From assembly GCA_017301975.1 (NCBI GenBank), contig JAFLEI010000023.1:1-64000 (forward strand): 64,000 nt of DNA, in the 5' to 3' direction. This document shows positions 1 through 64,000 of the stretch, piece after piece. Both the position numbers and the translations under genes were made by a program. The DNA comes from Verrucomicrobiota bacterium (GTDB lineage Bacteria; Verrucomicrobiota; Verrucomicrobiia; Verrucomicrobiales; Verrucomicrobiaceae). Below the pieces are notes generated by a model, which worked only from the letters and a program-made list of their open reading frames with translations, did not search any database and had not been told where the DNA came from. Position 1 is the stretch's first letter, and every line of letters begins with the position of its first letter.

Positions 1-2
1 TG

Positions 3-53
3 TTTGTCTTGCTGCTCTTGGTAGTTTGCTTGGCCATGTGGGTGGTGGGTTAA
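3..53 (+). CDS. 3' end of an upstream gene (hydrophobic C-terminal tail)
   Basis: The third forward frame is open from the window edge to a TAA at 51-53. It encodes a run of Leu/Val/Phe residues ending in Trp-Val-Val-Gly, which looks like the last half of a C-terminal membrane helix. Only about 16 residues are visible, so no family can be named. The run of branched hydrophobic codons ending at a stop, with no other good frame here, is the only support. Confidence 0.4.
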   Translation, partial: FVLLLLVVCLAMWVVG

Positions 54-80
54 GGGTTGCTTTTCAACACTCCTTTCGTT

Positions 81-100
81 CCACCGATCCGCTTCGGTGG
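81..100. repeat. Perfect 7-bp stem hairpin
   Basis: CCACCGA at 81-87 pairs exactly with TCGGTGG at 94-100 around a 6-nt loop. It lies 28 bp after the stop of the partial upstream gene. No T-run follows, so it may be a factor-dependent terminator or simply an intergenic palindrome. The remaining sequence up to 328 holds no convincing gene. Confidence 0.5.
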
Positions 101-328
101 CTCCGCCCACATGGTATCTACGACCGGCGCGCTGCATGGACGTAGGACGGTCGTGGCGACAGCCCGCCCGTCCATCAGCGTGCTGCAAACGCCGTGCGGG
201 TGCGGGCGTCCTGGCAGTCGGGCGGTTTGGCGGAGGGCGCTGCGGGTGGAAAGCAGGGCCCGGCGCGCCAAACACACCCGGCCTGCGGACGGAGTGGCGC
301 GCCGCCGCAAACTCGCCACCGTGCGGCC

Positions 329-1129
329 ATGCCCACCGAACAGCGCGACTGGTACGACACGCCCCTCTACTACGACATCGTCTTTGACGACGGCACCCTC
401 AAGGAGGCGGACTTTCTGGAAGACGCCTACGCGAAATACGCCGCGCCCGCCAAGGGCTCGCGCCACCGCCTGCTGGAGCCCGCCTGCGGCAGCGGCCGTC
501 TGGCGCTGGAGCTGGCACGTCGCGGCTGGGAGGTCTGCGGATTCGATGGCAACGCGCACATGATCGCCTTTGCCAAGGAACGCCTCGCCACCGCAGGGCT
601 GAAGGCGCGCCTGTGGGAGGACTGGATGCAGAGCTTCACCCTGCCCAAGGGCGTGAAGGGAGGCTTTGACCTGGCGCACTGCCTCGTCAGCACCTTCAAA
701 TACCTGCTTCAGGAAAAGGATGCCGCCGAGTGCCTTCGCCGCGTGGCCGCCAGCCTGCGCCCCGGCGGCGTGTTCTTCCTGGGCCTGCACCTCACGGATT
801 ATGATCGCGAGGACGACGAGCACGAGCGCTGGGTGGCGCGGCGCGGGAGCATCCAGGTCGTGTGCAACACCCACACCTGGCCTGCCGACCGCAAGACGCG
901 CCTGGAAAACCTGCGCACCCGCCTCAAGATCACCGACACCGGCCGCACCCACACGCAGGAGACGCGCTGGCAGTTCCGCACCTACAGCGCCGCGCAAATG
1001 AAGACCCTCCTTCGCAAAGTCCCCGAGCTGGAGTACCTGGAGTGCTACGACTTCACCTACGACCTCACCGCGCCGCGCAAGTTTGACGACAGCTACGCCG
1101 ATGTGCTGCTGGTGCTGCGGAAGCGGTAG
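329..1129 (+). CDS. Class I SAM-dependent methyltransferase
   Basis: A 266-residue protein with the Rossmann methyltransferase signature. Motif I, LLEPACGSG, lies near residues 48-56, and the acidic end of strand 2, GFDGN, near 71-75. A later stretch ending in LRPGGVFFLGLH is the typical strand/loop after motif IV. It is expected to transfer a methyl group from S-adenosylmethionine in the cytoplasm; the substrate cannot be told. The frame stays open upstream to 194, but that extension is Arg/Gly/Pro-rich and unlike the family, so the ATG at 329, which begins MPTEQRDWYD, was chosen. Family assignment is firm, specificity is not. It is monocistronic as far as can be seen. Confidence 0.85.
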   Translation: MPTEQRDWYDTPLYYDIVFDDGTLKEADFLEDAYAKYAAPAKGSRHRLLEPACGSGRLALELARRGWEVCGFDGNAHMIAFAKERLATAGLKARLWEDWMQSFTLPKGVKGGFDLAHCLVSTFKYLLQEKDAAECLRRVAASLRPGGVFFLGLHLTDYDREDDEHERWVARRGSIQVVCNTHTWPADRKTRLENLRTRLKITDTGRTHTQETRWQFRTYSAAQMKTLLRKVPELEYLECYDFTYDLTAPRKFDDSYADVLLVLRKR

Positions 1130-1177
1130 GGGGAGGAGGGGGGGAGGGTTGTTTGCCGGAGACCGAGGGACATTCGT

Positions 1178-1320
1178 TTTACCGCAGAGGCGCAAAGGAG
1201 CAGAGGTGGCAGAGATTAAAGACGTTCAAACTTCAAAGGAGCCTTGGTGACGGCGTCCTTGCCCAAAGAATGAATTTCAAACCTCTGCTCCCTCTGCCTC
1301 TCCGCCCCTTTGCGGCAAAG
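1178..1320. repeat. Long imperfect inverted repeat (CGCAGAGGCGCAAAGG-type)
   Basis: The left arm (about 1178-1214) has ACCGCAGAGGCGCAAAGGAG followed by CAGAGG. The right arm (about 1281-1320) is close to its reverse complement, with CCTCTGC, CTCCGCCCCTTTGCGG. Weaker similarity continues into the 66-bp centre (TTCAAAC against GTTTGAA-like bases). It sits in the intergenic gap between the methyltransferase and the SGNH-like gene. It looks like a dispersed intergenic palindrome rather than coding DNA. The in-frame extension of the next gene across it is not believed. Confidence 0.6.
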
Positions 1321-1428
1321 TCGAACGTTCCTGCCGCCCAGCCCAAACAACCATCAACCACGGTAAACTCTGCCTCCCCCAAGCTCCCCCTGGACAACCC
1401 CCATCCTCTCCGCTCCAATAGCGCCCGC

Positions 1429-2412
1429 ATGAATTTGAAACCTCTGGCCGGCATCCTGGCGCTCGTGTGCGCCGCCACCTTCGCACCTGCTCAAGCTCCG
1501 ACGCAGCCGGAGGCGCCTCCCCCCGCCGCGCCACCGCAGCCCAAGACCTTCGAGTTCAAGGACGGCGACCGCGTCGTGCTCCTCGGCAACACCGTGCTGG
1601 AGCGCGAGCACGACTACGGCTCCTTTGAGCCCCGGCTCGCTCTCGCCCTCGGCGAACAAAAAGTCACCGTGCGCAATCTCGCCTGGAGCGGCGACACCGT
1701 CTTTGGCCACGCGCGCTCCTACTTCGGCCCGCCGGAGGAAGGCCTGCAGCGCCTCTCCGTGCACCTGGAAATGCTCAAGCCCACCGTCGTCATCCTCTGC
1801 TACGGCAGCGAGCTCGCGTTTGAGCGCCTCGGCGGCCTGCCCGAGTTCCTCACCGGCTACCGCAATCTCCTCGATCTCATCCGCGCGAAGTCCCCCGGCG
1901 TGCGCGTCATCATCGCCGCCCCGCCGCCGCTGGAGACCCTGCCGCCGCCGCTGCCAGACCTCAGCGCCGCGAACCGCAACCTCTCCAGCCTGCGCGATGC
2001 CCTGCACAAATTTGCCCTCATGCAGAACGCGTATTTTGTCGATTGGTTCGAGCTCATGGGCGGCCTGCCCAAGCCCGGCGTCATCCGCAAGCCCCTCACC
2101 GAAAACGGCGTGCACTACACCAAGGAAGGGTATGAAAAGCTCAGCGCCAAGCTCATCGAAGGCCTCGGCCTCAAGATGCCCGATGCCCCCTCTCCCGCGC
2201 TGGAAAGCCTGCGCCGCGCCGTCATCGCCAAAGACACCCTCTTCTTCAACCGCTGGCGCCCGCACAACGAGACCTACCTCTTCGGCTTCCGCAAACACGA
2301 GCAGGGTCAAAACGCCAAGGAAATCCCCATGTTCGACCCCCTCATCGCCAAGGCCGATGAGCAGATCCAGAAGCTGAAGGAAGAAGCGCTGCAGCAGGCA
2401 CGGAGGCCGTGA
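1429..2412 (+). CDS. Secreted SGNH/GDSL-hydrolase-like protein
   Basis: A 327-residue protein with a signal peptide (hydrophobic residues 6-19, cut after A-Q-A near 23), then a Pro/Ala linker and an SGNH-like domain. The order of blocks matches SGNH esterases: DRVVLLGNT (48-54, block I position), RNLAWSGDTVFG (82-93), ILCYGSELAF (122-131, block III position) and GVHYTKEGY near the C-terminal third (block V His). Block I has Asn-Thr where Ser is usual, and block III has Ser where Asn is usual, so classical esterase activity is uncertain. The frame extends upstream to 1153 across a palindromic repeat; the ATG at 1429 is preferred because it puts the signal peptide at the N-terminus. The role may be carbohydrate esterase or a binding relative (inference). 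Confidence 0.75.
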   Translation: MNLKPLAGILALVCAATFAPAQAPTQPEAPPPAAPPQPKTFEFKDGDRVVLLGNTVLEREHDYGSFEPRLALALGEQKVTVRNLAWSGDTVFGHARSYFGPPEEGLQRLSVHLEMLKPTVVILCYGSELAFERLGGLPEFLTGYRNLLDLIRAKSPGVRVIIAAPPPLETLPPPLPDLSAANRNLSSLRDALHKFALMQNAYFVDWFELMGGLPKPGVIRKPLTENGVHYTKEGYEKLSAKLIEGLGLKMPDAPSPALESLRRAVIAKDTLFFNRWRPHNETYLFGFRKHEQGQNAKEIPMFDPLIAKADEQIQKLKEEALQQARRP

Positions 2413-2762
2413 GGCCCGGCGGCATCAGCCGCAATCGTCCTCCTCCTCCTCCTCCTCCTACCCCTGCCCGTCCTCGGTCCCAGCGCTCTGCAGGGCCGAG
2501 CCGTTTGCAATCGTTAGCAGTGGCTTGAAGTGCCAGCCTGACCCAGCGCAAAGTAGCCCTGTTCCTGCGGAACAGGGGAGCGCGCTGCAGTCAGCCCAGC
2601 ATCCGCGTGCGCAGCAAAGCAAGACAGACGACCGCAGGGGAGTGAAGCGAAGCAATTTCTGATTGGTTTTTATCAGCGTTTAATTAGCGTCGAGTCAGCG
2701 GTTAAAAATTCCTCATCAAGCCGCGTCCCTGCCGCGACTGCCTGCTGCCACCCTCCCCCCCC
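2413..2762. other. 350-bp intergenic region without a gene
   Basis: It contains seven TCC triplets at 2438-2458, a perfect short hairpin at 2557-2577, and AT-richer sequence at about 2655-2720 just before the Vsr-like gene. No frame here has plausible protein character. The AT-rich stretch probably holds the promoter of the downstream gene, but I could not pick confident -35/-10 boxes. Confidence 0.5.
2557..2577. repeat. Perfect 9-bp stem hairpin
   Basis: CCCTGTTCC at 2557-2565 and GGAACAGGG at 2569-2577 form a perfect stem with a 3-nt loop. It lies 145 bp after the SGNH-like gene. There is no U-tract, so it is not a canonical intrinsic terminator. Confidence 0.6.
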
Positions 2763-3302
2763 ATGCCCGACGTCTTCACCCCGGCCAAGCGCAGCCACGT
2801 GATGAGCCTCATCCGCTCCACCGGCAACGCCGCCACGGAGATGCGACTCGTGGCCCTGCTGCGTGCGGAAAAGATCACCGGCTGGCGGCGGCATCTCTCG
2901 CTGCCCATGCCCCACACCTCCCGGCTCCGCAGCAGCCCCGGCAGCGCCCCGACCAAGGGAAAGCCCAAAGCGAAGACGAAGGCGAAGCCCCGGACCACAG
3001 CCCCCGCGCACGCCCGCCAGCGCCGCCCCCGCGTGCGACCCGACTTCGTCTTTCGCCAGGAGCGTGTCGTCATCTTTGTGGACGGCTGCTTCTGGCACGG
3101 CTGCCCCCGCCACGCCACCCGCCCCCGGCAGAACCGGAAATTCTGGGATGAAAAGATCGCGCGGAATCAGAAGCGCGACCGCCTCGTCACCCGCGAGCTG
3201 CGCCGGTCCGGCTGGACGGTCCTGCGCCTCTGGGAATGCGCCCTCGCCCCGCGCCAGCAGGCGCGCACCCTGGGCCGGCTGCGCCGCGCGCTGGGACTCT
3301 GA
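2763..3302 (+). CDS. vsr: Very short patch repair (Vsr-like) endonuclease
   Basis: A 179-residue protein. Vsr proteins nick DNA next to T:G mismatches that arise by deamination of 5-methylcytosine. The N-terminus (KRSHVMSLIRSTGNAATEMRL, with the R-S-x-N/D-T-x-P-E-like block) and the core are diagnostic: RPDFVF (92-97, with the metal-binding Asp at 94), VIFVDGCFWHGCPRH (103-117), then N, FW, KI, N and RD in the expected spacing. Residues about 50-88 are a Lys/Pro/Ala/Thr-rich linker that replaces the short beta turn of typical Vsr proteins, so the protein is longer than the usual 130-150 residues. No Dcm-type cytosine methyltransferase is nearby. The alternative is a Vsr-fold DUF559-like nuclease. 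Confidence 0.88.
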   Translation: MPDVFTPAKRSHVMSLIRSTGNAATEMRLVALLRAEKITGWRRHLSLPMPHTSRLRSSPGSAPTKGKPKAKTKAKPRTTAPAHARQRRPRVRPDFVFRQERVVIFVDGCFWHGCPRHATRPRQNRKFWDEKIARNQKRDRLVTRELRRSGWTVLRLWECALAPRQQARTLGRLRRALGL

Positions 3303-3312
3303 GAAAGTACTC

Positions 3313-3328
3313 GAGAGCTTTAGCTCTC
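3313..3328 (+). terminator. Small hairpin after the Vsr-like gene
   Basis: GAGAGC (3313-3318) and GCTCTC (3323-3328) form a six-base stem 10 bp after the Vsr stop. A second short inverted repeat, TCAGAA/TTCTGA, lies at 3387-3405. Neither is followed by a real T-run, so the terminator role is weakly supported. Confidence 0.3.
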
Positions 3329-3456
3329 TCTGGAAAAACGCCCCGCCACATCCCCAGCCCCGCATACCTCCACACTGGCCTAAAGCTCAGAAGCAGCTTT
3401 TCTGACCGTCACGGCCCGCAGTGGAAAGAGAAAGCGCCATCCCGCGCCGCGACCGC

Positions 3457-3816
3457 TCAGACCGGCACACGCACCGACACGGTGGCCTGGGCCAGCGCCG
3501 GCAGCGGGATGCGGTAGTAGGCCGCCTGCGGCAGGTCGGTGGGGTAGCAGCGGTAGTGCTCCCAGTTGCTGCCCGGCACCTGCACCACCAGCTCTGCCAC
3601 ACGCGCCCCCGCCGCCTGGGGTGGCCAGGGCGTGGCGCGGCAGAAAAACCGGTCTTGAAACGCGGCCTCGAGCCCGGATTGCACCGCCAGAGCGGCTTGG
3701 TCTTGGGAGACAAGGGTGTAGAAAGTCACGTTTGGGAAGTAAACCGGCTGGTGAATCTTTTCCAAGACTTTCAGGAGGAATTCGGTGATTTTCCTCGTCA
3801 ACCCGCTGACCGACAA
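3457..3816 (-). CDS. Small protein of unknown function
   Basis: The minus-strand frame encodes up to 119 residues with normal aromatic content, including FYTLVSQDQAALAVQSG and NWEHYRCYPTDLPQAAYY. The overlapping plus-strand frame is Arg/His-rich and looks like a shadow. No family was recognised. There is no ATG: the full frame would start at TTG (3816), just after an in-frame stop at 3829-3831. A GTG at 3729 giving about 91 residues that begin with TFYTLVSQ is an equally good start. It could also be the surviving 3' part of a decayed gene. It is convergent with the Vsr-like gene. Confidence 0.45.
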   Translation of the reverse strand: MSVSGLTRKITEFLLKVLEKIHQPVYFPNVTFYTLVSQDQAALAVQSGLEAAFQDRFFCRATPWPPQAAGARVAELVVQVPGSNWEHYRCYPTDLPQAAYYRIPLPALAQATVSVRVPV

Positions 3817-4215
3817 CGTCTCAAACCTTTAGCGGCCCGCGCCCTAGGACACTTTCCCGCGCCCCGGCCTCAGGCCCCCAGTGCCGGGGTCGGCCTCCGC
3901 CTCCCCCGCCGAATTCCGCAAAAACCCCGGCAACTCCAGCCCCCCCGCCGGTTGCCATGATTCGGGCCCCATCGCCCCCCTCGCGACTTCCACCGCCTGC
4001 CAAACCCCGCCGCCCGTTCCACTCCGCTGCGCCCCGCTGCCATTTTCTGCACCGCGTTTTTCACCCATCGCCGCCTCCACGGTTGCCGGTTGCCCACCCT
4101 AAGCATGGAAACTGGCAACCGCTTTGCAAAGAGGGGTGAATGGGGCCTGCGAAGGGCTCAAACCATGACCCGACTTGACTCATAGTCCCTAGACTCATCG
4201 TCCAAGGTGGTCGGC
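3817..4215. other. 399-bp gap with a REP-like palindrome
   Basis: This C-rich stretch has open frames on both strands, but their products are Pro/Arg/Ser-rich and look non-coding. It contains the palindromic element at 4081-4120. The last 80 bases become less GC-rich and probably contain the promoter for the small gene at 4216. Confidence 0.5.
4081..4120. repeat. REP-like palindrome, copy 1 (imperfect)
   Basis: The 14-nt arm GGTTGCCGGTTGCC (4081-4094) faces GGAAACTGGCAACC (4107-4120) across a 12-nt loop, with two mismatches in the stem. The arm and the loop core (reverse complement TGCTTAGGG) recur at 6268-6307, where the loop reads in the other direction. The two copies are therefore inverted relative to each other and bracket 2.2 kb. 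Confidence 0.75.
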
Positions 4216-4434
4216 ATGAGCACTCATCCGCCCATGTATACTTCATCCAGCCTGCGAACAGCAAGCATCACTCTTTCCGGCGAATCGCAAGCCATGGCAG
4301 CATGCAGTCGGCTGGTCAGTTCAAGCCAATGGTTCAGTGTGCTGCCGCTGCCAGACGATCATTGGGAGATCACGGTGAAGGTGGAAAACGAAGCACGGCT
4401 TCGCGCATGGTGTGCTGCTGCACAAGAGCAGTGA
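4216..4434 (+). CDS. Small protein of unknown function (72 residues)
   Basis: The ATG at 4216 has a purine-rich AGGTGG five bases upstream, one of the few Shine-Dalgarno-like sites in this region. The product ends in a plausible folded stretch with DDHWEITVKVENEARLRAW. It shows no membrane segment and no motif I recognise. It is convergent with the DUF3883-type gene, 25 bp away. A GTG at 4207 is an alternative start. Confidence 0.5.
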   Translation: MSTHPPMYTSSSLRTASITLSGESQAMAACSRLVSSSQWFSVLPLPDDHWEITVKVENEARLRAWCAAAQEQ

Positions 4435-4459
4435 CCTTGCGGCCATATCATTAGACCAC

Positions 4460-5311
4460 TTATTTGGGCAGCACGGAGTAATTCACCGGTTCAAGCTCGC
4501 AAGTTCTGCTGATCGCACCTTCTAGGGTGAACAGCTTCGGGTGATCTTTGAAACTGAAGAGCCGATAGAGGTGGTATTCCTGCTGGCGGGTGATGGAGAC
4601 CTCCAGTTCGTTGCGAGAGACAAAGAAAGGAGTCAGGGGGCCAAAGCGAGTGGTTTTAACTTCGATTAGCCTGTCACGCCCGTCGTCTTCAAATGAATGA
4701 ATGTCGTAGCCCAGATAATCGCCCTTTGTCTTTGATACATGCTCAAGGCGTTCTGCCAGCTTTCGTTTTCCTGCTTTCCACAGGCGCTCATACTCAAAGT
4801 TCAACACCATGGTTTCACCTGCGAGCCCCAGACTGTGGTTCCTGGCCTCGATCTCCAGATAGTTACGAAAGCCGTACGCTCGTTCAGCGCGGCCCTTTTC
4901 CAGAACTCGTGCTTCGTTCTTTTCGCGGAATGGCGGTTCCACTAAGGAGGGAAGAATGCCTTCGTTGGAAGGCAGGTCCGTCTCTGGGGCTGATACTATG
5001 AAAGCGACCTTCTCCCTGAGTGTTTCCGCAGCGGCCAGCCGGTCCTCAACCACAGCACGAAGAAGCTGCTGATAGTTTCCGAGAGGCTTGTAGCCGTTGA
5101 TGTAGGGGAAGCCCAGCTCGATCAAAATGGCGCTGATGTTCTGATGCTTTCGTTCGATGGAGCCTTTGGGACGCCGACCTTGAAGAAGCTGCTGGAGCCG
5201 CCGGTTGTGTTCCGCCTTGTTGAAAGACTCGCTCCTGAGTTCTTTCGCGAGCATGTCGAAATAGTCCGCGACAGCGGCCTCCACTTCCACAGGTGTCCAA
5301 TTGTCCGACAT
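4460..5311 (-). CDS. DUF3883 domain protein, nuclease-like
   Basis: A 283-residue protein. Residues about 1-110 form a helical N-terminal region (KHQNISAILIELGFPYINGYKP). Residues about 160-245 are the DUF3883 domain: GLAGE (162-166), GDYLGYDIHSFE (197-208) and RLIEVKTTRFG (214-224), then FFVSRNELEVS. The pattern D-x-G-Y-D followed by E-V-K matches the PD-(D/E)xK-like arrangement of restriction-type enzymes; Asp203, Glu217 and Lys219 are candidate active-site residues (inference). DUF3883 is common in restriction and other defence proteins. Base composition is visibly less GC-rich than the neighbours, which hints at transfer. It is divergent from the gene at 5434, sharing a 122-bp intergenic region, and lies near a Vsr-like gene. 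Confidence 0.8.
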   Translation of the reverse strand: MSDNWTPVEVEAAVADYFDMLAKELRSESFNKAEHNRRLQQLLQGRRPKGSIERKHQNISAILIELGFPYINGYKPLGNYQQLLRAVVEDRLAAAETLREKVAFIVSAPETDLPSNEGILPSLVEPPFREKNEARVLEKGRAERAYGFRNYLEIEARNHSLGLAGETMVLNFEYERLWKAGKRKLAERLEHVSKTKGDYLGYDIHSFEDDGRDRLIEVKTTRFGPLTPFFVSRNELEVSITRQQEYHLYRLFSFKDHPKLFTLEGAISRTCELEPVNYSVLPK

Positions 5312-5433
5312 GCTTCACCTACATTTGTCCCAGGCTGCACTTTCCAGCAAGGGGGAGATTTAAAGCCCACCGCTCAAGTTTTTTCGCACAGCCATGCCAG
5401 GAAACTAAAAGCCCTGCGCGTTGCTGGGAAGTC

Positions 5434-6093
5434 ATGATTTTTAAAAACGACTCTCTCGATCCGGCCGCCGTCTTTGCCGGCGCCATGTCCCTGCGGGATG
5501 CCTGCGATCAGGCAACCAAGCTGCAAAACCTTAATCTAAGCGATGCCTTCAGCGGTGTGGATCAGTTCTACCGCGAGGCGATGCGCATTGCCGTCTTGTT
5601 TGAGGAATGGGCCTGCGAGCACGTGGTCTTTGATGAGATGTGTGATGTCTGGCCCTACCTGCTGGAGGACAAGTTTGGAGCCGCGTGCCTGCAGCGCATG
5701 AGCGTGGAGGACCTGAGCGGCTTCGACGCGGATGACTGCCCGGATGTGGCCATGAAGCTTCTGCTGCCATTGCATTATCAAGATGCGCCCCGCCTGCCGC
5801 TAGACGTGAAGGCAATCAATCCTGTTCCTGCCTCCCCCTTCACTCACTGGCGCATTCAAACCATTCGCTGCTTGAGCGGCGACGACAGCTTTGAGCCCAT
5901 GCTCTATGGCGATGATCCTTTCGATCCCGAATATGAGCCCTCCATCCTCGCCCTTTATGGCGTGAATGCCGAGGGGCTGGTCGAGCACATCAAAGGCTTC
6001 GACCGCTATGCCGACGCCGTGGCCTTTGCAGGCAAGCTTGCGCCGGGTGTCGAGTTTCCTGAGGAGCCGGTGGTGAAAGCGCCGGGGAGCTGA
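5434..6093 (+). CDS. Protein of unknown function (219 residues)
   Basis: I do not recognise this protein. The frame opens at 5293, but that extension overlaps the 5' end of the divergent DUF3883-type gene; the ATG at 5434 gives a natural N-terminus MIFKNDSLDPAAVF. The product is acidic and soluble, with a helical middle (FYREAMRIAVLFEEWACEHVVF) and an Asp/Glu/Pro-rich C-terminal half. There is no signal peptide or membrane segment. Its divergent pairing with a nuclease-like gene suggests, but does not show, a functional partner such as an immunity or sensor protein. Confidence 0.65.
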   Translation: MIFKNDSLDPAAVFAGAMSLRDACDQATKLQNLNLSDAFSGVDQFYREAMRIAVLFEEWACEHVVFDEMCDVWPYLLEDKFGAACLQRMSVEDLSGFDADDCPDVAMKLLLPLHYQDAPRLPLDVKAINPVPASPFTHWRIQTIRCLSGDDSFEPMLYGDDPFDPEYEPSILALYGVNAEGLVEHIKGFDRYADAVAFAGKLAPGVEFPEEPVVKAPGS

Positions 6094-6267
6094 TGCTCAG
6101 CGGTCGATGTCGGAGCTGCTATTGCCCGGTTGCCACACAGCAACTGTACACCCCCCCTCATGGTTGCCATGGTTTGGCTTCGGGACTTCACAAGCATGCG
6201 TTGGTTTTCCACGGGATGCCACGTCATGCCACTCTGTGCCCATCAAACTGCATTCCTGTGGCAGTGT

Positions 6268-6307
6268 GGTTGCCGGTTGCCGTGCTTAGGGGTGGCAACC
6301 GGCAACC
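6268..6307. repeat. REP-like palindrome, copy 2 (perfect 14-bp stem)
   Basis: GGTTGCCGGTTGCC (6268-6281) and its exact reverse complement GGCAACCGGCAACC (6294-6307) enclose a 12-nt loop. It lies between the convergent 3' ends of the 219-residue gene and the ATPase gene, so it may also act as a bidirectional terminator. It shares arms and loop core with the imperfect copy at 4081-4120, in opposite orientation. Confidence 0.85.
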
Positions 6308-6333
6308 GGCGGGGCGGTCTGGCCGGCTGAGGA

Positions 6334-7719
6334 TCAAAGATCACCCTCCTCGTCTTCATCCCAGTCGTCATCATCGGCGTGGACGCGGGTTTTGACTCGT
6401 GTGCCAGATGAGTGCTTGGGCGGCATGAGCTTGTGCACGCTGCCGCTGATGCGTCTCTCATCCAGCGCTTTGCGCGCCCATTTGCTGATGGTGCCCTTGT
6501 TCTTGTTCATCATCTCCGCGATGTCCTTCTGGCTGGTAACTCCCTCCAAGACATGCAGGATGAACGTTTCATAATCGTTCGCTACGGCCAGCTCACATTT
6601 GATGTCCGTGATCCCGGTGGCCTTGTCGGTGACGAAGTGCCAGAGCATGTCGGGGAGGGGATCGCCGGTGTTGCGGGAGGGTTTGGCGAAGTGGCTGACG
6701 AACTTCGCGCCGGGGTCGGTCTCCTGGCGGGCGTCGCGCAGCTCGATGATCCAGGCGCAGGCGTCCTCGCGCTTGCTGTGGCCGCGCATGAGGCCGCTGC
6801 GCCCGGCGTGGTGCACCATGATGACTGTGATCTTGCGCCGGCGGAGATCGAGCAGCCAGTTGGCGATGGGCTCGTAGTCCATGCCTTTGTTTTCGTCGAT
6901 CCCGCTGGCCAGGGAGCTCAGATTGTCCAGGATGAGGACGCGGTAGCCCTGCTGGAGCACGAGGTCGGTGAGGCGCTGGCGGTCCTCGGCTTCGCCGATG
7001 TTGATGCAGCGGTCCTGCAGCTCAAAGAGGTGCTCGTGGTGCAGGTAGTGCACGTGGCCGCGCTGGAGCTGGAGGCCCTCCGAGCGGCACTGGGTGTGAT
7101 TGAGCGCCATCTCGCCATCGACGTAGAGGACGGGCACGTGGGCGGGGTCGATCTCCGAGCCGGGGGATTCGGCGGGGCTGGTGGCGGCGGCGGGGTCGTC
7201 TGCGGGGGAAGCCGAGGAGGGGCAGGAGGAAGAGGAAGACGAAGACTCCGGGGGCGCGGCTGCGGGCGCGGGGTCTCCGGCCTGCCACAGGCCCAGCGGG
7301 CTGCGGGTGGAGATGGCACCGGGCACGGCCATGGCCATCCACGTTTTGCCCACGCCGCGCGGGGCGAAGATGTAGCCCAGATCTCCCTGGCAGAGCCAGC
7401 GGTCCAGCAGCGCGGTCCGTGGCGGGATGACAAGGGCCGCAAGCTGCGCGGCGGTGAGCACGCAGGGCGCCAGCGGCGGCCGTGGCGGCGGCTGACCGGG
7501 CACCGTCTGCGCCGGGGAGTAAGGGGCCGCTGCCGTGCCGGGAAACACCTGCGGCAACGGGGCGGGGCTGCCGGTGCTCTGCGTATGCGTGGGGGCCGCA
7601 TCCGCTGCGGGCGGAGTTTGGGCGCTCTGGGTGACGCTGGCTGTGTAAGCCGCCTGGCGTGCGCGGACGCGCTCGCTCTCGGCAAGCTCTTCGGGGGTGG
7701 GGATGAAGGGTGTGATCAT
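6334..7719 (-). CDS. RepA/RecA-like AAA ATPase (putative replicative helicase of a mobile element)
   Basis: A 461-residue protein. A Pro/Ala-rich N-terminus (about 1-90) precedes an AAA_25/RecA-like core: Walker A APRGVGKT (119-126), VPVLYVDGEMA (195-205), Walker B VLILDN (261-266), and VIMVHHAGRSG (299-309), the His-His sensor region typical of RepA-type hexameric helicases. A Ser/Pro/Ala-rich insert occupies about 148-190. Residues about 393-425 look like a small winged-helix/HTH (TSQKDIAEMMNKNKGTISKW), and the C-terminus is very acidic (449-461). It follows the primase gene on the same strand with a 155-bp gap and probably acts with it in replication of an integrated element. The HTH may bind an origin (inference). 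Confidence 0.85.
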   Translation of the reverse strand: MITPFIPTPEELAESERVRARQAAYTASVTQSAQTPPAADAAPTHTQSTGSPAPLPQVFPGTAAAPYSPAQTVPGQPPPRPPLAPCVLTAAQLAALVIPPRTALLDRWLCQGDLGYIFAPRGVGKTWMAMAVPGAISTRSPLGLWQAGDPAPAAAPPESSSSSSSCPSSASPADDPAAATSPAESPGSEIDPAHVPVLYVDGEMALNHTQCRSEGLQLQRGHVHYLHHEHLFELQDRCINIGEAEDRQRLTDLVLQQGYRVLILDNLSSLASGIDENKGMDYEPIANWLLDLRRRKITVIMVHHAGRSGLMRGHSKREDACAWIIELRDARQETDPGAKFVSHFAKPSRNTGDPLPDMLWHFVTDKATGITDIKCELAVANDYETFILHVLEGVTSQKDIAEMMNKNKGTISKWARKALDERRISGSVHKLMPPKHSSGTRVKTRVHADDDDWDEDEEGDL

Positions 7720-7863
7720 GGTCTGTGTGTGGTTGTATGGTAGGGTGTGGTATTAGCGAGAAATGCGTGGTGGCCGGGTGGCGATGGGGGGGGCTGGCTG
7801 TGTCTTTCTCCTGCTCCGGCTCTTCCTCCCGGAATCCGGATCTCCGGAAAGGGGGAGGAGGAG

Positions 7864-7887
7864 TAAGAGGAGGATTAAGAGGAGGAT
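7864..7887. repeat. 12-bp perfect tandem duplication at the primase stop codon
   Basis: TAAGAGGAGGAT occurs twice in direct succession (7864-7875 and 7876-7887) within a purine-rich tract. The primase stop codon (complement of 7875-7877) spans the junction, so the repeat encodes the Ser/Arg end of the primase and continues past it. Confidence 0.7.
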
Positions 7888-9026
7888 TGTCGGAAAGGGG
7901 GATGCACCTCGCGGTCCGGTGTGGGGAAGAGGGTGCGGCAGAGCTTGATGGTGGATTCCTCATCGAGGCCGGTGGTGCAGTCGTTGAGGTCCTTCACGGG
8001 CGTGCCGTCCGCGCGGCGCAGCTCTTTGAAGTCGAAGAAGTCCACTTCGCAGTTCACGCCGATGAGCTGGGTGGCCCACTGGCGGGCGCTTTGGGTGCCG
8101 CCGCCGTCCGCATCGTTATGCGGGTAGAGGCGCACGCGGCGGCCGCGCATGAGCTCCAGCGCGCCGGGGTCGATCCGTGCGCCCGTGCCGCGCCCGAGCA
8201 TGGCCACGGGCAGCACGTCCCAGCGTTCCAGCTCATACGCAAAGTGCAGCGCCGCCAGGTAGTCCGGCCCGCCTTCCACCAGCAGCAGCGTGCGGAACTC
8301 CGGCAGCCGGCGCAGCACCGCCGCGCCCAGCGGCCAGTTCTTGCGGGAGCCGCGCAGCGTGTGCGCCTTGCGCCGGCCCAGCGTGCCGCAGGACGTGAAG
8401 GGCATGCCATCCAGCCGCCGCGCCTCCACGCAGCGCTCCTCCGAATCGACCAGCAGCCAGCAGCGGAAGCCATTCACGATGGAAAAGGTGAGCGTGCGCA
8501 GCGCCAGCGCCAGGGACACGGCCTCCGGCGTGATGTGGCGGGACTCCGCCACCAGCCGCCGGTCCGCCTCCGTGCCATTTTGCAGCGGCACGCGCAGCCC
8601 CTCCGACTGCGGCTGCTCCGCCGGCGGCAGCAGCGCGGTGGCCTGCGCCTTGAAGGACGTGCACGGTGAGGAGCCTGCGGGTGTCTTCCCCTGCGGTGCG
8701 CGCCGGCCCTGCCCCTGGCCTGGCACGCGCACGCCGGCCATCTCCAGAAACGCCTTGAACGCCTCTCCCTTGGAAATCTGCCGCGCCATGGCGATGAAGT
8801 CGATCACGTCCCCGCCCTGGCCCGTGCCGAAGTCCTTCCAGCGCCTGCCGTCCTTGGTGATGGAAAAGGAGGGCGTCTTGTCCTCGCGGAAGGGCGAGTG
8901 GCACGCCTTCGCCGGCTGCCCCTGCAGCCCGAGCTTCTGCCAGGCCTCCGGGATGAGCAGGCGCTCCTTCAGGGCTGGTATGTCGTGGTTTTGCAGTGGT
9001 GTGCGTGGTTTGTGTGTCGTGGTCAT
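7875..9026 (-). CDS. DnaG-like primase, CHC2/toprim type, with degenerate zinc finger
   Basis: A 383-residue protein, shorter than chromosomal DnaG. Residues about 24-80 match the CHC2 zinc-finger fold: PEAWQKLGL, then CHSPFREDKTPSFSI (42-56), then DFGTGQGGDVIDFI (65-78). In DnaG the second Cys pair lies in CFGCG; here it reads DFGTG, so the metal site is probably lost. Residues 246-262 (TLLLVEGGPDYLAALHF, Glu251) and 300-311 (LYPHNDADGGGT, Asp305 and Asp307) are the toprim catalytic motifs. The frame extends to 9263, but the ATG at 9026 starts a sensible N-terminus (MTTTHKPRTP). It lies between the HTH gene and the ATPase gene on one strand. It is likely to prime element replication; toprim identity is firm, the priming role is inferred. 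Confidence 0.85.
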   Translation of the reverse strand: MTTTHKPRTPLQNHDIPALKERLLIPEAWQKLGLQGQPAKACHSPFREDKTPSFSITKDGRRWKDFGTGQGGDVIDFIAMARQISKGEAFKAFLEMAGVRVPGQGQGRRAPQGKTPAGSSPCTSFKAQATALLPPAEQPQSEGLRVPLQNGTEADRRLVAESRHITPEAVSLALALRTLTFSIVNGFRCWLLVDSEERCVEARRLDGMPFTSCGTLGRRKAHTLRGSRKNWPLGAAVLRRLPEFRTLLLVEGGPDYLAALHFAYELERWDVLPVAMLGRGTGARIDPGALELMRGRRVRLYPHNDADGGGTQSARQWATQLIGVNCEVDFFDFKELRRADGTPVKDLNDCTTGLDEESTIKLCRTLFPTPDREVHPPFRQSSS

Positions 9027-9177
9027 AAAGGGTGTGGGCGTGTGGCTGGGAAGCTTCCTCCTCCCCTGATTCAGGGCTCTGAATGCCGCTGGCGCATCAG
9101 AGGCCCGATCCAGGGGGCGAAGAGAACGATGGCCGGAAGGCGGCGGCCAGAATGATGTAGAGTGGTAGAAAGTGGTA

Positions 9178-9513
9178 TCAGACGGCCGCAGTCGTGCCCG
9201 GATCATCGCCGATGCGCGGGGCGGAAGCGGGGCTGGCGGATGGCCGGGCCGCCGACCGCCCATGCGACCGCAGCGCCGTCTTCACCGCCTCCAGCTCATA
9301 CCGCAGAACGCGGCCCACGCGTATGGAGGGAATGACGCGGCGTTGGTTCCAGGTGGTGAGCGTCCGGCGGCTCACCCCCAGAGCCGCCGCGAGCTGCCGC
9401 CCATTGAGGAAAGCCCGTGCCGGTGGGGCGGGTGGCACCACGGTGGGTGGCGTGGCCTCAGGGGTGGCAGGAGAGGGGGCGGGCAGGTCGGGGATCGTGT
9501 TCAGTGTCGTCAT
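9178..9513 (-). CDS. MerR/excisionase-type helix-turn-helix protein
   Basis: A 111-residue protein. A Pro/Ala/Thr-rich N-terminus (about 8-33) is followed by a single HTH_17-like domain: FLNGRQLAAALGVSRRTLTTW, then RRVIPSIRVGRVLRYELEAV, the layout of excisionase and element-borne regulators that place a conserved Arg-rich wing after the recognition helix. The frame opens at 9690, but the ATG at 9513 removes a stretch with no family character. It is the first gene of a minus-strand set with the primase and ATPase. It probably represses or activates the module, binds its origin, or promotes excision. A palindrome lies 47-86 bp upstream. Confidence 0.8.
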   Translation of the reverse strand: MTTLNTIPDLPAPSPATPEATPPTVVPPAPPARAFLNGRQLAAALGVSRRTLTTWNQRRVIPSIRVGRVLRYELEAVKTALRSHGRSAARPSASPASAPRIGDDPGTTAAV

Positions 9514-9559
9514 AGGAGAGAAGAGCAGTTGCTGGTATCCTCCCGCACGGTCTGCAGGA

Positions 9560-9599
9560 CGGGCCTGAAACCGTGGGTGATAATCACCTGATAGGCCCG
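9560..9599. promoter_or_regulatory. Nested palindrome upstream of the HTH gene (candidate operator or origin site)
   Basis: The outer arms CGGGCCT (9560-9566) and AGGCCCG (9593-9599) are perfect reverse complements. Inside is a perfect 13-mer palindrome, GGTGATAATCACC (9576-9588). It lies in the divergent region between the HTH gene (minus, start 9513) and yaeQ (plus, start 9757). Position and symmetry fit a dimeric regulator site. Confidence 0.65.
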
Positions 9600-9756
9600 A
9601 AATTTTGAACGTCAACGAACTTTTGGCAATGAAGCGCACAAAGGCGCTCAGCAGGGAAGTCCGCCAAAATGGGACAGGGAGCAGGATCACCTGCCGTGGG
9701 CTGGCCCCTCACACACGCTTCCTTGCCACCCGCCGCATTCCCGCGTAAGCGAAGAC

Positions 9757-10314
9757 ATGGCCCTCAAAGCAATCATCTACAAAGCCAAGGTCTCCCTCTC
9801 CGACCTCGATCGCAACGTGTACGCAGACCACGAGCTCACCCTCGCGCGGCACCCTTCGGAGACGGAGGAGCGCATGATGATCCGGCTGCTGGCCTTCGTG
9901 CTCAATGCCCCTGAAAACAACGACCTCGGCAAGCTGGAATTTGGCAAGGACATGTGGGAGGCCGACGAGCCCGCGCTCAGCCAGCACGATCTCACCGGCC
10001 TGCTCATGCACTGGATCGAGCTCGGCCAGCCCGATGAGAAAAAACTCGTGCGCCTCTGCGGCCGTTCCAAGAAGGTGAGCGTCTACAGCTTTGCCAGCAA
10101 TACCGCCACGTGGTGGGCCGGGCTCGCGGGGAAATTCACCCGTGTGAGCAATCTCCACGTGTGGCAGATCCCCGCCGCCGAGAGCGAGGAGCTGGGGAAG
10201 CTCGCGCAGCGCTCCATGGACCTCACCGTGACGCTTCAGGAAGGCGTGCTCTTCGTCGGGGAAGGGGACCGCACCGTGGAGATCAAGCCGGTGAAGCTGT
10301 GTGGTGGGGAGTAG
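9757..10314 (+). CDS. yaeQ: YaeQ family protein
   Basis: A 185-residue protein, the usual YaeQ length. Recognisable features are the N-terminal MALKATIYK-like strand (here MALKAIIYKAKVSLSDLDR), HPSETEERMMIRLLAFVL (32-49), DEPALSQHDLTGLLMHWIELGQPDEKKL in the middle, and VSVYSFASNTATWW (about 108-121). YaeQ adopts a PD-(D/E)xK-nuclease-like fold; its biochemical role is not settled, although early E. coli reports linked it to RfaH suppression. It is a stand-alone gene, probably cytoplasmic, and not obviously part of the neighbouring replication module. Confidence 0.92.
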   Translation: MALKAIIYKAKVSLSDLDRNVYADHELTLARHPSETEERMMIRLLAFVLNAPENNDLGKLEFGKDMWEADEPALSQHDLTGLLMHWIELGQPDEKKLVRLCGRSKKVSVYSFASNTATWWAGLAGKFTRVSNLHVWQIPAAESEELGKLAQRSMDLTVTLQEGVLFVGEGDRTVEIKPVKLCGGE

Positions 10315-10862
10315 CTTCCTGCGAAGCGGAATCGCCCTCGTCCTCCTACTTGATCTCGTCCTCGATCACGTCGGGCCGTTGCAAGTTTCAAATCACAAGT
10401 TGCGAGTCGCTTCTCAGCAGTCGCTCTTCGGGTTCCTCCTTTTGAGGACGGCGCAGTAAGGTGACAGACTCATCAGGAGGATCCGCCTCACGCTCGCCAA
10501 TCTGTCATGGGCTCCCGGCAGGGCGCAAGAGATTAGATATGGTAAGCGAAACCGCGAAGCGGAGCAGCGAGAACCACAGGGTCATGCCATCAACCGTTTC
10601 CATTCAGAACCGCATGTCGAAGGGATGCGAGAAGCGTCAAGCTTCCCGGCGTACGCGAGGAGTCCTCGCACGGCTCTCGCATACCTTCGGCATGTGACCT
10701 TGAGCTTGACGGATGTTTCGCGTGTCCGGTGGTTTTCGCTCGGCAAGCCTCGCTTCACCACCGGCTCATTTCTCAGCGTCCTCCGGGAGCTCGGGACAAG
10801 ACTGCGTGCGACCCGGAATGCCCTGATCTTGAGTGAATGTTCACCCTGTTATGCGGGTCTCA
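10315..10862. other. 548-bp gap with a cluster of imperfect palindromes
   Basis: No convincing gene is present; the open frames give Ser/Arg-rich products. Three stem-loop-forming segments follow one another: TGACAGA/TCTGTCA at 10462-10507 with a near-palindromic centre, the long one at 10612-10695, and CCGGTGG/CCACCGG at 10726-10764. Between the first two, GCGAAACCGCGAAGCGGAGC echoes bases in the third. The cluster could be degenerate repeat elements or a structured RNA. Confidence 0.55.
10612..10695. repeat. Long imperfect hairpin (about 21-bp arms)
   Basis: The arm GCATGTCGAAGGGATGCGAG (from 10612) matches the reverse complement of 10675-10695 with about three mismatches. The centre holds a second near-palindrome, GCGAGGAGTCCTCGC. 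Nested arms over 84 bp suggest a large cruciform or folded transcript. Confidence 0.65.
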
Positions 10863-11405
10863 TTACTTCTCATCCTCATAGAACAGATCACCCGTCGTTC
10901 CCTCCGGCAGGCGCGTCTCGATGAAGTACAGCATCTCGCCGCTGATCGGCAGCGTGGTGGTGATGTCGGGCTGGGTTGAGCGCTCGCGAAAATTCGTAAA
11001 TTCATCAATGCGCACACAGCGGTACTTGCCGCGCACAAGGCGGATGAGGCAGCGCGAGTAAAAGCCGCCACCGCCGCGCCCCCAGATCTCCAGTTGCGGG
11101 TGGCCGTCAAACGATGCGAGCCACCGCGCGCTGGCACATTGGTCGTGGAAGACCTGCTTCCATCCGCTCTTCTCGTTCAGCAGGGTGAAGGTCAGCATCG
11201 GCCCGCCTGAGCCGCCTTGCTTGCCGAGTTCCGGATCATCCGGCTCGCTGATGGAAATGCGAAAACCGCCCTCCGTCAGCGTGCAGGGACTCTTACTGGG
11301 GAATTCGCCCGCCGCCTTGGGCCACGGCTCCGTGGCCAGATCCGCATGGGCCGTGAGCGCCGCCGCCAGCAGCCCGAGAAAGAAAGATCGTCTCAATGTC
11401 CTCAT
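10863..11405 (-). CDS. Secreted protein of unknown function
   Basis: A 180-residue protein with a clear signal peptide: basic start MRTLRR, hydrophobic FFLGLLAAALT, and a likely cleavage after A-H-A near residue 21. The mature part is about 160 residues with scattered Trp and aromatic residues (FDGHPQLEIWGRGGGGFYSRCLIRLV) and two or three Cys. The C-terminus is acidic. No family is recognised. It is expected in the periplasm or outside the cell. It has no clear operon partner, being divergent from the small secreted protein gene at 11641. Confidence 0.75.
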   Translation of the reverse strand: MRTLRRSFFLGLLAAALTAHADLATEPWPKAAGEFPSKSPCTLTEGGFRISISEPDDPELGKQGGSGGPMLTFTLLNEKSGWKQVFHDQCASARWLASFDGHPQLEIWGRGGGGFYSRCLIRLVRGKYRCVRIDEFTNFRERSTQPDITTTLPISGEMLYFIETRLPEGTTGDLFYEDEK

Positions 11406-11640
11406 GCGGCATGATCATTCACAAATCCGTTCGGTTGTCAGCATCCATCTGCTCCAGGCCATGGCATTGCCGGGAGGCGCGCGGCGCTGCACGCCCCCGG
11501 GTTAGGCCCTCTGCCTACGCACGCTCCGTCGCATCGCTGGCTTTCATTTTGAATCGGGCAGCTGGGGGTGGCGTCTGAACCAATGACGTTTCGATTTTTC
11601 GAACGCCGCAAAAAAGAGAAACCCTCAACCCCCACATCTC

Positions 11641-12009
11641 ATGAAAACATTCACCACCCTGGCCCTGGCCACCCTGCTCGGCACTGCGGCACTCCCCAGC
11701 AGCGCCAGCGCGCTCGATCTCTTCCACCCGTTCCGCCCGCGCACCGCTGAAGTGAACGGAAGGATGAACAACGAGCAGCGACGCATCGGCAACGGCGTCG
11801 CCACCGGCAAGCTCAACCCCTGGCAGGCGAACCGCCTGGTGCGCGGAGAGCAGCACATCCAGCAGCAGGAAAACCGCGACCTCCTCAAGCACAACGGCCA
11901 CCTGACCTGGCGCGATCGCATGCATCTGAACCGCGCGGAAAACCGCCAGTCCCAGCGCATCAATCAGGCGGAGCACCACAGCATCTTCCACAACTGGTTC
12001 CACCATTGA
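11641..12009 (+). CDS. Small secreted protein with internal Asn/Gln/Arg-rich repeats
   Basis: A 122-residue protein with a signal peptide (hydrophobic residues 4-22, cleavage after A-S-A near 24). The mature protein is basic and His/Asn/Gln/Arg-rich. Two related units can be seen: NEQRRIGNGVATGKLNPWQANRL and, after a break, LKHNGHLTWRDRMHLNRAENRQSQRI. Both follow the pattern of short periplasmic proteins with a G-x-L-(T/N)-x-x-(E/Q/D) helix pair. The function of such proteins is unknown. It is a single-gene unit with a strong terminator 46 bp downstream. Confidence 0.75.
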   Translation: MKTFTTLALATLLGTAALPSSASALDLFHPFRPRTAEVNGRMNNEQRRIGNGVATGKLNPWQANRLVRGEQHIQQQENRDLLKHNGHLTWRDRMHLNRAENRQSQRINQAEHHSIFHNWFHH

Positions 12010-12054
12010 GCCCGGGTCCAGAAGGTTCCGTTTAAAAGCAACGGATCGATCCAC

Positions 12055-12087
12055 GCGCGGCATCTCTCGGGGTGCCGCGCTTTTTTT
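12055..12087 (+). terminator. Rho-independent terminator
   Basis: The stem GCGCGGCA (12055-12062) / TGCCGCGC (12073-12080) is followed directly by seven T residues (12081-12087). It lies 46 bp after the stop of the small secreted protein gene. This is the best intrinsic terminator in the window. Confidence 0.9.
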
Positions 12088-12194
12088 GGCGTTGCGCAGA
12101 CCTCTCCAGGCAGCGGCGCATGGACACGCGGCGGTAAAAGCTCAGACGGAAATCGTTTGCCGCTCAATCGGCGCTGGCGCAGGGGAATAGCTCC

Positions 12195-13388
12195 ATGCTT
12201 TTCCCCCGCTCTGCACTGCGCCAAATGCTGCGCCATTTCACCGCGTTCCTCGTTCTCGCCACCGCGACCGCCGCCCTCGCGCAGGACCTTCGCCCCAGCG
12301 CGGCGCTCGTTTCCGCCATCGACCGCCTTGTGGCCAGAAGCGGCATCGATGAAAGCAGCCCCGGCGTGGCCATCTTCATCCGCGTGCCCGGCAGGCTGCA
12401 GTTCCAAAAAGGTTACGGCCTTGCCAGCGTGAAGGATGGGACTCCCATCACGCCCAGCACCCTCTTTGAGCTCGCCTCCTGCTCCAAGCCCTTCACCGCC
12501 ACCGCGCTCCTCATGCTGGTGGATCGTGGTATGCTAACGCTCGATGACGACGTGCGCGACTACATCCCCGAGCTGCCCGAGTACAGCAGCGATAATCCCA
12601 TCCTCATCCGCGATCTCCTCCAGCACACCTCCGGCCTGCCCGAGTACTTCGACTTTGACGACGAGGATGTGCCCATGCGCCACAAGACCTACGCCGTGAA
12701 CGAGGACTACCTCGGCATGTTTGCCCGGCTGAAGAAGGACTACCCGCTGGAGTTCCGCACCGGCAGCAAGCATGAGTACACGAACAGCAACTACCTGCTG
12801 CTCGCCACCATCGTGCAGCGCGTGGCAAAGCAGCCCTTCAGCGAGTTCGTGCGCGATGAGATCTTCCTCCCCGCCGGCATGCAGCACACCTTCGTCTGCC
12901 AGAGCCCGAAGTCCGTGCCGCAAACCGAGGACGATGACAAATACAACCGCGCCTTCGGCTACGAGTGGCGTGAGAAGAAAGAAACGTGGAAGCCCTCCTG
13001 GGGCACCCCGCCCGAATGGACGCAGAAGGTCATGGTCGTGGGAGACGGCGGCGTGTGGTCAAACCTCGAAGACATGGCGAAGTGGGACGCCGCCGTGCGC
13101 GCGCGCAAATTCCTCAAACCCGCCACCTGGAAGGAAGCCCTGACCCCTGGCACCACGCGCAAAGGCAAGGCCTTTGACTACGGCCTCGGCTGGGTCCTCT
13201 ACACGGATGACGACGGCTCCGTCCATGCCTTCGGCCACGACGGCACCTGGGCCGGATTTGAGAACAGCTATTACCGTGACCTCGGCAGCAAGCGCAGCAC
13301 CATCATTCTGAGCAATCGCGACAGCCTGGACACCGATGAACTCTACCAGGCGCTGGACGCCCTGGTGGACAGGCATGTGGAGGAGTGA
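12195..13388 (+). CDS. Serine hydrolase, class C beta-lactamase / PBP family
   Basis: A 397-residue exported protein. The signal peptide runs to A-L-A-Q near residue 30. The three active-site motifs of the family are present: SxxK as S95-C-S-K98, YxN as Y195-T-N197, and the third-strand motif as H348-D-G350. Such enzymes include esterases, D-alanyl-D-alanine peptidases and beta-lactamases; the substrate cannot be called. His-Asp-Gly in place of Lys-Thr-Gly is common in esterase and peptidase members rather than true beta-lactamases. The first ATG (12195) has AGGGGAA seven bases upstream and is preferred; an ATG at 12225 would still leave a signal peptide. Confidence 0.9.
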   Translation: MLFPRSALRQMLRHFTAFLVLATATAALAQDLRPSAALVSAIDRLVARSGIDESSPGVAIFIRVPGRLQFQKGYGLASVKDGTPITPSTLFELASCSKPFTATALLMLVDRGMLTLDDDVRDYIPELPEYSSDNPILIRDLLQHTSGLPEYFDFDDEDVPMRHKTYAVNEDYLGMFARLKKDYPLEFRTGSKHEYTNSNYLLLATIVQRVAKQPFSEFVRDEIFLPAGMQHTFVCQSPKSVPQTEDDDKYNRAFGYEWREKKETWKPSWGTPPEWTQKVMVVGDGGVWSNLEDMAKWDAAVRARKFLKPATWKEALTPGTTRKGKAFDYGLGWVLYTDDDGSVHAFGHDGTWAGFENSYYRDLGSKRSTIILSNRDSLDTDELYQALDALVDRHVEE

Positions 13389-13507
13389 GGGAAGGCAGGC
13401 GCAAGAGCACGAGACAGCGGGGCGGACCCTGTTCAATAACCGACCCATCACGAGTACGGATCATTCCCCATTGACGCCACCGCGTGCGTCCCGCTAAAAC
13501 GGTGCCC

Positions 13508-14386
13508 ATGAATTCGCGCGCCTCGTTCTGGTCCTGCATCGCTGTCGCCTCCTTCCTCGCGGCCTGCGCGCCCATCCGCACCGAGACTGTGTCCGTGCAT
13601 CACGCACGCTCCTTGCTCAACAACACCGTGGACTTCGGCTGGGACTCCGGCGTGGTGCGCCCCGCGCTGCTGCGCAGCATAGGGGTGGATTTGATGATCC
13701 ACCGCGCCACACGCGGCGCATCGAAGACAGACGTGGACTACACCCGGCGCGAGCACGCCGCGCGCGTGGCCGGGCTGAAGTGGGGCGCGTATCATTACGT
13801 GAACCGCGCAGGGAATCTGGACGCGCAGATCCAGCGCTTCCTGCATGAGGTGGCCGCCGCCGCCCGGCGCAACGGCACCACTGCGTATCCGCTGCTGCTC
13901 GTGCTGGATAACGAAGGGCGGGACCGCGTGTCGTGGTCGCAGCTCGCGTATGCCGCGCAGCGCGTGCGCGCCCGCACCGGCGCCTGGCCGCTGCTGTATT
14001 GCAGCGTGCCACTTCCTGGTATGCCCGGCTTTGCCCAGCAGGAGCACGAGCTGGAGGCGCTGACCGGCGGCGAGCGCACCGTTCTCAAAGCCTGCGGCCT
14101 GTGGATTCCCCGCTACGGCGAGCAGACCTCCACCCACATGACCTTCAGCGTCCCGCGCGTCTTTGGCACCTGGAGCTTCTGGCAGTACTGCGGCGACATC
14201 AGCGGCCATCCCCGCACCGCGCTGCTTGGCCCCGAGTTCTCCGGCAACGTCGGCGCCGCCTACACCCGCAGCGGCGGCCGCGCCAGCCTGCGCCACTTCT
14301 GCGACCGCAGCCTCTTCAACGGCAGCCGGGCTTCGTTTGAGAAGTATTACCGCGAGCATTCCACGGCGGTGGTGATGTGGCGGTGA
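13508..14386 (+). CDS. GH25-like lysozyme lipoprotein
   Basis: A 292-residue protein beginning at the ATG at 13508, which gives a lipoprotein signal with lipobox F-L-A-A-C. The rest fits glycoside hydrolase family 25 (peptidoglycan muramidase): DFGWDSG near the start, DLMIHRATRGASKTDVDY (the I-R-A-T-x-G block), AGLKWGAYHYVN, then LLLVLDNEGRDR (strand with the catalytic acid position), and W-x-x-WQYCGDI near the end. The domain ends at about residue 260. A role in cell-wall turnover at the membrane is expected. The preceding gene is another wall- or ester-directed hydrolase, but a 119-bp gap separates them. Confidence 0.82.
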   Translation: MNSRASFWSCIAVASFLAACAPIRTETVSVHHARSLLNNTVDFGWDSGVVRPALLRSIGVDLMIHRATRGASKTDVDYTRREHAARVAGLKWGAYHYVNRAGNLDAQIQRFLHEVAAAARRNGTTAYPLLLVLDNEGRDRVSWSQLAYAAQRVRARTGAWPLLYCSVPLPGMPGFAQQEHELEALTGGERTVLKACGLWIPRYGEQTSTHMTFSVPRVFGTWSFWQYCGDISGHPRTALLGPEFSGNVGAAYTRSGGRASLRHFCDRSLFNGSRASFEKYYREHSTAVVMWR

Positions 14387-14440
14387 GGCTGGAGCTCACG
14401 CGGGAATTGACCGGGAACGCCGAGCGGTTACTTTGGCGGC

Positions 14441-14734
14441 ATGACGACCACCAAAGAGATTGCCGTGGATGCCGTGCGCCCGCTCGGACTGCATGCCGGT
14501 GACAGCCTTCACGTGCTGGAGGAAAAAGCAGGCGTCTTCCTGATGCAGATCGTGCATGCCGCGCCTGCGCCCGCTGTGGTCAAACGCGGCAGTGCCGGTG
14601 CCTGGGTACGTGCCGCCCGTGGCAGCGCCAGGCTGGCTGCGGACGAGACCCGGGACGATGCCCGCATGGCCTGCTACCGCGAAAAATTCGGCGTCGTTCT
14701 GTGCACGAAGGAAGTGTCCTTTAGTGCAAGCTGA
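14441..14734 (+). CDS. Small AbrB/SpoVT-like protein
   Basis: A 97-residue protein. Residues about 9-36 (DAVRPLGLHAGDSLHVLEEKAGVFLMQI) match the swapped-hairpin AbrB pattern: P/L-x-x-L-G-L-x-x-G-D-x-(hydrophobic), then a strand. The remainder is Ala/Arg-rich (AGAWVRAARGSARL) and ends with a possible small domain. It may be an antitoxin-type DNA-binding protein, but the fit is partial. Its stop overlaps the 3' end of mazF on the other strand by 14 bp, so the two genes are tail to tail and cannot be a normal toxin-antitoxin operon. Confidence 0.5.
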   Translation: MTTTKEIAVDAVRPLGLHAGDSLHVLEEKAGVFLMQIVHAAPAPAVVKRGSAGAWVRAARGSARLAADETRDDARMACYREKFGVVLCTKEVSFSAS

Positions 14735-15044
14735 GCCAGCGCTTGAGCGCTGCTTCGACCTTCGCCATTGTGGCCTCATCGCAAACGGTCAGACGGCGGA
14801 TCAACTGCACGTCAGGAACCGTGCCGATGGACTGTGCGTCAAACACGCCCGGAGCAAACTTGGCGTGTTGATGCGGCACCTCGTATTCAGTGCCGCGTGC
14901 GCTTGTCGTACGCGCCACATAGCTCACCAAGGCACGCTCCGCATCTTTGTAACGGACACTCAGGATGAGCACGGGCCTCACCTTCTGTACCATGCCCAGA
15001 TCAATGAGCCATATTTCGCCGCGCATGGCGGTCAGTCTTGCCAT
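14721..15044 (-). CDS. mazF: MazF/PemK-family toxin
   Basis: A 107-residue protein, the usual size of this ribonuclease toxin family. Diagnostic blocks are RGEIWLIDLG (8-17), KVRPVLILSVRY (21-32), with Arg23 and Pro24 of the R-P-V motif, and the C-terminal SIGTVPDVQLIRRLTVC with the T-(V/D)-x-x-L-x-x-R-(L/I) pattern. It is expected to cleave mRNA at short sequences unless bound by an antitoxin. The antitoxin gene lies just upstream and overlaps the start by 13 bp. An internal ATG seven codons in is the alternative start. Confidence 0.9.
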   Translation of the reverse strand: MARLTAMRGEIWLIDLGMVQKVRPVLILSVRYKDAERALVSYVARTTSARGTEYEVPHQHAKFAPGVFDAQSIGTVPDVQLIRRLTVCDEATMAKVEAALKRWLSLH

Positions 15045-15202
15045 TGCTGCTCCGCTCCTTCTTCGGCGTCATAAAGGGCAAAAACGCTCGCAGAGGCGGA
15101 GACGGTGGCATCACGCTCCAAGAACCACTCACGCAGTTCCTGCCACTGTTCGCGGGGCAGCGTCTCGATGGCTTGTTCGATTTCAAGGACGGTACTCATC
15201 AT
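15032..15202 (-). CDS. Small antitoxin partner of MazF
   Basis: A 56-residue frame beginning MMSTVLEIEQAIETLPREQW. The part reading LPREQWQELREWFLERDA matches the amphipathic segment shared by many short antitoxins (A-I-x-x-L-P-x-x-x-x-x-x-L-x-x-W/F). The C-terminus is Ala/Ser/Glu-rich and ends in QQWQD, as expected for a region that docks on a MazF toxin. Its stop (15032-15034) overlaps the toxin start by 13 bp, which suggests translational coupling. Either of two adjacent ATGs could be the start. The pairing is inferred from overlap and size; the family name of the antitoxin is not certain. Confidence 0.78.
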   Translation of the reverse strand: MMSTVLEIEQAIETLPREQWQELREWFLERDATVSASASVFALYDAEEGAEQQWQD

Positions 15203-15282
15203 AGGATTCTAAAGGGAGTAGCGCTGATTTCAACCGGGATGCAGGTCTGCCATACCCCGTTTGCAGACTCCTTCATCCGCGC

Positions 15283-15792
15283 TCAGCCGCCCACCCCTTC
15301 CGCCTCGATGGCGCGTCCGCAGGCGTCGCACCGGGTGCTGGAGTGCAGCATGGCGCCGCACTCGCTGCAGGTGTAGGTCACATCCTCCTTGGGGGCGGAG
15401 ATCTGGCCGTCGTAGGGCAGGCCCTGGGCTCTCTTTTGCAGGCGCAGGTGCTCGGCCAGGGCGCGGAGGAGCAGCCGGACGAGCCAGGCCGCGATCACCT
15501 GCAGCAGCGCCGGAAGGACCCCGGCCACTCCGGCGATGATCAGCGTGGCCACAGCCGCCAGTGCCGCCGCCTGCATGAGGAGCAGCGCCGTGGTGTCCAG
15601 CGTGCTCTCCAGTCCGCCGTGGAAAATGGATTTGCCGGGGACTTTCCGGGCGGTGGTCTGGCCTTCACTCGCGGCGGCGACCGACGGGTTCTCTGCGGTC
15701 TGCGCGGGGCCGGCTGCTTCCGGTGCGCTCTTCAGCCCGCCCTTGGGCTGGGGTTTGGCGCGGGTGTTCCGGGGAGGTTTGTTTCGGCTCAT
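15283..15792 (-). CDS. Membrane protein with C-terminal zinc ribbon
   Basis: A 169-residue protein. Residues 1-60 are basic and Pro/Ala-rich, without a signal peptide. Residues about 68-95 and 96-113 are hydrophobic and probably form two membrane helices. Residues 138-160 form a zinc ribbon with C142-x-x-C145 and C155-x-x-C158. The layout suggests a small membrane protein with a cytoplasmic or periplasmic zinc-binding tail. No family is recognised. It is followed by a short spacer before the toxin-antitoxin pair. Confidence 0.7.
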   Translation of the reverse strand: MSRNKPPRNTRAKPQPKGGLKSAPEAAGPAQTAENPSVAAASEGQTTARKVPGKSIFHGGLESTLDTTALLLMQAAALAAVATLIIAGVAGVLPALLQVIAAWLVRLLLRALAEHLRLQKRAQGLPYDGQISAPKEDVTYTCSECGAMLHSSTRCDACGRAIEAEGVGG

Positions 15793-16025
15793 GGCATCGG
15801 GAGGCAGGGGGCTGCGTGGCGTAGTTCTACGGGAGGGAGATGAAGGACGGCAATCTTTAAAGTGGTGGGGCAGGGGAATGGCGGCGCGTTTTGAGGAAGA
15901 AGGCGGCGGCCCGGATGGTCCTCCGGCAAGCGCCCGCCTCGCCAGCCCTCCGTGAAACTCCCTTTTCCCCCGAGAGAATGCTTGCCAAACTCCCGCCGCA
16001 GCGCCGTACTTTGCCTTCCCTTTTT

Positions 16026-19000
16026 ATGATGACCCGCCTTGCCCTGATTCTTCTTGGTTCCATTGGACTCGCGCACGCCTCGCAGCCGACCTCTCTGGCC
16101 GATCTGCCGGACGCGCACCCGGAGGCGGAGCTGAAGGCCTTCGTCGTCCCCGAGGGCTTTGAGGTGAATCTCTTCGCGGCGGAGCCCATGATCCAGAAGC
16201 CGGTGCAGATGAACTGGGATGCCCAGGGCCGCCTGTGGGTCGTCACCAGCACCACCTACCCGCACATCAAGCCCGGCGAAGAGGCCAAGGACCAGGTCGT
16301 CGTGCTGGAAGACACCGATGGCGACGGCAAGGCGGATAAATCCACCACCTTCGCCGAAGGCCTGCACATCCCCACCGCTCTGGCCCCCGGAGACGGCGGC
16401 CTGTATGTGGCGAACTCCACCGAGGTGCTCTTTTTAAAGGACACCAACAACGATCTCAAAGAAGACGAGCGCACGGTCATGCTCAGCGGTTTTGGCACGG
16501 AGGACACCCATCACCTGCTGCACACCATGCGCTGGGGCCCGGAGGGCATGCTCTACTTCAATCAGTCCATCTACATCCACACCCACATGGAGACCCCCCA
16601 CGGCGTGCGCCGTCTCATGGGCGGCGGCATCTGGGAGTTCCGCCCGGAGACGCGGCGTGCGGAAATCATCAGCAAGGGGCTCATCAACCCCTGGGGCTTT
16701 GAGTTCGACCGCTGGGGCCAGAGCTTCGCGTGCGATGGCGCAGGCGGGGAAGGGGTCAATTTCATCTTCCCCGGCTCCGTCTTCGCCACATCCCCGGGGG
16801 CCAAGCGCATCGTCCACGGCCTCAGCCCCGGCCAGCCCAAGCAGTGCGGGCTGGAGATCATCGAAGACCCGCATTTCCCCGCTGAGTTTCAGGGAAACTT
16901 CATCCTCAATGACTTCCGTGGGAACCGCGTGAACCGCTTCCAGCTCACCCCCAGCGGCAGCAGCTACATCGCCAAGCAGCTCCCGGACCTCCTCGCCTCC
17001 ACCCACCGCGCCTTCCGCCCCATCGATGTGAAAATGGGCCCCGATGGCGCTTTGTACATCGCGGATTGGTACAATCCCATCATCCAGCACGGCGAGGTCG
17101 ATTTCCGCGACGCTCGTCGCGATCACCAGCACGGCCGCATCTGGCGCATCACCGCCAAGGGCCGTCCCCTCAGCCCCAAGGTGCAGATCGCCGGAGCCGC
17201 CACCCCCGACCTGCTGGAAATGCTCAAGAGCGATCGCAACCATGTGCGTCGTTTTGCCAAACGCGAACTGCGCGATCAGGGCGCTGCCAAGGTCACCCTG
17301 CCGCTGGACGCCTGGGCCGCGAAGCTGGACACCTCCAAGGAAGCCGACACCCACGCCCTGCTGGAGGCCGCCTGGGCCCGCGAAGGCGTGAACTCTTTCT
17401 CCCCCACCATCTGGCACCGCCTCTGGGCCAGCAGCGACTACCGCATCCGCGCGGCGGCGCTGCGCATCCTGAGCCACCGCTGGAAGGTCTTCCCGGAGGT
17501 GTTCAAGGTGCTGGAAAAGGCCGTGGCAGATGAAAACGCCCAAGTGCGCCTCTGGGCCGTGGCCGTGCTGGCAGACATGCGCAAGCCCGGCGCCGTCAGC
17601 CTCGCCCTCAAGGTGCTGGACCACCCGATGGACGACTCCCTCGATTTCCTGCTGGAGCAGACCTGCCGCGAGCAGGCGGACATCTGGATGCCCGCGCTGA
17701 TGGCCGACAAGATCAAGCTCGACGAGCGCCCCAAGCACCTCGTCTATGCCATGAAAAGCACCGGCCGCAGCGATGCCCTGCCACCCCTGTTTGAGGCCCT
17801 GAAAAGCGGCAAGCTCAGCACCGAAGACGCCGCCGCCGTGCTCGACATGGCCGGCACCGCCGCCGACGCCGCCCAGGCCAAGACCCTGGCCGACATGGTC
17901 AATGACGCCGCCATGGCCCCCTATTACATGGGCCTGCAGGACGCCCTCATCAAGGCGGCCACGGACCGCAAGGTCATCCCCGAAGGTGCCAAGGAGATCG
18001 TCATGGCCTGGTTTGCCCGCCCCGAGCCCCACGTGGTGCACCGCGCCGCCATGCTGGCCGGATTGTGGAAGGTGGAAGCCGCCCGTGAAAAACTCGTCGC
18101 CCTGCTCACCGATGCCAAGACCATCCCGCCCATTCGCGATGGCGCGATGCGCGGCCTCACCGCCCTCGGTGGCGTGAAGTCCCGCGATCTGTTCGACAAG
18201 CTCTTCACCGAATCCCAGGACAACAGCCTGCGCGCCCTCATGATCGATGGTCTGACCAGCGTCGGCCCGCAGCTCGCCGCCAAGCGCGCCGTGGAGTTTC
18301 TCGGCAAGGCGGACGTGGATTCCGCGAAGCCGATTTTGACCGTGTTCCTCAAAAACAAGCAGCTCCCCGGCGTGCTGGCCAAGGAGCTGGCGGGGCATAC
18401 GATTCTTGACACCGTGGCCGTGGAAGGCATCCGCATGGTCACCTCCCGCGGCATCCAGGGCCCGCTGGCCGACGCCCTCAAAACAGCCGGTGGCGTCAAG
18501 CAGATGGACCGCCCCCTCACCCCCGAGGAAATGAGCGCCCTGGTGGCCAAGGTGAAGTCCCAGGGCGATCCCGCCCGTGGCGAGGCCGTGTACCGCCGCC
18601 AGCAGATGCTCTGCACGACGTGTCACGCGATTGGCGAAGCCGGCGGAGTGCTGGGGCCCAACCTCGTCAGCATCGGCGCCAGCGCCCCGGTGGATTACCT
18701 CATCGAAAGCCTGCTGGAGCCCAGCAAGAAGATCAAGGAAGGCTACCACATGGTCATCATCAGCAAGAAGGACGGCGGAGTCATCTCCGGCGGTCTCATC
18801 AATGATGGTGCCGAGGAGTTGACGATTCGTGACCCCGCCAATCAAATTGTCAAGGTGGCGAAATCCAGCATCGCCAGCCGCCAGATGAGCCCGGTGTCCA
18901 TGATGCCCCCCGGCCTCACCGCCAGCCTGCGGGAGGACGAATTCGTCGATCTCGTGCGCTTCCTCTCCGAGCTCGGCCGGGAAGGGGCCTACAAGACGCA

Positions 19001-19439
19001 GCCGAACCGCTACGTCCGCACCTGGAAGGCCATGGGCAAGATGGAGCAGAAGGACGTCGATCACGTCCGCCACGTGGGCAGTTTTGCCCTGAACGACGAC
19101 AAGCACCCCTACCCATGGCAGATGGCGCTCAGCCAGGTGAATGGCGATCTCCCGCTGGCCGAGCTGCCTGCGGCGCAGAAAATGTACCCATGGTTCCCGA
19201 AAATCGTGCAATTTGGCCTGAAACTCGACAGCGCGGGCAAGGTGAAACTGGGCTTCAGCGCCGTGAAAGGAATTGTCGTGGCGGTGGACGGGGCAGAGCT
19301 AAAGGAATTGCTTCCCCAGCAGGAGCTGGAACTCGGTGCCGGAACCCACCGGATCAGCGTCTTGGTGACGCGCGACGCTGGGGACTTGGCGGCCATCCGA
19401 GTGGAAATCCTAGATGGCGCCGCCGTGGCTGTGCCCTGA
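16026..19439 (+). CDS. PVC-type membrane-bound dehydrogenase / heme-binding protein with HEAT repeats
   Basis: A 1137-residue exported protein. The signal peptide (MMTRLALILLGSIGLAHAS) supports the ATG at 16026 rather than the upstream one. Residues about 25-390 form a beta-propeller-like dehydrogenase domain (TIGR02604 type), with NWDAQGRLWVV, EDTDGDGKAD and KMGPDGALYIADWY blocks. About 420-840 is helical with HEAT-like repeats (VRRFAKRELRDQGAAKV). About 845-990 is the PVC heme-binding domain (TIGR02603 type), with the c-type heme motif C-T-T-C-H around residue 863 and GPNLVSIGASAP after it. About 1000-1137 is a beta-rich C-terminus resembling a carbohydrate-binding module. It is expected to act in the periplasm, oxidising a sugar-like substrate and passing electrons to heme (inference from family). 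Such proteins are hallmarks of Planctomycetes and Verrucomicrobia. Confidence 0.92.
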   Translation: MMTRLALILLGSIGLAHASQPTSLADLPDAHPEAELKAFVVPEGFEVNLFAAEPMIQKPVQMNWDAQGRLWVVTSTTYPHIKPGEEAKDQVVVLEDTDGDGKADKSTTFAEGLHIPTALAPGDGGLYVANSTEVLFLKDTNNDLKEDERTVMLSGFGTEDTHHLLHTMRWGPEGMLYFNQSIYIHTHMETPHGVRRLMGGGIWEFRPETRRAEIISKGLINPWGFEFDRWGQSFACDGAGGEGVNFIFPGSVFATSPGAKRIVHGLSPGQPKQCGLEIIEDPHFPAEFQGNFILNDFRGNRVNRFQLTPSGSSYIAKQLPDLLASTHRAFRPIDVKMGPDGALYIADWYNPIIQHGEVDFRDARRDHQHGRIWRITAKGRPLSPKVQIAGAATPDLLEMLKSDRNHVRRFAKRELRDQGAAKVTLPLDAWAAKLDTSKEADTHALLEAAWAREGVNSFSPTIWHRLWASSDYRIRAAALRILSHRWKVFPEVFKVLEKAVADENAQVRLWAVAVLADMRKPGAVSLALKVLDHPMDDSLDFLLEQTCREQADIWMPALMADKIKLDERPKHLVYAMKSTGRSDALPPLFEALKSGKLSTEDAAAVLDMAGTAADAAQAKTLADMVNDAAMAPYYMGLQDALIKAATDRKVIPEGAKEIVMAWFARPEPHVVHRAAMLAGLWKVEAAREKLVALLTDAKTIPPIRDGAMRGLTALGGVKSRDLFDKLFTESQDNSLRALMIDGLTSVGPQLAAKRAVEFLGKADVDSAKPILTVFLKNKQLPGVLAKELAGHTILDTVAVEGIRMVTSRGIQGPLADALKTAGGVKQMDRPLTPEEMSALVAKVKSQGDPARGEAVYRRQQMLCTTCHAIGEAGGVLGPNLVSIGASAPVDYLIESLLEPSKKIKEGYHMVIISKKDGGVISGGLINDGAEELTIRDPANQIVKVAKSSIASRQMSPVSMMPPGLTASLREDEFVDLVRFLSELGREGAYKTQPNRYVRTWKAMGKMEQKDVDHVRHVGSFALNDDKHPYPWQMALSQVNGDLPLAELPAAQKMYPWFPKIVQFGLKLDSAGKVKLGFSAVKGIVVAVDGAELKELLPQQELELGAGTHRISVLVTRDAGDLAAIRVEILDGAAVAVP

Positions 19440-19768
19440 GCATTCTCAAAGCTGATTTTTCGTAAAGTCGATGTATTTGCATTGACGTGACGGATGCATT
19501 TTAGCTATTCTGAACGCTAGCTCATTTAGCTGTGTCATACCCCGGCACAACCATGGGCCTCAACCTGCCCTTTGCATCTACATGAGAAATCGCCCCAGTG
19601 ACCTACGCAAAAACGAAATGCTCGTTTGGTCGAACAACTGTGACATTTCAGGGTTTGCTGTGGATGAACTGAAGCACTGCCTTAACGCCGCCGGTCCGCG
19701 TGCCTGAGTCCTTTTTTTCTTTTTTTTCCAAAAATCTCCCGCTCCGCCCCTGCTCCCACTTTTTCCTG
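19440..19768 (+). other. Leader region of the giant gene
   Basis: This 329-bp gap carries the promoter-like site at 19482-19511, leaving a transcribed leader of about 250 nt. It ends in a pyrimidine-rich stretch with two long T-runs separated by one C (about 19711-19728). The frame of the giant gene stays open back to a GTG at 19700, but the ATG at 19769 gives the proper signal peptide. The T-runs 40-60 bp before the start could weaken elongation or aid ribosome loading; no riboswitch class was recognised. Confidence 0.5.
19482..19511 (+). promoter_or_regulatory. Sigma-70-like promoter of the giant gene
   Basis: TTGACG (19482-19487) and TATTCT (19506-19511) are separated by 18 bp. The hexamers match the consensus at five and four positions. 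Local AT content is higher than the surroundings. The start codon lies about 250 bp downstream. Confidence 0.55.
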
Positions 19769-22700
19769 ATGAAAACACTTCGACGCAATCGCATTCTTCT
19801 CGGCTGGTTCATGACCGTGCTGGTGTTCGCCATGCAAGTCGCCACCCCCTTGCAGTCCGCGACCATTTATTGGACGACGGATGGCAAGGTCTCCGGCGAG
19901 TTCGGCTCAGGAAACTGGAGCACCACTGACGCCAACTGGCTGGCCACCGTGCCAACGAACACGGCGGGAACTCAGGTGGCCTGGAACAATGGAGCCGCCA
20001 ACACGGCAGTGTTCCTTGGTTCGGCCAACGTGAGCATCACCGCCCCCATCACCCTCGCCGGGATTCAGTTTGAGGCCGCAAACAGTCTCACGGCCACTAC
20101 CGGAGCCAATTCCCTGACGTTTGTCGGCGGCTCGCCCACCATCACCATCAAGGGAGATTCCAGCATCACTGACACCGTGGTCGGTCTCAATGCCGCGCTC
20201 GCCGGCACGCAGGGATTGTCCATTCAGTTCACCGACACCGCCACCACGGCGGGGGCGGGCCGCGGCATTCTGCAGCTGGGCGTTCAGAACAACAATTTCG
20301 CCAGCTCCCTGACGGGCGGCATCACGGTTGGCAACAAGGCCGAACTCCGGGTCGTCGCCAATTCAACCGACCTGACCACCGGGAAAAATCCGCTCGGCAC
20401 CAACCAGGTCACCCTGCAGGCCGGTTCCACGCTGGACCTCCGCGGGTTCAACTCCACCGCGAATGGTCTTTCCGCCCGCGTGTTCAACACCAACGGCACC
20501 GGAGACAGCGCCCAGGTGGACTTCACCAAGACTGCCGCCAGCCTCGCCACGGACTTCTTCGTGACCGGGACGAGTTTCAGCACCACCACCGCGCCTCTCG
20601 GCGTTCAGTGGGTGGGCAAGGTGGACATCGGCCAGGCCGGCGCCTACACCTTCTTCGCCAGCGTGGATGACGGCGCGAAGATCTACATCGACGGCGTCCT
20701 CGTGCTCAACAACGACGGTGGCAAAGGCGCCACGGACCTTTCCAGCTCCGCCATCTTCCTGGCCTCAGGCTCGCATGACATCCGCATCGACTATGTGAAC
20801 GGCTCCGGCGGCGGCAGCCTCAACCTCGGCTACGCCGGTCCGGACACCAATGACAGCAACGGCCAGATCCGCAAAGTCATCCCCTCCAGCAGCCTTCATC
20901 AGGCGGACGTCAACACCGTGGACGGCTCCAGCAGTGCCCTGCAGTTTGGCAATGCTGTGCGCCTCACCGGCAATGCCGAGATCTCCCTCTCCAACACCTC
21001 CCTCAGTTCCGCCGCCATGGGGCGCCTGCTGCTGGACACCGGCGTCACTCTTTCAGTGAACGCCTATGATCTCCTCGGGGAGACCGCCACCGTGGGCAAT
21101 GGCGGCGGCTTTGGCAAGACGCTGCGTTTTGGCGGAACCTCCGCGGCCCCGACAGTCTTTGGTACTGTGGGCTCAGGCACCGGCACCGGCGGCACGGTCA
21201 CCATCGCCTCGGACATGAACGTGGCTTTCGACGGCGTCGTTTCGGATGAGGGCCGGGCCATGACCATTCAAAAGACCGGCGCAGGCTGGCTCTACTTCAA
21301 CCAAACTCAGAGCGCCAACACGCTCGGCTCCACCTCCAGCATTCAACTGATCGGCACCTCCGTGAGCCAGACCGGCGAATACCTCGCGTCGAGCTATGGC
21401 ACGGACGGCACGCTCAGCGGCAAGGCCAGCACGCTGACAACCACGAGCACCTCCGGGCTGTCCGTGGGCATGACGGTCAGCGGAGACGGGGTTCCCAAAG
21501 GCGCGGTGATTATCGCCATCGTTGACAGCACCCACTTCAAGGTTTCCGGGGATGCCTCCCTGGTCACGACCGGCACTTCGCTGACTTTTTCCAAGACTCC
21601 CACGCTGGTGCTCACCGGCAGTTCGGAAGTCGGCTCCTTTGACCCTATTGGCTCGGCAAAGATCGTCCTCGCGGGCGGCAATCTGGTGCTGGATTCCAAA
21701 GGTGGTTCGGTGGCTGGCGCAGGCCCCACGTTCGGCAATGCCGTTGATGTCACTGCCGACGCAGTCATCCAGGACGTCGCCAACACCGTGGCCACGACCT
21801 TGGGCGGCGCGATCACCATCTCCAGCGGCAAGACCCTCGTGCTGGACGCCATTGCGGGCGGCCGTCCCGCCACGGACGTCGGCGCCAATCTCGTCCTCTC
21901 AGGCAGCATCACCGGGGACGCCAGCACCTCCATCATCATCCGCTCCACCCAGAAGAATGCAGGAACGACGGTCACCGCCATCGATGCCCTGGCCAATGGC
22001 GTGGTGCAGCAGATCGGTTTTGCGTCCGCCAGCGGCACCGTGACCTTGACCGGCGACAACTCGGGGTTCGCCGGACAGCTCGTGTTTGAGCCCGGTGCCA
22101 ATCTGCGTGTGCTGGGAGTCAGCGCCCTCAACAACAAGACCTTCACCATGGCCGGCGGCACGCTTCAGCTGCTGGACAACGGCAACGGCACCGGCGGTCT
22201 GCAAAATCTCGCCTTCAACCACAGCATCACCGTCACTGGCAATGCCACCCTGACTGTCGGCCCCTCCTCCGCGGCGGTGTCGCCGTTTTTCAATCCGGCC
22301 GCCAACAAGCGCGCGCAGATTTCATCTCTGACCGTCGGCAGCAATGTGGTGACGGTGGCCAACAACAACGGCTATGGCCTGCAGGTCACCGGAGCCACCA
22401 CCCTGACGGGATCCCCGACCTTCACCGTCAACAACGCCACCACTTCGAACAATCTGGTCCAGGGCCTTGAGCTCGCCGGGCAGGTGACCGGGGTGGGAAG
22501 CATCGTCAAAGCCGGCTCCGGCACGATGGTGCTCAGCAATGGCACCAACACCTTTGGCGGCACCACCGCCTTCGCAGCGTTTGGCAACAGCGGCAGCACC
22601 GTCCTCACGGTGGAAAGCGCATCCAAAGTAGCCGCCGGAGAGCTGCTGAGCGGCGCAGGCATCAGCACCGCCAACGGCGGCACGCGCATCAGTTCCATCA

Positions 22701-25700
22701 CCACGCAGAATTTCGTCACCAGTGTCGCCAGCGGCCAGACCACGCTCACCCTGGTGTCGGGTGTTTCAGGTTTCACAACCAACATGCTGGTGAGCGGAGA
22801 CGGCATCCCGCCGGGAACGCGGGTGGTGAGCGCCGGAGACGTCAGCACCACGAGCTCCGGCTTCAGCGGCACCAACACCGTCACGGTCAGCGACAGCAGC
22901 AGCTTCCGCGTGGGCATGGCCGTGTCCGGGTCCGGCATTCCGGCGGGCACCTACGTGGCGGAAATTCTGCCCGGCAACCAGCTTCGCCTCAGCCAGAACA
23001 TTACGGTGGGCAATCCCACGCTCGTCAGACATCAGGTGACCCTCACCAATCCCGTGAGCACGGCGGACACCACGCTGGTGCTGACCCAGCTCAACCTGAA
23101 CCAGGCGCTGACGGCGGGGCTCAATGGCACCACCACGGTCACCGGCACCTCTGTCATCAATGTCACCGCCGGTGTTCTTTCTTTCACGAGCGATGGCGCC
23201 TTGGGAGATTCCTTGAATCAGGTTCTCGTCAATACCAACTCTGCCACGACCGGACTGCGCGCGGACGGCACCTTCCATTCCAACGGCCGCACCTTCATCC
23301 TGAACCAGACCAACAACGCCATTGACGTGACGGCTGGCAACATCTTCTCGATGGACAGCACCTTCAGCTTTTCCAACAACAGCAACAACCTGCAAAAGAA
23401 CGACGCGGGCACGCTGGTGCTTTCGAGGCCGATGACCCAGGGGCTTCCAGGGCTCACCTCCGCTTGGAACGGCATTCTCACCGTCGGCCAGGGAGTGGTG
23501 CGGGTGACGAATGCCGCAGCCCTCGGCTCCGCCGGCAGCTTTAATCTCGGTTCCAGTTCTGGCTCCTCCTACACCCTTGTGGCCAATGTGGCTGCGGCAC
23601 TGGAGCTGACGGGTGGGATCACGGTCGGCGAAACCTTGGTGTTCAATCCTGGCAACAACATCACCTCCAACGGCATCAACGGGGCCGGCGCCCTGCGCAG
23701 CACCGCCTTTGGCGGAACGGTTCAGGTCCTGAGCAGCTCGACCTCCAGCACCACGGTCACCCTGGTCGGAGCCCCCCCTGCCATGCTGGTTGCCGGAGCC
23801 TCCTTCATGGGCTCCACCATCACGGCCGTCAATGGCAGCACGATCACGCTGGCTTCGAATGCGAACGCCACCATCTCCAGCGCCACCTCCCAGGCTTATT
23901 CCCTGAGCGGCGACAACACCTACAGCGGCACCATCACGTTCTCGGGCCCCACCAATGGAGATGGCACCTACCGTTCCGCCACCATTGGTGTGGATGCCGG
24001 ATCAACCCTCCACATCACGGGCACCATGATTGGCCGCGTGGGCACCGGCGGTTCTGGTCGCGCCTCATGGTTTGGTTTCGTCGGTGAAGGCGATGGATTC
24101 ATCGACACGGCCATGAGCTACGACGGCAATCTCTCCTTCGGCACCTACTCTCTGGTCAAGGCCGGCACCGGAAACTGGACGATCACCGCCGCCAACGCCT
24201 TCCCCGGACAGATCGTCTATGTGAATCAGGGCGCTCTGGTGCTCAATGGTGCAGGCACCCTGGGCACGCCGGGCACCAATGGCGGGGTCGGCACGGTTGT
24301 CTTGACGCCCGAAGCGACTCTCACCCTCGACAGCACCGCCACCAAGACCGACAACCGGCTCGGTGGCCGTGCCCTTTCGCTGTATGGCGGTGCCATCAAC
24401 CTCACTGGAAACGCATCTGAAACCACCTCCGAGACCGTTGGCGCGTTGACGGTGAATGCCGGGCAGACGACCATCACGCTCGGCAGCCTCGGGCAGCAGG
24501 TCAGCTTCGTCACGGGATCGGTCACCCGCGCCACCAACAACGGCGGCATCACCGGCACCATGCTGGTGCGCGGCCTCAGTGGTGGGTCCTTCCAGTCCTC
24601 CACCGGAGGCTTTGCCTTCACCGGTCAGACCGGCGCTGCAGGCACTTTCAACAAAGGCATCATCCCTTGGGTGATCGTTGACCCCAGCGCCTCGGGCTCG
24701 GGCACTTCTTTTGCCACTGCTGATTCGGTCACCGGTGCCCTGCGTGCGTTGAACACCACCACCGAAATGGTGACCACCCTCACCAACAACCTCAATGGCA
24801 ATGCCACCCCGCTGAACGTGCTTCTCTCCAGCAATCTGGGATTCGCCTCCAATGCAGTGGTCACCAGCACACTGCTCAACAGCCTCACCATCAACTCCCT
24901 GACCTTGCAGGGCAGCGGTGCCGTCACACTCAATGCCGCTCAGACTCTCACTCTGGACAGCGGTGGCGTGCTCGTCCTGGCAGGCGCGACAAACGCCAGC
25001 ATCAGCGGCAGCGGCATCGGCCGCCTCGGCACCAGCAGCAACAACCAGTTCGTTTACTATACCTTGAGCGATCTCTCCGTCGGTGCCGCCATGTTTGGCG
25101 TCTCCGCAGGTCTGGCAAAGGCCGGTGCTTCGACACTGACGCTCGCCACCCAGCAGTTCTACACCGGCGGCACGGCGGTCAATGAAGGCGTCCTCAAACT
25201 GGCCGGCGGCACCAACACCATCTTTTACAACAGCGACTTCGTCCTTCAGGGCGGCTCGCTCGACCTCAACGGCAATACGCAGGTGCTGAACCTCCTCCGC
25301 ACCAACACCACGTCCGCCCAGGGTGTCAACCTGGTTCCGGACATCGGCGGCACCGTCATCAACAGCTCCGCCACCCTGGCCACTCTGGGCCTGGTCAACA
25401 CGGGAGGCAGCTTCTCCGGCTCCATCACCGGCAACATCTCCCTCGTGCGCTCCACCAGCGCCAACAGCTACACGGACTGGAACATCTACTCCGCCAACAC
25501 CTACACGGGCCCCACCATCCTCAGCGGCGGCCGTCTCCAGCTTCTGGGCACCGCCACTCTCAGCAACACCTCCTCCATCACGCTCAACCAGTCCACGCTG
25601 CTGTTGAGCAACAACAACGGCAACAGCATCCTGGACCAGCTCGTGGACAATCGCATCAACGATTCGGCGGCGATCACTCTGCGCGGCGGCATGATCCAGT

Positions 25701-28700
25701 ACCGCGCACGTTTTGGCAGCGAAGGCACCGAGGCTTTCGGCTCGCTCACCCTCGCTCAGGGGGCCAGCGTGATCGATGTGGCCGCTCCCGGCACCGGCAT
25801 CAACAGTTCCACCGCCACCTTCACCAGCCTCACGCAGGAGGCCGGATCGCACGGTACCCTGCGCTTCTTCAACGTCACCGGCAACTACGGCAACAGCACC
25901 GCCCGCGTGTTCTTTGACAACATCAACGGCGTCAGTGCCGCCACGGTGGGCGCAGGCCTCACCAACGACATCATCGGCGGCTGGGCCGTGGTGGAGCGTG
26001 AATTCGCCAGCTACAACCCCGGCACCGGTGTCGGAGCCCTGAATTCCGCAGGCTACGCAGGCTATTCCACCCGCGACATCAACTCGGGCATCGCCACGGA
26101 CAACATTCGCCTGGCCTATGCAGCCGTGACTTCCACCGGAGTCGTTGGCAAAAATCAGCTCACCGTCGCCACCACCGCAGGTCTGCAGGTTGGAGACGCC
26201 GTCCTCGGCTCCGGCATCCCCGTGGGCGCGGTCGTGACTTCCATCATTGATGGGAACAACTTCACCATCGACCAAAACCTGGGCACCGCCAACCCCACGC
26301 TCACCCTGCCGCAGACGGTGACCCTCACGGGCAACCGCACGATCAACAGCCTCGCCATGGTGGTGTCCGGCAACAGCACGCTGGACCTCGGCGGCTTCAC
26401 CCTGAACCTCGCCAGCGGCGGCCTGATCGCCTCCCAGGGCTTCGACTTGATCAACCCCACCGTCAATGTGGTGACCAGCTCCACCTCGAGCAACACCGTG
26501 CTGCTGGCTTCCATGCCCAACACCCTGACCATTGGTTCCTCGATTCTGGGCAGCACGGTGACGGCCATCAACGGCCTGACCATCACCCTCGCCTCCAATG
26601 CCAGCGCCAACATTGCCGCTTCGACGGCGGTCAACTTCGTCAGTTCCCTGGTCATGCCCATCGTCATTGGCAACGGCAACCTCACCGCAGGCGCCGGCGC
26701 GGCCGACCTCTACCTCCACGCGCTGGGCTACGTGAATGGCAACGGCAATGTGTATGGCCGCAATGTGTTCGTCGGCGCCAACATCGTGGACAACGGCACC
26801 GGCCCGGTGACCCTCGTCATCGATGGCACGGAAGGCCGTGGCGTGACGGGCGGTCTCCTCAGTGGCTACCGCACCAACCAGGTGGTGCTCTCCGGCAACA
26901 ACACCTACTCCGGCGGCACCTACGTGAATGCCGGCTTCGTCGTGGCGAACTCCACCACGGGCCGGGCCTTCGGCTCTGGCAATGTCACCATCACCGGCGG
27001 CGGCAGCACCAACGGCAGCACCTTCCAGGAGCGCACCACCACGGTGATGCTCGGCGCCGCAGACCAGATCAACACCACCGCCACGCTGAACATGCTGGGC
27101 GGCAGTGTCTTTGAGCTCAACAACTTCAACCAGACCCTCGGCGGCCTGGTGTTTGACAACACCGGCGGCAACAGCCCGACGGTGTTTCTGGGCGACGGGG
27201 TGCTGACCCTGAATGGCAATGTCACCGCCACCTCCACCAACCTCGGCGCGGTCTCCACCATCGCCGGCGCTGGCATTGTGGTTACCGGCACCATCGGCTC
27301 CAACCTCGTGACCCTGGTCTCCGGCAACATGTCCAACCTGGCCGTTGGTTCTCCGATGGTCGGAGGCAATTTCGCCGGGGGCACCGTCGTCACCGGCATC
27401 TCCGGAACCAAGATCACGCTGTCTGCCAATGCCATCAACGGCAACGCAGGCGCAGGCTTCAGCAATTTCGTCAGCTACACCACCAGCGGCACTGTCGCTC
27501 TCGGCGCAGGCAGCCACACCTTTGACATCGCTCCCGTGATGGCCAATGGCGTGAACCTCGCCCCGCTGCTTTCCACCCTGAACATCGCCAGCGTGATGAC
27601 CGGCAACGCCAGCATCATCAAGACAGGGGCGGGACTCCTGCAGCTCAGCGCGGCCAACACCTTCACCGGCGGCGTCAGCATGCAGAACGGCAGTCTTCTT
27701 TTCAGCACCGGCAGCGTCTACAATGCCGGCACGCCGGGAGTCGTGAGCGCCGGCCCGATCGGTTCAGGCACCCTCACCATGTCTGGCAGCAACAATCTCA
27801 CCCTCCTCTCCAGCACCAGCCTGTCGATCGGCAATGCGGTGACCTTTGATGCGGGTTTCTCCGGTGAGTTCAGGTTCGACAGCACCGTGTCCACCGGCAC
27901 CAACCTGACCCTCAGCGGTCTGGTGACCCTGCCCGGCGCGGTCACCATCAACGTCATCAATCCCGGCATGACGGCCGCCCTCGGCCAGATCACCCGCGTG
28001 GGCCCGAACGGCAATATCGTGATCAACAAGACCGGCCTCGGCACCCTTTCCCTCGGGGCAGTGACCGCAGGCAACTCGATCACCCTGAACATGAACGGCG
28101 GCAATCTCTCGCTGCTCAACGACGGTGACGGCACCGGCTCCCGCCAGGTGATCGACAGCGCCATCACGGTCGTTTCCACCCAGGCCCTGAATCTGACCGT
28201 GGGCCGTGCCGGTACGGTGTACGCCCCGCTCTTCACCTCCGCGGCAAACAAGACGATCCAGATTGCAGGCTCCACCGGCACCACCTTCACCAACGGCGTT
28301 CTGTCAGTGACCAACAACGTGGGCTACGGACTGGAAATCACCAGCAACGTCACGCTGGGCGCCAATCAGGCCATCAACGTCAGCGCGGCATCCGCCTCCA
28401 CGCAGATCCAGGGGCTCACGCTCTCGGGTGTTGTCTCAGGCCCTTCCGGAATCACGAAAGTGGGCGCGGGTGCTCTGGTTCTTGGCAATGCCTCCAACAG
28501 CTTCACCGGTTTGATCGACATCCAGGGCGGCATTGTGGCCGTCTCCTCGAATGGGGCGCTGGGCAACGCCTCCAATAATATCTTGCTCAATGTGAACGCC
28601 GCCACCGGCGTCGGACTGCGCGCCACCGGCACCTTTGCCACCAGCCGCCTCATCACCTTGAACCAGGCCAGCAACGCCATCGAAGTGACGGCCGGGAACA

Positions 28701-31700
28701 CGCTGACCCTGAACACCGCCTTCGGCCTGGGTTCGGTTTCCAACGCCCTGCAGAAAAATGACAACGGCACGCTGGAGCTGAACGCCAGCAACAGCACCTG
28801 GACCGGCATCCTCACCATCGCCGCAGGCGCGGTCAAAGTCTCCAATGCCAGCGCGCTCGGCACGGTGGCTGGCGGCACGGTTGTCACCGGCTCCGGCGCG
28901 GCGCTGCAGCTCAACAACGTCAGCATCGGTGCCGAGCCCCTGAGCATCAACGGCTCCGGCATCAACAACGGGGGCGCTCTCCAAGCTGTTTCCGGAACCA
29001 ACGTTTACGCCGGCGCCATCACACTCACCAACGCCACCACCGCCCCCACCACCATCGGAGCGGACAGCGGGACCACCCTCACTCTCACCGGCGGAATCTC
29101 CGGGGCGCAGAACCTCATCTTCGCTGGTGCGGGCAACATCACCAGCACCACCGTCGGCATCGGCGGCGTCGCCTCCATCACCAAGATGGGCAGCGGCATG
29201 TTCACCCTCGGAGTGACCAGCGGATCGTTTGGCGGCAGTCTCATCATCAGCGAGGGCACCTTCCGCATCAATTCGGGCGTCACCATCGGCGGCACGGGCA
29301 CCATTTTGGTCCAGGGCCCTTCCGGGGTGCTGGATCTTCAGGGGGGGCTTGCCCACATGACGGGAGCACGCGCTTTGACCCTCACCGGCGGCACGGTCAA
29401 CATCTCCGGCGCCACGGGCTCGTCCCAGGTTCTCGGGACGCTGACCACCAACCGCGGCATGACCAACATCATCAATTTTGGCGCTGCCACCGGCACGAAC
29501 ACGCTGACCTTCAGCAACCTGGTGCTCAACGGTGACTCCAGCCTCAATTTCACCGGCACGCTGAACTCCACCACCAACAAAATCGTCTTCAGCAGCACGC
29601 CCGGCATGATCAACAGCATCATCCAGCGCGCCCTGGTCAACGGCACCGACTTCGCCACCTACAACGGCAGCGGCGGCAGCGGCAACGTTCAGGCATTCAC
29701 CGCCTACAATACCTCCAACAGCATCGACAGCCTCGGTTCCACCAGCAATGCCACGCTGCTCCTGACCTCTGCCAACCCCACCTTCACGGGCAGCACCAAC
29801 CGCGCAGCCAATGCGATCAAGCTCAGCGGCTCCGGCATCAATCTGGGCGGAGACCTCACCGCTCAGGGGGTCACCCTCACTCTGTCCGCAGGCGCCATTC
29901 TCAACGTCGGCGGTAACAATGTGATCAATGTCCCCCGCCTGAATTTCGTGAACCCGGGCAACAACAATGCCGCCACCCAGGCTTATGTGGCCGTGGGTGA
30001 CACGACCACGCTGACCATCAACAGTCTGCTGACCGGCGGTGCCGGATTCGTCAAGGATCTGCCTGGCACCCTGATCCTCAACGCGCCCGCAAATCGCGCC
30101 GGCGTGGCCAACATCAGCGGCCAGATCCTGACTGGCAACTTCGTGATCAATGCCGGCAAGGTTGTGCTCGGCGGCGGCAACAACACCCTGACCCCCAACC
30201 AGTTCCTCATCGTCGCCACGGGCGCCACGCTGGACCTCAACGGCACCTCCCAGTTTGCCTTCGGCACACGCGGAGACAGCGCCTCTCTGCAGGGCAATGC
30301 CGGCACCTTCACCAACAGCAGCGCCAGCAAGGCAGCCCTCATCCTGGGCGCGGACAACGGCGGCTTCAACTTTGGCGGCGTGATCAAGCAGGAGGTCGGC
30401 GCAGGTGCCATGAGCTTCCTCAAGAGCAGCCCGCAGCAGTACAACTTCCTCAACGCAAACACCTACAGCGGTGCCACCGTCTTTGCTGGCGGCGTCAATG
30501 TGCTGGCAGACGGCGGCATGCTGACCAACACCTCCTCGATCGGCGTCAACTACGCCTACTTCCGGCTGGACGACAATGTCAACTTCACCCTGGCCAACCG
30601 CGTGAACATCAATGCCGACATCACCCTGAAGGGCGGCTCTCTGGTTTATCAAGGACGCACCCAGACCGAGACTTCCCAGTCTGTCGGCAATGTCATCCTG
30701 GCCGAAGGCTACAACATGATCCAGTCCGCCAACGGCGGCACCGGCATCAATTCAGCCACCTTCAACATCCTCTCGCTCTCACGCACTGCCGGTTCGACCG
30801 CCACGCTGCGTCTGCCTGACAACGGCATCGGCGCCATTGGAAACAACGGACGCATCCTCATCACCACCCTCAACGGGGTCCTCACCAGCACCAACACCGG
30901 CGGCGTCAACATCAACAGCGGCGGTCTGGTCAATGGCCTCATCGGACCGTGGGCCGTCGTGGACCGTGAATTCGCCAGCTACATCGCCGATCTCGGCGTC
31001 GGGCGCCTCAACCAGACCGGATTTGCCGGTTATTCCATCAACACGCTCAACGGCACGCCGATCGCCACGGACAACATCCGCGTCACCGCCAATGTCGGCC
31101 CTCTCCTCTCTGACACCACCATCAGCACCCTCGCCATCAATCCCAGCGGTGCTCTGGCCTCCATCGACCTCGGCGGCAAAAAGCTGACCCTCCAGGGCGG
31201 GGGACTCCTGATGGCGCTCTCCGCCGCGAACCGCAGCATTATCATCGGCAATGGCTCCATCACCGCCGGCACGCTGAACACGGACAGCGACCTCTATGTC
31301 CATGTGCTCCCCTACGGCCAGCTCGGCTCCTCCACGGTGATCAATGCAGACATCACCAACAACGGCACCGGCAAAGTCCGCCTGATCATGTCGGGCAGCG
31401 ACGGCCAGGCCAATCTCACGCTCAACGGCACCAACACCTACACCGGCGGTACTGTGATCAATGGCGGTGTGCTGATCATCGGCGCCACCGGCAGCATCGC
31501 AGGCGGCGGCATCACCGTCAGCGGCGGCTACCAGTCGGGCAGCGGCATCCTCGTCCAGACAGCGGGCGGTGTGATCGATTCCAGCAACCTTCTCACCATT
31601 GACGGAAACGGCATTGCGGTGCTGACCGGAACGCAGACTCTGAAGGGCCTGGTCTTCAACGGTTCCGGTGGCGGCACCGCCTCCCCCACCGTCACCTCCA

Positions 31701-34700
31701 GTGATGGCGTGCTCACCATCGGCACCTCCGGCGTCGTTTCCAATCCCTTCAATCCCGCCGCCGCACCGCTGCTCACCGGGCGTGTGGACTTTGGCACGAC
31801 GGCCAATTCCGTCACGGTCACTACCTATGATTTTGACGGTTTCACCAATTTTGCCCCGACCACCCCAGGGCTTGTTCTTGGCGGTCTGGTGGGCTCGGGC
31901 GGCGGGATCACCAAGTATGGTGCCGGCGTGCTTCAGATCAACCAGTCGGCCTTTACCGGCACGCTCACCGTGGTCAACGGCAACATTCAGTCCGGTGCCT
32001 TCAACAGCGGTTCGCGCTTCGCCACCCTCGACCTGCAGGCGGGCACCTCGCTCAATCTCAACGGCCAGACCACCCTCTGGGGCGGTTTGTCCGGCAGTGG
32101 CTCCATCTTTAACAGCGTGGCCAACGCCCCGACCCTCACGGTGGGCTACAACAACAGCGACACGACCTTCTCCGGGCAGATCAACCGCTTCAACGACGGC
32201 GTGCCAAATTCAGTCTTTCTCACCAAGGTCGGTACCGGCAACCTGACCATCACCGGCACGCAGAATGCCCTCAACGGTTCCTCCGGCACTTTCACGATCG
32301 CCGCAGGCACCGTCACCTACAGCGGGGCTGGCACCGCGTTGATGCCTGCCACGACCGTCTGGAAGGGTGGCACGCTGGTGCTGGACAACACCCTCACCAA
32401 CCTCAACAACCGCCTCGCCTCCCCCCTCACCGGCACGCCCAGCTCCACGCTCAACATCAGCGGCGGCACGCTCAACATCCTTGGCAATGCCAGCGCCGCC
32501 ACCGTTGAAAACCTGACCACTCTCACCGTGGCCAATGGCGCCGGTGCCATCAACCTCCTGCCCACCGCCACTCAGGGCATCCTCGTCAACGTGACCAACC
32601 TGTCCGGCCTCAGCACCGGTGGCAGCCTGGTTCTGCGCAGCAACTTCAATGCCGTCGGCGTCACCGGTTCCGCCGCCGGGTTTGGCAATATTTTCGTCAG
32701 CAGCTATCCCAACATCGGCGGGCAGGCCACCACCGGCAACGGCAACGGCACCGCCCTCATGGTCATCCGCCCTGACGTCATTGGCCAGGCCTCGGGCAAG
32801 GTCACGGTGACCAGCAGTGCCATCGATTCAAACACGGTCACAGTCAGCAGCGTCCCTGCCTACCTGGGCGTGGGATCATCGCTGCTGGGACAGACGGTGG
32901 TGAGCATCAGCGGTACGACCATCACCCTTTCCGGAGATGCCAATCAGGCCATCAGTTCCGCCACGGACGTCGGCTATGACGGCTCTTACTCGTTCGTCAC
33001 CCGCGACAGCGTTTCGGGCTACCTGCGCCCCCTCGCCGAAAATGAAATGAGCACCACTCTGGCGAACCTCTCCCAGAACAATTTCTCCCTCAACTACAAC
33101 GGCACCATCACCTCTGACCGCTCGAACGTCAACAGCGTGCGCTTGATGAGCGGTGGCGGGATCGGGCTTGCCTCCTCCGCCGGCTACACGGTGGACGCCT
33201 TTGGCATCAATTCCCGCTGGGGTGGCAATCTGGCCCAGGGCGGCGTGCTCACGGAATTCGTGCGGACCGGCGGCATCATTGCCTTGGAAGGCAACACCGG
33301 CATCACCACCTCGGGCCTCGGTTCCTACACCGGCTGGATGAACATCTTCGTCATGGGTGACAACACCACCCTCAATATCAGCAGCATCCTGTGGAATATC
33401 TCGGGCGGCATTGTGAAGGCTGGTTCCGGCACGCTCAACCTCAGCACTCGCGGCTACAATTACGGCACCACGATTGTGAACGAAGGCACGCTCATCCTCA
33501 GCGGCGCGGACAACTCGGTCGGTGTCGTGAGGCCTGATCTCACCACCGGCGCCATTACGGCCGCCTACACCCATCTTTATGTGAACGGCGGGAAGCTCGA
33601 CCTCAACGGCGGCAGCGCGATGGTCGGCAATCTCGGCACCGCCAACTCCCTCCCCGTCGGTGGCGAGATCACCAACAGCTCCAGCAAGGAAGTCATGCTG
33701 ACGACCACCACCGGCAGCCTCACCTTCGGCGGCAGCCTCACCGGCAATCTGGGTCTCACCAAGACGGGCAACAGCACCCTGAACCTGAGCAACTTCAACA
33801 CCTACACCGGCGCCACCGTCGTGCGCGGCAACACCCTCAACTTGCAGGACAGCGGCACGCTCTCCGGCACCTCCTCCGTCTCGGTCAAGTATTCCGCCCT
33901 GCAGTGGGACAACCGCGGCCTCAATCCGCTGGACGCCTCCAACCCCGTGCGCATCTCCGCCAATGTCCCGCTCAGCCTCATGGGCGGCACCTTCACCATT
34001 CAGGGCGGCGGCTCGGCAGACACCACCGTGGCGTTTGACAACGTGAGCATCCTGCGCGGCGGCAGCATCATCAATGTGTTCCCGGCCGTAAACGCCGGCA
34101 GCACGGTGCAGCTCACCATCGGCAACCTCATCCGCAACGACGCGGATCGCAGTGTGATCAACTTCGTCTCCAACGTCGGCATGGGCGGCACCGGCAACAA
34201 CAACAACGCCAGCGTGCTCCTTTCCACCATCAATGGCGTGGGCTTCTCGCAGTCACAGCTTACCAACAAGCTCATCGGCGGCTGGGCCGTGGTCAATGGC
34301 AACAGCTTTGCCACCTATCTGGACGGCGTCGGCGTCGGCGAGCTCGGTTCCACCGTCGGCGGGAATATTTTCGCCGGTGGCAATGCCTTCCAGGCGTATG
34401 ACGGCTTCGATCTCAGCGCCTCCACCACGCAGGCCACTTACAACATCAATGACAGCTCCAACCGCACGTTGACGCTCTCCAAGACGGTCAACTCCCTGAG
34501 AAGCGGCGGCGGCACCATCACCCTCGGCAACAGCACCACCGCCGTCACCCTGGATCTCGCCATGGGCTTGCTCACCAACACCGGCGGCATGGCCATCGTT
34601 TCCGGCAATGCGGCCTCGGCGCTGACCTCCAGCGGTTCTGACCTGTTTGTCTTTGTCAATCAGGGCACCACTTCGCTGAACACCAAGATCACCGGCAACA

Positions 34701-37700
34701 TCGGCCTGGTGAAGAGCGGAGGCGGCGCTCTCACGCTCTCCCCCGGCAGCGGCGTCTCCAATAATTACACGGGCACCACCTACGTCAATCAGGGCACTCT
34801 GAACCTCAATGGCTCGGCGGGCACCATCGTCATTCCGGGAGATCTGGTCATCAACAACGCCACGGTGACGATGTCCAACGGCAACATGTTCAATGCCACC
34901 ACCGGCCAGATCGCCGCCACCAGCAATGTGACGCTCAACGGCGGCTCCACGCTGAACCTCTTCAACTACTCCGGCGCCACCACCACCACGCTGAACAGTC
35001 TTGTCTTCAGCAATGACGGCGGCACCGTCAATCCTGCCGTGAGATTCAACGCCCCCGGCGCTCTTCACACTCTGGTGCTCTCTGCCACCAACGCCATCAC
35101 CGTGGTCAATGACAACACGGGAACCACCCCCCTGATCGCCGCCGCCACCAACAGCGCCGCCAACTCGCTGCTGAAATTCACCGCCGCCGCCCCCGTCATC
35201 GACGTCTCCGGCCTCTCCCCCGTCGGTCTCGTCATCACCACCGTCATGACCACCAACGGCGGTGCCATCAACAAGGTGGGAGACGGCTCCCTCGCCCTGT
35301 TCGGCAACAGCACCTACTCCGGCGGGTTCAATCTCAAAGAAGGCACGCTCATTTTCGGCATCAACACCTCCGGCGCTCCAGGTGCGCTGACTGGCGGGGC
35401 CATCGGTACCGGCGTCCTGACCATCGGTGGCACGAATCCGGCCGACAGCCCGGTCATTCAGGCCGCCAACCGGGTCGGATTCGCCGCGACCACCACCAAT
35501 CTCAGCGCCACCGTCACCGTCAACACCGGCAGCACTCCGAGCAGCCTCGGCCTGACTCTCGGCCAGGGTGTCGCAGGCAGCGGCATTCAGGCGGGCACCT
35601 TCATCACCGGCCTCGGCGCGACGACCTTCACCATGTCGAACGTGGAGTACAGCAACAACACCAACAACTCGCTGCGTGTGTCCACCGTCGTCGGCAATGC
35701 CGTCAACCTGGTGGGCAATTTCACCTTCGGCGGTGACAGCCCGACATGGTCGGCCGCATATGACCTGACCTTGACCGGCGGTGTGAATCTCGGCAACGCC
35801 ACACGCACCATCACGGTGTCCAGTCCGTTTGGCACCGGCTACATCAGCGGCAAGGTCACCAGCGGCGCGGGCAGCGTCGGTCTGATCAAAGACGGCGCCG
35901 GTGTTCTGGTGCTGGCCAACAGCGGCAACGACTGGACGGGCGCCACCGTCATCAATGGCGGTGTCCTGGTCCTGGGCACTTACGCGGCAGGCACCAACGA
36001 CCTCGTCATCCCGGACAATTCCGCTGTCTCCATCGCTGCAGGGGCCATGCTCGACATGGCGGGTCGCAGCGAAACCATCGGCTCCCTCTCCGGTGCCGGT
36101 GTCGTCATCAACTCGCACCATGACCTGAGCGGCTTCACCAATCTCACTTCGACCCTGACGGTGGGCAGAGACAACACGAACACGGAATTCTCCGGTGTTC
36201 TGACCTCGGTCACCACGAACCGTCTCGCCCTGACCAAGGAAGGCACGGGAACGCTCACTCTCAGCGGCAGCTTCAGCAACTACGCAGGCATCACCACCAT
36301 CAACGGCGGCGCGATCAGCGTGAAGACCCTGGGCAACGGCGGATCTGTGTCCGGCATCGGCGCCGCCAGCAATGCGGCGTCCAATCTTGTGCTCAACGGC
36401 GGCACCCTCAAGTACACCGGCGTGGCGACCTCCACCGACCGTTCCCTGACCATCGGCTCCGGCGGTGCCACGATTGATGCCTCCGGCCTCGGCGCGCTGT
36501 CAATCGTGACAGGAACAGTGACCACCCTTGCCTATGGCACCAGCAACGAGGCACGCAGCCTGACCCTCACCGGCACCGCGAACTCCACCCTCGTCAATCT
36601 CTTTGGCAAGATCATCGCCGACAACGGCAGCGGGAAGACCACTCTGACCAAAAACGGCACCAACACCTGGGCGCTGAACGCCGCCAACACCTACACGGGG
36701 GCCACGGCCGTCAATGCAGGCGCTCTGTCACTGACGGGCGGCTCCCTCTCCAACACGGCCATCAGCGTCGCAAACGGCGCCACCCTCTCGGTTCTGACCA
36801 CGGGTGCCTATTCCGCCGGTTCAACGGCCACCGCCGCTGCAGGTGCCAGCCTGAACCTCGGCGCTGGATCCACCTTCACCATGGCGAACAACGACTCGGC
36901 TGGCACCTTCAGCCTGCTGCAGGGCTCCTCCTTCGTCGGCTCCGGTCTGACCATCGGCTCCACCAACGTGAACGACCCCAAGGTGCGCATGCTGTTTGAC
37001 ATCGGCAGCGGTTCCAACAGCACGGACACCATTGTGGTTTCCCGTGGCGTCACCCTGAATCAAAGCGGCGCCACCATCGCCATTCTCCCACAGTCGGGTA
37101 TTGGCAGCCTGACCATCGGCCAGCATGACCTCATCACCTTCCTCTCGGGTGGCTTGACCGCCAATGGAACTCTGACCCTCCTCAACAACGCCCTCATTCT
37201 CGGGGCGAACGGTTACAATCTCGCCCTGCAGCAGCTTGCAGACAGAATCGTGCTCAACGTCACCACTGCCACCTTCCAGGACGCCTACTGGAAAGGCGCC
37301 TCGGATACTTCCTGGGACACCTCGGCCAACTGGTTCACCACCGCCGCTGGCACGACTCAGCTCGTCGGCATCCCCGGAGCGTTCACCAACGTGTACTTCA
37401 ATACGACGGGAGTGACGAGCAGCTTCAACACCTCGCTGCTGACGGACCGCACCATCGCCAGCCTCAACTTCCTTTCCGGGGCCACGGGCAGCATCACCAT
37501 CTCCAACAACACCCTGACCCTCATCGGCGCAGGCATCACCACGCAGTCCGGCACCGGCGCACACACCATCAACAGCAATGTACGCATCCTCTCCAACCAG
37601 ACTTGGACGATCAATTCGGCCAACGCGCTGACGGTCAATGGTGTCCTGAGTGACGACCTCTTCGGCTTCAGCCTTACCAAGGCCGGCACCGGCACCCTGC

Positions 37701-40700
37701 TGCTTAATAACGCCAGCAACACCTACTCCGGCGCCACCGTCATCACAGGCGGCGTGCTCGCCGTCACCTCCCTTGCCAACGGCGGTTCTGCCAGCGGCAT
37801 CGGCATCTCCGGGGATGAAGCGGCCAATCTGGTCATCAACGGCGGCACCCTGCGCTACGTCAATACCTCTGGCACTGCGTCCAGCACCTCACGCCTCTTC
37901 TCCCTCGGTCTCGGCTCTTCAGGCAACAAGATCGAAGCTTCCGGCACCTACATCGACGGCACTCACACCGGCGCTCTCAGCTTCACGGGCACCGGAGCCA
38001 TGGCATTCGTTGGCGGCGCCGGGGCGCGCACGCTCACTCTTGGCGGCACCAACACCGGGCTCAACACCCTCGTCCTGGCACTTGGGGATTCCGCCTCAGG
38101 TGTCGCGGGCATCACCTCCCTCACCAAGACCGACAGCGGCACATGGGTGCTCGCTCCGAACAACGCCGTCGTGGGCCTCGCTGGCGTCATTGCCGGTTCG
38201 GCACCCACCGTGGTCACGCAGACCAGCACCGACGGGCTGATCATCAATCAGCTCGTCAGCGGAGCCGGCATTGCCCCCGGGACTTATATCACGGCCATCC
38301 TCAGTCCGACCAGCTTCCAGCTCAGCCAGGCGGCCGTCGTTCCGACCTCCGAAAATCTGACCATCAGTGGCGCGGACACCTCCGGCCTCGTGGTCAACAG
38401 CACCAAGACAGATGCCGATGGCACGGTCAACCCGAGCGGCGCCTACACCGTCACCAGCATCCTTCCTTCAGACACCATGACCGTGAGCTGGAATGGCGAA
38501 ACGCTCACCGTCTCCGTGCCAGACACCTCCGGCCTCGTGGTTGGCTCCACGGTGGACCGGACCGGCGCCGCTGATCCCAATGGCATCTACACCATTTCCA
38601 GCATCGACTCCGACAACGGCAGCATCGTCATCAGCACCCCTCCTGCCAACGTCACGCTCACCGGCGTGAGCACCGCAGGTCTGAGCGTCGGCACCCGCGT
38701 GGACGCCCAGGGCAATCCAGATGTCAACGGACTCTACACCGTCGCCAGCATCCAGGCGCCAAACAGCTTCGTCATCACCGCTCCGGTGACAGAGCAGACC
38801 TTTGTGCTCAATGCCGCGCCGGGCAACGGCTACACCGGCGTCACCACCATCACCGGCGGTGTTTTGGTCACGGACGACATCAAGCTCGGCGGCATCGCCA
38901 GCGGCATCGGCGCTTCTGCCAAGGCTGCGGGCAATCTCGTCATCAACGGCGGCACCCTGCGCTATACCGGAAGCGGCGCCACCACGGACCGCCTGTTCAC
39001 CATCGGCGGAACGAACGGCGCGACATTGGACGCATCGGGCACCGGTGCCTTGATTTTCTCCAACGGCTTCCCCTTGGCCTTCACCGGCAGCGGCACCCGC
39101 ACTCTGACCCTCACCGGCACCAGTGCTGCCTCCATCATCAATATTCTGACCCCTTCCATCTCCAATGGCGGCACCGGTCAGACGACGGCGCTGACTAAAT
39201 CAGGTTCCAACACCTGGCAGTTGGGGAATTCCAACAGCTACACCGGTGTGACGACGATCACGGGTGGTGTGCTGCAGGTCGGCGTTCTGGCCAATGGTAG
39301 TTCAAACAGCAGCATCGGGGCCTCAACCAACGCCGCCGCCAATCTGGTCATCAATGGCGGCACCCTGCGCTATACCGGCGGCACGGTCTCGACCAACCGG
39401 AGCTTCAGCATTGGCACCGCAGGCGGGACGATTGAGGCCTCAGGCACGGGTGCATTGACCCTCAGCAGCACCAGCGCCATGGGGTTCTCCGGCGCAGGCA
39501 CCCGGACCCTCACTCTTGGCGGTATTAACACGGGAGCGAACAGTCTCTCCGCCGTGATTGGTGACAATGCCGGGGCGGCGACCAGCCTGGTCAAGTCAGG
39601 AACCGGCAACTGGGTGATTTCCGCGGTCAACACCTACACGGGCACCACCACGGTGAACGGCGGCAATTTGCAGGTCGGCACCACGGCGACCCAGAGCACC
39701 GGTTTCGGAGCCACCACGGTCAACAGCGGCGGCTCTCTGTCCGGCGCCGGCATCATCAAGGGGACGCAGGGCACCCTGGCCAATACGTTCCTCGACGGCA
39801 CCAATCACGTCTTCAACAGCGGTTCCACCCTGACGCCGGGGACCGGCTTCGGCAACAACGTCGGTTCCCTGACCTTCAATGGCAATCTGACCCTGCAGAC
39901 GGGCTCCACCGCCAACTTCCAGATTGCCAGTGCCACCCTGAACGGCGGAGCCGGCCTGCTCAGCTCCCTCCTCACAGGCACCTACGACACCTTGGGCGGC
40001 TATCGTGATCTCAATCTTGCAGCCTGGGATGCCACGGCGATCACCGCCGGACGCACGGACTTCATCACCGTCAATGGCATGCTGACCTTGAGCGGCACCA
40101 CCTTTGTCGTTCAGGATCTTAACAATTACCTCACGCTGGCCACCTCCACGGGCAAGGCTCAGAGCGGTGACATCTTCAATTTGGGCAACTGGACCGGCCT
40201 CGGGGACCTCTCCACCTTCAACGTCGGTGAAAACTACCGCTCAGGCGGCACAGGCGGAGGCAATCTCCTCCTTCCCACCCTCGGCGGCGGTCTCGTCTAT
40301 GATGTGAGCCTGTTCAGCACTTATGGCATCATCCTGACCATCACCCGTCCGGGCACCATTCCCGTCTTGATGAACAACTTCAATCTTGACCGCAGCACTT
40401 CCTGGAACTCGGTGGCCGCCTGGCTGCCCTCCGCCGTGCCAAACTCGATCGGTGCCATCGTCAATCTGACGACCAACATCGGCACTTCGGTCAACTTGAA
40501 CGCCGCTCTCACTCTCGACGGCAGCAAAACCGTGGGCATTCTGGTCGTGGGTGACCAGAACAACACCAACCACTTCGAAATCGCTCAGGGCAGCGGCGGC
40601 AGCCTGATTTTCAACAACGGCGACTACGGCAAGGCCCTGCTCAGCAAAGTGCAGTCCAACAGCACCACCGTCGGCGCGGACGTGATCTCCGCCCCTGTCC

Positions 40701-43700
40701 AGCTCGCAAGCAATCTCAGCATCAATTCCAATGCCGGCGGCGCAGCGTCCCGCATCGACATCAGCGGCTCCATTTCACAGACCGCAGGCTCGACTTTTGG
40801 CCTCGACATCATGGGGCCGGGGCGTCTCACCCTGAGCGGTCAAACCGCCAACACCTACACCGGACTGACCACCGTTTTCAGCCGCGGATTTGGTGATGCC
40901 ACCAACCCTCAGCTGGTGCTGGCCAAGACCACCACCAGCATGAGCACCGTGACGATCAGCAGCGTCCAGGTGTCCGCTGCCAGCACCACGAGCGGCAGCA
41001 CCACCGTCAATCTGACCAGCGGCAACACCAACAACTTCTACGTTGGCATGGTCATCACCGGCAATCCCAACATTCCTTCCGGGGCCACAATCACGCAGAT
41101 CAATTCCAGCACTCAGTTTGTGATCTCCGCGGCCGCCAGCACCACGGCCACCACCAACACCACCTTTGACGTCCGCCAGCTCGTCAATGTGACCAACACC
41201 GCCGGCTTCTACGCCGGCATGGTCATCAACGGCAACCCCAGCATTCCGGACGGCACGGTGGTGCTGGCGGTCAAGAACGGCACCCAGCTGGTGCTCTCCA
41301 AAGCGGCCACCTCCACTTCCACCACCACCACCACCTACGGCACCTACGTGGCCAATGGCACCATCTTGGGAGACCTGAAGCTCGGCAATGTGAGCATGGG
41401 CGGCCTGGGCAGCACCCTCGTTCATCTTGGCGCTGACGAGCAGATCGCCGACACCGCCCTCATCCGCTTCGATGCAGGTTTTGGTGGCGACTCACCCAGC
41501 AACAATGGCAACAACTCCTACTGGAAGCTGATGGGCTTCAACGAAACCGTCCGCGGGCTCTCAGACTTCACCGCCTCCGGTGTCGTGGAAAATCTGGAAG
41601 GCGAAAACCAGTCCTCCAACAGCACCCTGACCCTGAACACCAGCGGGGTGAACTACTACAACGGCTTCATCCGTGACCGCGCCAACAACACCGGCACCGG
41701 CGTCCTGAACCTCGTCGTTGCCGGCAATGGCACGCAGGTACTTGCCCTCGGCAACATCAGCTACTCCGGCAGCACCACCATCAATTCCGGAGCCACGCTC
41801 GTTCTCGAAAGCACGACCAGCTTCGGCAATGGCGTTGGCGGGGCCGCCGCCGCTGCCATCGGTGCTCAGACCATCACCAACAACGGCACTCTCGGCATGC
41901 GCATCACCAACGGTGGCACATGGAGTTTCGCACGGGCCATCTCCGGCACGGGCGCGCTGGTGCGCGATGGCGGCACCGGCACCCTGAACTTCAACACCGT
42001 GGGCTCCACCTTTGGCGCCGGCATCAAAGTTTTGGAAGGCGGCACCACCAACTTCAATTCCTCGACCACCACCGTCACCGGCGGCGGTTTCTACATCTCG
42101 GGCAAGCAGAATCTCACCGTGGTGAACTGGGGCGGAAATGTCAATGTCCAGGGCGGCGGGCTGACGATCTTCGGCAATGGCAACAACGTCACCTCCGGCG
42201 CCATCTTGTCCGTCACATCCTCCAGCACGGTGACGGGCGCGATCAACCTTGTTGGCGGAGACCTCCGCCTCGAAGGTTCCGGCTCCCTGAGCGGAGTCAC
42301 GAGCGTCCTCATCTCCGGCAGCGGTGCTCTGGCAGACGGCAATACCTTCCAGGGCCTGAGAATTAAAAACACCAGCGCAACCGCTGTGAACCGCATCACC
42401 GACTCTGCCGCCATCGTCATGAACGGCGGGCAGATCACCCTTCAGGGCGTTGGCACAGGCTCGGAAAACTTCTCTGAAACCCTTGGCACGCTTTCCTTCA
42501 CCGGCGGCTCCAACCGCATCGTCTCTGAAAAGGCCACGGCCGCTTCCAACCTCCTGACCTTCGCCAGCCTGGGCAGCCGTGCAGCCGGCTCCACTGCCAT
42601 CTTCAATTCAATCCGCAGCAATGCGGACACAGGCGGTGTCATCGCCTTCACCACCGCGCCCACCCTGACCAACAACATCCTCGGTGGTTGGGCGGTGCGT
42701 CTCACCAGCACTGGCTACGAATGGGCCACGGTGACATCCCAGACGGTTAACAGCAGTTCAGTCAATGCCGTCACCGGGCTGGCCTCTGGTCTTTATACGG
42801 CGGCAAGTTCAAATACCTTCGACTCATGGAGCGGCTTCGGGAACAACAATGTCAAGGTGACCGCCCCCCAGGCTTCATCCGCCGTTACTTCCACCAGCAC
42901 CCGGACCGTCAATTCGCTCAATATTCAGAGCACCTCCGGCCTCACCATCAATATCAATCCGGTCACCTCACAGGCCACCAACACCCTCATCATCAACAGC
43001 GGGGGCATTCTGGCCACCCAGGCCACGCATACGATCGCTGGCGGCAGGCTCACCGCAGGCACTTACAGCGGCTCCCTCAACCCCTATGAGCTGATCTTCC
43101 AGCTCCCGACCAACCAGCTCAACGTCACCAGCGCCATTGTGAACAACGGTGCCAATATTGTTTCTCTGGTGAAATCCGGTGCTGGCACTCTGGTGCTTAA
43201 TCCGACCGTGTCCGCGGTGGTCCAGACGATGAATCCTAACAACACGACGGTGACGCTCAACACAGGCAGCTTTACTACGGATATCCCGATCGGATCCACC
43301 GTGACCGGGGCCGGCATTCCTGCCGGCACGACAGTGGTTGGCCTCATTGGCAACAACCAGGTGGTCCTGTCTCAGAAGCCCACCTCCGCCATCAGCACCA
43401 CGCTGACCTTTGGCGTGCTCAACACCTACACCGGCAAGACCTACATCAATGACGGCGTGCTGCAGATCACCCGTGAAAGCGACCTGGGCGCCAACCCCCT
43501 GACCTACCAGGCCGATCAGCTGACGCTCAATGGCGGCGTGCTCCGTGCCAGCACCAACCTCATCTTCAACGACGCCAATCGCGGCATCACCCTCGGCACT
43601 GCAGACGGCTACTTCCGTGTGGCCACCAACAGCACGCTCACCATCGGCGGCGCCAACAGCATCAATGGAGACGTCGGCAGCCTGATTTTTGCCCCTGACG

Positions 43701-46700
43701 CCAGCAGCCTCGGTGTGCTGCTGATCACAGGAAACAACAATCTTGCCGGTGGTTTGGAAACCAATGGCGCGCAGGTGACTGGCACCGGCACGCTGGCATC
43801 CACCTTCGTCACCGGCGGGACCACCGTCACGGTGACCACCACCGCCGGCCTTGAAGTGGGCGCCACGATCACCGGTGACGGCATCCCCGAAGGCGCGGTC
43901 ATCACGAGCATCATTGACGGCACCACCATCGAGATCTCCGCAGCCGCCGTCGGTGACGGCACCAATCAAAACCTCGTCTACAGCGGCTTCAACGCCGTCA
44001 AGCTCACCGGTAACAATACCATCGGCTTCATCCGGATGATCGGTTCCACCATCGCTCTGCTCGGCAACAACACTCTCACCAATGATATCCTGGTGTCTTC
44101 AGGCCTCCTGCGGCTCGGCGGCAGCAATCAGTTCAACGGCACCCTCACCAACAACGGTGGCGAAGTCCGTCTGGAGAGCAATAACGGGCTGGTCAGCAGC
44201 AACGGCGGCTACACCGTCGTTACCGACGGCACGTTCAACCTGAACGGCTTCTCCACCACCGTGGCTAAAATCACCGGCACCGGCACGGTCACCAACAATG
44301 GCACCGGAACCTCCACCCTGGTGGTCAATGCATCCGACAACTTCACCTTCAACGGCGTGATCAGCGACGGCGCGGTGTCCTACGGCGTCATGTCTCTGAC
44401 CAAGAACGGCAATGGCATTCTCACCCTGGCCAATGGCAACTCTTACTCGGGACCCACGGTCATCAACGGCGGTGGCCTCCGTGTTTCAGCACTTGGATTT
44501 GGCGGCCAGAACAGCAGCATCGGCAATTCGTCCAATGACGCCGCCAATCTGGTCCTCAATGGGGGGGCGCTGCGCTTCTTCAACAATGCCGCCACCTTTA
44601 CGGACCGCTCCTTCACCCTCGGTGTTGGAGACAGCGCCGGCGCCATCATCGCAGATGGCACTCTCATTGGCGCGACCGTGACCTTTGGCTTCAATGATCA
44701 GTCCCCGGATGTGGCGTTTGTCGGCACAGGTTCCCGCACCCTGACCTTGGGCGGGGGCAATCGTGGGGAGAACACCTTCAGCCTGAAGCTGGGAGACGGC
44801 ACCGGCGGAGCCACCTCGCTCAACAAAATTGGCAACGGCACCTGGGTGCTCGGCTCCACCAGCACCTACACGGGTGAGACCGTGATCATGGCAGGCGTCC
44901 TGGCAGCCACCGCGAATGGTGCCTTCGGTGCCTCGGGCGGCGCGGGCATCATCATTGCCGGCGGCACCAATGGCAGCAATCTCATCGGCAATCAGAATGC
45001 CACGCTTGACCTGCGCAATGTGAACTACAGCACGGTTCAGACCATGTATCTGGCTGGCGGAACCCTGGCAACCACCATCGGCAACAGCTCCTGGGCGGGC
45101 TCGGTTTTTGTCAATGCCAACTCCACCATCCTTGTGCAGCAGGGCACGTCCCTCAACCTTCAGGGCACCTTGGGCGGAAACGGCAATGTGACTCAAATCG
45201 GCGGCGGCATGCTGATCCTCAGCGGCCAGGCAGATCTCACCACCCGCAACAGCCTTCCTTCCTTCAACGTGACCAATCACACGGTGCAGGCGGGCACTTT
45301 GAGGCTTGACTACACCACCAACAATTCCAGCAAGCTTTCGGACACAGGCGCGCTGGTTCTGGGCGGCAGCCGTTTTGGCGGCACGCTTGAACTCTTGGGC
45401 GGCTCTCATGTGGAGAGCGTCTCCTTTGTCCAGTTGAATGCCGGGGACAATCGAATCTCCCGCCTGAGCGGCAGTTCGATCCTGCGCATGAACGGCATTG
45501 GCCGCGGGGCAGGGGCGACGATCAATTTCAGCGCCAATGACATCGCCAGCACCGACACCAACAACACGGTGGGCATTCTCGGCTCCTGGGCCACGGTCGG
45601 CACTTCGGACTGGGCCACGAAGAGCTCCTTCAACGAAGCGCTGGTCGATACAAAATCCACGACCGCCGGCGATCTCATGATCCGGGCCTACACCGACTAC
45701 ACCAGCAATGCGGTGGACAACGACTGGGTCATTTCCTCCACCACAGGAAACATGAATTTCGTGGCGAACACCACTCAAACGGATCGCACCGCCAACACCC
45801 TCCGCTTCTACAGCCCGGTGGGCGGCGGCGGCGTGAGCACGGTCACCCTCAACGGGACCAACTCTCTGCAGGGCGGCGCCATCCTGGTCTCTCCAAACAT
45901 GGGCGGCAGCGCGGCTCTGATTGACGGCACCGGCATGCTTACCACCGGCAGGGTCAGCGGCACGGTCAATGACCTGTTGATCATTCAGAACAACGTCACC
46001 GCTCCCTTCGAGATCTCCGCTTCGATCATCGACAACACCGCCAGCCGTGCAGACCGCGTCGCCACGATCGTGAGCGGCAGTAACCTGGTGCGCAATGTCA
46101 ACGGCGCCGATCTCGCCGTGGGCATGCTTGTGACGGGATCAGGCATCGCCGCCGGGACCACCATCACGGCCCTGTCCAGCGTCGCTAACGTCACCATAAC
46201 CAGTGCTTCAGGCAGCACGGTCACGGTCTCCAGCGTGCCGAGCAATCTATTTGTCGGAGCCACCGTGCTCGGTCGCACAGTCACTGCGATCAATGGCTCG
46301 ACCCTCACTCTCGACGGCACGGTCAATGAAGCAATCTCCGGCTCCACCACTCGGGAGTTCCAGACCAACACCATCACCCTGAGTGCCAACACCACGGCCT
46401 CCGCCACACAGAACCTGCAGTTCAACCAGGACCGCTCCGGCACCACCACCGCTGGCAGCACCACGGTCACCGGGCTTAATGGCACCGACGGGACCAATGG
46501 TCTCTTCGTGGGAATGAAGGTCTCCGGCCTTGGCATCGTGGACGGCACCACCATCACCGCGATCTCCGCCAATTCCACCATCACCCTCAGCAATGCCGCT
46601 GTCGCTGGGGCTGGCACCGGCACTCTTACCTTCTCCCAGGTCACCGGTCTGGCCAAGTCCGGCCTGGGGAATCTGATTCTCTCCGGCATGAACCTCTTCA

Positions 46701-49700
46701 CGGGAGTCACCACCCTGAATGCTGGCGTCACCACCATCCAGTCCCTTGGCATCGAAGGATACAATGCCGGCACGCAGATGATCACCAATCTCACCTCGCT
46801 GGGCCGCACGGCCACGCTGACGGACACCACCGGTCTCACCATCGGCACCCTCGTCAGCGGCGGTGAGATCCCCTCCGGCGTCACCATCACCGCCATCAAC
46901 AGTCCTACCACGATCACGCTGTCCAACGGGGCGCTTGTCACCACCACCGGTGCAAACCTGAACTATGACAGCAGCGCCATCACGGCGAAGACCGGCGCGA
47001 TTTCCGCCACCACCACCGTCAACAGCGCCACCATCACCGTCGCCAGCGGCACGGCAGGGCTCAGCGTCGGTCAGACCGTTTCGGGCACGGGGATCCCCAC
47101 CGATGGTGGCACCGTGGTCATTCTCTCCATCATCAATGGCACCCAGATCACCATCGGGGTGCTGAATGGCGGAGGGAATGCCGCGTCACTCGCGACCGCT
47201 TCGGGCACCACCAATCTCACCTTTGGCAACAACACCTCCCTCTTCACCGGCACGCTTGCCACCAACACCCAGAGCGGCGCGCTTATCACCGTCGGCAGCA
47301 CGCTCGGCCTGACCGTCGGCCAGACCATTTCCGGCAACGGCATTCCTGGCGGCTCCACCATCGTGCGGATCTTGGATCAAAACACCATCGAGATCTCCAA
47401 TCCCGTCACCACCACCGGCCAGAACAACCTCAGCTTTGGAGCCAGCACCAGCATTGGCGCCACGCTGCTCGCCACCACCACCAATGGCGACTTCAGGATC
47501 ACCGTTCCGACCACCGCCAATTTGAGCGTGGGCGAGCTCGTCTCCGGACCCGGCATCCCATTGGGCGCCACCATCACCAAAATCATCAACGGCACCACGA
47601 TCGAAATTTCCGTGGCGGCGATCTCCACCGGCTCCAACACCCTCGTCTTTGCCGGCCCGGCTTCCAGCCTGGGCGCCTCCCGCAATGCCCTGGCCAATTT
47701 GGTCTTCAACGGCGGCACCCTCCAGTTCAATGGCGCCAGCGCCAGCTCGGACCGCGGCTTCACCATCAATCAGACCGCCGTCTGGGATGTGGGCAATGCC
47801 TACACGGTGCTGACCCTGGGCGGCAATTACACCACCCCCGGCAATCAGGATGATTACAGCATTGTCAAAATCGGTGCAGGCACCCTCTCCCTGCTCGGAA
47901 CTTCCTTTGGCGGCTACGGCATCACTTCCCTGGTGGTGGGAGACGGCACACTGAAGCTCTCACCTGCTTTCAACGACCAGTACATCCGCAACGATGTGGG
48001 CTCCCTGACCATGGCAGGCGGCACGCTCGATATTCAGAGCATCTCAGGCCGCACCACCACTCAGAACATCATCGGCACTCTGAACATTACCGAGGGCTCC
48101 TCCAGAATCCGCGTGACGGGCTCCTCCGGCTCCGGAACCTTCCTCAATCTGCAGGACGTCAACACCCCTTCACCTATTAACTTTGAAAAGGGCGGCACCG
48201 TGTTGTTCGAGGTGAACGGCGGCGCCCTCGTGGCCCAGATCACCCTCTCCGGGCGTGCTCTGCTCGACGTCGGCGTTCTGATGCCTCGCGCCTTGTTCAC
48301 CATCAACAGCACCCTCAACCCCGGCATCAACAATTTTGCCTTTGTGGACTCCTCCACAAACATCCTCACCGGCTCGGACATCAAAGGCGCCCATACCTTC
48401 AAATCAAATCCGGCAGACTGGCTTGCCACCTACAACATCTCTGACGGCGCTCTGCTGGAAGAATCCTTCTCGGGCAGCACCGTTGCCGGCGCGTCGGTGA
48501 ACACCATCCTGCTGACCAACAACAGCACCTCATCTGCAGGGGATACGAGCACCTCTTCCACGCTCGTGACCCGGGTTCCAGGCGTTGACCGTCTGAAGGT
48601 CGGAGAGCTGGTGCGTGGCAATGGCATCGCGGATGGCACCTTCATCACCGCCATCGATGTGGTCAACAAAACCATCACCCTCAGCCAGGCTCCCACCCTC
48701 GCGAACGTCCCGGCGACTTTGTATGCGTTCACCGTTCCTACCGTCACCGGCACCATCGTCGCTGGTGATTACACGATCACCAACATCTACGACGCACGCC
48801 TGAAAGTGGGCATGAATATCTCCGGACCTGGGATTCCGTCAGGCTCGATGATTTACTCCATTGATGCCAGCGCTCGCACGATTACGATTGTTAATGGTGG
48901 GCCTTCAGGGGTGTTTACGCAGAGCGGTACGGATCTTACCTTTTACTCAGAAAACCTCGCCACCCTGCCTGTCGAGCTCAATTCCAGCGTCGTCACCATC
49001 ACGGACACGCTCACCATTGCCAGCGGCGCCATCCTGCAGTCCACTCATTCGGGCATCCATCAAAACTCCATTGTCGGCGGCGTGCTGACCAGCGGTCTGG
49101 CCAACACAGACGGCACCACGGCTGACCTCATCATCTACAACTGGAATCCGCTGACGGCCCTGACCATCAGTTCCTCGATCTCCAACAACAGCTCCGCAGG
49201 TCTGCTCGTCAATCTCGTGCTCAGCGGAAATGGCACCACCGCTCTCTCAGGCTCAAACACCTACACCGGCACCACCTATCTGCAGGGCGGCGTCATGCGC
49301 CTTGATTCGGCAGACGCGCTGCCTGCCAACAGCCACCTCCGCATTGACGGCGGCGTGGTGGGCCTCAATTCCGGCGACTTCACCCGCAGCCTTGGCACCG
49401 GCAGCACGCAGGTGGATTGGACGAGCAGCGGTGGCTTTGCCGCTTACACGACGAATCGCACCGTCAACATCGGCGGCAGCGGAGGCACTCTGGTCTGGGG
49501 CCTGAACGGCTTCGTGCCCGACAATGATTCGCTCATTCTGGGCGCTCAGGATGCCAACAGCACGGTGATCTTCGCCAATGGCATTGATCTTGGCCGCAAA
49601 TCCCGCCTTGTGGAGGTCATCAGCGGTCGCGGAACAGTTTACACATCTCCTGGTGTCCTGGCTGCAGATGCCTCCATCACCGGTGTTCTCTCTGGCAGCG

Positions 49701-51862
49701 ACGGGCGCCTGATCAAAGGTGGCAATGGTGTGCTCAGCCTGGAAGCGAACAACACTTACGCTGGCGGCACCTCGCTCGCAGAGGGCACTCTGATCGCACA
49801 GCAAAATGGCTCTTTGGGCAGCGGAGCCGTCGAAATCGGCACCACCACCGACACACGCTCCGCCGGCATGGCACTCTCTTTGGTCTTCCAGGGCAATACC
49901 CTCTCCAACTCGGTGACCTTTGGCAATGCCAACAGCGAAGGTGTTTCTGTGCTCAGCACCACCGCGACGACCACCACCGTCACAGGCAACGTGGAAATCG
50001 ACCGCGCGCAGGGCCGCAATGTCTTCTTGTCCGATAATTCGGGCTCCACAGTGACCTATCAGGGGGCCATCTCCGGCCTGGGTGGCTTCACGGTGATCGG
50101 CGGGGGAACCGTCGTGCTCGCAGGCGCGAACACCTATGGCTCACAGACAGGTGGCGCAGGCGCCGCCATCAGTGGTGGCACCGTGGTGCGGAATGGTACG
50201 TTGGTCCTTCAAAACGCTTCATCGCTCGGACAAAGCACCACCCTCGAATTGGGAGATTCCACCTTCACGCCCGCCTCGAACGGCAGTCCTTTGACGGCCG
50301 ATTACGCCACCAACGGGGCCTCCTTGCTCGGGGTGGAGAACACCTTCTCCACCGACGCCTCCAACATCGGCGGCTACGGCGGCGCCTTCCTGGCCACCGG
50401 CGGCGGGCTTTACAATACAGGCGTTCCTAATACCGGCAGTGGTGCCTTCTACAACGTCAGCCGCACCATTGATGGCGTGACCTTCAGCAGCGCAGACGTC
50501 GGCAACATCATCATCCTGGTGAAAGATGAAGTTGACCATCCTGAGCGCAATGGCCTCTACACCATCACCCAGATCAATGACGATCTGACCATGAATCTGG
50601 CCCGGGTTGACGGAGTCAATAATGCCGGTCTCCTGAGCCTGAATAACGTGCTGGCCTTTAACAGCTCTGCCAGCATGGTCTATGGTTCTCAGGTAATTGT
50701 GACCGGCGGGTCCTCCGCCGGCCTGGACTACTTCATGGCATCCCCAAGCGTCACGAATGTGAATGGAGCGGGAACTGATCCCGTCCTCTGGCTGCGGGAC
50801 CAGAGCAATGCGGATGTCACCCTCCGTATCGACAATGCCGCCATTACCACCGTCGGGCAGAACATTGACATCAATTACAATGGAGCTGGCTCCACCACCA
50901 TTGCGTCAGCAAATGCCGTGACATTCGCCGGAAATGTGACCTTGCAGAATCTCCTTGTGGCAGGGCAGGACAACAAAACTCTGACCATCGAGTCCACCAC
51001 GCCGAATTCAGGAACTGGAGTCGCCTTCACCGGGACTATCGGTGAAGCGAATGGGGCAGAGGATCTTCTCTATGTGACCAAAACAGGTTCCGGAGTCGCC
51101 ACCTTCTCTGGCAGCAACACCTACCACGGCGACACCACGGTTTCGGCGGGCACTCTGCTGGTGGACAACACCACTGGCTCCGGCACCGGCTTCGGCAGTG
51201 TGGTCGTCCAGTCGGGGGCCACACTTGGAGGCACGGGCAGCATTGCCCCTGGTGTCGGCGCTGGTCTCACCGTTCAGAACGGTGCCACTCTGATGGTTGG
51301 TGACATTGGCCATACCACCGCCAGCCAGCTCACTGTTGCGCTGAACTCCACAGGCACCACACAAACACACTATGATGTCTTTGGTTACCTGGTTCCAGGA
51401 GACCAGAGCTATGCCACTCTGGCTTCAGGCTCCACTCTCCAGTTGAATCTCTTCCTCAACCTCGGTGGCACGAACGATAACACTGAAGGTGACCGCCTGG
51501 TTTTCAACAACGTCGGCTCCTCCCCCTCCCTTATCACCATCGACGGATCGATTCTGAAAGTCGGCATCGGCGCGGGCAGCTCCTTGGATTCCACCAGCTT
51601 CAATGTGGGAGATTCCTGGAAGCTCATCGACTGGGGCAGCCTCACCCCCACCGGGACTTTCTACAACGTCAACGGCAGCGTCCTCACCGGAACCGATTTC
51701 ATGGATCTGCCCACGCTGAGTGGCGGCAGGTTCTGGGACATCAGCAACTTGTACACCACCGGCGTCATCGTGGTCGCCGTTCCTGAGCCTGCCCGGTTGC
51801 TTCTGCTGCTCTTCGGAGTTCTGGCCTTGGGCTGGCGCCGCCGCCGCAGACTGGCCGTTTGA
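19769..51862 (+). CDS. Giant autotransporter-associated beta-strand-repeat protein with PEP-CTERM anchor (about 10,697 residues)
   Basis: A single uninterrupted frame of 32,094 bp, roughly 1 MDa. The signal peptide is MKTLRRNRILLGWFMTVLVF followed by cleavage near A-T-P-L-Q-S-A. Residues about 275-360 resemble a PA14 domain. The bulk is Gly/Ala/Ser/Thr/Asn-rich beta-strand repeats of the TIGR02601 type (N-T-Y-(T/S)-G-x-T-x-(I/V)-x-x-G-x-L), expected to form a beta-solenoid stalk. Six longer modules contain S-x-I-G-A-S with A-A-N-L-V-I-N-G-G-T-L; about 19 copies of S-G-x-G-I-P-x-G-T-x-I-x-x-I occur, and a triplicated 49-residue unit lies at 38375-38800. The C-terminus, VPEPARLLLL then a hydrophobic segment then five Arg, is a PEP-CTERM sorting signal (V10671 on). 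No autotransporter barrel is present. It is followed 130 bp later by cassette genes A-D. Likely a surface adhesin or sheath (inference). The PEP-CTERM motif implies processing by an exosortase encoded elsewhere. Confidence 0.95.
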   Translation: MKTLRRNRILLGWFMTVLVFAMQVATPLQSATIYWTTDGKVSGEFGSGNWSTTDANWLATVPTNTAGTQVAWNNGAANTAVFLGSANVSITAPITLAGIQFEAANSLTATTGANSLTFVGGSPTITIKGDSSITDTVVGLNAALAGTQGLSIQFTDTATTAGAGRGILQLGVQNNNFASSLTGGITVGNKAELRVVANSTDLTTGKNPLGTNQVTLQAGSTLDLRGFNSTANGLSARVFNTNGTGDSAQVDFTKTAASLATDFFVTGTSFSTTTAPLGVQWVGKVDIGQAGAYTFFASVDDGAKIYIDGVLVLNNDGGKGATDLSSSAIFLASGSHDIRIDYVNGSGGGSLNLGYAGPDTNDSNGQIRKVIPSSSLHQADVNTVDGSSSALQFGNAVRLTGNAEISLSNTSLSSAAMGRLLLDTGVTLSVNAYDLLGETATVGNGGGFGKTLRFGGTSAAPTVFGTVGSGTGTGGTVTIASDMNVAFDGVVSDEGRAMTIQKTGAGWLYFNQTQSANTLGSTSSIQLIGTSVSQTGEYLASSYGTDGTLSGKASTLTTTSTSGLSVGMTVSGDGVPKGAVIIAIVDSTHFKVSGDASLVTTGTSLTFSKTPTLVLTGSSEVGSFDPIGSAKIVLAGGNLVLDSKGGSVAGAGPTFGNAVDVTADAVIQDVANTVATTLGGAITISSGKTLVLDAIAGGRPATDVGANLVLSGSITGDASTSIIIRSTQKNAGTTVTAIDALANGVVQQIGFASASGTVTLTGDNSGFAGQLVFEPGANLRVLGVSALNNKTFTMAGGTLQLLDNGNGTGGLQNLAFNHSITVTGNATLTVGPSSAAVSPFFNPAANKRAQISSLTVGSNVVTVANNNGYGLQVTGATTLTGSPTFTVNNATTSNNLVQGLELAGQVTGVGSIVKAGSGTMVLSNGTNTFGGTTAFAAFGNSGSTVLTVESASKVAAGELLSGAGISTANGGTRISSITTQNFVTSVASGQTTLTLVSGVSGFTTNMLVSGDGIPPGTRVVSAGDVSTTSSGFSGTNTVTVSDSSSFRVGMAVSGSGIPAGTYVAEILPGNQLRLSQNITVGNPTLVRHQVTLTNPVSTADTTLVLTQLNLNQALTAGLNGTTTVTGTSVINVTAGVLSFTSDGALGDSLNQVLVNTNSATTGLRADGTFHSNGRTFILNQTNNAIDVTAGNIFSMDSTFSFSNNSNNLQKNDAGTLVLSRPMTQGLPGLTSAWNGILTVGQGVVRVTNAAALGSAGSFNLGSSSGSSYTLVANVAAALELTGGITVGETLVFNPGNNITSNGINGAGALRSTAFGGTVQVLSSSTSSTTVTLVGAPPAMLVAGASFMGSTITAVNGSTITLASNANATISSATSQAYSLSGDNTYSGTITFSGPTNGDGTYRSATIGVDAGSTLHITGTMIGRVGTGGSGRASWFGFVGEGDGFIDTAMSYDGNLSFGTYSLVKAGTGNWTITAANAFPGQIVYVNQGALVLNGAGTLGTPGTNGGVGTVVLTPEATLTLDSTATKTDNRLGGRALSLYGGAINLTGNASETTSETVGALTVNAGQTTITLGSLGQQVSFVTGSVTRATNNGGITGTMLVRGLSGGSFQSSTGGFAFTGQTGAAGTFNKGIIPWVIVDPSASGSGTSFATADSVTGALRALNTTTEMVTTLTNNLNGNATPLNVLLSSNLGFASNAVVTSTLLNSLTINSLTLQGSGAVTLNAAQTLTLDSGGVLVLAGATNASISGSGIGRLGTSSNNQFVYYTLSDLSVGAAMFGVSAGLAKAGASTLTLATQQFYTGGTAVNEGVLKLAGGTNTIFYNSDFVLQGGSLDLNGNTQVLNLLRTNTTSAQGVNLVPDIGGTVINSSATLATLGLVNTGGSFSGSITGNISLVRSTSANSYTDWNIYSANTYTGPTILSGGRLQLLGTATLSNTSSITLNQSTLLLSNNNGNSILDQLVDNRINDSAAITLRGGMIQYRARFGSEGTEAFGSLTLAQGASVIDVAAPGTGINSSTATFTSLTQEAGSHGTLRFFNVTGNYGNSTARVFFDNINGVSAATVGAGLTNDIIGGWAVVEREFASYNPGTGVGALNSAGYAGYSTRDINSGIATDNIRLAYAAVTSTGVVGKNQLTVATTAGLQVGDAVLGSGIPVGAVVTSIIDGNNFTIDQNLGTANPTLTLPQTVTLTGNRTINSLAMVVSGNSTLDLGGFTLNLASGGLIASQGFDLINPTVNVVTSSTSSNTVLLASMPNTLTIGSSILGSTVTAINGLTITLASNASANIAASTAVNFVSSLVMPIVIGNGNLTAGAGAADLYLHALGYVNGNGNVYGRNVFVGANIVDNGTGPVTLVIDGTEGRGVTGGLLSGYRTNQVVLSGNNTYSGGTYVNAGFVVANSTTGRAFGSGNVTITGGGSTNGSTFQERTTTVMLGAADQINTTATLNMLGGSVFELNNFNQTLGGLVFDNTGGNSPTVFLGDGVLTLNGNVTATSTNLGAVSTIAGAGIVVTGTIGSNLVTLVSGNMSNLAVGSPMVGGNFAGGTVVTGISGTKITLSANAINGNAGAGFSNFVSYTTSGTVALGAGSHTFDIAPVMANGVNLAPLLSTLNIASVMTGNASIIKTGAGLLQLSAANTFTGGVSMQNGSLLFSTGSVYNAGTPGVVSAGPIGSGTLTMSGSNNLTLLSSTSLSIGNAVTFDAGFSGEFRFDSTVSTGTNLTLSGLVTLPGAVTINVINPGMTAALGQITRVGPNGNIVINKTGLGTLSLGAVTAGNSITLNMNGGNLSLLNDGDGTGSRQVIDSAITVVSTQALNLTVGRAGTVYAPLFTSAANKTIQIAGSTGTTFTNGVLSVTNNVGYGLEITSNVTLGANQAINVSAASASTQIQGLTLSGVVSGPSGITKVGAGALVLGNASNSFTGLIDIQGGIVAVSSNGALGNASNNILLNVNAATGVGLRATGTFATSRLITLNQASNAIEVTAGNTLTLNTAFGLGSVSNALQKNDNGTLELNASNSTWTGILTIAAGAVKVSNASALGTVAGGTVVTGSGAALQLNNVSIGAEPLSINGSGINNGGALQAVSGTNVYAGAITLTNATTAPTTIGADSGTTLTLTGGISGAQNLIFAGAGNITSTTVGIGGVASITKMGSGMFTLGVTSGSFGGSLIISEGTFRINSGVTIGGTGTILVQGPSGVLDLQGGLAHMTGARALTLTGGTVNISGATGSSQVLGTLTTNRGMTNIINFGAATGTNTLTFSNLVLNGDSSLNFTGTLNSTTNKIVFSSTPGMINSIIQRALVNGTDFATYNGSGGSGNVQAFTAYNTSNSIDSLGSTSNATLLLTSANPTFTGSTNRAANAIKLSGSGINLGGDLTAQGVTLTLSAGAILNVGGNNVINVPRLNFVNPGNNNAATQAYVAVGDTTTLTINSLLTGGAGFVKDLPGTLILNAPANRAGVANISGQILTGNFVINAGKVVLGGGNNTLTPNQFLIVATGATLDLNGTSQFAFGTRGDSASLQGNAGTFTNSSASKAALILGADNGGFNFGGVIKQEVGAGAMSFLKSSPQQYNFLNANTYSGATVFAGGVNVLADGGMLTNTSSIGVNYAYFRLDDNVNFTLANRVNINADITLKGGSLVYQGRTQTETSQSVGNVILAEGYNMIQSANGGTGINSATFNILSLSRTAGSTATLRLPDNGIGAIGNNGRILITTLNGVLTSTNTGGVNINSGGLVNGLIGPWAVVDREFASYIADLGVGRLNQTGFAGYSINTLNGTPIATDNIRVTANVGPLLSDTTISTLAINPSGALASIDLGGKKLTLQGGGLLMALSAANRSIIIGNGSITAGTLNTDSDLYVHVLPYGQLGSSTVINADITNNGTGKVRLIMSGSDGQANLTLNGTNTYTGGTVINGGVLIIGATGSIAGGGITVSGGYQSGSGILVQTAGGVIDSSNLLTIDGNGIAVLTGTQTLKGLVFNGSGGGTASPTVTSSDGVLTIGTSGVVSNPFNPAAAPLLTGRVDFGTTANSVTVTTYDFDGFTNFAPTTPGLVLGGLVGSGGGITKYGAGVLQINQSAFTGTLTVVNGNIQSGAFNSGSRFATLDLQAGTSLNLNGQTTLWGGLSGSGSIFNSVANAPTLTVGYNNSDTTFSGQINRFNDGVPNSVFLTKVGTGNLTITGTQNALNGSSGTFTIAAGTVTYSGAGTALMPATTVWKGGTLVLDNTLTNLNNRLASPLTGTPSSTLNISGGTLNILGNASAATVENLTTLTVANGAGAINLLPTATQGILVNVTNLSGLSTGGSLVLRSNFNAVGVTGSAAGFGNIFVSSYPNIGGQATTGNGNGTALMVIRPDVIGQASGKVTVTSSAIDSNTVTVSSVPAYLGVGSSLLGQTVVSISGTTITLSGDANQAISSATDVGYDGSYSFVTRDSVSGYLRPLAENEMSTTLANLSQNNFSLNYNGTITSDRSNVNSVRLMSGGGIGLASSAGYTVDAFGINSRWGGNLAQGGVLTEFVRTGGIIALEGNTGITTSGLGSYTGWMNIFVMGDNTTLNISSILWNISGGIVKAGSGTLNLSTRGYNYGTTIVNEGTLILSGADNSVGVVRPDLTTGAITAAYTHLYVNGGKLDLNGGSAMVGNLGTANSLPVGGEITNSSSKEVMLTTTTGSLTFGGSLTGNLGLTKTGNSTLNLSNFNTYTGATVVRGNTLNLQDSGTLSGTSSVSVKYSALQWDNRGLNPLDASNPVRISANVPLSLMGGTFTIQGGGSADTTVAFDNVSILRGGSIINVFPAVNAGSTVQLTIGNLIRNDADRSVINFVSNVGMGGTGNNNNASVLLSTINGVGFSQSQLTNKLIGGWAVVNGNSFATYLDGVGVGELGSTVGGNIFAGGNAFQAYDGFDLSASTTQATYNINDSSNRTLTLSKTVNSLRSGGGTITLGNSTTAVTLDLAMGLLTNTGGMAIVSGNAASALTSSGSDLFVFVNQGTTSLNTKITGNIGLVKSGGGALTLSPGSGVSNNYTGTTYVNQGTLNLNGSAGTIVIPGDLVINNATVTMSNGNMFNATTGQIAATSNVTLNGGSTLNLFNYSGATTTTLNSLVFSNDGGTVNPAVRFNAPGALHTLVLSATNAITVVNDNTGTTPLIAAATNSAANSLLKFTAAAPVIDVSGLSPVGLVITTVMTTNGGAINKVGDGSLALFGNSTYSGGFNLKEGTLIFGINTSGAPGALTGGAIGTGVLTIGGTNPADSPVIQAANRVGFAATTTNLSATVTVNTGSTPSSLGLTLGQGVAGSGIQAGTFITGLGATTFTMSNVEYSNNTNNSLRVSTVVGNAVNLVGNFTFGGDSPTWSAAYDLTLTGGVNLGNATRTITVSSPFGTGYISGKVTSGAGSVGLIKDGAGVLVLANSGNDWTGATVINGGVLVLGTYAAGTNDLVIPDNSAVSIAAGAMLDMAGRSETIGSLSGAGVVINSHHDLSGFTNLTSTLTVGRDNTNTEFSGVLTSVTTNRLALTKEGTGTLTLSGSFSNYAGITTINGGAISVKTLGNGGSVSGIGAASNAASNLVLNGGTLKYTGVATSTDRSLTIGSGGATIDASGLGALSIVTGTVTTLAYGTSNEARSLTLTGTANSTLVNLFGKIIADNGSGKTTLTKNGTNTWALNAANTYTGATAVNAGALSLTGGSLSNTAISVANGATLSVLTTGAYSAGSTATAAAGASLNLGAGSTFTMANNDSAGTFSLLQGSSFVGSGLTIGSTNVNDPKVRMLFDIGSGSNSTDTIVVSRGVTLNQSGATIAILPQSGIGSLTIGQHDLITFLSGGLTANGTLTLLNNALILGANGYNLALQQLADRIVLNVTTATFQDAYWKGASDTSWDTSANWFTTAAGTTQLVGIPGAFTNVYFNTTGVTSSFNTSLLTDRTIASLNFLSGATGSITISNNTLTLIGAGITTQSGTGAHTINSNVRILSNQTWTINSANALTVNGVLSDDLFGFSLTKAGTGTLLLNNASNTYSGATVITGGVLAVTSLANGGSASGIGISGDEAANLVINGGTLRYVNTSGTASSTSRLFSLGLGSSGNKIEASGTYIDGTHTGALSFTGTGAMAFVGGAGARTLTLGGTNTGLNTLVLALGDSASGVAGITSLTKTDSGTWVLAPNNAVVGLAGVIAGSAPTVVTQTSTDGLIINQLVSGAGIAPGTYITAILSPTSFQLSQAAVVPTSENLTISGADTSGLVVNSTKTDADGTVNPSGAYTVTSILPSDTMTVSWNGETLTVSVPDTSGLVVGSTVDRTGAADPNGIYTISSIDSDNGSIVISTPPANVTLTGVSTAGLSVGTRVDAQGNPDVNGLYTVASIQAPNSFVITAPVTEQTFVLNAAPGNGYTGVTTITGGVLVTDDIKLGGIASGIGASAKAAGNLVINGGTLRYTGSGATTDRLFTIGGTNGATLDASGTGALIFSNGFPLAFTGSGTRTLTLTGTSAASIINILTPSISNGGTGQTTALTKSGSNTWQLGNSNSYTGVTTITGGVLQVGVLANGSSNSSIGASTNAAANLVINGGTLRYTGGTVSTNRSFSIGTAGGTIEASGTGALTLSSTSAMGFSGAGTRTLTLGGINTGANSLSAVIGDNAGAATSLVKSGTGNWVISAVNTYTGTTTVNGGNLQVGTTATQSTGFGATTVNSGGSLSGAGIIKGTQGTLANTFLDGTNHVFNSGSTLTPGTGFGNNVGSLTFNGNLTLQTGSTANFQIASATLNGGAGLLSSLLTGTYDTLGGYRDLNLAAWDATAITAGRTDFITVNGMLTLSGTTFVVQDLNNYLTLATSTGKAQSGDIFNLGNWTGLGDLSTFNVGENYRSGGTGGGNLLLPTLGGGLVYDVSLFSTYGIILTITRPGTIPVLMNNFNLDRSTSWNSVAAWLPSAVPNSIGAIVNLTTNIGTSVNLNAALTLDGSKTVGILVVGDQNNTNHFEIAQGSGGSLIFNNGDYGKALLSKVQSNSTTVGADVISAPVQLASNLSINSNAGGAASRIDISGSISQTAGSTFGLDIMGPGRLTLSGQTANTYTGLTTVFSRGFGDATNPQLVLAKTTTSMSTVTISSVQVSAASTTSGSTTVNLTSGNTNNFYVGMVITGNPNIPSGATITQINSSTQFVISAAASTTATTNTTFDVRQLVNVTNTAGFYAGMVINGNPSIPDGTVVLAVKNGTQLVLSKAATSTSTTTTTYGTYVANGTILGDLKLGNVSMGGLGSTLVHLGADEQIADTALIRFDAGFGGDSPSNNGNNSYWKLMGFNETVRGLSDFTASGVVENLEGENQSSNSTLTLNTSGVNYYNGFIRDRANNTGTGVLNLVVAGNGTQVLALGNISYSGSTTINSGATLVLESTTSFGNGVGGAAAAAIGAQTITNNGTLGMRITNGGTWSFARAISGTGALVRDGGTGTLNFNTVGSTFGAGIKVLEGGTTNFNSSTTTVTGGGFYISGKQNLTVVNWGGNVNVQGGGLTIFGNGNNVTSGAILSVTSSSTVTGAINLVGGDLRLEGSGSLSGVTSVLISGSGALADGNTFQGLRIKNTSATAVNRITDSAAIVMNGGQITLQGVGTGSENFSETLGTLSFTGGSNRIVSEKATAASNLLTFASLGSRAAGSTAIFNSIRSNADTGGVIAFTTAPTLTNNILGGWAVRLTSTGYEWATVTSQTVNSSSVNAVTGLASGLYTAASSNTFDSWSGFGNNNVKVTAPQASSAVTSTSTRTVNSLNIQSTSGLTININPVTSQATNTLIINSGGILATQATHTIAGGRLTAGTYSGSLNPYELIFQLPTNQLNVTSAIVNNGANIVSLVKSGAGTLVLNPTVSAVVQTMNPNNTTVTLNTGSFTTDIPIGSTVTGAGIPAGTTVVGLIGNNQVVLSQKPTSAISTTLTFGVLNTYTGKTYINDGVLQITRESDLGANPLTYQADQLTLNGGVLRASTNLIFNDANRGITLGTADGYFRVATNSTLTIGGANSINGDVGSLIFAPDASSLGVLLITGNNNLAGGLETNGAQVTGTGTLASTFVTGGTTVTVTTTAGLEVGATITGDGIPEGAVITSIIDGTTIEISAAAVGDGTNQNLVYSGFNAVKLTGNNTIGFIRMIGSTIALLGNNTLTNDILVSSGLLRLGGSNQFNGTLTNNGGEVRLESNNGLVSSNGGYTVVTDGTFNLNGFSTTVAKITGTGTVTNNGTGTSTLVVNASDNFTFNGVISDGAVSYGVMSLTKNGNGILTLANGNSYSGPTVINGGGLRVSALGFGGQNSSIGNSSNDAANLVLNGGALRFFNNAATFTDRSFTLGVGDSAGAIIADGTLIGATVTFGFNDQSPDVAFVGTGSRTLTLGGGNRGENTFSLKLGDGTGGATSLNKIGNGTWVLGSTSTYTGETVIMAGVLAATANGAFGASGGAGIIIAGGTNGSNLIGNQNATLDLRNVNYSTVQTMYLAGGTLATTIGNSSWAGSVFVNANSTILVQQGTSLNLQGTLGGNGNVTQIGGGMLILSGQADLTTRNSLPSFNVTNHTVQAGTLRLDYTTNNSSKLSDTGALVLGGSRFGGTLELLGGSHVESVSFVQLNAGDNRISRLSGSSILRMNGIGRGAGATINFSANDIASTDTNNTVGILGSWATVGTSDWATKSSFNEALVDTKSTTAGDLMIRAYTDYTSNAVDNDWVISSTTGNMNFVANTTQTDRTANTLRFYSPVGGGGVSTVTLNGTNSLQGGAILVSPNMGGSAALIDGTGMLTTGRVSGTVNDLLIIQNNVTAPFEISASIIDNTASRADRVATIVSGSNLVRNVNGADLAVGMLVTGSGIAAGTTITALSSVANVTITSASGSTVTVSSVPSNLFVGATVLGRTVTAINGSTLTLDGTVNEAISGSTTREFQTNTITLSANTTASATQNLQFNQDRSGTTTAGSTTVTGLNGTDGTNGLFVGMKVSGLGIVDGTTITAISANSTITLSNAAVAGAGTGTLTFSQVTGLAKSGLGNLILSGMNLFTGVTTLNAGVTTIQSLGIEGYNAGTQMITNLTSLGRTATLTDTTGLTIGTLVSGGEIPSGVTITAINSPTTITLSNGALVTTTGANLNYDSSAITAKTGAISATTTVNSATITVASGTAGLSVGQTVSGTGIPTDGGTVVILSIINGTQITIGVLNGGGNAASLATASGTTNLTFGNNTSLFTGTLATNTQSGALITVGSTLGLTVGQTISGNGIPGGSTIVRILDQNTIEISNPVTTTGQNNLSFGASTSIGATLLATTTNGDFRITVPTTANLSVGELVSGPGIPLGATITKIINGTTIEISVAAISTGSNTLVFAGPASSLGASRNALANLVFNGGTLQFNGASASSDRGFTINQTAVWDVGNAYTVLTLGGNYTTPGNQDDYSIVKIGAGTLSLLGTSFGGYGITSLVVGDGTLKLSPAFNDQYIRNDVGSLTMAGGTLDIQSISGRTTTQNIIGTLNITEGSSRIRVTGSSGSGTFLNLQDVNTPSPINFEKGGTVLFEVNGGALVAQITLSGRALLDVGVLMPRALFTINSTLNPGINNFAFVDSSTNILTGSDIKGAHTFKSNPADWLATYNISDGALLEESFSGSTVAGASVNTILLTNNSTSSAGDTSTSSTLVTRVPGVDRLKVGELVRGNGIADGTFITAIDVVNKTITLSQAPTLANVPATLYAFTVPTVTGTIVAGDYTITNIYDARLKVGMNISGPGIPSGSMIYSIDASARTITIVNGGPSGVFTQSGTDLTFYSENLATLPVELNSSVVTITDTLTIASGAILQSTHSGIHQNSIVGGVLTSGLANTDGTTADLIIYNWNPLTALTISSSISNNSSAGLLVNLVLSGNGTTALSGSNTYTGTTYLQGGVMRLDSADALPANSHLRIDGGVVGLNSGDFTRSLGTGSTQVDWTSSGGFAAYTTNRTVNIGGSGGTLVWGLNGFVPDNDSLILGAQDANSTVIFANGIDLGRKSRLVEVISGRGTVYTSPGVLAADASITGVLSGSDGRLIKGGNGVLSLEANNTYAGGTSLAEGTLIAQQNGSLGSGAVEIGTTTDTRSAGMALSLVFQGNTLSNSVTFGNANSEGVSVLSTTATTTTVTGNVEIDRAQGRNVFLSDNSGSTVTYQGAISGLGGFTVIGGGTVVLAGANTYGSQTGGAGAAISGGTVVRNGTLVLQNASSLGQSTTLELGDSTFTPASNGSPLTADYATNGASLLGVENTFSTDASNIGGYGGAFLATGGGLYNTGVPNTGSGAFYNVSRTIDGVTFSSADVGNIIILVKDEVDHPERNGLYTITQINDDLTMNLARVDGVNNAGLLSLNNVLAFNSSASMVYGSQVIVTGGSSAGLDYFMASPSVTNVNGAGTDPVLWLRDQSNADVTLRIDNAAITTVGQNIDINYNGAGSTTIASANAVTFAGNVTLQNLLVAGQDNKTLTIESTTPNSGTGVAFTGTIGEANGAEDLLYVTKTGSGVATFSGSNTYHGDTTVSAGTLLVDNTTGSGTGFGSVVVQSGATLGGTGSIAPGVGAGLTVQNGATLMVGDIGHTTASQLTVALNSTGTTQTHYDVFGYLVPGDQSYATLASGSTLQLNLFLNLGGTNDNTEGDRLVFNNVGSSPSLITIDGSILKVGIGAGSSLDSTSFNVGDSWKLIDWGSLTPTGTFYNVNGSVLTGTDFMDLPTLSGGRFWDISNLYTTGVIVVAVPEPARLLLLLFGVLALGWRRRRRLAV
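20600..20845 (+). other. PA14-like domain in the giant protein
   Basis: The encoded residues include GVQWVGKVDIGQAGAYTFFA, then SVDDGAKIYIDGVLVLNNDG, then SGSHDIRIDYVNGSGGGSLNLGY broken over the expected strands. The order (D-x-G-x-x-(L/I)-x-(I/V)-D-G-x-x-V, then G-x-H-x-(I/L)-x-(I/V)-x-Y) is the PA14 pattern, a carbohydrate-binding fold in many adhesins and glycosidases. It lies near the distal (N-terminal) end of the protein, suited to ligand contact. Confidence 0.8.
38375..38800 (+). repeat. Three tandem 49-residue units in the giant protein
   Basis: Units begin at 38375, 38522 and 38669, exactly 147 bp apart. Each starts with (D/S)-T-(S/A)-G-L-x-V and continues with x-S/T-x-V/K-D, then (N/S)-G-x-Y-T-(V/I)-x-S-I. 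The first is the most diverged. The exact period with diverged sequence indicates old tandem duplication. A relative (N-G-L-Y-T-I-T-Q-I) occurs once more near 50550. Confidence 0.8.
51779..51859 (+). other. PEP-CTERM sorting signal of the giant protein
   Basis: V-P-E-P-A-R is followed by LLLLLFGVLALGW and then RRRRR-LAV at the extreme C-terminus. This is the tripartite signal (PEP motif, hydrophobic helix, basic tail) recognised by exosortases, which cut and transfer the protein to the envelope. Confidence 0.92.
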
Positions 51863-51928
51863 GCCAGTCTGGGCTCCGGCCGCTGTGAAATCCCCTGATC
51901 TTGGCTTTGTGTTTACATGATAAATACC

Positions 51929-51976
51929 TTGTCAGGTGGATGCGAATTCATTATTATCGCTTCATAAATCGATAAT
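51929..51976 (+). promoter_or_regulatory. Promoter with overlapping palindrome ahead of the cassette
   Basis: TTGTCA (51929-51934) and TATTAT (51952-51957) lie 17 bp apart, each one mismatch from consensus. A perfect inverted repeat, ATTATCG (51953-51959) / CGATAAT (51970-51976), overlaps the -10 box and the expected start of transcription. This is a classic position for a repressor operator. The region is sharply AT-rich compared with the genes on both sides. A Shine-Dalgarno AGGAG follows at 51982-51986, six bases before the ATG. Confidence 0.7.
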
Positions 51977-51992
51977 TTACCAGGAGCTAATC

Positions 51993-54900
51993 ATGAACGC
52001 CGCAACATTCGTAGCAAAATTGAACAAGCGCAGGAAGGCCATGGCTTTAGTCATGGTGGTCACCACCGTGGCCTTGATGTCCATGCTTGTGGTCGCCATT
52101 TTCTCGGTCACCCGTACGGAATACAAGGCCAGCCAGAGCTATGTGGCCTCCCGCAGCGCCAAGCAGCTCGCGGATCTCGCCGTCGTTTTTACCGAGGTGC
52201 AGCTGCAAAATGCCCAGAACACCGCCACCGGTTCCTTTAGCCGCACCATTCATGCCACTCAGCCCGGCATGGCTCGTGTTTACCAGTCCAATGGGGACTT
52301 TGTGCGTGCCCACAAGCTCTATTCCAGCTCGCAGATGGTGATCACCAGTTCCAATGAGGCGGACATCTTCAACACCGCCAACCAGATCCCGACTGACTGG
52401 GCTTCGGCGCAGAATGTGGCACGCTATGTGGATTTGAACGACCCCATCGTGCGCCCAGGTCTCACCACCGGCACCATGGCCCTTTATTTCCCGATCATTG
52501 ATCCACGGGCCGCTTTCAATGGCACCAACCCCGAAAATCAGCGCACCATGACCGCCGTTGAGGGATTCACTTACACCAAGGCGACCCCCGCCATCACCGG
52601 CGCAGGTGGAACGGTGACCTACAATGAAGTGGTGACCCCTGCAGATGCCGGCAATGATCCCAACAAACTGCGCCTGCCCATGCCGGTCGAATGGATTTAT
52701 GTCCTGCGGGACGGCACCACCGGCGCGCTCGATGCCAGCAACAAGTTCATCAGTGCGGACGGTTCCACCACTCCCTCCGCCAGCAATCCCATTATCGGAC
52801 GTGTGGCCTTCTGGACGGATGACGAGTCCTGCAAAGTCAATGTCAACACCGCCTCGGAGCCCACCTTTTTTGCTCCACCGTACTTCTATCATCAGCGTGA
52901 TTCCAAATGGGCCAATTTTCCCGGCACTGCGGGCGAATATCAGCGTTACCCCGGTCATCCCGCCACGGTGGCTTTGAGCACAGTGCTCGCACCCGGCGTC
53001 AAGCTGGACGTTTATGCGCAGGGTGCCAACGTCGACAACATCACTGAGATCAAGGACGCCATTTACACCCTCATTCCAAAGATTGCCAAAGGCGGCTCTA
53101 CTTCGGGCACCAGGCCGTTCGTCAAAGATGAGTTTTCCAGCAGCAATGGTGAACTGACCGTGGCCAACAGCGGCGACACCCTCATGGCTCGAAAAGAAAG
53201 ACTCTTCGCCAGCGTGGATGAAATGCTCTTTGCGGACGGCACCAATGACTCCTCCTTGAACTACAACGACAGCAAGGGCCGGGTTGCCACCAGCATTCAG
53301 CTCCCTGGTCAGGGCTCGCGCTACTTGTTTGATCACGACACCTTGGAACGCTCCAGGTTTTTCCTGACCTCCAACAGCCGCTCTCCCGAATTCAGCATTC
53401 ACGGCCTTCCGCGCATCGCCATGTGGCCCGTCGCGGACGAAGGGCTGGGGCAGCAGCGCCGCACCAGCTTTGACACCATGATCGCTCTCTGCTCCACTCT
53501 GCGTGGCAAGACTGCAGGAGCAGCCGTGGCCAACAGTTACATTTTCCGCCGCGCCCAGCCTCATCATCCCACCCATGACGTGACCGGTTCCTCCTCGGAC
53601 TACGGTGGTTCCACGGGGCTGACCAGAAACAGCAAATTGCTCGATTATCTCTACGCAGAGATGACGACTTTGCAGTTCCCCCAGACTTCCTCGCTCGGCA
53701 CCAGCAACAATTTCGGCCAGAAGTATGGCACCGACAATGCCGCCCAGCTTGCCATCCAGTTCTTTGACTACATCCGCTGCACCAACCTCTATGACGGCGT
53801 CCTGGCGCGCAACAATGATGGGATGTCCGGCTACAACGGCACCAACCCGATCACCGGCACTCCGCTATATCTGCAGAGAGACAATATTTCCACCTCTCGT
53901 TTCACCTACACGGAGCAGCGCATCACCCGCCGCGCTTCGGGCAGTTTGAACGATGGCACGCAGACGCAGATTGGCAGTTCATTGGTGACGGCCGATCAAT
54001 ATGTGTTCCCGGGTCACGGCCAGGTCTCACCGGCGCGCTGGAGCAAGAACGGTCGCATCGTTCAGGGCCTGGGCCGAATGTTCACGATTTCAGAAATCGG
54101 CTTCCAGTTCATCTGCACGGCCGATGGCCAGAATGATCCTCAATACGCCGTCAACACCGGCGGTGTAATGAGCGGTGGCGGCAGCGCCCCCAAGGCCCTT
54201 TCCACCCGTGAAAGCGGTGCAGCCCCCTCCAACAATCCTGGCGGTTCGGCTGCGACCTTCCTGCCACCCCAGATGCCGCCGCGCGTCCCGCCATGGCTGG
54301 GGTTCAATCGCTGGTATTCCAATTTCCCCCCGCTCTCGGCCCCCTACGGCAACGGTACTTACTACGGCTGCAATCCCTCCATCGCAGCCCGGCATCCGTC
54401 TCTCCATCCTGGCTACAATCCCATCAACTGGAACATGACCTTGGAGCTGAACACTCCCCTCCAGCAGGATCAAAAACGGGTGCAGGCCATGCTGATGCTG
54501 GAGTTCTTCTGCCCCATGTCGGGCTGGACGAAGATGTTCCCGGAGTGGGCCATTGTTCTCGATGGCAATTTCATGCGCTCCATCCAGCTCAATGGACAGT
54601 CGCTGTTTCCCACGACACAGGACGTGATCGTCAAATCCAACGGCAACGTCTACGAGGCCTTCGACTGCTATTCCATGGGTGGCCATGTGGGCCCCACCGC
54701 CATTGCGGGCGGTCGCGCCGGTCCGGGCTGGGGAACCAGTCTGATGGGGGACGACACCAATCCCTATGTCTCAGGAACAGCCCGTGCCAGTGACACCAGC
54801 CGTTACCTCGCCAATCCCGGCTCCAATGACAACGGTCATGACGGTTTGAACAACTGGGGTCTCATCAGCCAGTTCATCACCGTGAACCGCAACACGCCGA

Positions 54901-57095
54901 TGGTTTTGACTTTCGGCCAGCGCGATCTGGTGATCAAAATCTATGACTCCCACAGCAAGGCCGGAGCCAATGGCCAGGAATGCCAAAGCATCAGCGTTTC
55001 GTTTGATGGGGCCTCCCTGCCAGTCCCCGCCCTGGTCTATTCGGCCAACGAACGCCGCGTCAATGGCTCGCCTCTGTATGAGCCTGCAAACAAGAACGAA
55101 ATCGATCACTTTTTTTATACCGACGCCTACGGCAGGGACACCTATCGCCGTTCCGCCCAAGCTCCCCATTGGTGGTGCTTTAACCGCATGGGCTGCCTCA
55201 ATCGCATGATTGGCCCGCCCAATCCGGCTTACAAAGGAACCGCCAATCCGCCCCTGTATCTGGTGGCCCCCAGCTTCAACCAAACCTTCTCCTCCAGTGA
55301 TGACCAGTTGTTTACCGGCCGCCTGGACACGGAATCTCGATTTGCTTCCGTTGCCGGCGGCAGTGTCAGCTTTGACAATGGAGGAAGAGTTGGACTCAGC
55401 ATCATTCCGCCCGAGGCAACCGTCACCAGCGGTGGCGCCGTCATCACGGATGTGAATGGGAATCCCTGGTCGGGTTCGGATGTCATCCGCACCTTTGTGC
55501 CTGCTGTCGGGGATTACCGGCTCCCCGCTGCCCGCTACAATGTGCCCAACACCATGTGGATGCGCCACCCGCTGTGGCAGAAAGTGGACTCCATGCCGCC
55601 ACTCACCCAGCCGCGCAGCATTCACTCCTTCACCACGCACATCGCCACCACCGAGTCTGGCTGCATCCTTCCAACCGCAGCGATGTTGACCAAATATTCA
55701 GCCCTGTTGAGCCTGAACAAAAACCAGCAGCTCGTCGCTGGTGCACCTTACGGCGATGCTCGCATTCCTGATCTGCCACCCGATGACGGCTGGGCGGCCA
55801 CCGCCAACGCCTTTGGCGACTACGACAACGGAATCGGCAACGCCCGTGACGGTGCCTACGTAAACAAGCCGGACGAGGGCAACTTCTACGCGGGGAGATA
55901 CACCCGCAACAACGTGACAAAATTCTACCGCTCGGGCTATTTCTACGAGCCCTGGCACAACAGCGACGACTGGCGCACCGGCATCTACATGACTCCGAAC
56001 CGCATGGTGTCTTCCCCTGTGATGTTCGGCTCACTGCCCACCGGGGTCTGGTCCGGTGGCAATGTCAGCGCCAGTGCTGTTTCCGGTGTGTCTTACTCGG
56101 AAGGCAAACCCTGGCAGACCCTTTTGTTCCGTCCCCACGCCAGCTCCAATGCCAACTACGGCAAGGCTGTCACTCCCGGCCATCCGGGCGACAACAATCC
56201 CCGGGACCATTACCTGCTGGACCTCTTCTTCATGCCCGTCGTGGAGCCCTACGCCATCAGCGAGCCGCTTTCCACCGCAGGCCGCATCAATCTGAACTAC
56301 CAGATTGTTCCTTTCACCAACATCACCCGTGCCACGGGCATGCATGCCGTGATGAAAGGCGAGTTCATGACCGCCATTCCTCTGGGCGATATTGACAACG
56401 CAAAAACTTACTATTCCAACAGAGCCGGTGCAAGTTCCACGGAAGGGCAGGCTGCCTGGTCCGGTTCTGGAGACGTCTTCTGGAATGAGGGCGCTCACCA
56501 AAGGTACTGGCACCGCCCGATTGATGTCACTAAGACACTGTACCAGTTTGAGCAGAAGTTCCTCCACTCGGCCACAGGCACGAACCATGCGCTCAACCGC
56601 TACCGCGGCCTGTTCCGCAGCCCAAGCCAGATCTGTGAGATCCACCTGATCCCCGACGTCAGCAAAGGGGCCTCAGCCGGTGGTGAAACCCTCGGCAGTA
56701 TTTCCAACATCAACGCCAACACCAGCGGCACCAACTTGCAGTCTGTCATGGAGCAGTTCTGGCAGACCCATCCAGGAACGGGTGACAATACTCGTGAACG
56801 CCCCTATTCCAACATTTACGCCCGTGTCACCACGCGCAGCAACACCTTCCGGGTCCACATGCGTGCGCAGGTCATCACCAAGGCCCGCTCCACCGCTGCA
56901 GACACCATGGATCCCACCAAGGATGCCATCCTGGGTGAGTATCGCGGTTCCGCCCTGATTGAGCGTTACATCGACCCCACCGATTCGAACAATCCTCTGC
57001 CCGATTACGGCGCGGCTTCCAACCCGCTGGGGGAAAAGCCCTTGGATTATTATTACAAGTTCCGCACGCTCGAAAGCAAGCGTTTCAGCCCATAA
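51993..57095 (+). CDS. Verru_Chthon cassette protein A (GspK-like giant minor pseudopilin?)
   Basis: A 1700-residue protein. The ATG at 51993 is chosen for the AGGAG six bases upstream. A basic N-terminus (KLNKRRK, 9-15) precedes one hydrophobic helix (about 17-40), without the F-x-x-x-E prepilin motif. Residues 276-288 (DDESCKVNVNTAS) match the (I/L/V)-N-(L/V)-N-T-A block found in GspK/PilX-type pseudopilins, which also lack Glu at +5. The rest is a large extracytoplasmic part rich in Tyr, Trp and Asn. Family identity (TIGR02600-type cassette A) comes from the A-B-C-D order and the giant neighbour. It may cap a pseudopilus that exports the giant protein (inference). The cassette genes follow on the same strand with gaps of 50, 11 and 51 bp and are probably one operon. 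Confidence 0.88.
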   Translation: MNAATFVAKLNKRRKAMALVMVVTTVALMSMLVVAIFSVTRTEYKASQSYVASRSAKQLADLAVVFTEVQLQNAQNTATGSFSRTIHATQPGMARVYQSNGDFVRAHKLYSSSQMVITSSNEADIFNTANQIPTDWASAQNVARYVDLNDPIVRPGLTTGTMALYFPIIDPRAAFNGTNPENQRTMTAVEGFTYTKATPAITGAGGTVTYNEVVTPADAGNDPNKLRLPMPVEWIYVLRDGTTGALDASNKFISADGSTTPSASNPIIGRVAFWTDDESCKVNVNTASEPTFFAPPYFYHQRDSKWANFPGTAGEYQRYPGHPATVALSTVLAPGVKLDVYAQGANVDNITEIKDAIYTLIPKIAKGGSTSGTRPFVKDEFSSSNGELTVANSGDTLMARKERLFASVDEMLFADGTNDSSLNYNDSKGRVATSIQLPGQGSRYLFDHDTLERSRFFLTSNSRSPEFSIHGLPRIAMWPVADEGLGQQRRTSFDTMIALCSTLRGKTAGAAVANSYIFRRAQPHHPTHDVTGSSSDYGGSTGLTRNSKLLDYLYAEMTTLQFPQTSSLGTSNNFGQKYGTDNAAQLAIQFFDYIRCTNLYDGVLARNNDGMSGYNGTNPITGTPLYLQRDNISTSRFTYTEQRITRRASGSLNDGTQTQIGSSLVTADQYVFPGHGQVSPARWSKNGRIVQGLGRMFTISEIGFQFICTADGQNDPQYAVNTGGVMSGGGSAPKALSTRESGAAPSNNPGGSAATFLPPQMPPRVPPWLGFNRWYSNFPPLSAPYGNGTYYGCNPSIAARHPSLHPGYNPINWNMTLELNTPLQQDQKRVQAMLMLEFFCPMSGWTKMFPEWAIVLDGNFMRSIQLNGQSLFPTTQDVIVKSNGNVYEAFDCYSMGGHVGPTAIAGGRAGPGWGTSLMGDDTNPYVSGTARASDTSRYLANPGSNDNGHDGLNNWGLISQFITVNRNTPMVLTFGQRDLVIKIYDSHSKAGANGQECQSISVSFDGASLPVPALVYSANERRVNGSPLYEPANKNEIDHFFYTDAYGRDTYRRSAQAPHWWCFNRMGCLNRMIGPPNPAYKGTANPPLYLVAPSFNQTFSSSDDQLFTGRLDTESRFASVAGGSVSFDNGGRVGLSIIPPEATVTSGGAVITDVNGNPWSGSDVIRTFVPAVGDYRLPAARYNVPNTMWMRHPLWQKVDSMPPLTQPRSIHSFTTHIATTESGCILPTAAMLTKYSALLSLNKNQQLVAGAPYGDARIPDLPPDDGWAATANAFGDYDNGIGNARDGAYVNKPDEGNFYAGRYTRNNVTKFYRSGYFYEPWHNSDDWRTGIYMTPNRMVSSPVMFGSLPTGVWSGGNVSASAVSGVSYSEGKPWQTLLFRPHASSNANYGKAVTPGHPGDNNPRDHYLLDLFFMPVVEPYAISEPLSTAGRINLNYQIVPFTNITRATGMHAVMKGEFMTAIPLGDIDNAKTYYSNRAGASSTEGQAAWSGSGDVFWNEGAHQRYWHRPIDVTKTLYQFEQKFLHSATGTNHALNRYRGLFRSPSQICEIHLIPDVSKGASAGGETLGSISNINANTSGTNLQSVMEQFWQTHPGTGDNTRERPYSNIYARVTTRSNTFRVHMRAQVITKARSTAADTMDPTKDAILGEYRGSALIERYIDPTDSNNPLPDYGAASNPLGEKPLDYYYKFRTLESKRFSP

Positions 57096-57145
57096 GGATC
57101 CGCCGTTGCCATTCTTCTCCCCTCGGAGCCCATCTTTCTTAGCAT

Positions 57146-57619
57146 ATGAAAAGTCTCACAAAAACCCGGTCGAAGGCTGGTTTCTCATTGGTCGAGGTCA
57201 CTCTGGCTGTGGCCATCGCGGCTCTCGCCATCATCACGCTCCTGGGCCTCCTGCCTCAGGGGCTTGAGATGGCGCGTAAAACGGCGCTGATGGTCAATGA
57301 CAGCAACATTCTGGAGCAGATCACCCATGATCTGGAGAACGCGGCCTTCGATCAGTTGCCGACGCAAACATTGAAGAAATACTACAACGATCAGGCCCGC
57401 GAGGTGCAGCAGGATGCCACTGACCTCGCCTTCGTGGTGGAAATCGAACCGCAGCAGGTCGTGGCGCTGCCTAAAGCCGAGAAGACCCAGCCGTATATGA
57501 AGCGAGTGATCATCCGCATCGCCGCATCCAGTTCTCCTGGGTTTGTGTTCACGCCGCTCAGCAGCAACACCGGTGCCCCTTATGTCACCTTCAATCATTT
57601 GATCGCCAAAACCCGCTGA
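57146..57619 (+). CDS. Verru_Chthon cassette protein B, type IV pilin-like
   Basis: A 157-residue protein with a prepilin N-terminus: basic leader MKSLTKTRSKAG, predicted cleavage after Gly12, then FSLVE with Glu17 at +5 and the hydrophobic helix VTLAVAIAALAIITLLGLLP. The sequence around the helix resembles minor pseudopilin GspI. The C-terminal domain (about 50-157) is small and soluble, with one beta-rich end (MKRVIIRIAASSSPGFVF). It needs a prepilin peptidase, not seen here. Confidence 0.9.
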   Translation: MKSLTKTRSKAGFSLVEVTLAVAIAALAIITLLGLLPQGLEMARKTALMVNDSNILEQITHDLENAAFDQLPTQTLKKYYNDQAREVQQDATDLAFVVEIEPQQVVALPKAEKTQPYMKRVIIRIAASSSPGFVFTPLSSNTGAPYVTFNHLIAKTR

Positions 57620-57630
57620 TTTTTACTGAC

Positions 57631-58848
57631 ATGAAGCTTTCCACCTTCTCGCCGCGACCAGCCTCGCTTTGCCGCCCCCGGCCAGGTGCTCGCGCTGCTT
57701 TTACCCTCATTGAACTCCTCGTTTCAGTGACGTTTCTTGTGATCTTGATGCTCGTCGTCTCCCAGGTCATCGGCATCGTGCAGCGCAGCTGGGTGCGGGC
57801 CAATTCGCGCGTCTCCCAGTTCCGTGAAGCGCGTCAGGCGTTCGACACGCTCTCACGCTCCCTGTCTCAGGCAACCCTGAACAATTACTGGGACAATGAA
57901 TTCGACACCGTGGGCACGGATGCCGCGGGCCAGCAGATCACTCTGGCCAAAGACTACTTCAGGCAGTCGGAGCTTCAGTTTGTCTGCGGCCCCACCAGCA
58001 AGGTCGTACCCGGTGCCGCAGGCAACGCGCAAAACTATCCGGGCCATGCCGTTTTCTTCCAGGCACCTCTGGGAATCGCAAGCCTTGTCGCCACGACCAC
58101 CTCGGGCTCTTCCAACACCCAGCCGGTCAACACCGAAAACATGGTCAATCTTCTCTGCGGCCGCGGATATTTCGTGGAGTGGGGAACCGATGCTTCATTC
58201 CGTCCTCCCTTTCTGGAACAGCTTAACAATGCAGTCCCTGTGCGCAGCCGCCTCCGTTTGATGGAATACAGCCCCACCGCCGAAAAAAACCGCATTTATG
58301 ACACTTCGTTGCGGCCCATCACCTCCCATTCCATGGAGTGGTATCAGGATGTGCTGAACACCGAAGTGCAAAGCGCACAGGCGGAGACGGCCCAGACTCG
58401 TGCCTTCACCCGCCCCATTGCCGAAAACATCATTGCCCTGGTGATTTCTCCGCAGATGGAGGTCACCGGCAATCAGAACACAACTCCTTACGGCATCGCC
58501 CCTCAGTATCTTTACGATTCGACTTTGAAGCTCAATCCGGGCGCCACGCTGAACAACGTTGGTCCGCAGGGCACTCAGCACCTTCTCCCTCCGTTGCTGA
58601 AGGTCAGCATGATCGCCTTGGATGAACGGTCCGGTGAGTTCCTGGCGCGAGATGAAAACAGCCAGATGCGGGCGCAGTTGCTGACAGCCATTGCGGGCAA
58701 GCTCCAAAATGCCGCAAGCTTGAGCGAAGAGCTTGATGGAAGCCAGGGCAAGGCGGGAACTCTGGTTCAGCTTCTGCTTGATCAAAAGCTTAACTACCGA
58801 GTTTTCAGCACCACCATCGCCTTGAAACAGTCCCGCTGGAGCTTCTGA
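57631..58848 (+). CDS. Verru_Chthon cassette protein C, type IV pilin-like
   Basis: A 405-residue protein. The leader is 23 residues and basic; cleavage is predicted after Ala23, before FTLIE with Glu28 at +5, and the helix LLVSVTFLVILMLVVSQVIG follows. The periplasmic part is far longer than in a normal minor pseudopilin. A stretch near 290-330 (MEVTGNQNTTPYGIAPQYLYD) and the end (LNYRVFSTTIALKQSRWSF) are beta-rich. The N-terminal pattern and the long, beta-rich body recall GspJ. It begins 11 bp after gene B. Confidence 0.9.
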   Translation: MKLSTFSPRPASLCRPRPGARAAFTLIELLVSVTFLVILMLVVSQVIGIVQRSWVRANSRVSQFREARQAFDTLSRSLSQATLNNYWDNEFDTVGTDAAGQQITLAKDYFRQSELQFVCGPTSKVVPGAAGNAQNYPGHAVFFQAPLGIASLVATTTSGSSNTQPVNTENMVNLLCGRGYFVEWGTDASFRPPFLEQLNNAVPVRSRLRLMEYSPTAEKNRIYDTSLRPITSHSMEWYQDVLNTEVQSAQAETAQTRAFTRPIAENIIALVISPQMEVTGNQNTTPYGIAPQYLYDSTLKLNPGATLNNVGPQGTQHLLPPLLKVSMIALDERSGEFLARDENSQMRAQLLTAIAGKLQNAASLSEELDGSQGKAGTLVQLLLDQKLNYRVFSTTIALKQSRWSF

Positions 58849-58899
58849 TCAGACTTTTCCTTTGCACCCGTGCTCTTTAACTCGGCCCCATTCCTTCCT

Positions 58900-59631
58900 A
58901 TGACTCACTCCCCATTCTTTGATCGGCAGGCCCGGCGGGCCTTCAGCTTGATCGAAATGCTAGTGGTGATCGCCCTCGTCGCGATGATCATGGCTTCTGC
59001 CACCCCTGCCTTGATGCGCACCATGCAGGCCACCCGCCTGGCATCCACAGGCGATTCCATCATGGGGGCCATCACAGAGGCCAAGCAGCTCGCTTACGCA
59101 CAGAATGTCCCCGTGGAATTGAGGTTCTTCAAATACGCTGACCAGGATTTCCCCGGCTCCACGGTGCTGCTCTTCCGTTCTTATCAGATGTTTAAAATCG
59201 TGACCGTGACTCAAGGGGTCGGGCCGAATGCACAGACCTCGGAGTCGGTACAGCCGGTCGGAGCCTTGACCAAGCTGTCGGACGGCATCATCATCGCCGC
59301 AGACGTGGGCTTGTCCCCGTTCCTCAATGGGCAGAACGGGCAGTCAATGGATGACATCAAGACAAACGGTGCCGGCGGCGTGGGCTATTCCGGCGTGAGC
59401 GGTGCCAAATACAACGCCATCCGCTTCATGCCGGATGGCTCCTGCCGGAAAGTTTACGCTCAGCAAAACGGGTTTTCTCAGCTCGATTACGGCACCTTGC
59501 CGCTGAGCTTTTTAACCCTCACGTTCAATAGCGGCGCCGACATCACCACCGGGAACCTGCCCAAAAACTTTTACACCATTCAGATTGATCCTTACACCGG
59601 AAAGGCGCGCAATTATCGTCCCGGCTTCTAG
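58900..59631 (+). CDS. Verru_Chthon cassette protein D, type IV pilin-like
   Basis: A 243-residue protein. The ATG at 58900 gives the leader MTHSPFFDRQARRA, cut after Ala14, then FSLIE with Glu19 at +5 and the helix MLVVIALVAMIMASATPAL. This fits GspH-like minor pseudopilins (short leader, M-L-V-V-I-A-L). A GTG at 58870 is an alternative. The soluble part has a beta-rich middle (VPVELRFFKYADQDFPGSTV) and ends in a basic GKARNYRPGF. It is the last gene of the cassette; guaB follows after 83 bp. Confidence 0.9.
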   Translation: MTHSPFFDRQARRAFSLIEMLVVIALVAMIMASATPALMRTMQATRLASTGDSIMGAITEAKQLAYAQNVPVELRFFKYADQDFPGSTVLLFRSYQMFKIVTVTQGVGPNAQTSESVQPVGALTKLSDGIIIAADVGLSPFLNGQNGQSMDDIKTNGAGGVGYSGVSGAKYNAIRFMPDGSCRKVYAQQNGFSQLDYGTLPLSFLTLTFNSGADITTGNLPKNFYTIQIDPYTGKARNYRPGF

Positions 59632-59640
59632 TTCTGGCGG

Positions 59641-59658
59641 CAGGAAAGTGCCTTCCTG
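59641..59658 (+). terminator. Weak hairpin between the cassette and guaB
   Basis: CAGGAA (59641-59646) and TTCCTG (59653-59658) pair around a six-base loop 9 bp after cassette gene D. No real T-run follows (AATTTTCTG appears 14 bases later), so any termination is modest. Confidence 0.3.
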
Positions 59659-59714
59659 TTCCAAACTGCCCAATTTTCTGCATGACAGCCGCCTGATCGT
59701 CGCTTGAATGGCGT

Positions 59715-61172
59715 ATGGGTGAACTGCCTTCTCTTGCTTTAAGTTTCGATGACGTCCTTGTCCTTCCCGGACTGAGCCAGGTTTTGCCTGGGGATGTCAA
59801 TGTCTCCACCAAACTGGCCGCCATCGGTCTCAATGTGCCGATCCTCTCCTCGGCCATGGACACCGTCACGGAGTCCGAACTCGCCATTGCCCTCGCTCGA
59901 GAGGGCGGTCTCGGCGTCATTCACCGCAACTGCCCCATCGACCAGCAGGCCGAGCACGTGGCACGGGTGAAGCGCTCAGAAAACACCGTCATCCAGCAGC
60001 CCCACACCGTCTCGCCTGAAACTCGCCTGGGCGAAGTGCAGCGTCTGATGCATGAAAAGGGCGTCAGCGGTTTCCCGGTGGTGGATGCGCAGGGCAAACT
60101 CGCCGGCATGGTCACCAGCCGCGACATGTGGTACATCGAGGACGAAAGCACCCCCGTCTCGGCCATCATGACGCCACGTGAGAAACTCTCAGTCGGCACC
60201 CCTCAGACCAGCTTTGAGGATGCCTTGAAGATTCTCTACACGCACCGCATTGAAAAACTTCCGCTTGTAGATTCCAACGGCCAGCTCGCCGGTTTGATCA
60301 CCAAGCAGGACATCGTGAAGCGCCAGATGTTTACCAACGCCGCCAAAGACGCCAATGGTCAGCTCCGCGTCGGCGCCGCCGTCGGCGTCGGTGACGATTG
60401 CGTGGACCGTGGCCTCGCCATGCAGGCCGCCGGCGCGGATGCCGTTTTCATTGATGCCGCCACCGGCCACACCAGCCGCGTCATGCAGGTCATTGCCCGC
60501 CTCCGTGAAGCCCTTGGCTCCACCATGCCCGTCGTCGCTGGCAATGTCGTCACCGCCGATGGCGCTCGCGATCTCGTCAGAGCGGGCGCTTCCGCCGTCA
60601 AAGTCGGCGTCGGCCCCGGCTCCATCTGCACCACCCGCATCATTTCGGGCGTGGGCATGCCGCAGTTCACCGCTGTTCAGGAAGTCGCTGAAGTCTGCCG
60701 TGCCGCAGGCGTCACCGTCATTGCCGATGGCGGCATTCGTTACTCAGGCGACATCGTCAAAGCCCTCGCTGCAGGTGCGGACTTCGTCATGCTCGGCTCC
60801 TTGCTGGCAGGCACGGCTGAAAGCCCCGGCAACATGGTCAAATGGCAGGGCCGCACCTTCAAGGAATACCGTGGCATGGGCAGTCTCAAAGCCATGCGCA
60901 AAGGTGCAGGCGACCGCTACGGGCAGAACTCCTCCGGCAAGCTCGTCCCTGAAGGCGTGGAAGCTCGCGTGCCCTACAAAGGCCCTCTCGCAGATGTGGT
61001 CTTCCAGCTCATCGGCGGCCTCCGCTCAGGCATGGGCTACGTCGGTGCCAACACTCTCGACGAACTGCGCGCCAAAGCCCGCTTCGTGCGCATCACCGCC
61101 GGTGGCCTCAAGGAAAGCCACCCGCATGATGTCGTCATCACCGAAGAACCGGTGAACTACGAGCCGCATTGA
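59715..61172 (+). CDS. guaB: Inosine-5'-monophosphate dehydrogenase
   Basis: A 485-residue protein of normal length. It oxidises IMP to XMP with NAD, the committed step to GMP. The N-terminal [22 protein letters not shown] start, two CBS domains (about 92-207: [21 protein letters not shown] and [20 protein letters not shown]), and the active-site loop [10 protein letters not shown] with Cys305 are clear. The flap and C-terminus end with ITEEPVNY. The stop overlaps the possible upstream start of the guaA frame by one or two bases, so the pair is tightly linked. Confidence 0.97.
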
Positions 61173-61222
61173 TGCCTCTGGCATTTGTCATCCGTCATTT
61201 CTGCACTGTCGCCCCCTCTCTC

Positions 61223-62743
<1,521 letters not shown>

Positions 62744-62747
62744 TGTC

Positions 62748-63377
62748 ATGAACGCTGGCTTTCTTCTCTCGTTCGAAGGCTCTGAAGGCTGCGGCAAGTC
62801 CACGCAGATCGCCCTGCTTCGCACCCGGCTAGAAGCCGCAGGGCGCAGTGTCGTGGTGCTGCGTGAGCCCGGCGGCACTGAGCTTGGCGAAAGCATCCGC
62901 CATCTCCTCCAGCATGCCAAAGAGGGAGCCGCCATGACCTCGGAGACCGAGCTCCTCCTCTTCGCCGCCAGCCGCGCCCAGCTAGTTCGCGAAAAAATCC
63001 GCCCACTGCTCGAATCCGGCACCTTCGTCATCCTCGACCGTTTCCTCGACTCCACCACCGTCTATCAAGGCATCGCCCGCGGCCTCCCGCTGGAAAGCGT
63101 TCGCGCCATCAATCACTTCGCCATTGGCGGCACCCTGCCGCAGCTCACACTCGTGCTCGACATGGACAGCGCCACCGCCTGGCAGCGCATTCATCAAAGC
63201 GGCCGCGAGCTGGACCGCATGGAAAGCCAGCCTCAGTCCTTCTTCGAAAAAGTGCGTCAAGGCTATCTCGATATCGCTCAGGCAGAGCCGCAGCGCATTC
63301 AGGTCGTTGATGCCGGAGCCTCCCCCGAGGCTGTGCATGAAGCGGTTTGGGAACGGGTTTCCACACGGTTGATGTGA
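62748..63377 (+). CDS. tmk: Thymidylate kinase
   Basis: A 209-residue protein, normal for the family. It phosphorylates dTMP to dTDP. The P-loop is EGSEGCGKST (10-19), followed by LREPGGTELGE (38-48), the DR(Y/F) motif D97-R98, and the LID SGRELDRME (151-159). There is no basic residue in the variable part of the P-loop while the LID carries Arg residues, the type II arrangement. The start at 62748 is 4 bp after guaA and gives MNAGFLLSFEG. Confidence 0.96.
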   Translation: MNAGFLLSFEGSEGCGKSTQIALLRTRLEAAGRSVVVLREPGGTELGESIRHLLQHAKEGAAMTSETELLLFAASRAQLVREKIRPLLESGTFVILDRFLDSTTVYQGIARGLPLESVRAINHFAIGGTLPQLTLVLDMDSATAWQRIHQSGRELDRMESQPQSFFEKVRQGYLDIAQAEPQRIQVVDAGASPEAVHEAVWERVSTRLM

Positions 63378-63450
63378 GGAGATCCATAGGACGCAGAAAC
63401 CAGGCAGTTTAGGATTGCGTTTAAGGTGAACTTCCACTGAACTGCAGCCT

Positions 63451-64000
63451 ATGAAGTCGTTTATTCCTTGGCTCCTATTGACCTGCGGGCTCGTGCGTCC
63501 AGTTGCTGCTGCGGACGGTGGCGTTGCAGAGTTTGACAAGCTTCAGTTGTCCTATCAGGGGGCTGTGGAGCGGGAAACCGCGCCGCTGAGGGACAAATAT
63601 CTCGTGGAGCTGGAGAAGCTGAGAGACACCTATTCACGTGCCGGGAATCTGGCAGGGGCGAATGTGGTGCAGGCGGAGATCACGACGATGAATCAGCAGA
63701 TCGCCTTTGCAAAGAAGGGGAAACGCGCGCCAACGGAGGCGAACTTGGTCGCGGCAGCCAACGCTGACAAACCGGCGGCGGGCGCCGAGATGCCCGAACT
63801 GCGCTGGTTTGTCGGCAAGACGTGGCTGACAGACGCCCAGACGAAGTGGAAGTTTGAGAAGGATGGCACCGGTGAACGTGTGCGGGGAGGCCAGAAGGTG
63901 GCCACTTTCACATGGCGGTTGCTGCCCTCCGGCGTGATTGAGCTCTCGGAGCAGACGGCCCCGAACAAACCGGTGACGACAATGTTCCTGAAGTTCAAGA
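63451..64000 (+). CDS. Secreted protein of unknown function, cut by the window end
   Basis: The ATG at 63451 opens a frame that runs off the window after 183 codons. The signal peptide is MKSFIPWLLLTCGLVRPVAAA, with cleavage near residue 20. Residues about 25-75 form a charged helix (LRDKYLVELEKLRDTYSRAG), probably a coiled coil, followed by an Ala/Lys-rich linker and a beta-rich domain beginning ELRWFVGKTWLTD. A helical segment of this kind (L-x-x-x-Y-x-x-x-L-x-x-L, then A-G-N-L) recurs in Verrucomicrobia and Planctomycetes exported proteins with a C-terminal small domain. No function can be assigned. Confidence 0.8.
   Translation, partial: MKSFIPWLLLTCGLVRPVAAADGGVAEFDKLQLSYQGAVERETAPLRDKYLVELEKLRDTYSRAGNLAGANVVQAEITTMNQQIAFAKKGKRAPTEANLVAAANADKPAAGAEMPELRWFVGKTWLTDAQTKWKFEKDGTGERVRGGQKVATFTWRLLPSGVIELSEQTAPNKPVTTMFLKFK

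Follow-up and report, generated by a model that had tools for sequence, protein, structure and literature searches.

A cassette of four pilin-like genes lies directly downstream of the gene for a 1.06 MDa exported repeat protein in a relative of Prosthecobacter, and the set is best read as an enlarged K-I-J-H group of minor pseudopilins. The cassette may supply an alternative minor-pseudopilin tip to a type II secretion system (T2SS) or type IV filament machine, and the linked giant would be a client that is moved to the surface and fixed there by its tail, a reading to which we assign a probability of roughly 55%. This addresses the question of how million-dalton exported proteins reach the bacterial surface without an autotransporter barrel. 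A tip complex that is genetically tied to its likely client, and a tail that appears to have been changed naturally at one locus, would make it possible to tell apart what tip, exosortase and tail each do. The family has culturable members (Prosthecobacter, Verrucomicrobium).

The giant protein and the adjacent cassette

The window (the whole stretch of DNA analysed, 64,000 nucleotides of a Verrucomicrobiota contig) contains the following features.

15891..19439, + strand: PVC-type heme-binding CxxCH protein, upstream neighbour of the giant and locus marker in loci L097 and L099
19769..51862 (open from GTG 19700), + strand: giant exported repeat protein with signal peptide, PA14, PATR/TIGR02601 repeats and PEP-CTERM
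51779..51850, + strand: PEP-CTERM tail VPEPARLLLLLFGVLALGWRRRRR, TIGR02595 above cut-off
51936..57095, + strand: cassette A (TIGR02600), putative giant GspK-like minor pseudopilin (TIGR02600, fold of a homologue, leader)
57146..57619, + strand: cassette B (TIGR02598), pilin-like, probably in the GspI position (prepilin leader GFSLVEV)
57631..58848, + strand: cassette C (TIGR02599), GspJ-like minor pseudopilin (GspJ E 4e-5, under the GspJ cut-off)
58870..59631, + strand: cassette D (TIGR02596), GspH-like minor pseudopilin (GspH E 1.8e-5; IV_pilin_GFxxxE above cut-off)
59715..61172, + strand: guaB (IMP dehydrogenase), a neighbouring housekeeping gene by which the orthologous cassette locus is recognised in relatives

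Counted from ATG 19769, the giant comprises 10,697 aa (1,063 kDa) with a pI of 4.8 and zero cysteine, and its frame is stop-free from GTG 19700 or ATG 19769 to 51862. A signal-peptide-like segment forms the N-terminus, a PA14 domain occupies aa 232-360, and PATR/TIGR02601 repeats are distributed over the whole length in Pfam and NCBIfam scans. The C-terminus is a PEP-CTERM tail, with the characteristic layout of Pro-Glu-Pro, hydrophobic helix and basic cluster; TIGR02595 scores 20.6 bits (cut-off 16), and PF07589 from Pfam falls slightly below its cut-off on the same tail (17.6 vs 20.7). A type V autotransporter was considered and dropped because the Pfam scan found no translocator beta-barrel at the C-terminus, where the last 2,697 aa consist of PATR repeats and PEP-CTERM only. 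Pfam scans of the giant in three slices also returned no PilY1 domain or beta-propeller, of which divergent forms could escape such scans. An initial annotation, made from the sequence alone, had described an uninterrupted exported repeat frame of about 1 MDa with a PEP-CTERM tail and no autotransporter barrel, and this description is confirmed. Elsewhere in the window, positions 12195-13388 encode a serine hydrolase of the class C beta-lactamase/D-aminopeptidase superfamily, which is far under all named cut-offs and probably ordinary.

All four genes 3' of the giant, adjacent and on the same strand, exceed the NCBIfam cut-offs of the Verru_Chthon families, and the set is that cassette by four of four models: A scores 1110.7 bits with TIGR02600 (cut-off 332.3), B 73.7 with TIGR02598 (51.4), C 344.2 with TIGR02599 (256.5) and D 103.2 with TIGR02596 (70). 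Translation of A can start at GTG 51936 (1,719 aa) or ATG 51993 (1,700 aa), which places it 73 or 130 nt after the giant, and the gap between them contains no terminator-like site. Prepilin leaders, which the initial annotation had noted for three of the four genes, are present in B, C and D and bear Glu5. The leader of A is of the GspK type and lacks Glu5 in all readable cases (80 of 90 rows, comprising the window's A and 79 relatives), and leaders without Glu5 have been described for GspK and PilX (PMC7541494). Taken together, these leaders indicate that all four cassette proteins are pilin-like. The pseudopilin nature proposed earlier for the cassette is thus supported by the families, the leaders and the GspK-like fold of A described below.

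The Verru_Chthon families were already known, and their names carry no function; in the literature searched, no paper names Verru_Chthon and none joins Prosthecobacter with PEP-CTERM. The GspK-like architecture of A, the history of the guaB locus and the two tail classes, one of them ending in the S-domain defined below, extend these families.

Probable kinship of cassette A to GspK

The GspK model NF037980 scores 21.3 bits on A against a cut-off of 130 and covers only the N-terminal ~78 residues, and A is therefore named GspK-like rather than GspK. The GspK, GspJ and GspH matches of A, C and D are all far under the NCBIfam cut-offs; B has no GspI match, and its GspI position is suggested by the set and the gene order. 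By sequence, A has no match in the PDB, and BLAST gave no meaningful alignment with the genome's own GspK, so that the case for kinship is carried by the fold, the leader and the weak N-terminal match.

The fold was examined with a homologue of A that is shorter than the window's protein (G078, 1,178 aa; AF2 pLDDT 74.9, pTM 0.81). VIA-align matched this model to 3ci0_K, the GspK chain of the ETEC GspK-GspI-GspJ complex, at Z 8.8 over 254 of 280 residues (rmsd 3.6 Å), and the second-best PDB chain reached Z 4.3. Since Z 8.8 is just over the range that VIA-align gives for models without a clear match, the case for GspK depends on how far the next-ranked chain falls behind, combined with the leader and the family evidence. 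Foldseek ranked 3ci0_K weakly (E 1.6). The aligned part of the model spans residues 42-1178, which implies a GspK-like fold split by large insertions, and two conserved motifs of A are separated by a median of 1,237 residues. On the strength of this model, A is best read as a probable GspK-like protein with very large insertions of hundreds of residues; GspK of the T2SS has ~300 aa, whereas cassette A proteins have ~1,200 to 1,800 aa.

The cassette resembles the GspK-GspI-GspJ-GspH set of the T2SS in its four pilin-like proteins, in a K-type member with no Glu5 and a GspK-like fold, and in its weak GspK, GspJ and GspH matches. Unlike a T2SS operon, it has no GspG, E, F, L, M or D, and its scores stay under the Gsp cut-offs.

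Secretion and sorting machinery elsewhere in the genome

Contig C36 carries a T2SS operon in which GspE, F, H, K, M and D were matched; this operon has its own minor pseudopilins, separate from cassette A-D. The genome also encodes several additional assembly ATPases and secretins, and type IV pilus-like PilB/PilC genes are found on contig C42. Three exosortases were matched, two over the TIGR02602 cut-off and the third, exosortase U, over its own. Exosortase U shares contig C36 with the T2SS operon, upstream of which it is encoded (L173:4652-6229; operon L173:12844 to L174:5517). The exosortase and the T2SS ATPase and secretin that the initial annotation proposed to look for outside the window are therefore all present. 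The cassettes are predicted to be extra tip sets beside those of the T2SS itself; the T2SS core genes are in the genome, and their partnership with A-D is a prediction from gene content. Immediately before exosortase U, C36 also encodes a small PEP-CTERM protein.

Only two cassettes occur in this genome, each directly 3' of a PEP-CTERM repeat giant (10,697 aa and 5,913 aa). At least seven further PEP-CTERM repeat giants have no cassette (11,596, 9,073, 6,260, 3,930, 2,881, 2,383 and 2,267 aa), and the first of these is the longest in the genome. Neither giant size nor PEP-CTERM thus requires a linked cassette. Over their terminal 200 aa, the linked and unlinked giants that were compared do not differ in kind, and a special tail on cassette-linked giants was rejected because the unlinked C46a and the linked C90 share 70% identity over their last 198 aa. 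The earlier proposal of a dedicated exporter for a giant fibre is weakened by these cassette-free giants with the same kind of C-terminal module. Another TIGR02601 protein of this genome (contig C7, L016:5677-15048; 3,123 aa) ends in FRYEF without PEP-CTERM and may be an ordinary autotransporter.

Distribution of the cassette among relatives

The A family exceeds its cut-off in at least 8 of 388 Verrucomicrobiota genomes, seven of them in the window's family; this survey scored two A candidates per genome, and its cassette counts are lower bounds. Within the window's family, the A family is present in 62 of 68 genomes. Neighbouring genes were classified at 80 named loci, and a FastTree tree of 90 A proteins defined a core clade of 58 rows centred on Verrucomicrobiaceae, with an uncertain outer topology as FastTree places long branches poorly. 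Many cassette-linked proteins have no PEP-CTERM and instead combine PATR repeats and/or Ig-type domains with a conserved C-terminal domain of ~255 aa, here called the S-domain.

In a sample drawn from the relatives closest to a query headed by the window protein, and so leaning towards the window's clade, a repeat or S-domain protein stands beside the cassette at 45 of the 53 scorable core-clade loci (27 with PEP-CTERM upstream, 14 S-type upstream and 4 where a repeat protein follows D), and at 4 of 28 loci beyond the core clade. About a third of the cargo-linked core-clade loci have the different C-terminal domain without PEP-CTERM. Cargo class tracks the A tree, with 7 changes for the PEP-CTERM class against 25 in shuffles, and 6 against 14 for the S class. 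At four loci (L097, L099, L106 and L127) the giant is on the other side of the cassette and the linkage is kept. The initial annotation had linked cassettes with giant repeat proteins and would have given this up had most cassettes lacked such a neighbour; the linkage is recurrent in Verrucomicrobiaceae and close relatives, and outside the core clade, where it is rare, most cassettes indeed have no giant beside them.

Some non-core cassettes adjoin exported carbohydrate-active proteins, GH5-like, CBM9 or related (L055:15540-17759, L056:3242-6067, L057:11957-14353 and L145:239-3067).

One locus with two tails

As in the window, guaB lies near the cassette in 24 fetched loci. A PEP-CTERM giant is present at 14 of these (in addition to the window) and an S-type protein at eight; one has no giant (L096), and the contig of another is too short (L124). 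For each of the seven S giants compared, the best PEP-CTERM match was a giant of the window's A clade, namely a guaB-locus giant in five and L081 in two, and never a C90-type or unlinked giant. These matches reach 41-50% identity over ~250 residues, and collinear similarity extends further towards the window protein's end, after which the S giants have ~1,000 additional residues ending in the S-domain where PEP-CTERM would stand. Repeats may align out of register, so that orthology of the two giant classes is likely but short of proof. L092/L108 (S-type) and L093 (PEP-CTERM) form a second pair, with 41% identity over ~900 residues.

In L097 and L099, the CxxCH protein found upstream of the window's giant lies directly before A, and the giant follows D. 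Together with the exchange of tails, this order indicates that the association between giant and cassette survives shifts of position and of tail. Judged from gene order and alignments, the pair of protein and cassette appears to be constant at guaB, and the tail would be the part exchanged. The reasoning is that of Haft and colleagues, who in defining GlyGly-CTERM described families whose members bear different functional tails (PMC3237569).

The S-domain

The S-domain has no match in Pfam or NCBIfam, and no T9SS C-terminal or other sorting-domain model of these collections matches the S-domain proteins. Its AlphaFold model is all-beta and confident (pLDDT 91.6, pTM 0.88); a Foldseek search of the PDB returned nothing significant, and profile searching against PDB sequences yielded weak matches only (E 0.004 or worse). 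The frame ends 0-16 residues past the domain in 36 of 40 copies examined. Weak fold matches, which include the T11SS-type surface lipoproteins fHbp, hemophilin, HpuA and TbpB, reached at best Z 6.8, which is within the range expected without kinship. Slam (PF04575) was weakly matched in one of four S-domain genomes tested and absent from the other three, and a reading of the S-domain as T11SS cargo was rejected on this ground.

Among the 68 genomes of the family, 30 have 13 to 40+ copies, 35 lack the domain and three have one to three copies, a distribution close to all-or-none in which presence and absence are both found within one genus. In the phylum sample, the only genomes with at least eight copies are four of the eight cassette genomes, which belong to one family and are thus not independent. 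Many genomes have S-domain proteins immediately adjacent to cassettes (e.g., G191, G188, G200, G402, G403, G436 and G440). G399 has 20 copies and no cassette match, so that the domain does not depend strictly on the cassette.

PEP-CTERM and the S-domain may be alternative surface-sorting modules, as their exchange at one locus suggests. The broader proposal that Verrucomicrobiaceae have in the S-domain a new surface-sorting system, swappable with PEP-CTERM, and that its best-linked clients use dedicated tips with an enlarged GspK, is tentative, and we place it somewhat short of even odds. If the S-domain is a sorting signal, a predicted location would be gained for dozens of unannotated surface proteins per genome. 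The anchoring by PEP-CTERM and exosortase expected in the initial annotation lacks support as a general rule, given the third of cargo-linked core loci with the other domain; here the tail is in the window and the exosortases are elsewhere in the genome. The tripartite tail, its many copies per genome and the exosortase in the genome agree with the PEP-CTERM/exosortase system (PMC1569441); the S-type relatives differ in having a folded beta domain in the tail's place.

Proposed mechanism and alternatives

In the proposed mechanism, A, B, C and D would take the GspK, GspI, GspJ and GspH positions and form an alternative complex that tips or primes a machine whose core genes are elsewhere in the genome, and the insertions in A would give this tip a large head. 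The giant would cross the inner membrane via Sec and be held there by its C-terminal segment, the A-headed tip would engage it, and it would then reach the cell surface by way of the secretin. Its mode of fixation would depend on the C-terminal module, which would be PEP-CTERM with exosortase here and the other all-beta domain in relatives. T2SS export of tail-tagged proteins is reported for MYXO-CTERM and GlyGly-CTERM (PMC11980579, PMC3237569), and may apply to PEP-CTERM by analogy. Several observations count against this tip-client model: most PEP-CTERM giants of the genome, the longest included, have no cassette; cassettes occur without a giant neighbour (L096 at guaB and most non-core loci); the Gsp scores of A, C and D are low and B has no GspI match; and the GspK-like fold comes from a homologue of A. 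Linkage in itself does not amount to interaction.

PEP-CTERM tails are thought to fix proteins to the cell envelope, and PA14 domains often bind carbohydrate. The former would make the giant ill-suited to a pilus tip, which is where the main rival explanation would place it: A-D would both prime a type IV pilus and form its cap, with the giant as an adhesive or sensing protein at or near the tip rather than a secreted cargo, as PilY1 is on FimU-PilV-PilW-PilX. Myxococcus xanthus provides the precedent, with three clusters of four minor pilins and one large exported protein each, served by one shared machine, and its authors likened PilY1 to T2SS substrates (PMC7541494). The PilB/PilC-like genes and further secretins of the genome would fit such a pilus, and the PA14 of the window's giant and the Ig domains of S-type proteins suit adhesion. 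The giant, however, is a beta-repeat protein with a sorting tail in which the Pfam scans found no PilY1 domain, and some cassettes stand beside glycoside-hydrolase-like proteins; we consider the tip adhesin unlikely.

Those carbohydrate-active neighbours (GH5-like and CBM9 proteins and a sugar locus at L055, L056, L057 and L145), together with PA14 in the giant, speak for a foraging role, in which the cassette forms a pseudopilus for polysaccharide capture or uptake and the neighbour is a surface binding protein or enzyme that the cassette does not export. The commonest neighbours are nevertheless repeat proteins without recognisable enzymes, and the conserved unit includes no transporter, which leaves this role decidedly improbable. 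Both genes could also be surface-related and be kept together by shared regulation or common ancestry without joint work. That most giants are unlinked, and that L096 retains the cassette at guaB without a giant, agrees with mere co-location; against it, the linkage persists with the giant on the opposite side and after tail exchange, and S-domain proteins lie beside cassettes in many genomes, so that it too is distinctly unlikely. The tip-client model is preferred over these three.

Further members of the A family

Distant A-like proteins occur in about half of the 388 Verrucomicrobiota genomes (L066-L071; e.g., L070:9934-19310). Most have ~700-1,400 aa, with a TIGR02600 match mostly limited to the first ~60 residues, and they possibly represent a wider family of enlarged GspK-like proteins. 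Cassettes multiply in parts of the window's family, with at least seven A-family matches each in G218, G446, G448, G066, G442 and G443. At L138:9950-18443, a tandem pair of A-type genes lies ahead of pilin-like genes.
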